Of a stretch of 64,000 nt of DNA, positions 1 through 64,000 are shown in pieces. Source of the stretch: Strigamia acuminata (lineage: Eukaryota > Arthropoda > Chilopoda > Geophilomorpha > Linotaeniidae); assembly GCA_949358305.1 (NCBI GenBank), contig OX442319.1:11346001-11410000 (forward strand), in the 5' to 3' direction. Within the stretch, counting starts at the first letter, position 1. Each line of letters opens with the position of its first letter. Both the position numbers and the translations under genes were made by a program. The notes under the pieces were generated by a model. The model was not told the DNA's origin and made no database searches. It worked only from the letters and a program-made list of their open reading frames with translations.

Positions 1-63
1 TGTGATGCAATAAACAACAAATAAATTCATTGAATCTGCAGTTATTTTTTCTGGTTGTCCTAC

Positions 64-3000
64 CTGTGCTTCTTGAAAGTTTTCGATATCACCTGTTGCG
101 TTCCATAATTTCTGAGCATCATTTGCAAATTCAGATGGCAAGTCAAGTAGTTCTAAAATGTCTACATTTTCAGCACTAATAACTGTGAGATTTTTAAACG
201 TCATCATCTTTTCCTTTTCATCTAGTATTGACTCGGGATGGCTGCACACAACAACATTTGGAATTTGGATAAATCGATCTTGAGAAAGTTCAATGGTCAC
301 GTATACAGGATAATCTACATAAGTCTTGATTCGACAGTACATAAAAAAGCATGATGACAGGAAAGAACATAATATGACGCATCTTCTAATGTGTACAGTA
401 GATTTTGATAGCGGTGGGATACTTCGATTACTGCGATTAGTTGTTGTCTTCCATAAACTTTTACATTTTTGAATGACATGTTTTTCCAAATGGCTTTTCT
501 TTTTTATGTGGTAATTAGCTATTTCGAAACCACTTTGAATGATACGATAAACTGATTCAACAATTGAGATACAAGATATTCCTACATAGAAGCCCATGTA
601 GCCGCCAATGTCACACATTAATGAAATAAAGTCGTAACTAAAGTATTCTGTTAATTCAAGTATCCTGCTGGATGAGAAATAAAAGTTGCTAGTTTCTGTC
701 GACTGATTAGTGAAGTATTGATGAGTAGTGAAAGTAACTTTTTCGCATTCTCTCGCACAATTGCACATATAGTGAGGATTAACTTTCCATCCTACATCTG
801 TGATTTCTTTTGTGTAATTACATGCTAATTTATTTGCGACACATCCATCTTCCTGCATCTTAGGTAGAAATGGTAATCTGAAATTAAATTATGCTCATAT
901 TTGAAAGAATATGGGATCACTGGGGAAAGGTTTGAATTTTGTTAAATTACCCACACATTAGTAACGTCATGCTGATCGTTTGGGTTGCTAGAGCAGCCAG
1001 TTTGGAAAAATGGTCGGAATGCAACCGTTTGCCAGCCAGACCAACTCCCTGGGCACTACGGGGTCACCTCTTATATAAGATGACTTCCAGAACACTATTG
1101 GTTAAATCTAGGGCCTACAGCTCCACCTGGTTGCGGGAAACCGCAATAGGCACACTAAAAGTGCGAGAGCTGCTACAAGTGCATTGCGCTGCAGGTAAGT
1201 GATCAGTGTGCAGGCGCAGCTGGTTACAATAAAAATAAAAAACAGACAAATAACATACTGGCATGTAAAATTTCGTCGCTTAATTTCTTGTAAGTAACAG
1301 TCCATGTGACATTTTTCCATAGTAGACACGTCTGTACAAGGATACAATCTTCTATTCGCAAACGTGTACTAAAAACAAAAGTTGAACGTCAATGTTTTTT
1401 GTTGGATTTTATTTGGAAGCATCCAGTGATAGGGGAAAATGCTTCGGTTCAAAATGGTTATTGGCAGGTAAAAGTATGTAAGATTATAATATGCTAGGAT
1501 CAATAATTTGTCCTTACAAGGTAAGGAAAAGTAAGGCTAGCCTAGTATGCTATTTTAATTTTATAATGTTGCATTAACAAACTTCATAATGTTTCAATTT
1601 CTGTTAATTAAATTGTCTTACTTTTTTAGCAGTAAAAGAAAACATATTTTCTTCATACAGTTCTGCAAAAGTCATATCTGATGATGGTACCATAGAGAAT
1701 GGATTGTATTGTTTTGCAAGAATGTTTATCTGTAATAGTAATGATTAGAATATACTGTATGTAGCATTAAGGTTGTTGTTAGATCGTGGTTTTCTGCTTG
1801 GATTGTGTTAAGATAAGAAATGATTGACACGTGCTCACTTTGATGTTAGAACAGGAAGTACTACTTACTACAAAGAACGGAGAAGTTGGCTCGACTTTTC
1901 TTTTTTTTTGTTTTACTTGTAGTTTTGATTCAGGACCAACTGGTAATTTTTCATCTGAAAGGGGATAATCAGTTTTACTAATTAATATTAACACATTGAA
2001 AATTAAATTACTGTTTCTAATTTCAGTTGGAATGCCACCGGATGCCACAACTTCTCGAAGTTTAAACTTATTAGAATAGTATTTAGTCCCCTGCAGAAAG
2101 TATTAGGTGGAATGATTATTATGATTATGCTCAATTGCTATTTCAGCTTGTTAACTTACTCGTTTAAAAGTTATGCTTTTTATCATTTTTGTAAAATTAT
2201 ATTTATTTATTACTGTTGTGAGTTGAGTATGGTTGTCGATATAAAACCACAAGTTATGTCCACATGCTAAAATAATAAAAGGTATATTAAATCAATTCAG
2301 GTATAGCATAGAATTATGCTTCAGTCATAAAAAATGTAAACTACTTTATGCAACCATTAACAGTTGGGGCCTCTACTTTGCCTTAGAAATTATTCGTCAC
2401 TGAATATTGTGACCGTCTGGGCACCGTGGCTACTCAAGATGACCCACGTCACTCCACACACTGCTCTTGCGAGGTAGACTGGCCCAGTGCGGAAGGGGGA
2501 GCTGAGTGGTGTGGGGGAAGAGAGTGTGAGGACGTGTGCTTGTGAGGTCCCGTAGCCAGCCTGGGCAGTGCAGTGCTCCAGTTGACTCTGCTCTTCTCCC
2601 ATAAACCACTCTGACGCTCAGTGACAGGTAGATGTCCCTGTTGCAGCCTCCATGAGCGGCTACATGAGCTGTTAGGTAAGTAACCACAGCAGAATGACTT
2701 ATGCAAACCGTCCTGTGAGTGATGGGACAGTTGTAGGTGTGGTGTGCCCTTTGGCACCAGCACGAGTGATGGGTACTCCGACCCTTAGACAACGGATTAA
2801 AGGCCAAAACCAACAATCCGGAGTCCCTGTCTCCATTATAACGTAAAGGTCCGGTCCCACCCACGGCGATCAATCCCCAGATTGCCGTGACTGACAAGTG
2901 AGACGACCTGTCACAATATGCATTGATTTTACTTAAAACAACAAATCATGATTGTGAATTCTAAAACATCAAATGCAGGGTTGGATTTTTGGTGTTTGTA

Positions 3001-3404
3001 GACATCAGCCACTTTTATTTCAGAATATTATTAATTAAAACGTGACCCTCATAAAATGAATAGAATCATTTACCTTCCAACTCAGAGTTTTCTTCAGCAT
3101 ATTTCGTACTGTCATCTGTTACAAGTGATGCCATCTGAATTGCGGGGTAATCATCCATTGCTTGCTCTTTGAAGTCTGCATCTACTTTAATAGGCTTTTT
3201 TGTGTACTGAATGATAACATTCGAACATTGGTAAATGCATAGAGATAACGCAACAATGGTCATTAACACCCGGCTTATGCGATTTGACTTTGTAGATGGT
3301 GGAAACAATGCGCTGTGTAGTGCTTTTTCTGTTTTGTGCACGTGGATGAACTCTCTGGCAATTCTTTCAATTTTTCTTGCTTTCAATTTCCTTATGCGGT
3401 CCAT
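64..3404 (-). CDS. Double-domain DEG/ENaC (pickpocket-like) channel gene, unit E, partial
   Basis: Exons 1-5 of the ten-exon channel gene are present, in minus-strand order 3404-3074, 1954-1869, 1729-1622, 1368-1259 and 877-64. Exons 6-10 lie beyond the left edge. The start ATG follows a 5'-UTR acceptor, as in the other units. Exon 1 encodes the first transmembrane helix and a DYPAI motif (the family's FPAVT-like post-TM1 motif). Exon 4 holds the CTDVSTMEKC cysteines. Exon 5 encodes LPFLP, the CNCSREC cysteine cluster, a TM2 with CDIGG and GIS, a basic linker and the second TM1 with PNVVVC. The frame stays open across all splices (phases 1,0,0,2,0). Bases 1-565 are identical to 27820-28384 in unit D, after which divergence starts. 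Intron 1 is enlarged by a solo LTR. DEG/ENaC proteins are cation channel subunits of the plasma membrane; ligand and expression are unknown. Confidence 0.85.
2408..2915. mobile_element. Solo LTR in intron 1 of unit E
   Basis: A GC-richer 508-bp block interrupts sequence that is continuous in unit D. It begins TGTGACCG, ends CTGTCACA (TG...CA with a short terminal inverted repeat) and is flanked on both sides by ATAT, a likely 4-bp target duplication. No coding capacity is convincing; the overlapping open frames on the minus strand have no family features. It does not match the LTRs of the other three retroelements here. A solo LTR left by recombination is the best reading. Confidence 0.6.
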
Positions 3405-4060
3405 GACTGGAACCTGTTAGCAACAATGTGGGTGTACTAGTGAGAAACGAAAACTTTTAAACATAAGCTTTTCTGATCTTGAATATTAGCTGCGAATTCA
3501 CACAGGATTACACTGAGTTTAGCCAATTCTGGTTTTCTCTTACCTTATCTTGTTGTTTGGTAAAATATCAGCAACAGAATTGTGTCAAGGTTTATTGGTC
3601 TTGTTTGAACATCAAATCAGCGCTTACTTGTTTTATTACCGAAGAAGGGCCTTCTAAACAAGTTTGCGTGGCTGAATCATGAGTCGAAATAACAATTTTG
3701 TTGGTTATTTTCTCACTGTGTTACCGTGGTGATGCTTACTGATTTGGAACATTCGGGCTAAATGCATTGCGTGTTTTAATTACTTTTTTTATGATCTTAA
3801 TTTAATTATATTATGTTTATGTTCATGTTAATTTTTATTTTCATTAAGTTGGAATCTAGTTTCTGCAATTTTCTTGTTTACCTAAGCGGTGATTATTATT
3901 TACTTTTTGAAATTAATAAGAAATATCTCATTAATGGTTGTATCGGCGAAATAATGAAAAAATTAGGCCGGTCGATTTATAAATTATAATGAATGTGACA
4001 TTCTGAAACCACGTTTTCACTTATAAATTACCGTATTTTAAAAGTGTCACTACTGTCACC
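3405..4060 (-). promoter_or_regulatory. 5' region of unit E with 5'-UTR intron
   Basis: This is homologous to the upstream regions of units B, C and D. A minus-strand acceptor (CTAACAG, exon resuming at 3413) just before the ATG and a donor (exon end 3544, GTAAGAG) define a 5'-UTR intron at 3414-3543. The upstream non-coding exon lies at 3544 and above; no clear TATA box was chosen. Homology to unit D runs to about 4050, where unit D has a piggyBac insertion at a TTAA that is intact here. Confidence 0.5.
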
Positions 4061-4119
4061 ATCAATTCTTTGTAATAGATTTCCAGGATGGAATTAGATT
4101 AAAAACTGTTTATTAATAA

Positions 4120-4326
4120 ATAAAATTGCTATGAAAGAATTGGAATTAGCATTCGATTAGACGAATTTGATAAACGAGTTAAAGAGAAAATTAATCTAGC
4201 CAGGTTAAAAAGAGAAACACATTTTTCACCTAATTGTGTACCAATGCATAGACATAGTTATTGTGTTAATGTTGTGGTCAATGAACGTGAATTTGCAAAA
4301 ATGATAAATTTATCACTCATGCAGTA
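4120..4326 (+). other. Short coding-like fragment, unrecognised
   Basis: One frame stays open for about 68 codons up to a TAA and reads as a plausible charged protein segment (RLDEFDKRVKEKINLARLKR, then a Cys/His-containing stretch). It has no usable start, no splice context was established, and I do not recognise it. It could be an exon remnant of a decayed gene like its right-hand neighbour, or chance. Confidence 0.2.
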
Positions 4327-4446
4327 ACTCGTTATAATCCAAAATTTATTACTCATAACTCGTTATAATCCACATCAAAAATAGAATACAATAACAAAAC
4401 ATTTATTTCACTGGGTTAGAACTGTTTGATACGGCAGGGTAGAATA

Positions 4447-4700
4447 TTTTCGACTCGGATTCCTTTCGACCGCGTTTTTTTTCGACCGGATTTGTTGCGA
4501 CCGGATTTTTCTCGACCGGATTGTTTGCGACCAGGATTGTTTGCGACCAGGATTGTTTGCGACCAGGATTGTTTGCGACCAGGATTCTTTTCGACCGGTT
4601 GGATTGCGACCAGGAATTTTATCGACTAGGATTCTTTGCGACCAGGATTTATCTCGACCGGGATTCACTTCGACCAGGATTCCTTTCGACTTGGTCGAAA
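4447..4700. repeat. Minisatellite, 16-bp period
   Basis: About 15 degenerate copies of a unit resembling GACCAGGATTGTTTGC. The centre (about 4525-4585) is regular and both flanks have drifted, with alternating TCGACC and GCGACC starts. Open frames across it are by-products of the repeat. A related array in the opposite orientation is at 22744-22924. Confidence 0.8.
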
Positions 4701-4802
4701 TTTAGGTAGTTTACTTTTATAAATGGACTTGTAACGTGTCAAATTTATTCATTTTTATATTTTCTTTCATCGGTACATATTTGAACCAAAATTTTGTTTT
4801 TA

Positions 4803-5202
4803 GTTTATGGCGAACGAATCTAAGGTTTGTGGAGAAGGACTATTTCGGTAATGGCTCGTGATGTATAGCAGCACATAACTGCTCCATTTGGGTAATTTTA
4901 TCCTTACTTGTTAAATTATTATTGAAATTTATGTTTACATTTTTTCTTTGTAGCAAGTGTCTGTTAATGATTGGCTAAATTTTACGGCTACTTGCGATTC
5001 GAATGGTGAAGTAGTGGGCACAGTTTTGACCCAACTTCTGCACGGCGTTGGTAATTAGAAAAGGATATCGAGAAAACGATTCGTAAGGAATATATTTCTA
5101 GTTAATATTGATTGAAATTAAAATGTATATTTTTTTTAATTGCAGCCAATTTATAGAACAAATGTTTGCAATCTAAAGACGCTAGAGTCCGATCTGGGTG
5201 AC
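4803..5202 (+). pseudogene. Left part of a WD-repeat gene, possibly TFIIIC subunit (GTF3C2-like), decayed
   Basis: Exon-like pieces read toward the BEL insertion. One segment after a TTTGTAG acceptor (about 4953) encodes SVNDWLNFTATCDSNGEVVG; the next, after a TTGCAG acceptor at about 5145, encodes PIYRTNVCNLKTLESDLGD and stops exactly at the BEL target duplication. The frame continues on the far side of the element at 11577. Junctions between the leftmost exons do not join cleanly in one phase, which suggests decay. The TFIIIC assignment rests on the C-terminal part and is tentative. Confidence 0.4.
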
Positions 5203-5704
5203 TGTGAAAACTAATGTTTTAGTAAAATATTTTATTGTTGAATTTTTATTAAAAGGTTTTGGGAATTTTTGTATTAATTAAAATAGGTGATGGTGAATTT
5301 GGATTTTTTAGTGTTTTCTATTTTTAATTGTTTACTTGAAGATTTTGAAGGGAAAAAAGTGAGTCATTGTTAAAAAAGGGAACTTTTTGTCCTGTTTTCC
5401 GAGAACTTGTTAATTTTCACCAGATGTGGTGACATGTATTGTTTTGGGTTTTTGACCCTTTTTCTGTCTTTTGTTCTTGATTCCAAGAACAAACCAATTA
5501 TCTGTAGCATAAAAGTAGTTTTCTTTGCTTAAATAAATCAGTACAACATTTTCACTTTAACCAAGCAGAGCTGCTCTTGCTGAGCAGTTAGAATTTATTT
5601 TGTATTCACACACTGAAAAAGAACTTAGAAATTTCCGAAACCTGAACCAACTGAATTTACATCAAAAAGAGAACTTTCAACATTTATAATTTGGGATTTT
5701 CACA
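5203..5704 (+). repeat. BEL/Pao 5' LTR
   Basis: Begins TGTGAAAAC and ends GATTTTCACA. It matches the 3' LTR at 11070-11571 apart from one G/A difference near 5287. Confidence 0.95.
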
Positions 5705-5793
5705 TGGTGCCGAAACCCGGGAAATTAATTTAACCCGGACCTGAAAAATTTGTGTCAAGAACGTGAGTGTTGAAATTTGTTTTGAACGTAATA

Positions 5794-8700
5794 ATGGCCG
5801 AACTTTCGGAAATCGACAAGCTAAAAAGGAATCGCACGACCGCGAGAACGGCGTGCACCCGGCTGACCAACGTAACAGCCGGCTTGCTGGCAGAGGTGCC
5901 GGTCGATTTAAAAAAGTTGGCGCGACACAAAGCCCAACTACAAGCCAAAAAGGACATTTTGGCGGGGCTGGACGAACGGATTGGAAACTTGATCGCCGAC
6001 GACAATGAAGCCACGGCCGACCAGGAAACGGCGGACATCTACCAGGAACGCCTGATAGACCAAATGGAGGACCTGGTGCAGCACGCGGACGAGATACGAC
6101 GAGCCGAGATGGGGCAGGCGAACGAGGCGACAGCGGCCGCCAACCAAAAAAAACTGGAAGATGCAATCGCCGCCCAGATGCTGCTCAATCAACAGGCCAT
6201 CACGGCCCAGATAGCTGCCCAGGTTCAAGTCCATGTGCCGCCGCCAGCCGTACAGCCACTGGTCAACGAGGAGCAGGATGCAGGTTCGATCAAACTTCCT
6301 ACAATTAATATGCAAAAATATGGAGGGGACCCGACAGAATGGTACGATTTTTGGAGTAACTTTGAAATTGGAATCGGGGGAAGCAAGAAACTCACTCCCA
6401 AAGCCAAACTCGTATATTTAAAAACATTTCTGGAGGGCCCAGCAGCCAGCGTGGTCGCGGGACTCAACCCGACTGATGAAAATTACGAGACGGCTAAACA
6501 ATTGTTAACTAACCGCTTTGGCAAAAAAAATGTGGTCGTGAACGCGCATTTGCGTGCGATAGAAAAAGTACAGGCAGTTAAGAAAATCGGAGATTTAGTA
6601 GCCCTTCGAAAACTTTATGACGAGTGCGAATTACACGTCAGAAGCCTTGAAAATTTGGAGGTGGATGTGGCCACATTTGGCGCCTTGTTATGCCCGAAAC
6701 TTATGGCCGCCGTGCCGGACTTCATCGCGATGGGGTTCGCGCAGGGCGAAAACGACGACGAGACGGACATCAAGGCCTTCCTCGTGTTCTTGAACAAGCA
6801 AATTGGCTTGCGAGAACGAACGGCAGCCGCCAACAGCTACAGTAAAGAGCCAAGCCACGAGGAGAAGAAAACAAGCCGACCCCCCTTCAACAAAAGCACA
6901 GAATGGGTAAAAAAGAAGACGACCTTGCCATCGGTCAACGCCCTCACCATCCGAGCAGGTGTATGTGTTTTTTGTGAGGTCGACGAGCACACCAGCGAAG
7001 CTTGTCCGTTGCTGCCCCACAAGAAAAGAAGGAACTTGATGAGCGCAGGTCGTTGTTTTCTATGCCTCGACAAGGGGCATCGTGTACCCAAATGTACTGC
7101 AAAAATAAAATGCGGGAAGTGCAATCGACGCCACCACACCCAACTGTGCGAGGACGACGACGTGGAAGAAGTTAAAACCACAGCCGTGGTGGGAAATAAT
7201 CAAAAAGATTTGTATTTTCAAGTCCTGATGGTCGACGTCGAGTCGCACGAGAGGAGAAAAACAGTGCAATGTTTTTTTGACGGCGGGAGTCATAGGACAT
7301 TCATAACCGAGAGACTGTCAAAGGAACTGAACGCGCGTGAAATTGGAGAAACGACAATGAACATCGTGCCCTTTGGTCAGCGGGAGCCCACACCTGTACA
7401 ACGCAAGCACGTGCGAGTAACCCTGCGCGCACGAGACGACGATGACAATCGAATTGAGGTGCAGGCCATTGTGGTGCCCTGGATCACCAGCTCAGTGGTC
7501 AAACAAACAGACGGCAACGTGCAAACAATGCTGAAAAAGCACGGAATCAAACTGAATGTCGAACAAAATCAAGTCCGACACGGTGATGTATCTATTTTGG
7601 TGGGTACAGACTATTTCTGGAAAATTATGAGCGGTCGAGTGGAGAGACTGGGGCCAGGGCTGGTAGGATTAGAGACCATGTTTGGATGGACTATTCATGG
7701 CTCAAATAACGAAATTGAAGAAAAAGAAAAATGCATGATTATTCCGTTCTGGGAGCTGGACGCCATCGGCATACTGCACGAAGCCAACACAGGAAAGCAG
7801 GACGAGGATCTGCAAGCGCTAGAAGAATTCAAACGATCGCTGAAGTGGAACGGCGTCCGCTATGAAGTACGATTGCCATGGCTGGTCTCAAAGGATGAAC
7901 TCGACGATAATTACACGATCGCTCTTCGTCGCTTTTGGAATTTGGTGCGCAAATTCAAAAAGGATCCGGAATTATACGATAAATATCGGGAAGTAATTAA
8001 TAATCAAATCGCCGAGGGAATCGTGGAGGATGTGCCAAGCGAGACGGCCCAAAATCGTTGTTATTACCTCCCACACAGCCCCGTGATACGTGAGCAGCGG
8101 GAAACGACGAAGCTACGTGTCGTGTGCGACGCGTCATCACGAGGAGCGAGAAGCAAATCGTTAAACGACTGCTTATTCACCGGCCCCAACCTGCTACCCG
8201 AAATAATTGACATGCTAATACATTTTAGAGCTTACATTTATGCAGCTGTTGGCGACATCGTTAAGGCGTTTCACCAAATCGGGATCCACTTGGACGACAG
8301 AGACTGCTTGCGATTTTTTTGGCTGTGTGACGAGTGGGACGGCAAAGGACCATTGAAGTTACGAATTTTGAGGCAAACTCGTGTATTATTTGGGGCCACA
8401 CCAAGCCCCTTTCTGTTGAATGCGACGATACGCGAACACCTCATGAAATTCGTCGAGCAGTATCCGGAAACAGTTTTGCAAGTATTGTTGCGATTTTACG
8501 TCGATGACTTTATTAACAGTAATCACGATGAGGCGGCGCTGACGAAAACATGTTACGAGGTCGCCGAAATTTTAAAGAAGGCCAACATGGAACTAACCAA
8601 GTGGATGACCAATTCGACACAGGTGCGAGAAAAGATGACCTCGTCGACGAGCAGTGAAAAACAATCAACAAAAGTTTTAGGATTGGTTTGGGACTTGACG

Positions 8701-11013
8701 TTAGACGTGTTGACACTCGAAATGGGCGAACTTTTAGAAAAAATGAAAGTGGAGCAAATCACAAAAAGAAATGTGATACAAGTGGTGGCCAGCATATTCG
8801 ATCCGTTGGGGTTCGCCAGTCCATTTAGTGTTACGGGGAAGCTAATTTTTCAAAGTCTGTGGCGCCTGAAAATAGATTGGGATAAAAAACTGCCAAATGA
8901 AGAAGCCAAGAAATGGGAAGAATGGAAATGTCAGATCCCGACTTTAGAACAAATTAAAGTGCCACGTTGGACGGGCTTCGGCAGTGACTGTTCAAATGTA
9001 GAAATACATATATTTTGTGACGCCAGCCCACTCGCCTACGGTGTAGTGATTTACACTAGAGTGGGCAAAGTTAATAATTTTGAAACTTGTTTCGTCCTCT
9101 CAAAGTCTAGGATCGCGCCAGTGAAGACCATCACTTTACCCCGACTTGAGTTGATGGGAGCGCTTTTGTCATCCAGATTGGTAAAAAAGTTGACCGAGTT
9201 GCCAGCTTCGCGGACCATATGCTGGACAGATTCGACCATAGTGTTGTCATGGCTGAAACGAGGAAGCAGCAGGACAATTCCATTCGTATCCAGACGAGTC
9301 GAGGAAATCCAAAGCAACGCGCCACAAATGGAATGGCGACACATCCCCGGCAAAGAAAATCCTGCGGACCTGCTGACCCGAGGAATCGACGCCCAACAGC
9401 TACTGGACGATCAAACATGGTGGCGGGGACCGAAGTGGCTGTCCGAGAGCGAGGAACACTGGCCACAAACCGATATCAACCCCGAATTCGATGACATCGA
9501 AGCCGATGAATGCACGAACATTTTTGCCATCAACACTGCACAAGCGGTCGAAATGATTTTCGACCCGAAACCTTACAGTTCGTGGTCGAAATTACTGCGT
9601 GTGACCGGATGGGTGAGAAGATTTGTGTCGAACTTAAAAAAAGGAGAAAGCGATGGGTCCTCATTGACAATTGACGAACTGACCACAGCAGAAAAATATT
9701 GGATAAAGACCATACAGGCCACGTCATTTTATGAAGAAGTGAGGGCGTTAAAAGCAGGAAAAAACATCGAAAAAGAGTCGGTGTTAAACCAAGTCGATTG
9801 TGCATTGGACAGTGATTTGTTAATGCATATCAGACCCAGAGTCGACTGGGGTGAAATTTACGGAGGCGCCATAGGACCATGGGTGATGCCAAACGGACAT
9901 TGGGCCACCAAACTCATCGTGAGAGACGCTCACGAGAAGGTGTTTCATGGCGGGCTCGGCGACACCCTGGCTGAAATACGACAGCGATTTTGGATCCCGC
10001 GTGCGCGTTCACACGTGAAAAAATTAATCAAATTTTGCTTCATTTGCAGAAAAGTGCAGGGGCGATTGATGAGACAAATCGAGGCGCCACTACCGCTGGA
10101 CAGAACAAAAAAGGCCGATCCATTTCAAATCGTAGGAATCGATTTTGCGGGTCCACTTTTCCAACAAACAGGATCCAAATGTTATATTTTGGTTATAACG
10201 TGTGCAGTGACAAGGGCCTTACATCTGGAGTTGGTGTCGACAATGAACGTGGAGGATTTTATGATGGCGATGAGACGATTTTTCGCGAGAAGATGTGTTC
10301 CCTCCATCATCTATTCCGACAACGCCAAGACGTTCAAAAGGGCAGACATAGAACTTAAGATGTTGATAAATTCCGTGAGAAAAGAAAAAATAGGTGACTT
10401 TCTTTCAAAAAATAAGATTGTTTGGAAATTTATTGTTGAACGAGCAGCGTGGTGGGGAGGTTATTGGGAACGAATGGTTGGGACCGTTAAGATATGTTTA
10501 AAGAAAATTTTGGGTCGTAGAGTTCTTAATTTTGAGGAATTAATTACGTTTTTATGTGAAACTGAAGCCATGATAAATTCGAGGCCCATTTCTTATGTAT
10601 ACAGCGATGCTAACGAGAGGGAGCCCCTCACCCCTTCCCATTTTTTGGTCGGCCGACGACACATAACCCTTCCCGATGCACACCTGCTTGAAGAGAAATT
10701 TTTGGATAAATTTGAAGTTGGACTCCTGAAACGATGGAAATTACGTGAAAAATTGCTTAAACACCTTTGGTCACGTTGGCACAAAGAATATTTAAATGAA
10801 CTTAGAAATTTTAAGTCGGCTCGCGATCAGACTGAGTTGAAGGTTGATGATGTCGTTCTCATTCAGGACGAGAATCAACCACGAGCAGTCTGGATAATGG
10901 GGCAAGTAACTCAGGTGTTTCCCGGGAGGGACAATAGAATAAGGTCATGTGAGATTAGACTCTCTAATGGCAAAAAACTGCGACGACCGATTCAGAGAGT
11001 GTGTTTGTTATAG
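5794..11013 (+). CDS. BEL/Pao gag-pol polyprotein
   Basis: A single open frame of 1739 aa from the ATG at 5794 (MAELSEIDKLKRNR); an upstream in-frame ATG at 5767 is less likely. In order: coiled N-terminal region; DUF1759-type gag domain from about residue 167 (YGGDPTEWYDFW); CCHC-like knuckles at about 388-450 (CFLCLDKGHRVPKC); DUF1758-type aspartic protease with DGGS at about 495; reverse transcriptase with FYVDDF at about 901; RNase H with FCDASP at about 1073 and WTDST; integrase with an H/H/C/C zinc region at about 1377-1418 and DDE positions at IDFAGP (about 1449), SDNAKTF (about 1508) and the E in YWERMVG (about 1558). No internal stop or frameshift is seen. The products would build cytoplasmic virus-like particles and integrate cDNA. 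Confidence 0.95.
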   Translation: MAELSEIDKLKRNRTTARTACTRLTNVTAGLLAEVPVDLKKLARHKAQLQAKKDILAGLDERIGNLIADDNEATADQETADIYQERLIDQMEDLVQHADEIRRAEMGQANEATAAANQKKLEDAIAAQMLLNQQAITAQIAAQVQVHVPPPAVQPLVNEEQDAGSIKLPTINMQKYGGDPTEWYDFWSNFEIGIGGSKKLTPKAKLVYLKTFLEGPAASVVAGLNPTDENYETAKQLLTNRFGKKNVVVNAHLRAIEKVQAVKKIGDLVALRKLYDECELHVRSLENLEVDVATFGALLCPKLMAAVPDFIAMGFAQGENDDETDIKAFLVFLNKQIGLRERTAAANSYSKEPSHEEKKTSRPPFNKSTEWVKKKTTLPSVNALTIRAGVCVFCEVDEHTSEACPLLPHKKRRNLMSAGRCFLCLDKGHRVPKCTAKIKCGKCNRRHHTQLCEDDDVEEVKTTAVVGNNQKDLYFQVLMVDVESHERRKTVQCFFDGGSHRTFITERLSKELNAREIGETTMNIVPFGQREPTPVQRKHVRVTLRARDDDDNRIEVQAIVVPWITSSVVKQTDGNVQTMLKKHGIKLNVEQNQVRHGDVSILVGTDYFWKIMSGRVERLGPGLVGLETMFGWTIHGSNNEIEEKEKCMIIPFWELDAIGILHEANTGKQDEDLQALEEFKRSLKWNGVRYEVRLPWLVSKDELDDNYTIALRRFWNLVRKFKKDPELYDKYREVINNQIAEGIVEDVPSETAQNRCYYLPHSPVIREQRETTKLRVVCDASSRGARSKSLNDCLFTGPNLLPEIIDMLIHFRAYIYAAVGDIVKAFHQIGIHLDDRDCLRFFWLCDEWDGKGPLKLRILRQTRVLFGATPSPFLLNATIREHLMKFVEQYPETVLQVLLRFYVDDFINSNHDEAALTKTCYEVAEILKKANMELTKWMTNSTQVREKMTSSTSSEKQSTKVLGLVWDLTLDVLTLEMGELLEKMKVEQITKRNVIQVVASIFDPLGFASPFSVTGKLIFQSLWRLKIDWDKKLPNEEAKKWEEWKCQIPTLEQIKVPRWTGFGSDCSNVEIHIFCDASPLAYGVVIYTRVGKVNNFETCFVLSKSRIAPVKTITLPRLELMGALLSSRLVKKLTELPASRTICWTDSTIVLSWLKRGSSRTIPFVSRRVEEIQSNAPQMEWRHIPGKENPADLLTRGIDAQQLLDDQTWWRGPKWLSESEEHWPQTDINPEFDDIEADECTNIFAINTAQAVEMIFDPKPYSSWSKLLRVTGWVRRFVSNLKKGESDGSSLTIDELTTAEKYWIKTIQATSFYEEVRALKAGKNIEKESVLNQVDCALDSDLLMHIRPRVDWGEIYGGAIGPWVMPNGHWATKLIVRDAHEKVFHGGLGDTLAEIRQRFWIPRARSHVKKLIKFCFICRKVQGRLMRQIEAPLPLDRTKKADPFQIVGIDFAGPLFQQTGSKCYILVITCAVTRALHLELVSTMNVEDFMMAMRRFFARRCVPSIIYSDNAKTFKRADIELKMLINSVRKEKIGDFLSKNKIVWKFIVERAAWWGGYWERMVGTVKICLKKILGRRVLNFEELITFLCETEAMINSRPISYVYSDANEREPLTPSHFLVGRRHITLPDAHLLEEKFLDKFEVGLLKRWKLREKLLKHLWSRWHKEYLNELRNFKSARDQTELKVDDVVLIQDENQPRAVWIMGQVTQVFPGRDNRIRSCEIRLSNGKKLRRPIQRVCLL

Positions 11014-11069
11014 AGTCAATATAGAGTCACACGATGAAACTGACGGAGATAAATCCGACCCCCCCCCAG

Positions 11070-11571
11070 TGTGAAAACTAATGTTTTAGTAAAATATTTT
11101 ATTGTTGAATTTTTATTAAAAGGTTTTGGGAATTTTTGTATTAATTAAAATAGATGATGGTGAATTTGGATTTTTTAGTGTTTTCTATTTTTAATTGTTT
11201 ACTTGAAGATTTTGAAGGGAAAAAAGTGAGTCATTGTTAAAAAAGGGAACTTTTTGTCCTGTTTTCCGAGAACTTGTTAATTTTCACCAGATGTGGTGAC
11301 ATGTATTGTTTTGGGTTTTTGACCCTTTTTCTGTCTTTTGTTCTTGATTCCAAGAACAAACCAATTATCTGTAGCATAAAAGTAGTTTTCTTTGCTTAAA
11401 TAAATCAGTACAACATTTTCACTTTAACCAAGCAGAGCTGCTCTTGCTGAGCAGTTAGAATTTATTTTGTATTCACACACTGAAAAAGAACTTAGAAATT
11501 TCCGAAACCTGAACCAACTGAATTTACATCAAAAAGAGAACTTTCAACATTTATAATTTGGGATTTTCACA
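11070..11571 (+). repeat. BEL/Pao 3' LTR
   Basis: A second copy of the 502-bp LTR. The base run directly before it is a C-rich tract (11060-11067) rather than the purine tract expected for plus-strand priming. Confidence 0.95.
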
Positions 11572-12240
11572 GTGACAAAATAGAGACAAATTCGTCGGAA
11601 AATTCAGCAGATAATTCAGCTCAAGATGTTCGAAGTGATCAATCGACGGCCGATTCTTGCGATCCAGCCAAACGAACGCCAGAGAAGACATCTGAGTCTT
11701 ATAAAGAGACGCGGTCACGGATTACGGAATAGTTTTTATGGATAACGTACCGGTAAAAATCTAGAGACTCGTTTTATTGAATTGGTGGAAGTAAATGAAT
11801 ATTTTATGGTACTTTAGTTTATTTACTTCTGTTACCTCTCGAGTATTCTATTACTTCTTAGCGATTTCATGCATTTTAATTGTATTTTTATTAGATATCA
11901 AATAATTTAATACCCCAGGATGAAATTACGCGATTAACTCACGCAAATACAATGACCTCATCTGATCTTCGTTCGTTTGAAATTGCATCCATTAATAAAG
12001 TGAGTGGAGATTAAAAATTAATATTATTTTAATCTAATTTTAATCTAATTTTAATCCTAATTTCAGGTGGCTTGGAGTCCAAACTTCGGATCGCATTTAT
12101 TAGTGGCTTCGGGTGAAAATTCAGGATTAATTAGGATCCATCGAATTCATTGGTTGCAGCAGACAAAAGTAGAAAAACTACGGGTTAAATTGCAGATGAA
12201 CAGTCAAGTGTCAGACGATGTTGTAAATAAAATGAAATAA
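11572..12240 (+). pseudogene. Right part of the WD-repeat / TFIIIC-like gene
   Basis: Reading continues from the left part across the target duplication: GDKIETNSSENSADNSAQ, then a shift of frame near 11700 before RDAVTDYGIVFMDNVP and a donor GTAAAAAT at about 11753. The next exon follows TATTAG at about 11894 (ISNNLIPQDEITRL) and ends at GTGAGTGG. The last exon starts near 12067 (VAWSPNFGSHLLVASGENSG, then LIRIHRI) and ends in TAA at 12240. The WSPN...SG.IR pattern is WD-like and recalls the C-terminus of TFIIIC subunit GTF3C2. Insertion plus the apparent frameshift make it a pseudogene. Confidence 0.5.
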
Positions 12241-12437
12241 TTAAAGAAAATGTCTAATTAGCATAATTTTTAATGCAATTTCTTTGAAGGTTTAGAGTTT
12301 AACTTCGGATGTTGATAATTTTGAAACTCGTCAATCGAATTGCAATGTCATCATTTTTATTAATAAATAAAAAATTCCAAAAAAAATTACTTTGACCAAA
12401 TATTTTTATTTATTCACACGAATCACATTTCTTCAGT

Positions 12438-13735
12438 TTAAACAACAACAGGCGCTTCATCATCATCTTCCCTATCAAAATCCCACTTGAATGTTTTCGT
12501 TAAATATTTTTTTAAACCTTCTACCCTTTTCTACAATTTCGTGCGGTACTTGTTGGTTCCCGTTCAAATTGGAGAAGAAAGAATGCAATGTGTTGACGAG
12601 GAAGTTTTCACGACTGACAATATCTACAAAGAAATCGCGAGGAATTTCCTGAAGTTGGTGATGAAGTACAAAAATGAATTTTGAATATAAATCTGCGTAT
12701 TTCGTAAGAGCATTGTCACACGAGCACAGCAAGTGGATTAAATGTTTCCATTCTTCAAATGCGTCGTACACCTGTCCTAAAATAAAACAAATAAAAGCCA
12801 TTTGAAGTTCTCCGAGAATGTCTTCAGGATCTGTATACAATTTGAGCATTTGATCTAAAGTATAGGTCAAATCTAAACTGTTTTGTGATTTCACAAAAAA
12901 TTTAAGTTACTTTTTTAAAATCAAAATTGTCTTTTTTTTCTTCTTACTTTTTTCAGGAAATTTGGAAAAACGAATTTCCGTTCCGGGTTTTTGACACATT
13001 TTCGAAAGAAAATCATCTAGTTTTGGTCTCTTATTTGTTCTTGTTGACGATTCACTCTCATCAGTTATTAAATGGGAAACTGACGAAATTTTTTTGTTTA
13101 ATGGCTGCACCCGTTCTAAAACTGCGTTTAAGAGAATAAGTTTTGTATAAAATATTTTACAAAATACGAAATTTTTTTTCTTACCAGTCATGTAGTAGGT
13201 CTGGAAAATCCATTTTTCCCAGTTGTCGTATGGATAAGCGCCTAAATGTTTGTCAAGCTCCCTTAAATTCTCTTTAAGCCTGTCTATTTCTTCATCTGAA
13301 ATGACTTCATCTTTGATATCTATATTGAACGATACACAATTCAGGTTACAGACCAATTTAAACGTTAATTAAAATAACCTTCGAGATATTTATCCCATTT
13401 TGTAACAACTATTTCTCCTTTTTTGAATTAATGAAAAAATCCAGTTCTGGGTGCCATTTGGTTGTCCCGACTAACTGCACTGAAATAAAAAAAAAAAATT
13501 GTGGTCATTAGTCATTGCAAAATCCAAATCCAAATTTTTAATCTCGAAATTACCTGTAATATACAAAATGAATGCCCAGAGGAATCATCTTGACACCTTT
13601 GAAATCGGTTTCCACATTCTAAGTATTGTGATCTATTCCAAATTCAGTTTTTGGTGGTACATCTAAAAATATTAATGTCACACCTTTGCGAAATAAAGTC
13701 TTTGCAACATCAGGATCCATATCTTGTGAAGCCAT
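12438..13735 (-). pseudogene. AAR2: AAR2 splicing factor homologue, pseudogene
   Basis: The exon order and sequence match AAR2, the U5 snRNP assembly factor. The N-terminus (MDPDVAKTLFRKG, then PPKTEFGID) is in 13735-13555; later exons encode LRELDKHLGAYPYDNWEKW, KPGTEIRFSKFPEK and, at 12894-12475, EDILGELQMAFICFILG and EIPRDFFVDIVS. Four lesions are visible: a TAG at 13619-13621 where the family has Trp; a TAA in the next exon after GFFH; no AG acceptor before the KSQNSLDL exon; and a seven-T run near 12508-12514 where six would restore the expected C-terminal frame, which otherwise continues to TAA at 12438. Introns are retained, so it is not a processed copy. The flanking channel genes are free of such errors, so poor base quality is an unlikely cause. 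A functional copy should exist elsewhere. Confidence 0.85.
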
Positions 13736-15150
13736 TGTCAATTTTACACAGGTACACGGGTTTTAGCAATGTCGCTCTCTCACTTAATGATGTTTGGCCT
13801 TGGTCCAAGGTTTGGCACGTGATTGGCACTCCTCTCCAATTCTTATCACGTCACTCGGTCACTCACCCCACATTTAGCCAGTGACTTTGACCCATTTTTC
13901 ACCCCTTTGTTTTTCAGTGAAGAAAACGCAAAACTTAGGGGGCACAGAAAGGCTTGGGTGCATTGCACAACTCAAAAAACACATCAAACTCAAGTTGTGT
14001 GTTCTTACAAGGAATGACATTTACTTTTGTGGCTCAATCAGAGGAAAAAAATGTTTGAAATTAGCAAAAATGCAAGTGCAAAATGGAGAGGTCGGGGGCA
14101 AATTGAAAAATTGTCGGTGCAGACGACAATTAAATTAAATCAAATGATAAAACCATGCAATATTTAGCCCAATTTAGTCTCAGGAGAGAGCATAATATTT
14201 TTCCTCGTTGTTTTATAGCCGTTTGTAGTGAATTATAGTTTACTAAATTTGAATTTCGAGCTCGTTTTTGAGCTTTTTATTCTGGCGATAGATGGCGACA
14301 CGGTGAAATAGCTAATTCTAGTTTAATTAAAATAAAATAAAGTTTTTTGCGAGGAATTGCAAGAATTAGTAAGTCGGAGCACTTTGGATCGAAAACTTTA
14401 ATGCATTTTGTGGCTAAATGGAAGTCGATCCGTACTTAAAAAGACATGTAATATTTATTCGCTCTGGTGCAGTTATTTTCTTCTGTATAACGGCAAATAC
14501 AAACGGCAATAAATTAATGTATATAGGTTTTTGCAAGTAAAATAAGTCTTATTTCATCAAATAATCAGATTTTAACGAAGGTGATATTGTTTTGAAAACA
14601 ATAATTTGACGCGCTGTCTTTGAAATTGTTGGAAAACAATGTTTTTCGCATGTTTTCCAACAATTTCAAAGATAGCGCGTCAAATTATTCCGATGGGCGA
14701 CTTCGCTGCGAAACACGTGGTCGCTAAGCAACGGAGCGATGGATAATTCTTACCATTCTATTTTATATTGGTTTAAAAAAAGAAACCATGCATAATTTAT
14801 TGAGCATGAAATGAGATTCACTTTTTAAAGTGGTCAAAATGGAAGCAAATAAACTACCGGTGTTTTAATTCGTTTTTAATTTTTAATGCCAAACAGATTA
14901 GCGTAAAATGCTCCAATACATAAATATAAATCAAATAAAAATGACGTTTAGAAGTTTTTTTTTTGTTAGAAACCAATTTGGAAATTCTATTATAGGAAAT
15001 TATGCGGAATGGTGGGGGAAATGTTTGCACCTGTGTGAATCTAATAAAATCACAGAAATTTATGACTTCTAGGACAAATATTCTTCAAAAAAATTAATAT
15101 GAAACATGAAACTTTGACAATTCAATTTGTGGCGCAAGTCGGAGAGTTTA

Positions 15151-15152
<2 letters not shown>
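13736..15152. other. Spacer without recognised genes
   Basis: AT-rich, non-coding by inspection. Open frames at 13651-14138 have no family signature. The only structured feature is the inverted repeat at 14600-14689. Confidence 0.5.
14600..14689. repeat. Near-perfect 39-bp inverted repeat (hairpin)
   Basis: Arms 14600-14638 and 14651-14689 are complementary except for one G/A mismatch, with a 12-bp loop. No terminal duplications or coding sequence are obvious. It may be a foldback remnant or a transcribed hairpin. Confidence 0.8.
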
Positions 15153-15187
<35 letters not shown>

Positions 15188-15201
15188 TGTGTGTGTGTGT
15201 G
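15153..15201. repeat. GT dinucleotide microsatellite
   Basis: About 24 GT units with one interruption (GTGGGTG). A TATAAAT-containing stretch follows at about 15250, with no gene that I can support. Confidence 0.95.
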
Positions 15202-15768
15202 ACCTGTGTGAAGAGGGGCCGGAAGTGTCTTTACCCTTGAGAGGTGTGATATAAATGGCAGCAGGTGTTCCTCCCCCAATATTCAGTAAAGAGACACCAG
15301 TCTCCTTTAGGCAAAGTCAACCCGACAGGTGTTTGAAGAGAAATGCAAGAAAAATAAATGGAAAATATAAAAGAAAGAGAGAAAGAAAGAAAGATACGAC
15401 GTTCCTCGCTTTACTTGGGGCACATAACCATGAAATTAGCTTTTTTCCTGTGGCATAAAGGTGATGAGACAAATTATAAAAAGATTTTTTTTTTCTTAAA
15501 AGTTTAATTCCACATTACCGGTATGTTTGATAAATGATTTTTTGGTTAAATGCACTGCCATGAATATGTCATTATGTTTGATTCCAAGGCTTCTCACTTC
15601 CTCATAATAACCCAGGCCTTGATGTGACCTGATAAAGAGGTCTTCATTCAGCTGATTTACAACTGTTTCATTTGTTGTTTTATTTTCATTTTATGGAAGT
15701 TGTTGAAAAAGTTTTTGGTGGTAAACTTTATCAAGTTTCTGTTTTAAACATGCATTTCGTGGGATTTA

Positions 15769-15999
15769 AATTAATTAAATTAAATTTAATTAATTAAATT
15801 AAATTTAATTAATTAAATTAAATTTAATTAATTAAATTAAATTAAATTAATTAAATTAAATTTAATTAATTAAATTAAATTTAATTAATTAAATTTAATT
15901 AATTAATTAATTTAATTAATTAAATTAAATTTAATTAATTAAATTTAATTTAATTAATTAAATTTAATTTAATTAATTAAATTTAATTTAATTAATTAT
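15769..15999. repeat. AT-only satellite of TTAATTAAATTAAATTTAA type
   Basis: About 230 bp made only of A and T, built from overlapping palindromic TTAATTAA and AAATTT blocks with a loose 17-20 bp period. Strong cruciform potential; no coding content. Confidence 0.9.
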
Positions 16000-16436
16000 A
16001 ACAAATTTTCTGGAAATATTTTTTTTTTAAATTTTGAATTTTGAATAGAAATCAAAAAAGTCACTAATTCAAGAGACAATATAATAATTTTGTTTTCCAA
16101 AACTGGAATAATTGACAAGTCTAAATGACTCGGTAATTGAATTTTCCCTCAAATTTTCCGTCGAATTTTTCACTCGCCTTGACCTGCGCGCTCACGTGCG
16201 GGCTCGACCTGCACCCACCTGCGCCCCTCGCTTTTAATTTAATTTTTTAACTTTGGTTATTAAAATTTAGCAATATCTTTGGTTTATTTTTTGTATTTTT
16301 AATATTGTTTACTATTGGCTGGAATTAGGTTTTGCTTTCGTGTTAATTTCTGAATTTTGGAGTGTTTTATTACATAACTTGATCAAAACTGCCGGTAAAT
16401 TTCATATTTATTATTCAGTTTTAAAGATAATGATGT

Positions 16437-16454
16437 GATAATAATAATAATATA

Positions 16455-16491
<37 letters not shown>

Positions 16492-16516
16492 TAATAATAA
16501 TAATAATATAATAATA
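16437..16516. repeat. AAT trinucleotide microsatellite
   Basis: Imperfect run of ATA/AAT units with several TATAATATAA interruptions. Confidence 0.95.
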
Positions 16517-16529
16517 TGCATCTTTCCAA

Positions 16530-16602
16530 GTCCCATCGAATCCCCTCCGAATCCCATCCGAGTCCCCAGAATCTATCCGAATCCTACGAATCCCATCCGT
16601 AT
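16530..16602. repeat. Short degenerate repeat of GAATCCCATCC type
   Basis: Six or seven copies of a 10-12 bp unit (GAATCCCATCC, GAATCCCCTCC, GAGTCCCC and similar) next to the trinucleotide run. Confidence 0.7.
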
Positions 16603-17099
16603 AAAAAAAAAAAAACAAGTATTATCCTATAATATTCACAGCATTGTATCACAACGTTTATTAGCAATATCAAAAAGAAAAAACAACACATTATATTTTT
16701 GATGTTGTCGATCTAAACAAACTTAGTTTATTTAGCAGCTATAGAACATTTTTAATTTTATTATTAGTGGTGCTCTTTATTTATTTAGAAAAATTTAAAT
16801 GTCAATGGAAAAAAAATATTTTTGTACATTATTTTGTAAATTACATCTGCCTTGTGGCAGCACTGTTTTTAGAATATTTTACAGTAGTTTAATTTTATAA
16901 TAATGAGAAATAAAAGCATTTTCACACGAATCCGATGTTTTTTCATTTGTCGAAAGAAAAAGTAGAAAAATAGGTTTGATTCTGCATGTTTGCGACTCCA
17001 ATGATGAAATTACAGTTTGAAATTAATTTACACAGTTTTTATTTATTTGTTTGTTTATTAAAAAAAGAAATTGAATTGAAAATAAAGATTTTTGTCCGC
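16603..17099. other. AT-rich spacer with probable 3' end of the ICMT exon
   Basis: No gene is seen. Overlapping minus-strand AATAAA motifs at about 17040-17065 are well placed to end the transcript of the ICMT exon directly to the right. Confidence 0.4.
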
Positions 17100-17285
17100 T
17101 TATTGGTACTCTACCCTGAATCCCGATATAAAAGATAATCCAGTAGGCACGTTCTTCTGATATTTCACGTAATCTTGACCAAAAAAATTTAAAAGAATGA
17201 ATTCTTCTTCGTGTATCCGCTCGTTAAAGAAATTCCATGATGCGATAGTGTAACCGATTAAACAGATCGGATTGCACAACACAAT
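17100..17285 (-). pseudogene. ICMT: Last exon of isoprenylcysteine carboxyl methyltransferase (ICMT/STE14), fragment
   Basis: After an ATTGCAG acceptor the frame encodes about 61 residues with ICMT C-terminal hallmarks: LCNPICLIGYTIASWNFF, NERIHEEEFILLNFFG, and PTGLSFISGF before the stop at 17100. In the family this region helps form the SAM and prenylcysteine site in an ER membrane protein. The exon itself has no lesion, but I find no other ICMT exon in the 8.7 kb to its right, which are filled with nested mobile elements and then unit D. It is therefore either an orphan exon or the end of a gene whose other exons are out of reach; I favour an orphan. Confidence 0.75.
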
Positions 17286-17734
17286 CTGCAATTAGAAATA
17301 AACTTTTAGTGAGTAAATGCTGTAAAGAAGGCTGCAAAAGTACATTATTTGCTTCTAAAAAATGCTTATTCAAGAAACACAATTCCAGCAATTTCCATTA
17401 ACCCTTGGAGGCATAAGGGTAAAATGTGCCGTTCTGGTATAAGCCATTACGGATTTTGGGACAATTTTCAGGTCAGTTAGTTGAAGCGCTGTTTAGGTTT
17501 TTTGTAGTTCTTTACTAAATTTATAGAGGGCGCAATATGTTAATGCAATAATAATGAACTTTGAACCATCTGGTGGTGGTTTTAAACACTACCAGTAAAT
17601 GCAAAAAGGCTGTTAACTGAAGCGCTCTTTACTAAAGCAGCAAAGCCTGTTTAAAATTTTTGCTGGAGTTTTAAGGGGCACCAATTTTGCAAGAAGAATA
17701 ACTAATTAAATAAATGATGAATCAATACAAATTT

Positions 17735-17907
17735 TGTGGTGTCGTGGAATAGGCATAATAAAGGAGATCTGTTCAGTAGCATGACATGATACAAAGTGTA
17801 CCGCTCAGGTTTATTAATCATACAAGGTAACACCGGGCGCCAGGTGTCGCCTCGATTACACTGCCATCTAGTGGCTCATATTTACACTATAATATCACAA
17901 TATCACA
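17735..17907 (-). repeat. Gypsy 3' LTR
   Basis: 173 bp, TGTGGTGTCG...ATATCACA on the plus strand, with AATAAA in the sense (minus) orientation and a CTCF-like CCACTAGATGGCAG on the minus strand near 17861-17876. Confidence 0.95.
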
Positions 17908-18121
17908 TCACTTTTTTTTCCAAATTATAACAACATTTTGTACAAACATAATAATATAAATAAATTAAATTAAATGATTAAAACTTACAATGTATATGTA
18001 TTATTCCTTAACAATGTTTTTGGTCCAGGCCTGAACTCTTTCCTTTTCTCTTTTTTTTTCAAACACATTTGTTACTTATTAATAAAGTTAATTTGGCAAC
18101 AACATCCATTTGAAATTTTGC

Positions 18122-21100
18122 TCATCTCACATACATTTTCAAATAATCTGGAGGTCTTCTGTTCCGCTTGGACCTCCGTAATGGTCCAGGTGCTGGGCGA
18201 TTCAACGGTCGGCCCCTTGGTAACGCCTCTCCTGGTGGTGACCCAGGCTGCAAATGGGTATCTGCTCGTGGTCCTTCGGGTCCCGCCTCTATTTGGATGT
18301 TGTCTTCTCCTCGAATCCCGATATCCTCGTCCAGTGGAATGTAACGTCTTATTTTCGTTACATTTCTCTTAATAATTCGTCCATCAGACGTTTTCAACGA
18401 AACGCAATTTCCGTCTTTCCGGCTAACTGTCATTAGATCGTGTTCGTAAGCCAAATCCAACTTGTGAAATCTTGATTTCGCAACCAAAACTCTGTCTCCA
18501 ACCCGAATTTCACTTTCTTTACTTTTCCGGCTGTGATCTGCAAATTGTTTTGATTTCGCTTTTTCCTCCGCATCTTTATTCTTCACGATCCGATGTAGTT
18601 TTCCTCGTTGTTCTTTCATTATCTGTGGGATCTTATTCCTCATTTTTCTTGTGGTCATCAGTTCGTATGGTGACACTCCTGTAGTCCTATGTGGAGTGCT
18701 TCTGTACGCTTCTAGAAAAGTTCCGAGTGTTTTCTTCCAGTCTTCGCCTTCGATTTTCGCCGAACGAAACGCTTTTACAAATGATTTGTTTAATCTTTCG
18801 ACTTGACCGTTGGCCTGAGGCCAATACGGTGTAACCTTTCTGTGTTGCGTTCCACATTCGTCCATGAAGTCACGAAACTGCTCCGAAACGAACTGCGGCC
18901 CGTTGTCGGACGTCAACGTCTCGGGAAGTCCCCAACACTCGAAAGTTCCGCGTAGCCAACTTATTATTTTTTCTGCTTTCGTCGATTTTAAAATTCGTGC
19001 TTCCGGCCACCTGGAATAATAGTCCACCAGCACAATGATCGAATGTCCATCGTTAAATGGCCCGCAGATGTCCAGCGCTAAGTCCCGCCACGGCCCTTTT
19101 GGTAAAATGGTGCTTTTTATCGGCTCCGGCTTCTCTGTCGCGCTGCTGTTAAATTGACAGGCTCTGCACTGTCGCACTGCGCTCTCGACGTCGTGGTCAA
19201 GGCCCGGCCACCAGACCTTCTCTCGTAGGCGTTGTTTCGTACGTACGACGCCTTGGTGACCCCTGTGTGCCAATTCGATGACCTTTTTCCTCAACGCCGT
19301 CGGCATCACGATTCTCGTGCCGCGAAGTAATACGTCTCCCGCCATCGTTAATTCATTTCGAATCGGCTCGAATTTTTGTAATTCTTGCGTAAACTTCGTC
19401 GCGTCCCGTAAACTCGTGGCGATTGTGCAGATCTGACCGTCGGCCCTGGAAGCAACTTCTACGTGTTTCAAAGTCATCGCTTTCGGGATGGCATTTTCAA
19501 GGATGAAATGCACGTATTTTTCCGTTTTTCCAATCACCGTCTTCCCTTCTCCAACTGGAAGTAGTCTTGAGAGAGCATCCGCGATGTTTGAACTTCCTGG
19601 CCGATGTTTGATCGTAAATTCATACGGTTGCAGCCTCAACACCCACCTCTCGATCCGGGCGCTGGGCTTCGACTTCACCGAGTAAATAATTTCTAATGCC
19701 TTGTGGTCGGTTATCAGTTTGAATGGCATTCCAATCAAGTAGAGTCGGAACCTCTCGCAGCCCCAAACGACTGCGAGAGCTTCTTTTTCCGTGGTGGAGT
19801 ATCGGCGTTCCACGTCGGATAACGTCCTGCTGGCGTATGCGATAGGCTGATTCAAACCGTCGACTTGCCGTTGCACGAGGACCGCCCCTAATCCGACTGG
19901 CGACGCGTCGACTATCAATTCCGTCTCCACGTTCTTCTTGAAGAAGGCGAGCGTTCCCGAGCTGCACAAACTCTCTTTTAGCTTGTTGAAGGCATCGTTC
20001 TGTGGTTTTTTCCAACTAAATACGACGTCCTTTCTCGCCATAACTCTCAACGGTTCTGCAATGGTCGCAAAGTTTGGTATATATCTGGCGCAGTAATCGA
20101 CCAGGCCCAGAAAGCTCCTAATTTCCGTTTCGTTCTTCGGGGCCGTCGCGTTTCGAACCGCTTCAACCTTTTGTTCCGCCACGGAAATGCCTTTCTTTGA
20201 GATGATATGGCCCAAGAATGTCAATCTCGTCACGCCAAACGCACACTTTTTCAAATTTAACGTTAATCCGTTACGCATTAAAGTTTCTAACACTTTTTCT
20301 AGCCTTTCGTCGTGTTCTTTCGTCGTCCGACCATGTACGACGATGTCATCAAGACTATTACGCGTTCCCTCGCAATCGGCCAAAATGTTTTGGACGATTC
20401 GTTGATACTCCTCTGGAGCACTCGCGATCCCGAAAAATAGTCTTTTATACTGGAAAAGTCCGCGGTGTGTGACGAAAACTGTATATTTCCTAGAATTTTC
20501 TTGCAAGGGAATTTGCAAGTATCCCCACCTGCAATCTAATTTTGTTATCATTTCGGCCCCGTCTATTTCGTCCAGGACCTCATCCATCGTGGGTAATGGG
20601 TGGCGATTGCGCTTCACGGCCTCATTCACCGCGCGCATGTCGAGGCAAATTCTGATTGTTCCGTCCGGTTTTCGCACCGGAACCATCGGCGAAACCCATT
20701 CAGTGGCACCGGTGACTGGTTCGATGATGTCTGCTTTCAGCAGGTTATCAATTTCCGCATCCACCTGTTTGCGGATGTGAAACGGTATTCTCCGCACCAT
20801 TTGCGCCACTGGCCTCACCAACGGATCGACATGAAGTTCGAGTTCGTATTCCTTCAACCTGCCAATCCCATTAAATACTTCTTTGTATTTTTTAATTCGA
20901 ATACTTAAATCATCTCGGAGTTTCCCGACTGTCTCGTCAAACAGCGTGCTGTCATCCACCGCATTCACTATCTCGTCTTCCAATTTTAATATTCCGAGTT
21001 GTTTCGACGTTGCTCGTCCCAATAATGGCAATTTTCCCGATGGGACGACCAAAAACCTCGCGTTGACCGACTTCTTCGCAGTTCCCACTTCCGCGTGAAA

Positions 21101-22222
21101 TTCTCCGCTTACGACCAATGGCTCATTCACACCATATGCAAATAAACGTGTGTTAGTTGGAATTAATTTGATTCCCTTACTTTTCAACGTGTTCCACGTC
21201 TTCTGATCGACTAGATTCACTGTCGACCCGGAATCAATCAATACATTTACTTTCTGTTTTTCAATTTCCACAACAATGTCCTCGGTCGGCTTTCCTGCGG
21301 ACACGCACCACGAATAGTCACTGTCGCTTCCGTCGTGTTCACGTTCGTACTCGTTGACTCCTACGTATCGCACACGGTCCTTGTTTCCACGCCCTCGGTC
21401 AGCATTTTTCGCCCTACAAACTTTTGAAAAATGGCCAAGTTTATGGCAAAAACCGCATTCTTTATTTTTCGCGATCGTGCACTCGCTGGCTAAATGGTCA
21501 TTGTGGCCGCACCGGAAACACATCTTCGCCGCTTGGGTCTTATTTTCTCGCCTGTCGTCCACGTTGTGTGGCTTAGAGTTGAATTTCCGGAACGTGCCAC
21601 GCCCCCTTCGGTTTCCACGACTCTTAAAATGTTTATTTTCATTAATCGAACTCACGGTGCTTTCCTTCGGCTTCTCCACGCTGTCTCGCTCCATTGCGGT
21701 CGCGTGTTGTTCGCTGGCTTCTGCCGAACGCGCCATGGTCAATAACGAACTCAGTGTTACTGTTGTTTCGCGTAAAAGTCGTCTCCGCAACCCTTTATCG
21801 CGTCCCTTTTCAAGCACCTGGTCCACAATCAAATCCTCCTCGAGTGTTGTAAACTCGCACGACTTCGCAAATTTTTTCAGACGCGTCACGTAGCTGTCCA
21901 TCGACTCCTTGTCCTCCTGACACTGCTGTCTAAAGATGTGACGTTCAAAACGCAAATTTTTTCGCGGGTTGAAATACGCCTCTAACGCCGTTACCGCTAC
22001 ATCGTAGGTTTTTGTGTCGTCCTCCTCAAACGTCTCGAATATTTCCTGCACAGCAGGACCGGCCAAATGCAGTAATGTGGCTAATTTTTGATCCGCATCG
22101 GTAATTTTCGACGCTACTAGAAAATATGTGAAACTCTTGCTCCACTTTTTCCAGAGTTGATTCAAATTCCCTTCTTGAATAACAAATTGTCCGACGGGTG
22201 GTAAATTCGAGTTTGCCGCCAT
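18122..22222 (-). CDS. Gypsy gag-pol polyprotein
   Basis: The open frame runs from 22282; the likely start is the ATG at 22222 (MAANSNLPPVGQF), giving 1366 aa. In order: retrotransposon gag; two zinc knuckles at about 234-270 (CFRCGHNDHLASEC, CGFCHKLGHFSKVC); protease with DSGST at about 331; reverse transcriptase with FFGIASAPEEYQR and SLDD in place of YxDD at about 624 (non-Tyr variants such as ISDD occur in related invertebrate elements); RNase H with VDASPVGLGAVL at about 770 and DALSRL; integrase with H/H/C/C at about 985-1020 and DDE at LDICGPF, TSDNGPQF and NGQVERLN; basic C-terminus. No lesion is seen. Gag and pol share one frame with no shift. Confidence 0.95.
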   Translation of the reverse strand: MAANSNLPPVGQFVIQEGNLNQLWKKWSKSFTYFLVASKITDADQKLATLLHLAGPAVQEIFETFEEDDTKTYDVAVTALEAYFNPRKNLRFERHIFRQQCQEDKESMDSYVTRLKKFAKSCEFTTLEEDLIVDQVLEKGRDKGLRRRLLRETTVTLSSLLTMARSAEASEQHATAMERDSVEKPKESTVSSINENKHFKSRGNRRGRGTFRKFNSKPHNVDDRRENKTQAAKMCFRCGHNDHLASECTIAKNKECGFCHKLGHFSKVCRAKNADRGRGNKDRVRYVGVNEYEREHDGSDSDYSWCVSAGKPTEDIVVEIEKQKVNVLIDSGSTVNLVDQKTWNTLKSKGIKLIPTNTRLFAYGVNEPLVVSGEFHAEVGTAKKSVNARFLVVPSGKLPLLGRATSKQLGILKLEDEIVNAVDDSTLFDETVGKLRDDLSIRIKKYKEVFNGIGRLKEYELELHVDPLVRPVAQMVRRIPFHIRKQVDAEIDNLLKADIIEPVTGATEWVSPMVPVRKPDGTIRICLDMRAVNEAVKRNRHPLPTMDEVLDEIDGAEMITKLDCRWGYLQIPLQENSRKYTVFVTHRGLFQYKRLFFGIASAPEEYQRIVQNILADCEGTRNSLDDIVVHGRTTKEHDERLEKVLETLMRNGLTLNLKKCAFGVTRLTFLGHIISKKGISVAEQKVEAVRNATAPKNETEIRSFLGLVDYCARYIPNFATIAEPLRVMARKDVVFSWKKPQNDAFNKLKESLCSSGTLAFFKKNVETELIVDASPVGLGAVLVQRQVDGLNQPIAYASRTLSDVERRYSTTEKEALAVVWGCERFRLYLIGMPFKLITDHKALEIIYSVKSKPSARIERWVLRLQPYEFTIKHRPGSSNIADALSRLLPVGEGKTVIGKTEKYVHFILENAIPKAMTLKHVEVASRADGQICTIATSLRDATKFTQELQKFEPIRNELTMAGDVLLRGTRIVMPTALRKKVIELAHRGHQGVVRTKQRLREKVWWPGLDHDVESAVRQCRACQFNSSATEKPEPIKSTILPKGPWRDLALDICGPFNDGHSIIVLVDYYSRWPEARILKSTKAEKIISWLRGTFECWGLPETLTSDNGPQFVSEQFRDFMDECGTQHRKVTPYWPQANGQVERLNKSFVKAFRSAKIEGEDWKKTLGTFLEAYRSTPHRTTGVSPYELMTTRKMRNKIPQIMKEQRGKLHRIVKNKDAEEKAKSKQFADHSRKSKESEIRVGDRVLVAKSRFHKLDLAYEHDLMTVSRKDGNCVSLKTSDGRIIKRNVTKIRRYIPLDEDIGIRGEDNIQIEAGPEGPRADTHLQPGSPPGEALPRGRPLNRPAPGPLRRSKRNRRPPDYLKMYVR

Positions 22223-22356
22223 TTTCCGCACTAATAACACTAAACACAGGTGTATAACCAGTTTATCAACACACTCACACAATCAATGTTCCTTGATGGC
22301 AATTTCCAATGTTGATATCAGCGGATTCAGTTCTATTTCTTTATCCTCGTCGCCAA

Positions 22357-22529
22357 TGTGGTGTCGTGGAATAGGCATAATAAAGGAGATCTGTTCAGTA
22401 GCATGACATGATACAAAGTGTACCGCTCAGGTTTATTAATCATACAAGGTAACACCGGGCGCCAGGTGTCGCCTCGATTACACTGCCATCTAGTGGCTCA
22501 TATTTACACTATAATATCACAATATCACA
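22357..22529 (-). repeat. Gypsy 5' LTR
   Basis: Same 173-bp sequence as the LTR at 17735-17907, with no difference noticed. Confidence 0.95.
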
Positions 22530-22743
22530 AATTTCACTTGAGATTTACTTTGTTATCAGATAAACAAAGTCACAAATTTTCAGCGAAAAAAAATGAATAG
22601 AAAAAAAATTTTCCTATACAAGAAAAAGCTTGTCCCTAAATCCGTATAGCCTTATGCCTCCAAGGGTTAAAAAATATAGTGTTGGATTGAACAATACACA
22701 TTAGTATACAATGCGTGTCATATAAACCCCCAACCATTGTTGA

Positions 22744-22924
22744 AGTCGAAAAATGTCCGGTCGAAAAAAATCCTGGTCGAGATGAATCCTGGTCGAAAAT
22801 TTTCCTGGTCGAAAATTATCCTGTTTGAGTCGAAAAAATTCCTAGTCGAAAATTTTCCTGGTCGAAAATTTTCCTGGTCGAAAAGAATCCCGGTCGCAAA
22901 GAATCCGAGTCGAAAATATTCCTC
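22744..22924. repeat. Minisatellite, 16-bp period, inverted relative to 4447-4700
   Basis: About 11 units resembling CCTGGTCGAAAATTTT. Read on the minus strand the unit is a TCGACCAGGA-type repeat like the array 18 kb to the left. Confidence 0.8.
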
Positions 22925-23481
22925 CTCGCCTTTGATACGCTTTCCAAGCAATCCGCCGGTACACGTCCGCCGCAGATTTAACTTCGGTTGCATTTGTGAT
23001 GCCGCGTCCAACAATTATTAAATCGGGCCCTCTTTTTATTTCGTTTTAAATCAAATCATCACTTTACTATTTTTCGCATACACCAGGTTTTTGTGAGATC
23101 CGGCAAGGTATTATGGGTATGACGCGTAGCGATACACTTTATCCGGGTTAGGCGAAATCATGAATTGAAATGCGAGCAAAGGTAAAAAAGAAGTGTTCGA
23201 CAGCTAATCTCATTTCTTCAGTAATTGTTCGCCAATTCGTAAACATATGAATAATTGTTGTAATTATTTTCATAATGCAACAATGAGTAGTCCGCCTAAA
23301 CGACGAGTTAAAACTGTTAAACGAATAAAAATGAGAATGAGAATGAGAATGAACAACGTGCTAATTTTAATTACTGGACCGGATTATCATATCTCTCTCC
23401 GTTGTACATGATCCACCGAGACAGATTATTGACGAATCGAGAATGGAGAAAGCTGCAAGTGATATAGTCATCCATTTGAGA
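22925..23481. other. Spacer without recognised genes
   Basis: Mixed composition, with a short GAATGA-type run at about 23332-23350. No coding signal was accepted. Confidence 0.4.
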
Positions 23482-23944
23482 CACTAGCGACTAAGGACAG
23501 CATTCCTGTTGGCTTCTCATCATTGGTCGAAAAATCCGATTGTTGTCAGCACAGAGCACACTGTGCATGAGAAGCGGATGGCGACAGAAGGCTCCAGACG
23601 AAACCAGGAATGACTAACGCGTACTACCATATCCCCACTAAATAAGTGCCCAATTCCACGTCACACTAGAAAAACCAGTTAAGATGAGGTTCGCGGGGGT
23701 TTTTCTTGGTTTTTCTTGGTTTTTCCTTGTTAGGAAAAAAAGAAAAAAAAACCTAGAACACGCGAAAAACCAAGAAGCTGCATTAGTCACTCCTGGCACC
23801 AGAGTGTGCCAACAATAATCGGACAGCATTCCTGTCGCTCGCTCATATTTGTATCTGGGTCAACACAGCCACCAGAGTGTGCCGACAACAATAGGATTTC
23901 TCGGCCAATGGGAAAGCAACAGGAATGCTGTCCTTAGTCGCCTG
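23482..23944. mobile_element. hAT-like MITE with long terminal inverted repeats
   Basis: The ends share GCGACTAAGGACAGCATTCC in inverted orientation, and similarity continues inward for about 65 bp (TTGGTCGAAAAATCC-type against its complement). Candidate 8-bp target duplications are ATTTGAGA on the left and TTTTGAGA on the right. The interior holds a second, shorter copy of the GACAGCATTCCTGT motif. Non-coding. The hAT assignment rests on the 8-bp duplication. Confidence 0.6.
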
Positions 23945-24104
23945 TTTTGAGACAACGGTAAGGCAAACAAAACAAAAACTATGAAAAAATTAATTTCTTA
24001 AATCTGGATGAAATAAATTTGTTGTACCGTAATTTGGCGAAATTGTAAATTGACGAAATTTCTCAAAAGTTTGTCTAAATTTCAGAATTTTACAAGTTTG
24101 CTTG

Positions 24105-24300
24105 ATTTTGAGTGAAGTTTAATGAATTTTGATGAATTTTGAGTGAAGTTTAATGAATTTTGATGAATTTTGAGTGAAGTTTAATGAATTTTGATGAATT
24201 TTGAGTGAAGTTTAATGAATTTTGATGAATTTTGAGTGAAGTTTAATGAATTTTGATGAATTTTGAGTGAAGTCTAATGAATTTTGATGAATTTTTATTG
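24105..24300. repeat. 31-bp tandem repeat, about six copies
   Basis: Highly regular unit of the type TTTAATGAATTTTGATGAA plus TTTTGAGTGAAG; the last copy has one substitution. Located between the MITE and the decayed gene at 24.4 kb. Confidence 0.9.
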
Positions 24301-24367
24301 AATTGCTGGGTCGATTCAGACACCAAATTTATTATTAAATTATGATCTGACCAAGTAAATATTAGCA

Positions 24368-24880
24368 TCATTCACATCTTTTAAAATCAGCATTTTTTAA
24401 CAGGTTTGTCTTTTTGAAGTAACTGTCGTATTGTCCAACAAGTAGTGGTGTATTAAATTGGAATTCTAACCTAGGAATTTGTGGGTGAATATTAGAGTGC
24501 TCACTGTAGATATCGCTGTAGCTGTGCTTAATGTTTGGCTCAGGATCTCGTGGTCTGGCTTTACCTTTACAAGCTTTGATTTTTCTTTCTTTCTCCTGAA
24601 GCTTGATGGCTACTTCAATAGGGGGAACCATCCACTGAGATTAAATTGGAAAATTGTCGCTCATTTAAGGGAATATTCACCTGGCATAAATTAAATTTTG
24701 ATACGCATGGTTTGTGGGCAACAGATCTCCGAGTGTAGGCTCCATTGGCTTTGAAACCACCTGAATTTCACGTTCCATGAAGTCACTCTTATTGTGAAAT
24801 TACCGATGGGCACGTTTCCTTGCGTCCTGAACCCATAACCATTTGTTGGATTCGGTAAATAAATCAGCCAATGAGAGTTT
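24368..24880 (-). pseudogene. Decayed two-exon gene fragment, unrecognised
   Basis: One exon-like stretch (about 24870-24685) encodes SNKWLWVQDARKRAHR, an in-frame TAA, then FMEREIQVVSKPMEPTLGDL and NHAYQNLIYAR before a GTGAATAT donor. After about 56 bp an ATCTCAG acceptor precedes WMVPPIEVAIKLQEKERKIK and an open frame to 24368. The two parts read as one conserved-looking protein, but the splice joins phase 2 to phase 0, so a base appears lost. I do not recognise the family. The stop plus the phase clash indicate a pseudogene. Confidence 0.4.
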
Positions 24881-25222
24881 AAACAAGAAAAAAGAATGTA
24901 TGTATTTACTCTTGTTACTGCAGAATGAATGGCATTCATATACAGTATAACGCGCGTGACAACAAACAGGATTTCAAATGCAATATAAGCTTAATAAGAC
25001 TAACAGTAATAACTTTATTGAAAGGTGTTTTGAAAACAATACATGAAGTTATGTACTTTTATTGATTGGAAATAGATGATAAAGTGATACTTTCAGTTTA
25101 TGGTCAACTGCATTGTGGTGTCCACCTGACATTTGGTTTTTAAGGTTATAACTACGACCAAAGTTCAGTAATGTGTGTGTGAATAAAAGAAACAGCTACC
25201 ATTGAGTTATGATTTAGTTATA

Positions 25223-25972
25223 CAGGGTGGTCTAAAAGTATGGTTCACAGTAAATAATTCCCAAACCTTTCTAAATTTTGATTTCGTAAAATTATCGTCA
25301 GGGTAGTATTTTGGGGGAAATCCAGTTATGACATCCTATTTGACCTCAGAGGTCATCTTCAAGGTCATCCATAATGTAACTCGAGAACCGTGACAGCTAG
25401 AGAGAAAAAGTGAATTAGAAAGTTGTAGAGCACCATCCAATTAGTCTAGAACTGTTCTTAGAAAATTATCTTTTACTGAAAAGTTTTGAGAAAAAAAGTT
25501 TGAAACTTTAGTCTACTCAGCTTTGTAACTTAAAACTATTGAAGCAACCAAGCTAATACTCAATTAGGACACTTTATTGGGACATACTTGTAAGTGAAAG
25601 GAAGGAAACACAAAAGAAAGGAAATAATTTATTTTGGAAATACATTCCAACATGATAGATTTAGGTTACAAAGCTGAGTAGACTAAAGTTTCAAACCTTT
25701 TTTTCTCAAAACTTTTCAGCCAGAGATAATTTTTTTAAGAACAGTTCTAGACTAATTGGATGGTGCTCTACAACTTTCTAATTCACTTTTTTTCTCTACC
25801 TGTCACGGTTCTCGAGTTACGTTATGGATGACCTTGAAGATAACCTCTGAGGTCAAGTTGGATGTCATAACTGGATTTCTCTCAAAATACTACCCTGACA
25901 AACATTTTGCTAAATTAAAATCTAAAACAGTTTGAGAATTATTTCTGTGAACCAGACTTCTAGACCACCCTG
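25223..25972. mobile_element. Foldback MITE (Tc1/mariner-type ends) in the 3' UTR of unit D
   Basis: The ends CAGGGTGGTCTAAAAGTATG and its complement lie next to TA on both sides, as in Tc1/mariner elements. Almost the whole 750-bp element is an imperfect palindrome: arms of about 330 bp (sharing GACCTCAGAGGTCATC, CTCGAGAACCGTGACAG and TAGTCTACTCAGCTTTGTAA in inverse order) around a short centre near 25600. No coding capacity. It sits between the unit D stop (26030) and the array-conserved AATAAA at 25013-25018. Confidence 0.85.
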
Positions 25973-26029
25973 TATAGATGATAAGAGTTTTGGGTCATTA
26001 AACAATGAACGAAAATAACAATTTACTGT

Positions 26030-29000
26030 TTAAACTTGATGACATTTACGTATGTAACTTTCTAGCAATTGACATAATGATAGAGCAGATATTCCAAGAA
26101 AAAAGCCAAATATTGACCCAATGTCGCAAATTAATTTGACCAATGGCAGAGAGAACTTTTCTTCAAAAATTTCTTTGAAGTTACTTTCAAGTTTAATCAT
26201 TGCCATTGCAAAATTATAATAGTTGACAAACATTTTATAATATGCAGTGAATGGTATGTAAATCGTATAATTGCATGGTGGATTGCAACCACAGCTGTGC
26301 TCAGCATCAATATTTAGGTGGACATTTAGGTATGCTTGGCGTGTCTTTTTGGCTTCAATTGATGTTTTGCAGTCAGGCAAAAGTGATGAATTGAAAAAAG
26401 GCAAACTGATTTGAATAGGAAAACTTTAATGACTGTACGTAGAATAGCAAAGATACAACCAAACCTGCACTGAATGTTTTCGTCCATTAATTTGCTTTCA
26501 AAGCAGTTCTCTTCGCACAAGTTAAATTCCTCTAATGATACGCAAGGATTTGTCGGAGTGTTCAATCTGAGTATCTACAATACATTAAGAAATTTTAGCA
26601 AAAACTTTTGTCAGCAATATTTATTTTAGTAGCTGTGTTTGAAAAACGTGTTTAGATTTGCATTTTAGAATGTTTTAATGTTGTGGACATGTCTATTGTT
26701 ATTTTTTAAGTTAGACTTGGACAACTCTCCAGCCACGCAATTAAAATATGGTAATTAAAAATGTGTTTAGTTTTAATGACTTTTCGAATTCAGCTACTGT
26801 TGATTTGCTTACCATTTGTCTGCTTAGTTTCATGTTCGTAATAGGTCTAAGTAGTTGATTTTCGGTAATTTTACAGTTAATTCTTTCTTGTGTTTTCATT
26901 AAGTAAATCTAGTAAAATAATTGTTTTACTGTATATTCTTTTAAACAAGCTTAAACGACTTTATGAATGCGCTTTCAGTAAGTACAGCATTATCTAAAGA
27001 TTATTATTATATACAGTCCGCGCCAAAAAGATAGGTGCACCCTATTTTTTCAAAGTTTCTCCGCACTCGGCACATGCAGAAAGCTGAAATTTTAATCAAA
27101 AGTGTAAAATTGTGATTGGGATGAGCTCCTGGCCGAGAGAAGTGACGGATGTCACCAGAGGTGATGGTGTTAAGATGAGATCCAAGTAACAAGTGGAAAA
27201 TAGAAGGTTTAACAGGCCAGGAATCACCTCTGATCATATGATCAAACGGACTTAACTGTATCAATACACTTTCTGCAGATGTTAAATTTGATGAAATAGT
27301 AAAGTAAAGCAAGAAATATAATTACTGAATATTGGACATGTTGTTTTTCAGTTCCCGTGTAAACTACAACAGTTGTTGCAGTTGATGGATGATATTCCAG
27401 TACATCTAGAGGTAGTAATTGGAATTAAAACATTATCTGCTGTTGAAATGATAAATAAAGGAGACTTTTGTGAATTGAAAAAGCTTTTTTGAATTGAAAA
27501 TATAAGCGGGGAAAGTCACCATGTATGTCTTTTATTTACTTATTTATTTTTTGTTGTTGGAAGATTTTAAAGGAATTACCGGATTTTACTTTGATACATT
27601 TTCCAAACACAGTATCCAAATAGGATAATTTTCCAAATGTTGGTTTAATAAGTGCCAAAGCCTGTGATAACATTGCCTTTAACATATCCTGAAATTAAAA
27701 ATCTAGTTATTTAGTACAATTCCAGATTAAAACGTTATAGCATGTAAAATGTAGTAATTGCAAATACTATTAAAACTTTTATTTTGTGTTCTTTTTGTAA
27801 AGTAAATAATCATGCTAATTGTGATGCAATAAACAACAAATAAATTCATTGAATCTGCAGTTATTTTTTCTGGTTGTCCTACCTGTGCTTCTTGAAAGTT
27901 TTCGATATCACCTGTTGCGTTCCATAATTTCTGAGCATCATTTGCAAATTCAGATGGCAAGTCAAGTAGTTCTAAAATGTCTACATTTTCAGCACTAATA
28001 ACTGTGAGATTTTTAAACGTCATCATCTTTTCCTTTTCATCTAGTATTGACTCGGGATGGCTGCACACAACAACATTTGGAATTTGGATAAATCGATCTT
28101 GAGAAAGTTCAATGGTCACGTATACAGGATAATCTACATAAGTCTTGATTCGACAGTACATAAAAAAGCATGATGACAGGAAAGAACATAATATGACGCA
28201 TCTTCTAATGTGTACAGTAGATTTTGATAGCGGTGGGATACTTCGATTACTGCGATTAGTTGTTGTCTTCCATAAACTTTTACATTTTTGAATGACATGT
28301 TTTTCCAAATGGCTTTTCTTTTTTATGTGGTAATTAGCTATTTCGAAACCACTTTGAATGATACGATAAACTGATTCAACAATTGCGATACAAGATATTC
28401 CTATATAGAAGCCCATGTAGCCGCCAATGTCACACATTAATGAAATAGAATCGTAACTAAAGTATTCTGTTAATTCAAGTATCCTGCTGGATGAGAAATA
28501 AAAGGTGCTAGTATCTGTGGTCTGATTAGTGAAGTATTGGTGAGAAGTGAAAGTAACTTTTTCACATTCTCTCGAACAATTGCAGGTATAGTGAGGATTA
28601 ACTTTAAATCCTACATCAGCGATTTCTTTTGTGTAATTGCATGCTAGTTCATTTGCAACACATCCATTTTCCTGCAAGTTAGGCAGAAATGGTAATCTGA
28701 AATTAAATTATGCTCATATTTGAAAGGATAAACAACAGACAAATAACATACTGGCATGTAAAATTTCGTTGCTTAATTTCTTGTAAGTAACAGTCCATGT
28801 GACATTTTTCCATAGTAGAGATATCTGTACAAGGATGTAATCTTCTATTCACAAACGTGTACTAAAAACAAAAGTTGAATGTCAATATTTTTATTTTATT
28901 TTATTTGGAAGCATCCACTGACAGGAGAAAATGCTTTGGTTCAAAATGTTTATTAGCAGGTAAAAGTATGCAGGATCATTAATTTGTCCTTACAGGGTAA

Positions 29001-30500
29001 GGATGGGATAGGAAAAGTAAGGTTAGGCTACTAACTTATGCTATTTTAATTTTAGAATATTGCATTAACAAACTTCATAATATTTCAATATCTGTTAATT
29101 AAATTATCTTACTTTTTTAGCAGTAAAAGAAAATATATTTTCTTCATACGTTTCTGCAAAATGCATATCTGATGATGGTACCATACTGAATGGATTGTAT
29201 TGTTTGGCATGAATGCTTACCTGTAATAGTAATGATTAGAATACACTGTATGTAGCCTTAAGATGGTTGTTACATCGTGGTTTTCTGCTTGGATGGTGTT
29301 AAGTTAAGAAATGATTGACACGTGTTCACTTTGATTTTAAAAGAGGAAGTACTACTTACTACAAAGAACAGCGCATTTCGATAGACTTTCCTCTTTTTTT
29401 CTTTTACTTTTAGCTTTGATTCAGGACCAAGTGGTAATTTTTCATCTGAAAGGGGATAATCAGTATTATTATTTAATATTAACACAAAAGCTACTTGAAA
29501 ATTGAAAATAAAATTACTATTTATAAATTTAGTTCCAATGGCATAGGGTGTTATAACGTCTCGAGGTTTAAACTTATTAGAATAGTATTTATTCCCCTGC
29601 AGAAAGAATTAGGTTTAATGGTTTTTGTGATTGCTCTCATTTTCTATTTTGGCTTGTTAACTTACGCGTTTAAAAGTTATGCTTTTTATCATTTTTGTAA
29701 AATTATATTTTTTTATTACTGTTGTGAGTTGAGTATGGTTGTCCATGAAAAACCACAAGTTATGTGTGCATACTAAAATAATAAAAGAAAAAAGTATATT
29801 AAATTAATTCAGGACTAGCATAGAAACGTGCTTCAGTCATAATTTTTTTTATAAATACTAGTAGTTTACTTTATGTAACCAGAATATTACATCTGATTTT
29901 AAATGCATGGTTTTAGCTCTTTACAGCTATAAATTTATTTACACATAAAAGCTTATGTACGGATCTGTTAGGGGCCCCATGGTCGTGGCTTCTAAACAGG
30001 AATTATTCGCCACTGAATATGCATTGATTTTTCTTAAAACTACAAATTATTGTCATGAATTCTATAACATTCAATGCAGGGCTGGTATTTTGGTGTTTGT
30101 AGGCCTCGGCCACTTTTATTCCAGAATATTATTAATTTTGATCCTCATAAAATGCATATAATTATTTACCTTTCAAGCCAGAGTTGTCTTCTGCGTATTT
30201 CATACTGTCAACTGTATCTTGTGATATAATCCGAATTGCTGGGTAATCATCAATTGCTTGCTCTGTGAAGGCTGCATCTACTTTAATAGGCTTTTTTGTG
30301 TACTGAATGATAACATTCGAACATTGGTAAATGCATAGTAATAACGCAACAATGGTCGTTAACACCCTGCTTATGCGATTTGACTTTGTAGATGGTGGAA
30401 ACAATGCGTTGTGTAGTGCTTTTTCTGTTTTGTGCACGTGGATGAAGTCTCTGGCAATTCTTTCAATTTTCCTTGCTCTCAATTTTCTTATGCGTTCCAT
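26030..30500 (-). CDS. Double-domain DEG/ENaC (pickpocket-like) channel gene, unit D
   Basis: Ten exons: 30500-30170, 29445-29360, 29220-29113, 28861-28752, 28696-27883, 27688-27580, 27405-27326, 26908-26813, 26574-26465, 26405-26030. All introns are GT-AG and the spliced frame is 739 aa. First half: TM1 at about 44-66, DYPAI at 85-89, LPFLP after exon 4, CNCSREC at about 250-256, TM2 at about 294-322 with CDIGG and GIS (311-313). A basic linker (about 323-375) leads without a stop into the second half: TM1 at about 376-397, PNVVVC at about 418-423, CEENC in exon 9, LPFFNSS, CGCNPPC, and TM2 at about 702-730 with CDIGS and GIS. Each half has the family topology of one subunit of a trimeric cation channel. 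The His-Gly gating motif usual before TM1 is absent. The 5'-UTR intron is 30510-30639. The 3' UTR holds a foldback element. Confidence 0.88.
27010..27295. mobile_element. TIR-like insertion in intron 7 of unit D
   Basis: This block is absent from intron 7 of the other units. Its left end, ACAGTCCGCGCCAAAAAGAT, looks like a transposon terminus; a matching right end is not seen, so it may be truncated. The minus-strand open frame over it shows no family signature. Confidence 0.4.
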
Positions 30501-30509
30501 GACTGAAAC

Positions 30510-31253
30510 CTGTTAGCAACAATGTGGATGTACTAGTGAGAAACGAAAACTTCTAAACTTAAACTTTGCTGATCTTGGATATTAGCTGTGAATTTCTACA
30601 GGATTACACTGAGTTTAGCCAATTCTGATTTTCTCTTACCTTATCTTGTTGTGTGGCAAACGATTAGCAACAGAATTGTCTGAAGGTTTATTGGTCTTGT
30701 TGGAACATCAAATCAAAGCTTTCTTGTTTTATTTTCGAAGAAGAGCCTTCTAAACAAGTTTGCGTGATTGAATCATGTGTCGAAATAACAATTTTGTTGG
30801 TTATTTTCTCACTAGCTGCATTCAAAAACTCTAAAACGTATGCAAAACTCGTTTCGTGTTTGTACGTGACGTGACGTGTACGTGTACGTGTACGTGACGT
30901 TATTCAATGGGAATGACGTCACCGTGTTACTGTGGTGATGCTTCTTGATTTGCAACATCCGGGCTAAATGCATTGCGTGTTCTAATTTCTTTTTTTTGGA
31001 TCCTAATTTAATTATATTATGTTTGTGTTCTTGTAAATTTTCATTTTCATTAATTTTTATTAAGTTGGAATCTAGTTTTTGCAATTTTCTTGTGTACCTA
31101 AATGCTAATCACTATTTACTTTTTGAAATTAATTAGAAAAATCTCATTAATGGTTGTGTGGGGTAAATGATGAAACCATTAGGCTTGTCGATTTATAAAT
31201 TATAATGAATGTGACATTCTGACACCACGTTGTTACTTATAAATTACCGTATT
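30510..31253 (-). promoter_or_regulatory. 5' region of unit D with a private CRE-bearing insertion
   Basis: A 5'-UTR intron (30510-30639) with the array-conserved GTAAGAGAA donor is followed by upstream sequence shared with unit E. Between about 30815 and 30930 unit D alone has an insertion holding repeated ACGTG/CACGT blocks (30865-30899) and a full palindromic TGACGTCA-type site (about 30914). Whether these act in transcription is inference. Confidence 0.5.
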
Positions 31254-32462
31254 TTAACACTAGAACTGCCGGAATATCTGACTACCTAGAACTGCCGAAA
31301 CGGGTCATTATGACCCGTTACATATAAATGTCGTTTTCAGCCATTTTAAGCCAATGAAACAATGCCACATTGTTTCCTCTGCCCTGCCATAGTTTTCTCT
31401 GCCTTACCACGTGTATGTTCGTTTATTATTTCCATCGTAAACCCGCACTAGAAGATGAATTCTACTGCCGTTGCCGAATTAAAGGCTGAATAACAACATA
31501 TTCCCCCAATGATTTGTTAGCAGGTCGGGAATTATCTTTCCCCAAGTATGGGAAACCATTTACTAAATATTTTGTTTCTAAATCTGCAGCTAGCCAAAAC
31601 TTCAAAACAAATTTATCCGGTTTGTTGCTCATATATTATGTGAATCCACACCTGGCTTTACTTGGAAACAATTGCTCGTCAACGGTTATATTTACACCTG
31701 GGTTGTAATGCATCTGACAATTTTCTATAAATGCAAGTGCAAACTTATCTTCCTTCAAACCGGCACTTCAATGGGACTTTTCATCAAACCGTAAAAACTT
31801 CGAATTTTCTTGGAATCGAAGTCTCGAATAGTGTCTCGAAAAATTGGCAATCCCCATTTATTAGACCAATAACTGTCTACAGATAAATTAGAATTAAAAG
31901 CACCTCGTGCCTAAACTAAACCAATAAATTTCTCCAATTCCTCAAACGTTAAATCCCACGAATTGTTATTCAACCATTGTTGAGCCTCAACAATTGTGCA
32001 GTTTTGAATATGGCGTAACATCCTTTTGTTGATAAATAATGATAAAGCAGAATTTGCACTTTCTATCGAAACATTTCGCATGGCAGCTGAGCTTGGATCC
32101 ACTCTACCACAGGTGAAAACATTGTGTTGAGCCCTTCTACCTACATCAGGCAACGATTGATTCACAATTTCCCAAAACGTGCCAACTCTAGCAATTGTAT
32201 GGTTTGGGTCCGCAGAGACCAATTCAGTGTCGTCATCGTTATTCTCATTTGGCTGCCCTTGGCCTTGTCCACGCGCTTGTCTTTCCCCTCGCTCGTACCC
32301 TCGTCCTTGCCCTCGTTCTAACCCGCGCCCATGCTCGCGCCCGGGCCTATGCTCGCGCCCGCGCCCGTGCCCGCGCTCAGACACTGGTTCTGCTGTTTCG
32401 GAAATTTCACTGCAATGACTACATGATGAATCTGATGAACTATCTTCGTTATCATTTTTCAA
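31254..32462 (-). pseudogene. piggyBac transposase, truncated and decayed
   Basis: An open frame from 32462 to 31911 gives the N-terminal part: acidic Ser-rich start, an unusual RG-rich low-complexity run (about residues 30-70), then the DDE_Tnp_1_7-type region with LSLFINKRMLRHIQNCTIVE and FEELEKFIGLV. Past a stop the next frame continues with SYWSNKWGLPIFRD, then NITVDEQLFPSKARCGFT (containing the first catalytic Asp in the TVDEQL context), a stop, and PDKFVLKFWLAADLETKYL up to about 31470. The rest of the catalytic core is missing. TTAACACTAGAACTGCCG at 31254 is a likely element terminus. In unit E the matching TTAA is unoccupied. Confidence 0.75.
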
Positions 32463-32528
32463 AGTCGCAATCGGAATCCTCTGAATCTGATTCGTTTTCT
32501 GAATTTAAATGCATGGTTTTTAGCTCCT

Positions 32529-33115
32529 GTTAGCAAACCTGTTAGCAACTATGTGTGTGCACTAGTCACAAACAAAAACGTGTAAACTTTGCACAGGATT
32601 GTACTAACTTGTGAGTTTAGCTAATTTGGATTTTCTCTTACCTCAGCTTGTTGTGTGGCAAAAGGTCAGCAACAGAATGTGTCAAGGCTTATTAGTCAAA
32701 ATCTTATAATACACAATTTATGATGACGTTGGAACATCAAATCATTGCTTGTTTGTATTATTTACGAATGGAGGCGTTCCAAACATGTTTGAGTAATTGA
32801 TCGTGTAGGTCAAAATTTGGTTTATTCTGTTGGTTCTGTGTGATTGCAGTGATGTTTATTTATTTGGAACATTTGAGTTAAATATTTGCATGTTGTAATC
32901 ATTTTTTTATGATTTTGATTAGATTTTGTTATGCTTATATTGGTTTTGTATCTTTCATATCGGGTCGTTGTATTTCTTTTAAATTTTTATCAAGTTGGAA
33001 ACAGGTTTTAAGCAACGTCTAATTTCTGCAATTTCCTGATGTAAACAGTTATTTCTATTTACTTTGTGAAATTTATATTTTAACTCTGAGGTATAAACCA
33101 AAATAAAAATAAGAA
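32529..33115 (-). promoter_or_regulatory. Orphan 5' region of a lost sixth channel gene
   Basis: The sequence aligns by eye along its whole length with the upstream region of unit A (52198-52427 and 54002-54300) and of B and C. It includes the CTAACAG acceptor before the missing exon 1, the GTAAGAGAA 5'-UTR donor, and the distal block ending AACCAAAATAAAAATAAG. No coding exon follows on the minus-strand downstream side; a piggyBac remnant takes its place. Confidence 0.75.
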
Positions 33116-33236
33116 TAAAATAATGTGGCCAGCCTGAAATCCTTACTAAAACCCATAGATAATCTATGGAGAATAATGACCGGACAAGTTTGTGCCAACA
33201 AGAGACAATTTTCTACCATTGATGAATTAAAAACTA

Positions 33237-33966
33237 GGCGCATTCGAAAAGTAATTTGCACTAAACGACCAGTGCAACTGGTAGTGTAAATTTCAAGTTA
33301 AACGACCCAATTTTCGAGTTTCAAAATAAATTTCTGTGTAAAATTCAGTAGTGTAAATTCAAGTGTAAATATTAAATTAGTCCAAATAATAACCATAGTC
33401 ATTATTGTTGTTGTTTACTCTAAAAAAAAAAACAGGAGATTATAAAAACATGATTATAAAATGTAAATTTATTTTAATTATTTGTATTATTAATATTTAT
33501 TTCCGAACGGGAATCGGCTGAACATCCGCCTCAATCGCACAAATGCGGCCGAACACCGGCCGCATTAGATCGCACAAACGCGGCCGAACGTCGGCCGAAC
33601 GTCGGCCGCATTCGATTGTACAAATGCGGCCGAACGTCGGTCGGACGTCGGCCGTATTCGATCGTACAAATGCGGTCGAACATCGGCCGCATTCGATCGC
33701 AAGAATGCGGCTAATACCTGCTAAAAAATTGGTCTTGCGATCGACATCGTTCCAACCGATCTAACGAAAATCCAAGATGGCTGCCAGCAAGACCCGATTT
33801 CAACGAGAAAACTCGTTGCACGGAGATTTTAAACGGAAACGTGGCGTACAGGCCGTTTCCGTTTAACCAGTTTACACGACATTTACACGAATTAATTCGT
33901 GTAAATGTCGTGTGAAAACGAGTGTAAACACGTTTACACTCGTTTTAATGACTTTTCGAATGCGCC
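33237..33966. mobile_element. Nonautonomous element nested in the Tc1 fragment
   Basis: It starts GGCGCATTCGAAAAGT and ends with the complement ACTTTTCGAATGCGCC, with TA on both sides. About 730 bp, non-coding, with CG-rich repeats inside (33538-33715) and a second inverted block near the right end (GTGTAAATGTCGTGT and its complement). Confidence 0.75.
33538..33715. repeat. CG-rich repeat built on CGGCCG / CGAACGTCGG
   Basis: Five or six imperfect copies of a roughly 30-bp unit such as CACAAATGCGGCCGAACGTC followed by GGCCGCATTCGATCG. Rich in CpG and palindromic hexamers inside an AT-rich setting. Confidence 0.8.
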
Positions 33967-34085
33967 TACTGTGATTGACGGATACTGGGGTAACATCTCT
34001 TCTGAAACTCTGGAAAATTTTATTGTATTTACAGAAATTCGTGTTTTTGAAGTAATCAAACGTAATGGAAAAATAATTGGTCAAT

Positions 34086-34875
34086 AAACAAAAAATATTT
34101 CCACTTTATTGTAAAAAATATTTGTGAATTGTTAAATTCCACAGATTTTTTGAACACCTGTTTTTTCATTTACAGAGTATTGTTGATATTTTAAATAAAT
34201 ATTATTGAATCAGTCTGAAAATTTAATCAGACATTACTTGAGTGGTATATTTAATAACCCTAAAAGGAAAATTAAATCAAAATATTAGAACTTCATTTTT
34301 TTTCAATTTTTCGTCATTCCACAGAGTTTTTGGACGGGGACAAATTATTTCACTCCCATTTTGGCTTAATTTCCCCCTAAAGTGGGTTTAATTCCCCCCC
34401 CCCATCCAAACTCCCCCAAGTAAACTAAATAACCCCCCTAACTGTACTTTAATTTATTAAATTAAGCCAAAATGGGGGTGTTTAAATCGATGCCTTTAAA
34501 GATTAGTTGTTTAAAGGTTACATGCTTGCTTGTCCCACACGCAGTGAGTGTTCTAGCCAGCATTACAATACAATTCAACATACACTAAATGATATACAAG
34601 TGACACAAGCATCAGCTTTTCACGTTCTTATTCCTTTCTTTCTTTGTGTAAATTACATGGTTTGCTTGTTGGATTGAAAGGTGACTTTATTTAAAGGTGG
34701 TTAAATGTGGCTCTTACAAATATAACTACGACCAAAGTTCAGTAATGTGTGAGAATACAGAGTAAAAGAAACAGCTACAATTGAGTTATGATTTTGTTTT
34801 GTAGATATTAGTTTTGGGTCATTACACAATAACCGATAATAACAATTTACTGTTCAAAATTTCCGATAGTTATAT
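34086..34875. other. Spacer and 3' UTR of unit C
   Basis: A small inverted repeat (CCATTTTGGCTTAATTT at about 34360 and its complement at about 34464) flanks a C-rich stretch. From about 34590 the sequence matches the 3' flanks of units A and B. AATAAA for unit C is at 34686-34691 on the minus strand, 185 bp past the stop. Confidence 0.5.
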
Positions 34876-37800
34876 TTAGTTACATTTACGTAAGTAACTT
34901 TCTAGCAATTGAAATAATGATAGAGCAGATGCTCCAAGAAAAAAGCCAAATAACGACCCAATGTCGCAAATTAATTTGACCAATGGCAGAGATAACTTTT
35001 CTTCAAAAATTTCTTTGAAGTTACTTTCAAGTTTAATTATTGCAATTGCTACATTTACAATGTTATCAAATATTTTATAATATGTAGTGAATGGTATGTA
35101 AATTGTATAAATGCATGGTGGATTGCAGTCGCAGCTGTGCTCAGCATCAATATTTAGATGGACATTGAGGTATGACCGGCGTGTCTGTTTGGCTTCAATT
35201 GATGTTTTGCAGTCAGGCAAATGTGAAGAATTGAAAAAAGGCAATCTAATGTGAATACGAAAAGTTTAATGACTACGTAGAATAGGAAGAATACGACCAA
35301 ACCTGCACTGAATGTTTTTTTCCTTTAGTTTGGTTTCAAAGCAGTTCTCTTCGCACAAGTTAAATTCCTCTAATGATACACAAGGATTTGTCGGAGTGTT
35401 CAATCTGCGTATCTACAATCCATTAAGAAATTTTAACAAACATTTGTCAACATCATCAACAGCTACCGTTTATTTGCTTACCATTTGTCTACTTAGTTTT
35501 ATGTTCGTAATAGGTATAAGTAGTTGATTTTCAGTAATTTTAAAGTTAATTCTTTCCTGTGTTTTCATTAAGTAAATCTAGAAAAATACAGTAGGCATAT
35601 TTTGAAGTCTTCAGGTGTTAAATGGGATGTAATGTAATCAACCAAATGCAAGAAGTAGTAATAGTAAAGCAAGAAATGTAAATTTAGGCTCCTAGAACTG
35701 GCATGATATTTGGTTCGGCAAGATTTTAAGACTAAAGGCTACCAGGTAGTTTACAATGCTACGAAATTTGACTGTTAGGCACAAAGTTCTCAATGCAGTA
35801 GCTGCTTTCAAAAATAAAAATACAATTTTAGTTTAAGTGTATTTTAACATTAAATTTTAATTTATTATATTAATGTTGAAGTAAAACACAATATTTTTAT
35901 TTTTGATTGCCACTAGTGAAACGAATACAGAATTGAAATTTTTGTTTTGTTTTTCTTGACACTTTACGCGAAATAATGCTTTTCAATATTTTTAAAATTT
36001 ATTTCAACGCAAATATAAATTTTGTGCCAACATCAACCATATTTATGTGAATTACTGAATATTGGACATGTTGTTTTTCATTTCCCATGTTAATTATGCC
36101 TGTTAATGCAGTTGATGGATGATATTCCATGATATCTGGAAGTACTAATTAAATTAAAACATACTGCTTTTGAAATGGTAAATACGGAGGTCGGAGAACA
36201 AGAGATTTTTGTTAATTGAAGAAGCTTATTTGAATTAAAACTGTCAGCAAAGAAAGTTATCATGGTCGTTGTTGGAAGATTGAAAGGAATTACCGGATTG
36301 TACTTTGATACATTTTCCAAAAACTGTATCCAAATAGGACAATTTTCCGAATTTTGGTTTAACAAGTGCTAATTTGTCTGATAAGACTTCTGTTAGTAAA
36401 TCCTGAAATTTAAAATCTTGTTATTTGGTACACTTCTAAATCAAAAATTTTTAGCGTGTAAAATATTGTTATTGCAAATATGACTGACATAGTTACAAAT
36501 ATTTACTTGGTTTTGTATTAATTTTGCAAAGAAAAAGATTATGCAAATTGTGATTCAATAAACAGAAAAACATGCAGTGGATGTGCAGTTAATTTTTTGG
36601 TGTACAACCTGTGTTTCTAGAAAGTTTTCGATATGACCTGTTGCGTTCCATAATTTCTGAGCATCATTTGCAAATTCAGATGGCAAATCAAGTAGTTCTA
36701 AAAGATCTACATTTTCAGCACTAATAACTGTGAGATTTTTAAACATCATCATCTTTTCCTTTTCATCTAGTATTGACTCGGGATAACTGCACACAACAAC
36801 ATTTGGAATTTGGATAAATCGATCTTGAGAAAGTTCAATGGTCACGTATACAGGATAATCTACATAAGTCTTGATTCGACAGTACGTAAAAAAGCAAGAT
36901 GACAGGAAAGAACATAATATGACGCATCTTCTAATTTGTACAGTAAATTTTGATAGCGGTGTGATACTTTGATAACTGTGATTAGTTGTTGTCTTCCATA
37001 ATTGTTTACTTTTTCGCATGACATGTTTTTCGAAACGGCTTTTCTTCTTTCTGTGGTAATTAGCTATTTCATAACCATTTTGAATGTTACGACAAACTGA
37101 TTCAACAATTGCGATACAAGATATTCCTACATAGAAGCCCATGTAGCCGCCAATGTCACACATTAATGAAATAAAGTCGTAACTAAAGTATTCTGTTAAT
37201 TCAAGTATCCTGCTGGATAAGTAATAAAAGTTGCTGGTATCTGTCAACTGATTAGTGAAGTATTGGTGAGAAGTATAGGCAATTTTTTTGCATTCTCTTG
37301 AACAATTGCAGGTGTAGTGGGGATTAACTTTCCAACCTATATCAGCGATTTCTTTGGAGTAATTACATGCTAATTTGTTTGCAACACATCCATTTTCCTG
37401 CATCTTAGGCAGAAATGGTAATCTGAAATTAAATTATGCTTACCGTATACTAGTATTAGAAAGAACATGGGATTTTTGGAGAAAGGTTTGGATTTTGTGA
37501 AATTACCCACTGTTTACTATACTGTCATTGTCCAAATGGCTGGTGCTCGGTTGGGGTTGATCGTGCATTTTTTTTTGTTTAAATGTGAGAATTGTCTCAA
37601 TCTCATCCACACACACAGACACACCAAGATAAACCCATAAACACACAAACACACACTCTTCTGCATATCATCATTTTGATGGATATAAATTAAAAACAAC
37701 AAAATAATAACATACTGGCATGTAAAATTTAGTTGCTTAAATTCTTGTAAGTAACATTCCAAGTGGCATTTTTCCATTGTAGAGACGTCTGTACAAGGAA

Positions 37801-39417
37801 ACAATTTTCTATTCACAAACGTGTACTAAAAACAAAAGTTAAATGTTAATAAATTTTGTTTGATTTTATTTGGCAGCATCTCTTGAAAATGCTTTGATTC
37901 AAAATGTTTATTAGTTGGTAAAACTATCTAGGATCATTATATGCTAGGGTTAATAATTTGTTCTTACGAGGTAAGGATGGGTTAGGAAAAGTAAGGTTAG
38001 GCTAGTATGCTATTTTAATTGTACAATGTTGCATTAACAAACTTCATAATGCTTCAATATCTGTTAATTAAATCATCTTACTTTTTTAGCAGTAAAAGAA
38101 AATATATTTTCTTCATACAGTTCTGCAAAAAGCATATCTGATGGTGGTACCATAATGAATGGATTGTATTGTTTTGCATGAATGCTTACCTGTAATAGTA
38201 ATGATTAGAATATACTGTATGTAGTGTTGTTTTCTGCTTGGATTGGTTCAGATAAGAAATGATTGGCACATGATCACTTTGATGTTAAAACAGGAAGTAC
38301 TACTTACTGCGAAGAACGGAGAAATTGAATGGACTTTTCTTTTTTTTTCTTTTACTTGTAGTTTTGATTCAGGACCAAGTGGTAATTTTTCATCTGAAAG
38401 GGGATAATCTGTTTTACTATTTAATATTAACACAAAAGCTACTTGCAGTGGAAATTGAAAATAAAATTACTATTTGTAAATTCAGTTGCCATGGCATAGG
38501 ATGTCAGAACCTCTCGAAGTTTAAACTTATTAGAATAGTATTTATTCCCCTACAGAAAGAATTAGGTTTAATGATTTTTGTGATTCTTTTTCGTTTCGGC
38601 TTGATAACTTACTCGTTTAAAAGTTATGCTTTTTATCATTTTTGTGAAATTAAATTTACTTATTACGGTTGTGAGTTGAGTATGGTTATCTATGAAAAAC
38701 CCCAAGTTATGCGTGCATTCTAAAATTGAAAAAAATGCATATTAACACTAGAATGGCCAGAGCGGTCATTTTGACCAACACAGCCATTTTAACCAGCTGT
38801 AGCAATAAACCCAATGGGTTTACAATGCTGTTATTTTTTTACTTTTAAAACATCATAAATCAGCAAATGTGGCATTTTTCTTTTAAAAAATAATGAAAAA
38901 AAAAAGAGAATTGACCTAGAACGGCCGAAAGCGGTCAAAATGACCGCTCGAACTAACGTGGGGGTTAATAGGTAAGTGGCGCCATCTATCAAGAAGCAAT
39001 GGTGACATATGTAGGCCTCAGCCACTTTGATTTCAGAATATTATTAATTAAAACAAGACCTTCATCAAATGCAGAGAATTATTTACCTGCCAAGCCAGAG
39101 CTGTCTGATATATATTTCATACTGTCATCTGTTTGAATTGATACAATCTGAATTGCTGGGTAATCACCAATTGCTTGCTCTCTGAAGGCTGCATCTACTT
39201 TAATAGGCTTTTTTGTGTACCGAATGATAACATTCGAACATTGATAAATGCATAGAGATAACGCAACAATGGTCGTCAACACCCGGCTTATGCGTTTTGA
39301 TTTTGAAGATGGTGGAAACAATGCGTTGTGTAGTGCTTTTTCTGTTTTGTGCACGTGGATGAACTCTCTGGCAATTCTTTTAATTTTCCTTGCCCTCAAT
39401 TTTCTTATGCGGTTCAT
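34876..39417 (-). CDS. Double-domain DEG/ENaC (pickpocket-like) channel gene, unit C
   Basis: Exons: 39417-39087, 38393-38308, 38189-38082, 37825-37716, 37422-36609, 36402-36294, 36135-36056, 35577-35482, 35412-35303, 35245-34876; 737 aa with no break. Same two-subunit architecture as unit D. Notable differences: YPES for HPES after the second PNVVVC; the tail of exon 5 reads NFLETQ with donor GTTGTA; exon 10 uses AGA (Arg) at the split codon; intron 8 is only 69 bp because most of it is deleted. Intron 1 carries the TTAA-bounded MITE shared with unit B. The 5'-UTR intron is 39427-39556. The ECD of each half keeps the family cysteine clusters (CNCSREC and CDCNPPC), and both TM2 helices keep CDIG and a GxS filter (GIS, GAS). 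Confidence 0.88.
38742..38968. mobile_element. TTAA-bounded piggyBac-type MITE in intron 1 of unit C
   Basis: TTAACACTAGAATGGCC at the left and GTGGGGGTTAA at the right. Inside, the motif CTAGAA(T/C)GGCC followed by CGGTCA occurs twice in direct orientation, as in the piggyBac remnant terminus at 31254 (CTAGAACTGCCG twice). Same site and sequence as the element in unit B. Confidence 0.65.
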
Positions 39418-39426
39418 GACTGGAAC

Positions 39427-40475
39427 CTGTTAGCAACAATGTGGCTGTACTAGTGAGAAACGACAACTTCTAAACCTAAACTTTGCTGATCTTGAATATT
39501 AGTTGTGGATTCACACGGGATTACTCTGAGTTTAGCCAAATCTGATTTTCTCTTACCTTATCTAGTTGTGTGGCAAAAGATCAGCAACAGAATTGTGGCA
39601 AGGTTTATTTTATTAGTTTATATCTTAGAGTACACAATTTATGATCATGTTGGAACATCAAATCATAGCTTGTTTGTATAATTTACGAACTTGTTTGAGT
39701 AATTGATCATGTATGTCGAAATTGGGTTTTTCCTGTTGGTTCTGTGTGATTGGAGTGATGTTTATTAATTTGGAACATTTGAGGTAAATATTTGCACATT
39801 GTAATTATGATTTTGATTGGTTTTGTATCTTTCATATCGGGCCGTTTTATATCTTTTAAATTTGTATCAAGTTCGTTACAGTTTTTAAGCAATTTCCGCA
39901 ATTTTCTGATGTAAACAGTTATTTCTATTTACTTTGTGAAATTTAGATTTTAACTCTGAAAGTATAAACCAAAATAAAAATAAGAAACAAAATGATTCAA
40001 TGTGCACAACTCCTCATTGTTTATTAATTTACAAAATCCCTCAACATATTATTCCTAAAATACAATTTTAAAATTTTACAATTTCACTCATTTTCTAAAC
40101 TTTTGAAATGTAGTTTTACAAGTGACACAAGCATCAGCTTATCACGTTCTTATTCCTTTCTTTCTTTGTGTAAATTACATGGTTGGCATGAAAACAGTTG
40201 GAATAAATCAGTTGCTTGTTGGATTGAAAGGTAACTTTATTTAAACGTATTTTGATAACAATACATAATATTGATGGTTAATTGATACTGAAATTCAACT
40301 GTGGTCAACTGCATTGTGATGTCCACCTGGCATTTGGTTTTTAAGATTATAACTAGGACCAAAGTTCAGTAATGTGTGTGTGAATTAAAGAAACATCTAC
40401 CACTGAGTTATGATTTTGTTATGTAGATAGTAGTTTTGGGTCATTAAACAATAAACGAATATAACAATTTACCGT
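39427..40475 (-). promoter_or_regulatory. Unit C upstream region and unit B 3' flank
   Basis: Contains the 5'-UTR intron 39427-39556, the conserved distal block to about 39990, then TTACAAAATCCCTCAACA (about 40029-40046), which resembles sequence just past the MYND-gene stop at 54567-54585. The rest is the 3' flank of unit B, with AATAAA at about 40236-40241. Confidence 0.5.
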
Positions 40476-43400
40476 TTAAGATTTACTAAAGTTACATTTA
40501 CGTATGTAAGTTTCTAGCAATTGAAATAATGATAGAGCAGATATTCCAAGAAAAAAGCCAAATATTGACCCAATGTCGCAAATTAATTTGACCAATGGCA
40601 CAGACAACTTTTCTTTAAGAATTTCTTTGAAGTTACTTTCAAGTGTAATTATTGCAATTGCTGCACGTAATACATTGCTATTAAACACTTTATAATATGC
40701 AGTGAATGGTATGTAAATCGTATAATTGCATGGCGTTTTGCAACCACAGCTGTTCTCAGCATCAATATTTAGATGGACATTGAGGTATGACCGGCGTGTC
40801 TGTTTGGCTTCAATTGATGTTTTGCAGTCAGGCAAATGTGATGAGTTGAAAAAAGGCAATCTAATGTGAATACGAAATATTTAATGACTACGTAGAATAG
40901 CAAGAATACGACCAAACCTGCACTGTATGTTTTCTTCTATGAATTTGGTTTCAAAACAGTTCTTTTCGCACAAGTTAAATTCTTCTAATGATACACAAGG
41001 ATTTGTCGGAGTGTTCAATCTGAGCATCTATAATACATTAAAAAGTTTTAGCAAAACTTGTGTCGGCATTTGTTCATTACTTATTTTAGTAGCTGTATTT
41101 GAAAAGCGTGATTAGATTTGCATTTTAAAATGTTTTCTTGTTTTCATGTTTTGGACATGCCTATTGTCATTTTTTAAGTTAGACTTGGACAACCCCCAGA
41201 CACGCAAATAAAATGTGATGATTTAAAATGTGTTTAGTCTTAATGATTTTTCGAATTCAGCTACTGTTGATTTTCTTACCATCTGTCTGCTTAATTTTAA
41301 GTGCGTAGCAAGGCTAAGTGGTGGATTTTCGGTAAATTTTAAGTTAATTCTTTCTTGTGTTTTCATTAAGTAAATCTAGAAAAATACAGTAGGCACATTC
41401 ATAAAGTTATTTAAAAATTGTTTTACTGTATATTCTTTTAAACAAACTTAAACGATTTTATGTTGAAACTGGCGTTTGAAAAGGAACAATTAAGATAAGG
41501 GGGTTTTGAGGTGACGCCATCATGTTGGGTCACCACCGCACTGCACTCGCAAAATAAAATAACCGCACAACCCTAGTGGTTATCATGTTATGCTTATGCG
41601 CTTATTTCTAACTTATAAGTTAGAAATAATGTATGCATAAATACATCGAAATTGAAATTGAAATTGTAGATGACAAAATGTATGACCATGACAGGATAGT
41701 ATGGCTTATTTTGAATTATTTGTATTCAACACTGGAAAAATTATGGCTTTACAAATTGTAAATGTTCCAAAAGTTAATGTGGAAATGTGAGCTTTTTAAT
41801 TTTTGTAAAGTTGTTGTAAAATCGAAGAAAAATTAGACATTTAACATTGAATTTAATCACTTTGTAAATTTCATGTGTAAATCAGACATTTACATTAAAT
41901 TTAATTTTCTTGTAAATGATTTGGAAAGTTAATGTATGAGTTTATCACCAGCTGGCGATATATTTCAAAAATAAAAAACTAATAAATTTACATTTGTTAA
42001 ATATGAGGTTGGTTCTATCAATTTTACTTCAAAACTTAATTAGAATATCATTGTTGGAGTTAAATGAAACAAAAAGGTGATTCGGTAATTTAACATTTTA
42101 ATTTGGTTTTAGAATTTGTAACAACCAGGACATTGTTGTGAGCTTGAATCTTTTGTCTTCTGTTGATTTTGTTCACTTTTTTGATTGAGGCTATGAATCC
42201 TCTGCATATCTTATGTGAGATTTGTATGAAAATTTCATGGGATTTATTTTCATGGGATTTATTTTCATGGGATTTATTTTCATGGGATTTATTTTCATGG
42301 GATTTATTTTCATGGGATTTATTTTCATGGGATTTATTTTCATGGGATTTATTTTCATGGGATTTATTTTCATGGGATTTATTTTCATGGGATTTATTTT
42401 CATGGGATTTATTTTCATGAGATTTATTTTCATGGAATAATGGAAATATTTACATGTAAATATTTTGAAATAAATTATAATAAATTTAGAAGTTAAAAAT
42501 TAAAAAAAGAATTAAAATTAAATTTATTGTTAAAACTGACAAATTTAAATTAAATTAAAATAAAATTTATTGTTAAATCTGGAAAATTCGAAATTTACAA
42601 ACTGTAAAGTTATTTTGCGTGTTCATTGTAAAATGTCTTTTTAATTTTGTAAAGTTATTGTTTAAAACAAAAATTTACAATCTTTGTAAATGTGACTTTA
42701 AAATGCCGAAAGTTCAAATTTACATTAACTTTTCAGCAATTAAAAGACGTGTAAAGCCATATTTTTTTCAAGTGCAAATCCTTTGTTTTCCTTCTAATCA
42801 GTCGAAATAAAAGAAAAATTTAAACACAAAATTTAAATATGTGCATGTAATGTAATGTGATGTATTGTAATCAACCAAATGCATCAAGTAGTAAAGTAAA
42901 GGAAGAAATGTAATTACTGAATATTGGACAAGTTGTTTTTCATTTCCCATTTTAGCTATGTAAGTTAATGCAGTTGATGGATGATATTCCATGATATCTA
43001 GAAGTAGTAATTGGAATTAAAACACTAGCTGCTGTTGAAATGATAAATAAAAGAGATTTTTGTGAATTGAAAAAGCTTTTTTTAATTGAAAATATAAGCA
43101 AGGAAAGTCACCATGTACGTCTTTCATTTATTTATTTATTTTTTGTTGTTGGAAGATTTTATAGGAATTACCGGATTTTATTTTGATACATTTTCCAAAC
43201 ACAGTATCCAAATAGGACAATTCACCAAAGGTTGGTTTAATAAGTGCCACATCCTGTGATATGATTGCTGTTAATATATCCTGAAATTAAAAGTCTAATT
43301 ATTTAGTACAATTCTAGATCAAAAAGTTATAGCATTTAAAACATAGTCATTGTAAATATGATTTACAAAGGTACAAATACCATTAAAACTTTTGTTTTGT

Positions 43401-46055
43401 GTTCTTTTTAAAAGTAAATAATCATGCTAATTGTGATGCAATAAGCAAAAAATAAATGCATTGGATGTGCAGTTATTTTTTCTGGTGTCCTACCTGTGCT
43501 TCTTGAAAGTTTTCGATATCACCTGTTGCGTTCCATAATTTCTGAGCATCATTTGCAAATTCAGATGGCAAGTCAAGTAGTTCTAAAAGGTCTACATTTT
43601 CAGCACTGACAGCTTTGATATTTTTAGAAATCATCATCTTTTCCTTTTCATCTAGTATTGACTCGGGATGACTGCATACAACAACATTTGGAATTTGGAT
43701 AAATCTATCTTGTGACAGTTCAATGGTCACGTATACAGGGTAATCTACATAAGTCTTGATTCGACAGTACATAAAAAAGCAAGACGACAGGAAAGAACAT
43801 AATATGACGCATCTTCTAATTTTAGATTTTGATAGCGGTGGGAGACTTTGATAACTGCGATTAGTTATTGTCTTCCATAATTGTTTACTTTTTTGCATGA
43901 CATGTTTTTCAAAATGGCTTTTCTTCTTTCTATAGAAATTAGCTATTTCATAACCATTTTGAATGTTATGACAAACTGATCCAACAATTGCAATACAAGA
44001 TATTCCTACATAGAAGCCCATGTAGCCGCCAATGTCACACATTAATGAAATAAAGTCGTAACTAAAGTATTCTGTTAATTCAAGTATCCTGCTGGATGAG
44101 AAATAAAAGTTGCTAGTTTCTGTGAACTGATTAGTGAAGTAATGGTGAGTAGTGAAAGTAACTTTTTCGCATTCTCTCGAACAATTGCAGGTATAGTGAG
44201 GATTAACTTCCCATCCTATATTACTGATTTCTTTTGTGTAATTGCATGCTAATTTATTTGCAACACATCCATTTTCCTGCATCTTAGGCAGAAATGGTAA
44301 TCTGAAATTAAATTATGCTCATATTTGAAAGGATAAACAACAGACAAATAACATACTGGCATGTAAAATTTCGTTGCTTAATTTCTTGTAAGTAACAGTC
44401 CACGTGACATTTTTCCATAGTAGAGACGTCTGTACAAGGATGCAATCTTCTATTCACGAACGTGTACTAAAAACAAAAGTTGAATGTCAATATGTTTTGT
44501 TGGATTTTAGTTGGAAGCATCCATCGACAGGGGAAAGGCTTTCGTTCAAAATTTTTATTGGCAAGTAAAAGTATGTAGGATCATTAATTTGTCCTTACAA
44601 GGTATGGATGGGTTAGGAAAAGTAAGGTTAGGCCAGTATGCTATTTTAACTTTAGAATGTTGCATTAACAAATTTTATAATGATTTAATATCTGTAAATG
44701 AAATCATCTTACTTTTTTAGCAGTAAAAGAAAATATATTTTCTTCATACAGTTCTGCAAAATGCACATCTAATGATGCTACCACAGCGAATGGATTGTAT
44801 TGTTTTGCATGAATGTTTACCTGTAATAGTAATGATTAGAATATACCGTTTGTAGCATTAAGATTGTTCTTAGATTGTGGTTTTCTGCTTGGATTATGAA
44901 ATGATTAACGCGTGCTCACTTTGATGTTAAAACAGGAAGTACTACTTACTGCAAAGAACGGAGAAGTTGGATCGAGTTTTCTTTTTTTTTGTTTTACTTG
45001 CAGTTTTGATTCAGGACCAAGTGGTAATTTTTTATCTGAAAGGGATAATCAGGTTTGCTATTAAATATTTAGACATAAGCTACTTGCAGTAGAAATTGAA
45101 AATAAAATTACTATTTGTTAATTTAGTTCCAATGGCATAGGGTGTCATAAAGTCTTGAGGTTTAAACTTATTAGAATAGTATTTACTCCCCTGCCGAAAG
45201 AATTAGGTTTAATGATTTCTGTGATTGCGCCAATTTCAATTTCGGTTTGTTAACTTACTCGTTTAAAAGTTATGCTTTTTATCATTTTTGTGAAATTAAA
45301 TTTACTTATTACTGTTGTGAGTTGAGTATGGTTATCTATGATAAACCATAAGTTATGCGTGCATTCTAAAATAAAAAAAAGCATATTAACACTAGAATGG
45401 CCAGAGCGGTCATTTTGACCACCACAATAAACCCAATGGGTTTATAATGCTGTTAGTTTTTTACTTTAGCTGATTTATGATGCTTTACATTATAAATTAG
45501 CAAACGTGGCATTTTTCTTTAAAAAATAATGAAAAAAAAAGGATTGACCTAGAACGGCCGAAACCGGTCAATTTGACTGCTCGAACTAACGTGGGGGTTA
45601 ATAGGTAAGTGGCGCCATCTATCAAGAAGCAATGGTAACATGTAGGCCTCAGCCACTTTGATTTCAGAATATTACGGAGTATTAATTAAAACATGACCTT
45701 CATCAAATGCATAGAATTATTTACCTGCCAAGCCAGAGCTGTCTGATATATATTTCATACTGTCATCTGTTTCTTGTGATACAATCTGAATTGCAGGGTA
45801 ATCATCAATTGCTTGCTCTGTGAAGGCTGCATCTACTTTAATAGGCTTTTTTGTGTACTGAATGATAACATTCGAACATTGGTAAATGCATAGAGATAAC
45901 GCAACAATGGTCATTAACACCCGGCTTATGCGTTTTGATTTTGAATATGGTGGAAACAATGCGTTGTGTAGTGCTTTTTGTGTTTTGTGCACGTGGATGA
46001 ACTCTCTGGCAATTCTTTCAATTTTCCTTGCCCTCAATTTTCTGATGCTGTTCAT
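40476..46055 (-). CDS. Double-domain DEG/ENaC (pickpocket-like) channel gene, unit B
   Basis: Exons: 46055-45725, 45035-44950, 44820-44713, 44466-44357, 44301-43494, 43280-43172, 42997-42918, 41375-41280, 41027-40918, 40860-40476; 740 aa, fully open. Exon 5 is 6 nt shorter than in the other units (linker reads PLSKSKIRR), and the protein ends CNFSKS. Topology, CNCSREC and CGCKTPC clusters and both GIS filters are kept. Intron 7 is 1.5 kb because of an insertion with a 15-bp tandem repeat; intron 1 carries a MITE. The 5'-UTR intron is 46065-46194, with GTAAGAGAA donor. Confidence 0.88.
41602..41629. repeat. Perfect 28-bp palindrome
   Basis: TTATTTCTAACTTA and its exact complement meet with no spacer, in intron 7 of unit B just left of the TIR-bounded element. 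Confidence 0.9.
41730..42774. mobile_element. TIR-bounded nonautonomous element in intron 7 of unit B
   Basis: Left end CACTGGAAAAATTATGGCTT, right end the imperfect complement of CACTTGAAAAAAATATGGCT. The interior is AT-rich with many TGTAAA/TTTACA motifs. No clear target duplication, so the family is undecided. Confidence 0.5.
42233..42436. repeat. 15-bp tandem repeat, about 13.5 copies
   Basis: Almost perfect copies of CATGGGATTTATTTT. As 15 is divisible by 3, several frames stay open across it (for example a repeating MKINP on the minus strand); these are not taken as genes. Confidence 0.95.
45386..45601. mobile_element. TTAA-bounded piggyBac-type MITE in intron 1 of unit B
   Basis: Orthologous to the element at 38742-38968: same ends, same neighbours (followed by TAGGTAAGTGGCGCCATCTA) and a few internal differences. 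It was therefore present before units B and C split. Confidence 0.65.
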
Positions 46056-46064
46056 GACTGGAAC

Positions 46065-47141
46065 CTGTTAGCAACAATGTTGGTGTACTAGTGACAAACG
46101 ACAACTTCTAAACCTAAACTTTGCTGATCTTGGATATTAGTTGTGGATTCACACGGGATTACTCTGAGTTTAGCCAATTCTGATTTTCTCTTACCTTATC
46201 TAGTTGTGTGGCAAAGGATCAGCAACATAATTGTGTCAAGGTTTATTAGTCAATATATTTTTCAGTACACAATTTAAGATCATTTTGGAACATCAAATCA
46301 TAGCTTGTTTGTATAATTTACTAACTTGTTTGAGTAATTGATTATGTATGTCGAAATTGGGTTTTTTTTGTTGGTTCTGTGTGATTGCAATGATGTTTAT
46401 TAATTTGGAACATTTGAGGCAAATATTTGCACGTTGTAATTATTTTTTTCTATGATTTTGATTAGATTTTATTATACTAATATTGGTTTTGTATCTTTCA
46501 TATCGGGTCGTTTTATATCTTTTAAATTTTTATCAAGTTCGTTACAGTTTTTAAGCAATTTCCGCAATTTTCTGATGTAAACAGTTATTTCTATTTACTT
46601 AGTGAAATTTAGATTTTAACTCTGAAAGTATAAACCAAAATAAAAATAAGAAACAAAATGATTCATTGTGCATAACTCCTCATTGTTTATTAATTTACAA
46701 AATCCCTCAACAAATTATTCTTAAAACACAATTTTACAATTTTACAAGTTCACTGACTTTCTAAACTTTTGAAATGTAGTTGTACAAGTGACACAAGCAT
46801 CAGCTTATCACGTTCTTATTCCTTTCTTTCTTTGTGTAAATTACATGGTTGGCATGAAAACAGTTGGAATAAATCAGTTGCTTGTTGGATTGAAAGGTAA
46901 CTTTATTTAAATGTATTTTGATAACAGTACATAATATTGATGGTTAATTGATACTGAAATTCAACTGTGGTCAACTGCATTGTGATGTCCACCTGGCATT
47001 TGGTTTTTAAGATTATAACTAGGACCAAAGTTCAGTAATGTGTGTGTGAATTAAAGAAACATCTACCACTGAGTTATGATTTTGTTATGTAGATAGTAGT
47101 TTTGGGTCATTAAAAAATGAACGAAAATAACATTTTCTCAT
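46065..47141 (-). promoter_or_regulatory. Unit B upstream region and unit A 3' flank
   Basis: The 5'-UTR intron 46065-46194 is followed by the conserved upstream block to about 46660, a MYND-3'-flank-like scrap (TTACAAAATCCCTCAACAAA at about 46696-46715), then the unit A 3' flank with AATAAA at 46902-46907, 235 bp beyond the stop. Confidence 0.5.
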
Positions 47142-50100
47142 TTAAGATTTACTAAAGTTACATTTACGTAAGTAACTTTCTAGCAATTGAAATAATAATA
47201 AAGCAGATATTCCAAGAAAAAAACCAAATATTGACCCAATGTCGCAAATTAATTTGACCAATGGCACAGACAACCTTTCTTCAAGAATTTCTTTGAAGTT
47301 ACTATCAAGTGTAATTATTGCGACTGCTATATTTAAAGTGCTTATAAACATTTTATAATATGCAGTGAATGGTATGTAAATCGTATAATTGCATGGTGGA
47401 TTGCAACCACAGCTGTGCTCTGCATCAATATTTAGGTGGACATTGAGGTATGACCGGCGAGTCTGTTTGGCTTCAATTGATGTTTTGCAGTCAGGCAAAT
47501 GTGACGAGTTGAAAAAAGGCAAACTAATGTGAATACGAAATCTTTAATGACTAGGTAGAATTGCTAGAAAACTACCAAACCTGCACTGTATGTTTTCTTC
47601 CATTAATTTGTTTTCAAAACAGTTCTTTTCGCACAAGTTAAATTCCTCCAATGATACGCAAGGATTTGTCGGAGTGTTCAATCTGAGTATCTATAATACA
47701 ATAAAAAAAATTAGCAAAACTTTTGTCAGCAATTGTTTATTACTTATTTTAGTAGCTGTATTTGAAAAGCGTGTTTAAATTTGCATTTTAAATTGTTTTC
47801 TTGTTTTAATGTTGTGGACTTTTCTACTATCATTTCTTAGTTAGACTTGCACAACGCCGCAGACACAGAATTAAAATAGGGCGATTAAAAATGTGTTTTA
47901 GTCTTAATAACTTTTCGAATTCAGCTACTATTTATTTGCTTACAATCTGTCTGCTTAGTTTTAAGATCGCACTAGGTCTAAGCAGTTGATTTTCGGTAAG
48001 TTTATAGTTAATTCTTTCTTGTGTTTTCATTAAGTAAATCTAAAAAAACACAGTAGGCACATTCATAAGGCTGACATGACAGTCATGTGACTAGAATGTG
48101 CATGGTTTATTTGTCAAAGCCCTTCACAGGCTCCCATTGGGAATAAAGCAGTGGGAGAAATATCAATAAACAGAAAAAATTAATAGGTTAGCAGTTGCTG
48201 TTCTTTTTCCTGGACTGCACCCTTAGGAATGACAAATACAGTTCACATCTTCAGGTGTTAAATGTGATGTAATGTAATCAACCAAATGGATCAAGTAGGA
48301 AAGTAAAGCAAGAAATGTAATTACTGAATATTGGACAAGTTGTTTTTCATTTCCCATGTAAGCTACGCTAGTTAATGCAGTTGATGGATGATATTCCAGG
48401 ATATCTAGAAGAAGTAATTGGAATTATAAGATTAGCTGCTGTTGAAATGATAAATAAAAGAGGCTACTGTGAATTGAAATAGCTTTGTTGAATTGAAAAT
48501 ATAAGCAAGGAGGTCATTATGTATGTTGGTTATTAATGTATTTATTTTTTGTTGTTGGAAGATTTTAAAGGAATTACCGGATTGTACTTTGATACATTTT
48601 CCAAACACAGTATCCAAATAGGACAATTTTCCAAATGTTGGTTTTATACGTGCAATTTCGTTTGATATGAATTCTTTTATTACATTCTGAAATTAAAAGT
48701 CTAGTTATTTAGTAAAATTCTAGATTAAAAAGTTATAGCATATAGCTAAAATAAAATAATTGCAAATATGATTTACAAAGGTTCAAATACCATTCAAACT
48801 TTTGTGTTTTGTTCTTTTTGCAAAGTAAATAATCATGCTAATTGTGATGCAATAAACAAAAAGTACATGCATTGGATGTGCAGTTATTTTTTCTGGTGTC
48901 CTACCTGTGCTTCTTGAAAGTTTTCGATATCACCTGTTGCGTTCCATAATTTATGAGCATCATTTGCAAATTCAGATGGCAAGTCAAGTAGTTCTAAAAG
49001 GTCGACATTTTCAGCACTAATAACTGTGAGATTTTTAGACGTCATCATCTTTTCCTTTTCATCTAGTATTGACTCGGGTTGACTGCACACAACAACATTT
49101 GGAATTTGGATAAATCTATCTTGAGAAAGTTCAATGGTCACGTATACAGGGTAATCAACATAAGTCTTGATTCGACAGTACATAAAAAAGCAAGATGACA
49201 GGAAAGAACATAATATGACGCATCTTCTAATTTTTACAGTAGATTTTGATAGCGGTGGGATACTTTGATAACTGTGATTAGTTGTTGTCTTCCATAATTG
49301 TTTACTTTTTTGCATGACATGTTTTTCGAAACGGCTTTTCTTCTTTTTGTGGTAATTAGCTATTGCAAAACCATTTCGGACGTTACGACAAACTGATTCA
49401 ACAATTGCGATACAAGATATTCCTACATAGAAGCCCATGTAGCCGCCAATGTCACACATTAATGAAATAAAGTCGTAACTAAAGTATTCTGTTAATTCAA
49501 GTATTCTGCTGGATAAGTAATAAAAGCTGGAAGTGTCTGTGAACTGATTAGTGAAGTAATGGTGAGTGGTGAAAGTAACTTTTTCGCATTCTCTCGAACA
49601 ATTGCAGGTATAGTGAGGATTAACTTCCCATCCTATATCACTAATTTCTCTGGTGTAATTGCATGCTAATTTATTTGCGATACATCCATTTTCCTGCATC
49701 TTAGGCAGAGATGGTAATCTGAAATTAAATCATGCTCATGTTTGAAAGGATATGGGACCTCTGGGGAAAGGTTTGGATCTTGTAAAATTACCCACAGATT
49801 ACTATCGTCATTAAACCATTCATTTCATATATGTGTCTCATTGGGAGTATTAATTAAAACTATAATTTATCATTGAATGCACTTTTTACAGTAGAGATCA
49901 TAAACACACAAACTAATAAGTTTACATTTAAATGTTGTTTAAATATATTTAGTTCAAATTAGTATTTGAAAGCAACTCCTGAAGCAACTGATATTCATAT
50001 CATCTGGGTTGGGGGTGGACTTGTCTGTTGGGCATTCATGCATTTTTCAAGGGGCTGGTCATAAATTTGTTTTTGTTTAAATCAGAAAATTATTCGAAAT

Positions 50101-52188
50101 TCATCCACACACTCACATCACAAGCTTCCACACATAAATTAACCTTCCCATAGCCAGGGCTGTTTACTTCACATGTGCAGCCAGGGTCGGTCATTTCTAC
50201 CTTCTTTTAAAAAATCCTTCTGCACATGTGCACAATCACATTTTTCCTGGTGCAATCGCATTTTTCCTGGTAAAAGCACATGCTTTAGGACTAATTTTAA
50301 TACGCCACCTAGTGCAAACAGATGGCAAAGTGGTGTACGGCACTCCCATTACGGGTGTTTTATGTTATAAATATTAAATTATCTTCATAATAATTGAAAA
50401 ACTATTCGTATTTAGACATTATAAAATAAGAAAAAAAAGTTTTTGAGGAATAAAAGTTAACCTCATTAATTAATTTTCAGGAAAAAAAGAATTACAGTGA
50501 TTTTTTCCACTTCTGTAATTTTTTTGACCCACCATGGCTATGGGAAGGTTAAAGACAACAGACAAATCACATACTGGCATGTAAAATTTCTTTGCTTAAT
50601 TCCTTGTAAGTAACAGTCCATGTGGCATTTTTCCATAGTAGAGATGTCTGTACAAGGATACAATCTTCTATTCACAAAGGTGTACTAAAAACAAAAGTTC
50701 AATGTCAATATTCTTTGTTTGATTTTATTTGGAAGCATCCATCGACAGGGGAAAATGCTTTCGTTCAAAATGCTTATATGTTCATAATTGTCGTGATCGA
50801 GACATTAAACATAAACATATGCAAATTAGATACGAAAATATATATCAATTAATAAATAATGTGACCCGTGCATGATAAACTGAATTCTTTTTTATGTCAA
50901 ACCTATGTTGAAACTTGCAAAATTAATATTGTAAAACGCGTGTGAACATTGAGCCGATCAAACTGGAAGTTAACAAAATCGAACTTATTGAAAACATAAC
51001 AATAATATACTAGGACCAATAATTTGTCCTTACTAGGTAAGGATGGGTTAGAAAAAGTAAGGTTAAGCTAGTACGCTATTTTAATTTCAGAATCTTGCAT
51101 TAATAAACTTCATAATGTTTCAATATCTGTTAATTAAATCATCTTACTTTTTTAGCAGTAAAAGAAAATATATTTTCTTCATATAGTTCTGCTAAATGCA
51201 TGTCTGATGATGGTACCATAATGAATGGATTGTATTGTTTCGCCTGAATGTTAACCTGTAATAGTAATGATTAGATTATGCCGTACACAGCATGTTGTTA
51301 GATCGTGGTTTTCTGCTTGGATTATGTTAAGATAAGAAATGATTGACACGTTCTCACTTTGATGTTAAAACAGGAAGTACTACTTACTACAATGAACGGA
51401 GTAGTTGGATGGACTTTGCTTTTTTCTTTTCCTTTTACTTGTAGTTTTGATTCAGGACCAAGTGGTAATTTTTCATCTGAAAGGGAATAATCAGATTCGC
51501 AATTAAATATTAACGCAAAAGCTACTTGCAGTAGAAATGTAAAATAAAATTACTATTCATAAATGTAGTTGAAATGGCGTAGGGTGTCGTAACCTCTCGA
51601 GATTTAAACTTATTAGAATAGTGTTTAGTCCCCTGCAGAAAGAATTAGGTTTAATGATTTGTTTGATTGCGCTCAATTTCTAATTCAGCTTGTTAACTTA
51701 CTCGTTTAAAAGTTATGCTTTTTATCATTTTTGTAAAATTATATTTTTTTATTACTGTTGTGAGTTGAGTGTGGTTGTCTATGAAAAAGTACAAGTTCTG
51801 TGTGCATACTAAAATAAAAATAAAAAGAATATATAATCAATTCATAAAATGCAAAGAATCATTTACCTGCCAAGCCAGAGTTGTCTTCTTCGTATTGCAG
51901 ACATTCATCTGTATCAAGTGATGTCATCTGAATTGCTGGGTAATCACCAATTGCTTGGTCTCTGAAGGCTGCATCTACTTTAATAGGCTTTTTTGTGTAC
52001 TGAATGATAACATTCGAACATTGGTAAATGCATAGAGATAACGCAACAATGGTCGTTAACACCCGGCTTATGCGAGTTGATATTGAAGATGGTGGAAACA
52101 ATGCATTGTGTAGTGCTTTTTCTGTTTTCTGCACCTGGATGAACTCTCTGGCAATTCTTTCAACTTTCTTTGCCCGTATGCTGTTCAT
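47142..52188 (-). CDS. Double-domain DEG/ENaC (pickpocket-like) channel gene, unit A
   Basis: Exons: 52188-51867, 51476-51388, 51255-51148, 50684-50575, 49718-48905, 48686-48578, 48404-48325, 48039-47944, 47690-47581, 47523-47142; 739 aa with no break. Exon 1 is 9 nt shorter (starts MNSIRAKKVERIAREF) and exon 2 is 3 nt longer than in the other units. First half: TM1, DYPAIQ, cysteine-rich ECD, CNCSREC, TM2 with GIS; basic linker (KKKKSRFEKH and onward); second TM1 with PNVVVC; ECD with CEKNC, CGCNPPC; TM2 with GIS. It is the copy next to the MYND gene. Unlike B-E its upstream region has lost the 5'-UTR donor through a deletion of about 60 bp, and a Tc1 element lies 240 bp upstream of the ATG. 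Confidence 0.88.
50139..50552. mobile_element. piggyBac-type MITE in intron 4 of unit A
   Basis: TTAACCTTCCCATAGCCAGG at the left and the complement of TTAACCTTCCCATAGCCATG at the right, so 414 bp with TTAA duplications. Holds GGTCGGTCATTTCTACC near the left end and a CTCF-like GCACTAGGTGGCG (minus strand) near 50311-50323. Confidence 0.8.
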
Positions 52189-52427
52189 GACTGGAACCTG
52201 TTAGCAACAATGTGTGTGCACTTGTCACAAACAAAAACGTGTAAACTTTGCTGATCTTGGATATTAGCTGTGAATTCACAGAGGACTGTACTGGCTGTAT
52301 TGTCAGCAACGTAATGTGTCAAGGTTTATCTGATGATTTATAATCATGTTGGAACATCAAATTATAGCTTGCTTGTATTATTTACGAAGGGAGGCGTTCC
52401 AAACATGTTTGAGTAATTGATCATGTA

Positions 52428-53999
52428 AGGTGCGTTTCATAATTATAAATCCACCCACAAATTTTGTGTTACAGCCAAACATTCTTCCCAACAATAAAAT
52501 TCTTTATATTGTTTGATTATAACATGTGTCTTTACAAGATTTTAAGAAGTTTTCGTTGAAAGGAATTTTTTTTTTATATTGTTATAGCAAAAATGTAATT
52601 TTTAGGTGTTGCATAATTATAAATCCACATTTGGTTTCTATTAAATTTTTTTATTTTCAATAACCTATTGAACCACCTTTCTTTTCAATAACATTAATCA
52701 TTCTGTTATGCATGGAATTGACTAGATTTTGCATTGTCTCAGTTGAAATTTCTTCCCATTTCACTATAATTGCAAGTTTTAACTCCTCAATTGATTCATA
52801 TTGCTTTCCTCCTTGATATACTGATCTGGCAAGTATTCCCCATAGGTTTTCTATGGGATTCAAGTCAGGGGAACATGCTGGCCACTCCATTACTTGCACT
52901 CCATTGTCCAAAAACCACTGAAATGTTGTTCGGGCATTGTGGATCGGCGCGTTGTCCTGTTGAAATTCCCAAAATGGGCCACCAATTTGCTCTCCAAATG
53001 GCATAAGTTGTTCGTCAAGCAACTGTTGGTATGAATCAGCATTCATTCGACCACTGACAAAGGCAATATTACTTTTACCATTCCATCCAAACGCTGCCCA
53101 AATCATAACCGATCCTCCACCTTGCTGACGTTTTGAAAAAATCTGTTCGTCTTTGCGTAAATCGTGCCAGTAATATTGCCATCCATCTGGGCCATCCAAA
53201 TTAAACTTTTTTTCATCACTGAACACTACTTTACGCCATTCCTTCTGCCAACACACTTTATCTTTTGCAAATTCCACTCTTTTCACCTTGTGTCTTGGTT
53301 TCAGAGATGGAGTGGTTTTTCTCTTCTTGTACACTAAGTGTTGACAGTTGCTCACAACTCTGGAGAGTGTAGATTTTGAAACATTAATGTCTGGACGCTT
53401 TGATAACTCCCCTAAGGTCACATTTGAATTGGAAATTTCACGTAAAATTGTTCGTTTTTGGCGGTCTTGTAGCTTTGATGGTCCGACCACTGTGAATTTT
53501 GGTGCCATATTTGTCTCTCAATTTCACATAACTGTTGATAAGACCATGACTTCTGTCCAAAAGTCTTGCTATTTCCCTGTTGGATGTATTCTGTTCACTT
53601 AAGATTGATATTTGTCCTTTTTCAAAGTCAGAAAGTGGTAATCCACGAGGCATGGTTAAAATGAATGCACAGCAAAAATGAAAGCGAAAGTAACAAATGT
53701 GACAGTTAGAAAACATTTAAAAAACGTCATTATAATTAGCTAGAAGCACCCTCTATGATCCGTTAAAAAAACTATCGCCCACAACCTTAGAACCAAATGT
53801 GGATTTATAATTATGCAACACCTAAAAAGGACATTTTTGCTATAACAATATAAAAAAAAATTTCCTTTTAACGAAAACTTCTTAAGATCTTGTAAAAACA
53901 CATGTTATAATCAAAGAGTATAAAGAAATTTATTGTTGGGAAGAATTTTTGGCTGTAACACAGAATTTGTGGGTGGATTTATAATTATGAAACGCACCT
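52428..53999 (-). mobile_element. Tc1-type transposon with long IR/DR ends
   Basis: TA at 52426-52427 and 54000-54001 flank terminal inverted repeats of about 207 bp (52428-52634 and 53793-53999). Each repeat holds two direct copies of CATAATTATAAATCCAC, one at the outer and one at the inner end, as in IR/DR Tc1 elements. One transposase gene lies between. The element is absent from the matching position of the orphan 5' region. Confidence 0.95.
52657..53653 (-). pseudogene. Tc1 transposase with one frameshift
   Basis: The N-terminal HTH part starts at MPRGLPLSDFEKGQ (ATG at 53653). An extra base near 53482, at the SGR-P-SKLQ junction, shifts the frame; the remaining 270-odd residues are open to TAA at 52657. 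The catalytic triad is present: D in VVFSDEKKF, D in FQQDNAPIH and E in NPIENLW, with 34 residues between the last two (DD34E). With only one lesion the element must have been active recently, and relatives may still be. Confidence 0.9.
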
Positions 54000-54001
54000 T
54001 A

Positions 54002-54634
54002 AGTCGAAATTTTGGTTTAATCTGTTGGTTTTTTCCACTGTAATTGCAGCGATGTTTATTGATTAGGAACATTTGGGGTAAATATTTGCGTGTTCTAATA
54101 ATTTTTTGTATGGTTTTGATTAGATTTTATTAGGCCTATATTGGGTTTGTATGTTTAATATCGGGTCGTTGTATTGCTATTAAATTTTTATCAAGTTGGA
54201 AACAGGTTTTATGGAACTAGTTTCTGCAATTTTCTGATGTAAACAGTTATTTCTATTTACTTTGTGAAATTTAGATTTTAACTCCGAAGTATGAACCAAA
54301 ATAACAAGTAAACAAGTAAAACAAGTAAACATCTGTAATGCAGGGAAGCATTACATATTAGACTTCTAATTCTAAACCCTGTCCGTCTGTCTCTAAATAA
54401 AACACCAAAAAAAATTAAATCGTAATCATTTTTTAGGAAATTTGTTGATTTTGTTATATTTTCGAAATGGCGTCAAGGTCAATCGTCTTCGTCAAGCTAA
54501 TTCAAAAGTAACAGCTTGGCGCACTCTTTAAAGTCAGGTCCGGTATCACACGAAAAATAAAGAAATTAATTTACAAAATCCCTCAACAAATCATTTCCAA
54601 AACACATTTATTTCCACACAATTTAACAACAACT
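54002..54634. other. Distal upstream region of unit A and 3' flank of the MYND gene
   Basis: 54002-54300 continues the channel-gene upstream block interrupted by the Tc1 element. About 54310-54560 is unique to this copy. TTACAAAATCCCTCAACAAA at 54567-54586 is shared with the spacers upstream of units B and C. A minus-strand AATAAA near 54608-54613 would end the MYND transcript. Confidence 0.5.
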
Positions 54635-55414
54635 TTACGCCCTACAAATCAAAGTGTGTTCCCTTTGAGTCCAATCATAAACCTGACATTCATCGCAGCA
54701 GTAACACGCGACCCGACACCCCGTGCACATCTTGAACCCCCGAAACCCACAAACCCGACACCGCGCCACCTCTCTCCGCCCCAAAAACACCACACAAGCC
54801 CCATCTTCGACCCCGATACGACACCCGTCGAAAACCGGGTTCCTAATCTCGACCAAACACCCGAACCCAAACCGAGTGTCGTCCCGCGCCAAATTCAAAC
54901 AAGTGACCACCGCGATGAACTTGTCGTCGTCCTCCACGACGATCTCCAGCGCCGACAAACCCACGCAGGGCTCGTCCACTATCGTGCATCTGATGGCGTA
55001 TCCCCGGTAGTAGCCGGGTTCCATCAAGTGTTTTAGGCCTATCCCGACCAAAATGGTCAAATCGGTGCCGTGGGTCTTTGCGCAAGGCTTGAGAAGGGTT
55101 TCTAGGAGGCTGTGGGGTCGGTTTCGGGTGTCTACGATGGAGTAGTGGGGCGTTGAGGTCATCAGGTGTGGATAGGGGTGCGTGGGGAAGTGCTGGAGGT
55201 AGGAGAGGAGTTCTTCGAAGCTGATTAAAGACGTGGAGTTGATTCGCAGTGGGAAGTGTTGGCTGAGGAAAGTGCGGGGTGGCATGTCCTGGTCGGTTGC
55301 GAGCGATTTGTAACTGCTGAGGGTTTTCATGAGGTTGATGTTCTTTCGGTGGTGTTGGAAAAGTGCGTTTTTAACGGCGCTGGGGTCTTCTGTGGAGATA
55401 CTGCATGGGGCCAT
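54635..55414 (-). CDS. MYND-type zinc finger protein, single exon
   Basis: 259 aa, complete from ATG to stop and markedly more GC-rich than the surroundings. The last 45 residues form a MYND finger: CRVC, CTGC, CYCC, then CQVYDW and a final H...C (EHTLIC), matching the C-x2-C, C-x2-C, C-x3-C, H-x3-C pattern. The preceding 210 residues show no domain I recognise and no signal peptide or TM helix. MYND fingers mediate protein contacts with proline-rich peptides, often in transcriptional repressors. There is no SET domain, so it is not a SMYD methyltransferase. The absence of introns could reflect retroposition. Confidence 0.8.
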   Translation of the reverse strand: MAPCSISTEDPSAVKNALFQHHRKNINLMKTLSSYKSLATDQDMPPRTFLSQHFPLRINSTSLISFEELLSYLQHFPTHPYPHLMTSTPHYSIVDTRNRPHSLLETLLKPCAKTHGTDLTILVGIGLKHLMEPGYYRGYAIRCTIVDEPCVGLSALEIVVEDDDKFIAVVTCLNLARDDTRFGFGCLVEIRNPVFDGCRIGVEDGACVVFLGRREVARCRVCGFRGFKMCTGCRVACYCCDECQVYDWTQREHTLICRA

Positions 55415-55429
55415 GGCTTTGAAAAATGG

Positions 55430-56066
55430 AGATATTTAAGTTTTAAGACCAAAAACTTAATTTTTAAGGCCAAAAACTTAATTTTTAAGGCCAAAAACTT
55501 AATTTTTAAGGCCAAAAACTTAATTTTTAAGGCCAAAAACTTAATTTTTAAATCCAAAAATTTTTTTTCACTATAATTTTAATTTTTAAGGCCAAAAATT
55601 TAATTTTTAAGGCCAAAAATTTAATTTTTAAGGCCAAAAATTTAATTTTTAAGGCCAAAAATTTAATTTTTAAGGCCAAAAATTTTTTTTCACCATAATT
55701 TTAATTTTTAAGACCAAAAATTTTTTTTTAAGGCCAAAAACTTAATTTTTAAGTCCAAAAATTATTTTTCACCATAATTTTAATTTTTAAGGCCAAAAAT
55801 TTAATTTTTAAAGCCAAAAATTTAATTTTTAAGGCCAAAAATTTAATTTTTAAGGCCAAAAAATTTTTTTCACTATAATTTTAATTTTTACACCAAAATT
55901 CATATAGCAGATTAAAAATTCAGTTTTTGGAGGCAAAAATTCATTTTTGAAAGCAAAAATTCATTTTTTTGAGCAAAAATTCATTTTTTTGAGCAAAAAT
56001 TCATTTTTTTGAGCAAAAATTCATTTTTTTGAGCAAAAAATCATTATTTGGAAGCAAAAATTCATT
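55430..56066. repeat. Tandem 20-21 bp repeats upstream of the MYND gene
   Basis: Three blocks: about 55438-55890 has some 20 copies of AATTTTTAAGGCCAAAAAC(T) (21-bp period, encoding a seven-residue pattern in any frame), with longer T-rich interruptions at 55560, 55690, 55765 and 55867; about 55920-56066 has copies of GAGCAAAAATTCATTTTTTT (20-bp period). The Gypsy LTR begins at the right edge. Confidence 0.9.
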
Positions 56067-57227
56067 TGTAATGAATCGCGTTTCCCGAGCGGTTTGGGAC
56101 GCGTTTGAAAGACGCCGCGATACAGAAAATCTTGGGAGCCTGGTCCTCGAGACCTGCCCAGCCGTGAGTGCACGCCTTATGTCGGTAGCACACACTCCAG
56201 ATCCCGATCTTTACACGAATATTTATTTTGGCCGGGTATTCCGAGCTACTAAAATGGGGGGACAGAATTTGCTTAGCGGTCACCAGAGTCAAGACCCAAC
56301 GCGCGTCCCGCAACGTATCGTGCAGATCACAAGATCACACGAAGTTAAACGAAACACGTAACGTCCCGACTCACAAGCGTCCGCCTCGCTGTCGAAGTGA
56401 AGCGCGAAATGGGTGCTAACGCGTGCGTAACTGGCCTGCACGGTCACTCAAATCTAAACTAAACCCCAAACTAATGCTTAATTAAGCTAAAGCTCGTTGT
56501 GAGCGGCGAAACTAAGCTACGCGCCGGATGCATGAAATAAATAGACACAAAGATTTCAGTTTGAAAGCCAAACAAACTTATCCTGCCTAAATAGCGACGC
56601 GTCACGGCGCTTAAAACAATACGAAAGGAAGCGGAAAAACAACAGGTTCAAATGGATAAAACCGTGAGTTAACACTAATAAAGATGAGATGAAAACCTAG
56701 AGTCATGTCTCAGAACTACTAGGTGAAAACAAAGCAGCGAGTGAGCTTTGTAAAGTGAGCTAAGACTCTGCCATGAGCACTGGCTCCAAAGAGCACCTAC
56801 GCGTTCGGGATACAGAGCTTAACTGAGGAAAAAAGGGAAAAATAGGGTGAAAGGTAAACTTGGACTCATCCAAGCTCAACCAATCACGGAAGAGTCAAGA
56901 GCCAATCAGTACAGTCGGTGCATACTAAGTGTATGACTAACGTCGACGCGTACTGACCAGAATAGAAATGCAAATGAGTTCGCATCAAAACAATAAACAG
57001 AAATAGAAAAACTAGGAAGAGATAAGAGAGAAGTGAGAGAAAGAGAAGAGAGTTAGGAATGAGTAAGAGATAAGAAAGGAAGAAATGAGAGAAAATGAGG
57101 AGAATTCGGCTAAACATAAGACAGAATGTAAACAATACAAGGTAGGAACACAATTAGGGTTTATTAGAAACACAACACGGGGGAAACAATGCGTACTACT
57201 CGTACGCGTGAGCACCGGACCGTGACA
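56067..57227 (-). repeat. Putative 3' LTR of the large Gypsy-like element
   Basis: Plus-strand ends TGTAATGAATCG and CCGTGACA (TG...CA) enclose about 1.16 kb directly inside the tandem repeats and outside a G-rich tract (minus strand GGTGGTTGGGGCG) that can serve as polypurine tract. No second LTR is in view, so the boundaries are inferred. Confidence 0.5.
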
Positions 57228-57861
57228 CGCCCCAACCACCAGAGTTTTATTGCTCCGGTTAAAATGGCAATGAAACGATACAAAGCAGGAACAGAATCAA
57301 AAAACATAATCAAAATCAATAAACAATCGAAATAGACTAGATTCGCCGCAACCTTAGCGGTCTTAAACTTAAGAATGATGCGATAACAAAAGAAAATGAC
57401 TAAATCAAATATTCGCGTCAAACGCGTTAAATAATAAACTAAACACTTACAAGAATGCATTTGGCACTAAGATAAACTCTAAAAATAACAAAAAGTCACC
57501 ATACAATCCTCGATTGTTGGGAAAACCAACGCCCACCGTGGCCAGCCGCACAGCCAGAGGAAGAAAATTTAAGGGTCATCTCCATCCGGTACGTGATTGC
57601 CGGAGGAGGAATGAACATCCTTCGGCCGTGCAGGTGGTCACAGGGGGCGCGGAGAACACTAGAAAATAAACAAAAAGAAATAAATATCACAATCAGTTAA
57701 AAATATCACATTCAGTTATCACAACTTGGAAAACAAAATATAAAAATATAAAATGAACACGCGTTTGAATGGGGACTTACCCACCCAAACCAAAAAATGC
57801 GAAAAAAAACAAAAAGTCACGTTCAGTAAGTCCGCTCAGGTTCAAGTCACTTTAAACACAC
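57228..57861 (-). other. 3' untranslated region of the large Gypsy-like element with a possible intron
   Basis: A good donor (GTAAGTCCCC, exon end 57781) and acceptor (TTATTTTCTAG, exon start 57658) define a 122-bp intron 3' of the third ORF. A second short open frame follows (57690-57496) without a known domain. Confidence 0.35.
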
Positions 57862-59643
57862 TCAGTCACTGTCTCCCGGAAACACAACGCGGAGAATCTC
57901 CTCGACCAGGAGCACCACACGACACGCAATCACATCCCCAAGTTGGTCCTCGTTTCGGGGGCGATAACGCGTAAGGTTGGACGCGATGAGCTGCTCCAAA
58001 GCCCCGATCTGAGTGTCGTCCAGCTCGAAGAGCGCCATGGCCTGGTTCTCCGGCCACCCATGTTCTGCCCTCGCGACGGCATAAAAATACTGCCGCCACA
58101 AGTCCGGGTCCGCCTGTAAAAAGGTCGTCGGATCGCGAAGGGAAGGCCGTTGCCAATCGAGGGCCCCAAAGGGAAAAAGCTCGTCGAAACCGGTGCGTGC
58201 CCACACAGTCGTGGGAAACTCACTCACACGCGTATAACGCATCCAGTCGCTATTGCTTTGCTGGCGGAAAATCACTCGCTGAACCGCAGCACTCAAGTCC
58301 CTAAAGTTCATGCTGGAAACCGCAAGGGGGTTGCAACTGGGACTCGAATCTCCGCGGGCCTGGCGCTCAAATCTACGCGTCGCCTGCTCGGGGATGACGT
58401 CCGGCTCAGGAGCAGGCATGATGGCCTTTCGCTTACACGGGGCGGGCGCGCCCCCAGCCACTCTTCCCCCAGAAACGCCCCGGATATGCCCCTCCGCAAT
58501 CTTGGCGAGGGCTCGTCGCTCCAAACGAGTACGCGCTGATTGTTGATGACGCGAAAATCCACTGCAGTTCCGAGCCAAAAACTGTTCGGGAGTTTCTCCT
58601 GCAGCCTTGGGTGCCCCCTGGATGACCGTAGGCGCCCCCGCGGCCCTCCTCACCGGGACCAAAGCCAACTCTTCCACCTCACAAATGGGCTGCGACGCCT
58701 CAATTGCCGGAAGTCCTCCTGCCGCCTCGGTCACATCCCGAATCTCTACAGTGGAATCCGGCGGAATGGCTCGACGGAGGCGGGCGGCCGCCTGGAGATG
58801 GAGCCGACGAAGTTGGGCGATCTCCTCAATCAAATGTTCGTTACGCTCCTCAATACAGCGTACGCGTTCCTGCTCCTCCTCCTCGGGCGTGGCTCCCCAT
58901 CTGGTCACTGTTTCGGGATCCTCTCTCTTCTGCAACTCTCTGGAGTGGAGGGGACGCGTAATGGTCGGCATCTCGTCCTGATTGGAATGTCGGATGACAT
59001 TAATCGAGCTCGTGCCGTCCGGTAATCCGCGCAACATCACTGGTAACGGGGGTGCACAAGCTCCCTCCACCGGCACAATCGAGTTCATCGGCGGATACTG
59101 CCAATTTCTAGGTCTAATCCCAGCCGCCGTGGCCTCCGACACGGTGTTCCTCCAAAACGTCTCGTGGCGCCGGACAAAACGCGTTGTGGCGTACGCGTCA
59201 CCCCGGATTACTTGGAATTCCTCCGGCCATTTAAACTGTGAAAGGTCCCGTCTGTCCCAAAAAGGCTTACGGAGGGCCATCGCCTGAAGCCGACGCATCC
59301 AAATCTTGAAGGGGCCACGGCGGAGGGCGCCTTTTCCTTTACACGCCGGGCATTCCTTGGTCCCCCTCTCAATGTGCCCCCAGCCCGAACAGTAGGGACA
59401 TATCTCGAAATTAGGGAATCCTCCCTCTTTTGGATGGTCGGGGTGCCACGGCGGAATCAAAATCGGTCCGCCGGCATACAAATCCGGAACTGGGTAGGGC
59501 GGCTTGTAGGTCCCCCGACGCGTTGAAGAACGTGGACGCGGATCTGGACATTGTTCCGCTCCCGGCGCTCCCTCGTCGTCCCAAAGCCCTTCATCAGTGG
59601 AAACGTCATCAAGACTCTCGTTGTCACTGTCCGAGTCCGACAT
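57862..59643 (-). CDS. Third ORF of the Gypsy-like element with DnaJ-like zinc finger
   Basis: 593 aa, MSDSDSDNESLDD to FPGDSD, complete. The N-terminus is very acidic. Residues about 82-105 hold two CxxCxGxG-type motifs, CPYCSGWG and CPACKGKG, spaced as half of a DnaJ cysteine-rich zinc finger. Residues about 255-300 (EEEEQERVRCIEERNEHLIE) are predicted coiled coil. The C-terminal third is rich in Trp and acidic residues. No signal peptide, TM helix or furin-type site, so it is not a typical env, although it sits in the env position. A strong acceptor (TTTCTGTAATCTAG, exon start at 59657) lies 14 bp before the ATG, as expected for a spliced subgenomic mRNA. Function unknown; nucleic-acid or chaperone-type binding is only a guess. 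Confidence 0.75.
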   Translation of the reverse strand: MSDSDSDNESLDDVSTDEGLWDDEGAPGAEQCPDPRPRSSTRRGTYKPPYPVPDLYAGGPILIPPWHPDHPKEGGFPNFEICPYCSGWGHIERGTKECPACKGKGALRRGPFKIWMRRLQAMALRKPFWDRRDLSQFKWPEEFQVIRGDAYATTRFVRRHETFWRNTVSEATAAGIRPRNWQYPPMNSIVPVEGACAPPLPVMLRGLPDGTSSINVIRHSNQDEMPTITRPLHSRELQKREDPETVTRWGATPEEEEQERVRCIEERNEHLIEEIAQLRRLHLQAAARLRRAIPPDSTVEIRDVTEAAGGLPAIEASQPICEVEELALVPVRRAAGAPTVIQGAPKAAGETPEQFLARNCSGFSRHQQSARTRLERRALAKIAEGHIRGVSGGRVAGGAPAPCKRKAIMPAPEPDVIPEQATRRFERQARGDSSPSCNPLAVSSMNFRDLSAAVQRVIFRQQSNSDWMRYTRVSEFPTTVWARTGFDELFPFGALDWQRPSLRDPTTFLQADPDLWRQYFYAVARAEHGWPENQAMALFELDDTQIGALEQLIASNLTRYRPRNEDQLGDVIACRVVLLVEEILRVVFPGDSD

Positions 59644-61019
59644 GACAACACACTACTCTAGATTACAGAAAGAATGTAAACAAATGAACAAGCAATAAAT
59701 TGCAAAACGATTCAAATTCATGGACAAAAATTCAAAATTCAACGTAAATAAACATGGCGAACAAACAGAAAATACACCGTGCTCAAAATTATTACACTGG
59801 TTCCGATAAGGAAATTTACGTAAGTGTGCAACGCATAAATGAACATAATCAAAACGAAAAATGCATAAGCCTCAGCATTAACTAGCATAGTTGAGAAGTA
59901 GCTATCCAGGCCGCTGACAAGCACCGGATTCCAAAATACTCGCTATAACCCACAAGGTGAATACAAGCGCTATAACTGACAATTTGATAATTTCAAAGAA
60001 AAGGTACAAATTAATATAAAATGCAGTTGCACACTCCCAATATACAGCTTCAACCAAGATGCAGAACACCCAGTATATAACATGAAATAGCCAAAGATAT
60101 ACGCACAAAAAACGGGTTCGCATTACATGAATAAATTGAGAATAAAGATCAAAATATCTAAAGTGCAAACAAATAAGCAATAACAAAGCTCTTCCAAGTA
60201 AAATACAAACAAGAACGTGAAAAGTACAAAGTACGCGTCCTGTAAATGCATAGGCATTTTAAATAAACATGAGCACAAGCGCGTGGCTAAATGTCGAAAG
60301 ACAAACGCGAAGAAAAATATTCTAAGTCCAACAAAGATGGACGCCAGAGCCCGGATTGAGGCTAGGACTCAGTCACGTGACCCCAACAAAATTCCTCAAC
60401 GAAGTGCAAATTCGGCCATGTTGTTTTTCAAAAAGCGAGAGTGACGAAAATACCAAGCCCGAGCCGTAAAAATGTCAAAACAAAACCAACAACGCGTAAA
60501 AATAAGCTAAACGAAGTTAAACAATTGAATAACTTGACAATTCTAACAATAAAGCGTGAAAAAAAAGGTTTTGTCGGGACGGCGCGAGCGACGGCGTTCG
60601 CCACTCTAACTCACGAATAAAAATACAAAATTGTCCATGAAATGAAAAATAAACACACTCACGGTTACAAGTACACTAAAATCCAATGTCTCTCGCCCCG
60701 TCGAACACTCAAATCCGCTATTCTACGCGTTGTCGAACTCAGCTGAAATCGCACGAGGTATACGCGTCCAACAAGTGGGGGAAAATGGCGGCCGAGCACA
60801 AGTGTGAAAAGCACGTGATTGGTCATCTGACCAATAAACACTCAGCGCCGCCCCACGGGGAAATTGCTTACCGATTCTTCTGAATAGCGAACTTGAGCCC
60901 CGACAAACGGGCAAAGACACGGAAAAAGTACAAAAACTTAAGATTAACAAATAAAACAAGTAAAAATTAGGAATAATTTCCGAATACAATAAAGAAACAA
61001 AAATAACACTTTGACATAA
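59644..61019. other. Non-coding gap between pol and the third ORF
   Basis: About 1.4 kb, A-rich on the plus strand with many short stops on both strands. Four ACGCGT sites. No gene accepted. Confidence 0.5.
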
Positions 61020-64000
61020 TTAGGGGACGACTCCTGCCGTGTTTTCCGATGTTTTGACGCGTAAACACCGTTCCTTCGCAAAGTTTATACAAATGGAGCG
61101 AATTCCCGTCTGAAGTTGAGCAACACGGGCGGAGATGTCGTCCTGGTCCTCTGGTGTCAAATTTTCCATTTCCAGTCCAGATTCTTCATCTTCCAGGTCA
61201 CTGGCGACGTCGGGAACTTCCGGTTCTGGTTCTGGCGCCTGATACCAGTGGCGAAGATCCGCCACGTGAATCGGCTGTGAAATGTTCCCGTTTTCGTCCA
61301 TTAAAAGCACGGTATTCGGTCCAAGAAGACGATGTAGCAGGTAAACGCCCTCGGTTCGGTGTTGGAAACCCGAACTTACCTGTTTGTCGGTCGACGACAA
61401 AGTCCGATTTTTGACGGTGACCCAATCTCCAGGTTTGAACGCGTGTGGCCGCCGTTTCCGGTCATACCACCTCTTGTGGCGTAGGTTGGCGGCCTCCAAG
61501 TTCTTCTTAGCTTCTTCTCGAACGCGTAACAAATATCGATGGAGAAATTGAGCCTCGTCTGGTGGTAGTGGTTCTCCGTCGTCCGTATCCGAGTCCACGT
61601 CGCCTGGAAACCGTGCTTCCTGTCCCGTAACCATCATATATGGTGAAAATTTAAGTGATGTCTGGTACGCAGAGTTGATGGCGAGAATAAATGAACCAAT
61701 ATGTCGATCCCAACGCGTATGTTCATCAATATACGCAAGGATGCATGTTTTGAGCGATTGGTTGAGTCTTTCCGCCAAGTTCCCCTGCGGATGGTACACA
61801 GACAAATACTTATTGACCATTCCCATTTCCGCACACCGCGCCTGAAATTTGGCGGAGCGGAAAGTGGGGGCGTTGTCACTAATGACGGTTTTTGGATATG
61901 CCCATCGATTAGTGAACTTCTTGAGCTGTTTGATTGTGGTGGAGACATCAGCCCTTTCAGTTAGGCGTACATCCACCCAACGACTGGCAGCGTCAACCAT
62001 GACAAACGCGTAACAGTGGCCGCCAGTCGATTTCAGCTTCTTTCCAAAATAATCGATGTAAATAGTTCGAAATAACCTCCTTGGCTTCGCAGTTTCCATT
62101 TCGCCGTACGGAAGTCTTCGTTCCACCTTGGCCCTTTGACAGGACTCGCACACCTTGATCCATTCCGTCACATCTTTTTTCATCCCCGGCCAAAACACGC
62201 GTGTTTTTAAACGCATCATTGTCTTTTCGATGCCTAAATGGCCGGAGGTAGGCGGAAAATGTAGACAGTGGAAATACTTGTAGCGTAGCGGCTGTGGAAG
62301 ATATATCCGACGCGTAGGAGCCCGCTGACCAATTTTGGTTGGAGGGAACTTGCAAAGCAAGCCTCTGTACAAAGCCATGTCAATTGCTTGTTTCTTGACC
62401 TTTTCAGCCTCCTCTTCATCCGGCGGAAGACTTTTCGAACTGAGATACGAAATTAGTCCTTTTGACCATTCATCGGCGTTTTGGGCTTCTTTAATGGCTT
62501 TCTGTGTTGGAAGTATCTCAATTGTCGGGTGATCCGCAGGAAGTGAGTAAAAACTGCCGTCGGAGGAGTGGTCGGAGTGTTGGGACAACTCCGGGTCGAC
62601 GGAGGGTGTTGGAGAGGCCAATTGTCGCCGCGTCTGCGTCGCAGGCCCCAAATCCAGTGGCAAGTCCGGAATCCGGAACTCGTCAGAATCCGTGTCACCT
62701 GGCGGCTCCCCACTTAAAAGGGACATTTCACTGCCTTCGGAGTCGGAAGCACGGTCGAAGATTATGGGAGCCTTTTTGGGCCTGCCAACAGGTCTCTTCT
62801 CCACAACCTTCTTCGGTCGCCCCCTCTTCCTTTTCACAGGGACATCCCCAGGCAGGGAAACCGCTGAAGACTCTTCATCCTCAGGGATTAGTTGCTCCAC
62901 CGGGTCCTCAATGATTGGGTGTTTCCTCGGGCGGCCCCTTTTCCTCTTTGCGGGGGGATCCCCAGCAGGGAGAGAAATTGCCACGGACTCCTCGTCGTCA
63001 GAAACGAGCCCATCAATCATTGGGTTTTGGACGACCGGATGCTTCCTTGGTCGACCCCTCTTCCTGTTCTCCGGGGTAGGCCCAACTGGTGCTGGACCTC
63101 CGGCGATCGGGTGCTTTCGTGGACGTCCCCTCTTCCTTTTTGGAGGGTTGTTGTCCACCGGACTAATATCCACCGACCCCAGAGCCGCCCCAGCCAACCT
63201 GGCGAGCAGGATGCGTTTTTGGCGACGCATTGTGACAGCTCGAACAATTTTAGCATTTGATGGTTTGAGATGCGTCAAATCTTCCAACTCCTCCATCTTT
63301 GGCACAGGCCAATCCCTGTAATCGTCAAAGAACGCACAATAACATGTGTCGTCCAAAGATGGGCAATCCTCATCATCCAACTCGATTGGCGGGTCGACAG
63401 GGGCGCGGCTTAACGCGTCAGCAACTCGATTCTTTGTTCCACTGCAGTGTAGGAACGTAAAACGATACTCCGACAAAGAAAGAATCCAGCGCGCCAATCG
63501 ACCCTTGGGCTCTCGTTGGGTGAAGAGCCACATCAAGGACTTATGGTCACTCTCGAGGTAAAAGTCCATTAGCTCGAGATACGCCCTGAAGCGCTTCACA
63601 GCCCACACAGCGGCCAAGCATTCAATTTCAGTTGTCATATAATTCTTCTCCGCCTTGTTTAGGGCTCTCGACGCGAAGGCAATGGGAACGCGTACACCGT
63701 CATTGTTGATTTGCATCAAGACGGCACCAAGCCCCGAATAACTGGCGTCCGTTTGGAGAATATAGGGTTTCGTCCAATCGGGGAAATTCCTATGAAGTGT
63801 AGACAACGAAATCTGGTTTTTCAAATACTCGAAGGCCGCCTGGTGCTCGGGCTTCCACACCCAAGGCGCATTCTTTCGCATCAGAACACGAAATACCTCG
63901 CAAGTCTTAGAATAACCGGGAAAGAACGACGCATAATACCCGACCATCCCCTTGAAGCGTTGCAGCTCTTTGAGGTTAGTCGGCGCCGGGTATTTTTGGA
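61020..64000 (-). CDS. Gypsy-like pol (C-terminal part) with AT-hook array
   Basis: The frame is open to the window edge; 975 aa follow the Met at 63947, with KYPAPTNLKELQRF upstream. Visible parts: end of reverse transcriptase (GYYASFFPGYSK), RNase H with QTDASYSGLGAVL and the DALSRAP end, an insert at about 255-395 with five AT-hook cores (four RGRPRK/RGRPKK and one VGRPKK) alternating with acidic spacers, integrase H/H/C/C at about 550-600 (HFPPTSGHLG, CESC), DDE core with YIDYFG, SDNAPTF and NLAERLN, and a C-terminal chromodomain-free basic region ending at 61020. AT-hooks bind the minor groove of AT-rich DNA and could tether the enzyme to chromatin (inference). Confidence 0.9.
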   Translation of the reverse strand, partial: QKYPAPTNLKELQRFKGMVGYYASFFPGYSKTCEVFRVLMRKNAPWVWKPEHQAAFEYLKNQISLSTLHRNFPDWTKPYILQTDASYSGLGAVLMQINNDGVRVPIAFASRALNKAEKNYMTTEIECLAAVWAVKRFRAYLELMDFYLESDHKSLMWLFTQREPKGRLARWILSLSEYRFTFLHCSGTKNRVADALSRAPVDPPIELDDEDCPSLDDTCYCAFFDDYRDWPVPKMEELEDLTHLKPSNAKIVRAVTMRRQKRILLARLAGAALGSVDISPVDNNPPKRKRGRPRKHPIAGGPAPVGPTPENRKRGRPRKHPVVQNPMIDGLVSDDEESVAISLPAGDPPAKRKRGRPRKHPIIEDPVEQLIPEDEESSAVSLPGDVPVKRKRGRPKKVVEKRPVGRPKKAPIIFDRASDSEGSEMSLLSGEPPGDTDSDEFRIPDLPLDLGPATQTRRQLASPTPSVDPELSQHSDHSSDGSFYSLPADHPTIEILPTQKAIKEAQNADEWSKGLISYLSSKSLPPDEEEAEKVKKQAIDMALYRGLLCKFPPTKIGQRAPTRRIYLPQPLRYKYFHCLHFPPTSGHLGIEKTMMRLKTRVFWPGMKKDVTEWIKVCESCQRAKVERRLPYGEMETAKPRRLFRTIYIDYFGKKLKSTGGHCYAFVMVDAASRWVDVRLTERADVSTTIKQLKKFTNRWAYPKTVISDNAPTFRSAKFQARCAEMGMVNKYLSVYHPQGNLAERLNQSLKTCILAYIDEHTRWDRHIGSFILAINSAYQTSLKFSPYMMVTGQEARFPGDVDSDTDDGEPLPPDEAQFLHRYLLRVREEAKKNLEAANLRHKRWYDRKRRPHAFKPGDWVTVKNRTLSSTDKQVSSGFQHRTEGVYLLHRLLGPNTVLLMDENGNISQPIHVADLRHWYQAPEPEPEVPDVASDLEDEESGLEMENLTPEDQDDISARVAQLQTGIRSICINFAKERCLRVKTSENTAGVVP
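62770..63150 (-). other. AT-hook array inside pol
   Basis: Five copies of KRKRGRPRKHP-like cores at about 63111-63150, 63040-63075, 62919-62955, 62808-62842 and 62777-62795, repeated together with the following HP(I/V) and an acidic DDEES/EDEES linker. The repeat unit of about 120 bp points to internal duplication. Confidence 0.9.

What the first reader, a model, noticed from the sequence alone, without database searches (positions are those of the whole stretch)
26030..52188. A tandem family of two-in-one DEG/ENaC channels
In units A-D (and in the visible part of E) one uninterrupted exon of about 810 nt runs from the TM2/GIS filter of one DEG/ENaC subunit through a basic linker into TM1 and PNVVVC of a second subunit. 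Splicing the visible GT-AG sites gives 737-740 aa proteins with four TM helices and two complete extracellular domains. DEG/ENaC/ASIC channels are trimers of two-TM subunits; a natural two-subunit concatemer cannot form a simple trimer without leaving a domain over or pairing with a single-subunit partner, so the assembly rule must differ. I do not know of a described natural family with this layout.
Basis: partly seen in the sequence, partly recalled or inferred. Interest (0 to 1): 0.92.

Follow-up and report, generated by a model that had tools for sequence, protein, structure and literature searches.

The report
Natural two-in-one DEG/ENaC channel genes
A centipede genome carries a very large family of genes that each appear to encode two sodium-channel subunits joined in one protein, although channels of this class are generally held to be built from three separate subunits.

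Summary
Four complete minus-strand units, and a fifth cut by the window end, each carry an 808-814 nt exon that reads without a stop from TM2 of one DEG/ENaC subunit, through a basic linker of about 50 residues, into TM1 of a second. Both halves match Pfam ASC, and the C-half aligns from TM1 to TM2 with the myriapod channel BRTNaC1. The genome matches Strigamia acuminata. Genome-wide, at least 359 stop-free matches span TM2, linker and TM1, a capped lower bound. In 15 of 20 neighbourhoods N-half exons lie upstream and C-half exons downstream. N-halves and C-halves form separate groups in a tree, consistent with one fusion copied as a unit. Both halves largely keep the filter. Transcription, translation and assembly are untested. 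I judge most likely a sensory cation channel in which one fused protein fills two of three positions. The paper searches found no description of this layout. New variant of a known kind.

The parts
47142..52188 (-). Unit 1, complete two-in-one gene, 801 aa; exons 52188-51867, 51808-51702, 51632-51554, 51476-51388, 51255-51148, 50684-50575, 49718-48905 (fused), 48686-48578, 48404-48325, 48039-47944, 47690-47581, 47523-47142 (with stop)
40476..46055 (-). Unit 2, complete, 802 aa; exons 46055-45725, 45365-45259, 45190-45112, 45035-44950, 44820-44713, 44466-44357, 44301-43494 (fused), 43280-43172, 42997-42918, 41375-41280, 41027-40918, 40860-40476
34876..39417 (-). Unit 3, complete, 799 aa; exons 39417-39087, 38719-38613, 38549-38471, 38393-38308, 38189-38082, 37825-37716, 37422-36609 (fused), 36402-36294, 36135-36056, 35577-35482, 35412-35303, 35245-34876
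26030..30500 (-). Unit 4, complete, 801 aa; exons 30500-30170, 29772-29666, 29596-29518, 29445-29360, 29220-29113, 28861-28752, 28696-27883 (fused), 27688-27580, 27405-27326, 26908-26813, 26574-26465, 26405-26030
64..3404 (-). Unit 5, cut by the window end after exon 7; exons 3404-3074, 2266-2160, 2090-2012, 1954-1869, 1729-1622, 1368-1259, 877-64 (fused)
48905..49718 (-). Fused exon of unit 1: end of ectodomain 1, TM2, basic linker, TM1, start of ectodomain 2
43494..44301 (-). Fused exon of unit 2 (808 nt; two residues shorter in the linker, in frame)
36609..37422 (-). Fused exon of unit 3
27883..28696 (-). Fused exon of unit 4; two Pfam ASC stretches in one frame; no Met in the linker before TM1
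64..877 (-). Fused exon of unit 5; linker identical to that of unit 4, no Met before TM1
29518..29772 (-).

Best explanation
Each unit encodes one protein of about 800 residues holding two non-identical DEG/ENaC subunits (N-half and C-half: four TM helices, two ectodomains) joined by a basic cytosolic linker of about 50 residues. The layout probably arose when two neighbouring head-to-tail subunit genes were joined, the last exon of the first running into the first exon of the second, and the fused gene then multiplied as a unit. Shown from sequence: the gene layout, the shared intron phases, the family of at least 359 fused exons, the separate grouping of N- and C-halves, and filter motifs kept in both. 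Inferred: that it is transcribed and translated whole, that it reaches the membrane, and what it senses. Most likely mechanism (inferred, about 0.45 on its own): one fused protein supplies two neighbouring positions of a three-fold pore and a single-subunit DEG/ENaC protein supplies the third, giving a sensory cation channel with a fixed subunit order; the large tandem family would be the tuning part, as in other arthropod chemoreceptor systems (established knowledge). The confidence below is for one protein with two subunits acting as a channel part, not for the 2+1 step.
For: Open 808-814 nt fused exon in 5 of 5 units and intact 12-exon models in 4 of 4 complete units. Pfam ASC in both halves, 43.5 and 61 bits; two ASC stretches, at E up to 1 each, in 9 of 9 fused exons scanned. 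C-half aligns over 27-380 with BRTNaC1 at 3.3e-17, N-half over 231-387 at 1.3e-9. At least 359 stop-free matches spanning TM2, linker and TM1. N-half exons upstream and C-half exons downstream in 15 of 20 neighbourhoods; both outermost exons in 10 of 20. N-halves one group (98/89), C-halves one group (100/94). Filter GxS in 34 of 35 N-halves and 16 of 18 C-halves; second Gly of the gate motif kept in 35 of 35 N-halves, Ser there in 18 of 18 C-halves. No Met in the linker ahead of TM1 in at least 5 of 35 fused exons (L027, L046, L048, units 4 and 5), so there the second half has no start of its own within the exon. No AATAAA or ATTAAA in the linker of 5 of 5 units. pN/pS pooled over units 1-4: N-half 0.70, C-half 0.56, TM1 part of the fused exon 0.29. 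Unfused genes exist: TM2 exons that end after TM2 in L001-L008, with a TM1 exon lacking TM2 in L002 and L003. Artificial ASIC1a dimers give currents (PMC4529235, passages).
Against: No transcript, protein or functional data. Gene models were made by hand. The linker's residues evolve without clear constraint (pN/pS 1.26 on few changes). 5 of 20 neighbourhoods did not show both halves with the queries used, and L048 showed neither. A second start inside the gene, making a separate C-half protein, is not excluded: 33 of 35 fused exons have a Met somewhere in linker plus TM1, in at least three of them only inside TM1. Some copies are broken (L012 has a TGA in the fused exon; L027 and L028 are cut). 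The N-half's first part is diverged: Pfam starts at profile position 127 and BRTNaC1 at residue 231 of the half. The AlphaFold model of the fused exon is of low confidence (pLDDT 57.9). Nothing here separates the assembly models.
Confidence: 0.75

Rival explanations
1. Twin-pore assembly: three fused proteins make two trimers side by side, one of N-halves and one of C-halves (or mixed), tied by the linkers.
For: Both filters are largely kept and each half has its own signature in the pore across the rows compared (GG...YxGxSC in N-halves, GSI...GxS in C-halves, with few exceptions), as expected if each half packs with its own kind.
Against: The same conservation is expected under 2+1. I know of no DEG/ENaC structure with two pores (recalled). 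Not tested.
Confidence: 0.2
2. Two fused proteins make one channel: three of four halves form the trimer with one left out, or all four form a tetramer.
For: Artificial ASIC1a dimers, trimers and tetramers all gave currents, and that group argues for a tetramer (PMC4529235, passages).
Against: A half that is regularly left out should lose its filter; both largely keep it. Other work describes trimers (PMC10329638 passages; PMC12714832 start of abstract).
Confidence: 0.2
3. Two separate subunits are made after all: the fused exon is a read-through stretch with an internal promoter, start or poly(A) site, or the protein is cut in the linker.
For: Linker residues look unconstrained; 33 of 35 fused exons have a Met in linker plus TM1, in at least three of them only inside TM1.
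Against: The linker stays open in at least 359 copies and linker plus TM1 keeps 58-72 aa in 35 exons; two separate proteins would need a stop and a start and would not need an open linker. No poly(A) signal in the linker of the 5 units. Cleavage after translation is not excluded.
Confidence: 0.12
4. An assembly or annotation artefact, or a recent local fusion without function.
For: Several copies elsewhere are broken (L012, L027, L028).
Against: The same layout recurs on eight large contigs at identities down to 24% among 25 aligned fused exons, with pN/pS below 1 in both halves.
Confidence: 0.02

Closest known systems
BRTNaC1 (Broad-range thermal receptor 1; PDB 8ymr-8ymx)
   Same: The C-half aligns over the whole subunit from TM1 to TM2, the N-half over its later part; a myriapod channel (title of PMC12804983, listing).
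   Different: A single subunit per polypeptide (431-residue chain); here two in one.
PDPNaC1 of the centipede Scolopendra (PDB 9jf7)
   Same: DEG/ENaC, matches both halves (4.9e-9 and 6.6e-9); its gate residues Asp372 and Gly375 (PMC12714832, passages) fit the D and the second G of DIGG by spacing (my inference).
   Different: Homotrimer of single subunits (start of abstract); the C-halves here have Ser at the Gly375 position (18 of 18).
Engineered ASIC concatemers
   Same: Subunits joined C-terminus to N-terminus through a cytosolic linker; artificial dimers conduct (PMC4529235, passages).
   Different: Made in the laboratory; here encoded in a genome, with a longer natural linker and two different subunits.
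Other channels with internal duplication (K2P, two-pore channels, voltage-gated Na and Ca channels; recalled)
   Same: Several subunit units in one polypeptide.
   Different: Those are four-fold pores where duplication divides evenly; two does not divide three.

Membership tests
DEG/ENaC superfamily (Pfam ASC, PF00858) | Profile match over the curated cut-off | tested here: met
   N-half 43.5 bits, C-half 61 bits, cut-off 23.6
DEG/ENaC superfamily (Pfam ASC, PF00858) | Two TM helices per subunit flanking a large cysteine-rich ectodomain | tested here: met
   C-half by alignment to BRTNaC1 over its length; N-half by hydropathy for TM1 and alignment for TM2; cysteine positions. Inner TM helices borderline by hydropathy alone
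DEG/ENaC superfamily (Pfam ASC, PF00858) | G-x-S filter in TM2 | tested here: met
   34 of 35 N-halves, 16 of 18 C-halves; exceptions SxS (1) and AxS (2)
DEG/ENaC superfamily (Pfam ASC, PF00858) | Trimer of separate subunits | not testable with these tools
   Assembly needs protein work; two subunits per polypeptide departs from the 'separate' part
DEG/ENaC superfamily (Pfam ASC, PF00858) | Cation conduction, usually amiloride-sensitive | not testable with these tools
   No functional data
ASIC/ENaC proper (vertebrate type) | His-Gly before TM1 (recalled) | tested here: not met
   No HG in the N-terminus or the linker, or elsewhere, in units 1-5; so not filed as an ASIC or ENaC proper
BRTNaC1-type myriapod thermal receptors | Heat and proton gating | not tested
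   Only sequence resemblance; nearest solved relative
Arthropod chemoreceptor families (way of working) | Large tandem arrays under relaxed purifying selection | tested here: met
   At least 359 fused exons; 226 of 335 neighbour gaps on five contigs are under 100 kb; pN/pS 0.56-0.70 among units 1-4
Arthropod chemoreceptor families (way of working) | Expression in sensory neurons | not testable with these tools
   No RNA data

The most novel reading that the evidence does not exclude
The first natural covalently linked subunits in a trimeric channel superfamily have become one of the large gene families of a genome, and they assemble by a new rule: three fused proteins form a twin-pore complex, or N- and C-halves take fixed, non-equivalent places with a Gly gate in one and a Ser gate in the other.
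Probability: 0.25. Interest if true: 0.95.

Novelty: new variant of a known kind. Interest (0 to 1): 0.85.

Why it matters
Stoichiometry of DEG/ENaC channels has long been argued and is often probed with artificial concatemers. A natural dimer that cannot fill a trimer evenly makes the rule directly testable: which partner, which order, how many pores. It also points to a receptor-like family of hundreds of genes in an animal group whose senses are little known, and gives hundreds of natural variants of a linked subunit pair.

Tried and rejected
Considered and rejected: an artefact of one window (same layout genome-wide); two independent genes meeting in one exon by chance; an internal duplication of one gene just before the expansion (N- and C-halves do not group together; unfused rows fall between them, with weak support). 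Left open: whether the L049 lineage on C4 shares the same fusion event; the tree does not join its first half to the N-halves, but holding them together is not rejected (p-AU 0.378).

Led nowhere: structure prediction of the fused exon (pLDDT 57.9, pTM 0.26; helices at 83-126, 129-146, 158-188), so no fold search was made. Rfam found nothing in the window. Hydropathy alone did not settle the inner TM helices. A first exon-mapping script used a wrong alignment setting and was redone. Paper searches gave no two-domain DEG/ENaC family.

Counts and what was dropped: one search used 128 of 143 rows, 146 of 148, 140 of 150 and 131 of 141, typed by hand as kilobase starts and merged within 1 kb; rows with a stop inside or with cut matches were dropped. 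Six loci that one query shows stop-free and another with a stop were kept (C6 844, 1016, 2157, 2189 and 7689 kb, C1 44349 kb). Matches need not reach both exon ends; all kept rows span TM2, linker and TM1. Searches (142 rows; 145 rows) were read but not entered. Near-identical copies and small contigs (8 of 359) may include haplotype duplicates. For the L049 lineage only one sequence was read; the other rows rest on the search table. The 35 N-halves hold near-copies (ten were taken out). L009-L011, L013-L017 and L022 were left out of them because the window's units or L029-L032 are the same loci; L012 because it is split by a stop. L047's short C-half match was not used. The S group in the tree is L001-L008 plus BRTNaC1; the C10 tally of 39 was made by eye.
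Full report
What is there. The minus strand of the window holds four complete tandem units (52188-47142, 46055-40476, 39417-34876, 30500-26030) and a fifth cut by the window end (3404-64). Each has an exon of 808-814 nt with no stop that runs from the last part of one DEG/ENaC ectodomain through TM2 and the filter, a basic linker of 50-52 residues (10-12 Lys/Arg, 1-2 Asp/Glu) and TM1 into a second ectodomain. The 12-exon models give 801, 802, 799 and 801 residues without stop or frameshift.

The two halves. Pfam ASC matches each half alone (43.5 and 61 bits, cut-off 23.6) and two stretches of the full protein. The C-half aligns over its whole length with BRTNaC1, a solved myriapod channel of one subunit, at 3.3e-17; the N-half matches BRTNaC1 and PDPNaC1 over its later part at 1.3e-9 and 4.9e-9. 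The first part of the N-half is more diverged. The halves share intron phases 0,1,0,0,2; the N-half has one extra phase-1 intron (exon lengths). This is what joining two neighbouring related genes would leave, the terminal exon of the first running into the first exon of the second. A possible picture of the state before fusion is L006, where an unfused TM2 exon is followed about 330 nt later by an open frame with TM1 of what looks like the next gene.

The species. G000 has 237,517,015 bases in 157 contigs. The Strigamia acuminata genome note gives 237.5 Mb, 158 scaffolds and chromosomes of 66.99, 37.79, 19.35, 16.99, 16.15, 14.72 and 12.25 Mb among others (PMC10556566, passages); contigs here measure 66.99, 37.79, 19.34, 16.99, 16.15, 14.71 and 12.25 Mb. 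I take it to be this centipede; the window then lies on chromosome 6.

The family. The fused exon as a protein query gave 143 matches from 100% to 28% identity. Diverged members as queries gave 148, 142, 150 and 145 matches, and a quite different fused exon on C4 (L049) gave 141. Counting only stop-free rows that span TM2, linker and TM1, the union is 359, of which 351 lie on eight large contigs. Each of these searches scored only 141-150 candidates, so this is a lower bound on fused exons; it is not a count of proven intact genes. Around 20 diverse fused exons, tblastn with the window's proteins found at least one N-half exon upstream and one C-half exon downstream, on the same strand, in 15; both outermost exons in 10; neither in one, L048.

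One unit, two distinct halves. In a tree of the TM2 region (35 N-halves, 18 C-halves, 8 unfused exons, BRTNaC1) the N-halves form one group (98/89) and the C-halves one group (100/94); some subgroups recur in both, for example L043 with L044 and L039 with L041. This is consistent with one joining in this lineage, then copied as a pair. Signatures agree: at the second Gly of the gate motif, Gly in 35 of 35 N-halves and 8 of 8 unfused exons, Ser in 18 of 18 C-halves; filter GxS in 34 of 35 and 16 of 18; the Asp of the motif is Asn in 6 of 35 N-halves and 1 of 18 C-halves. The gate residues named for PDPNaC1 (Asp372, Gly375; PMC12714832, passages) map to this motif by spacing (my inference). Whether the L049 lineage stems from the same fusion is open (p-AU 0.378).

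Is it one protein? Both halves show pN/pS below 1 (pooled over units 1-4: 0.70 and 0.56; 0.48 and 0.29 for the two channel parts of the fused exon), while the linker drifts in residues (1.26 on few changes) but keeps frame. Linker plus TM1 is 58-72 residues in the 35 inspected. In at least 5 of 35 (units 4 and 5, L027, L046, L048) no Met lies in the linker before TM1, so the C-half has no start of its own there within the exon; in all, 33 of 35 have a Met somewhere in linker plus TM1. The linkers of the five units hold no AATAAA or ATTAAA. Against: no RNA or protein data; an extra start in other units, or cleavage, is not excluded.

How it may work. Both filters are largely kept, so both halves probably line a pore. 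One fused protein plus one single subunit makes an ordinary trimer; unfused genes exist (L002 and L003 have a TM1 exon without TM2 and a TM2 exon that ends), and 39 of the 150 TM2 matches lie on C10, where none of the 359 fused exons lies (tally by eye). Artificial ASIC1a dimers gave currents (PMC4529235, passages), and fixed-order concatemers form functional trimers with 19-residue linkers (PMC10329638, passages), so a 50-residue linker looks long enough. Two fused proteins or a twin pore remain possible; nothing here decides. The sensory role is inferred from the size, arrays and relaxed selection of the family and from its nearest solved relatives, both myriapod channels, one of them found in antennal sensory neurons (PMC12714832, start of abstract in the listing).

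What is known. Paper searches on two-domain or concatenated DEG/ENaC proteins, the thermal receptor, centipede ENaC, Strigamia and arthropod expansions showed no such layout. I saw listings, and passages of PMC7738191, PMC12714832, PMC10556566, PMC10329638 and PMC4529235; no paper was read whole. The library lacks most subscription journals, and the large protein database was off, so annotated two-domain proteins elsewhere may exist. I file it as DEG/ENaC by family, with a new subunit layout: a new variant of a known kind.

Noticed in passing
27820-28385 and 1-566: Units 4 and 5 are identical for at least 566 nt, from just after the TM2 filter up to the window end, while the stretch before differs by 2-7 per 50 nt: recent gene conversion or duplication.
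   Followed up: partly
L049 (C4:11999620-12000580): A second, very different fused TM2-linker-TM1 lineage with a canonical FPTITIC motif after TM1; 131 of 141 matches of its search span both TM regions without a stop and none of these is in the first set.
   Followed up: partly
C10:2.0-5.0 Mb of G000: 39 of 150 TM2-exon matches lie here and none of the 359 fused exons: probably an array of single-subunit DEG/ENaC genes, a natural place to look for partners.
   Followed up: no
L012, L027, L028, C6:11894 kb: Broken or cut copies: a TGA in the fused exon of the next copy beyond the window (L012), and fused exons that are cut or split.
   Followed up: no
5767-11010, 18125-22282, 61023-63998: Long open frames of a BEL/Pao and two Gypsy-like LTR retrotransposons.
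   Followed up: partly
52660-53517: Tc3/mariner-type transposase frame just upstream of unit 1.
   Followed up: no
12478-13368, minus strand: Two stretches of an AAR2 splicing-factor gene between units 4 and 5.
   Followed up: no
42093-42499: A short-period tandem repeat in the intron between exons 9 and 10 of unit 2, open in several frames.
   Followed up: no
57865-59652, minus strand: A 596-residue open frame with no Pfam match at 0.001.
   Followed up: no
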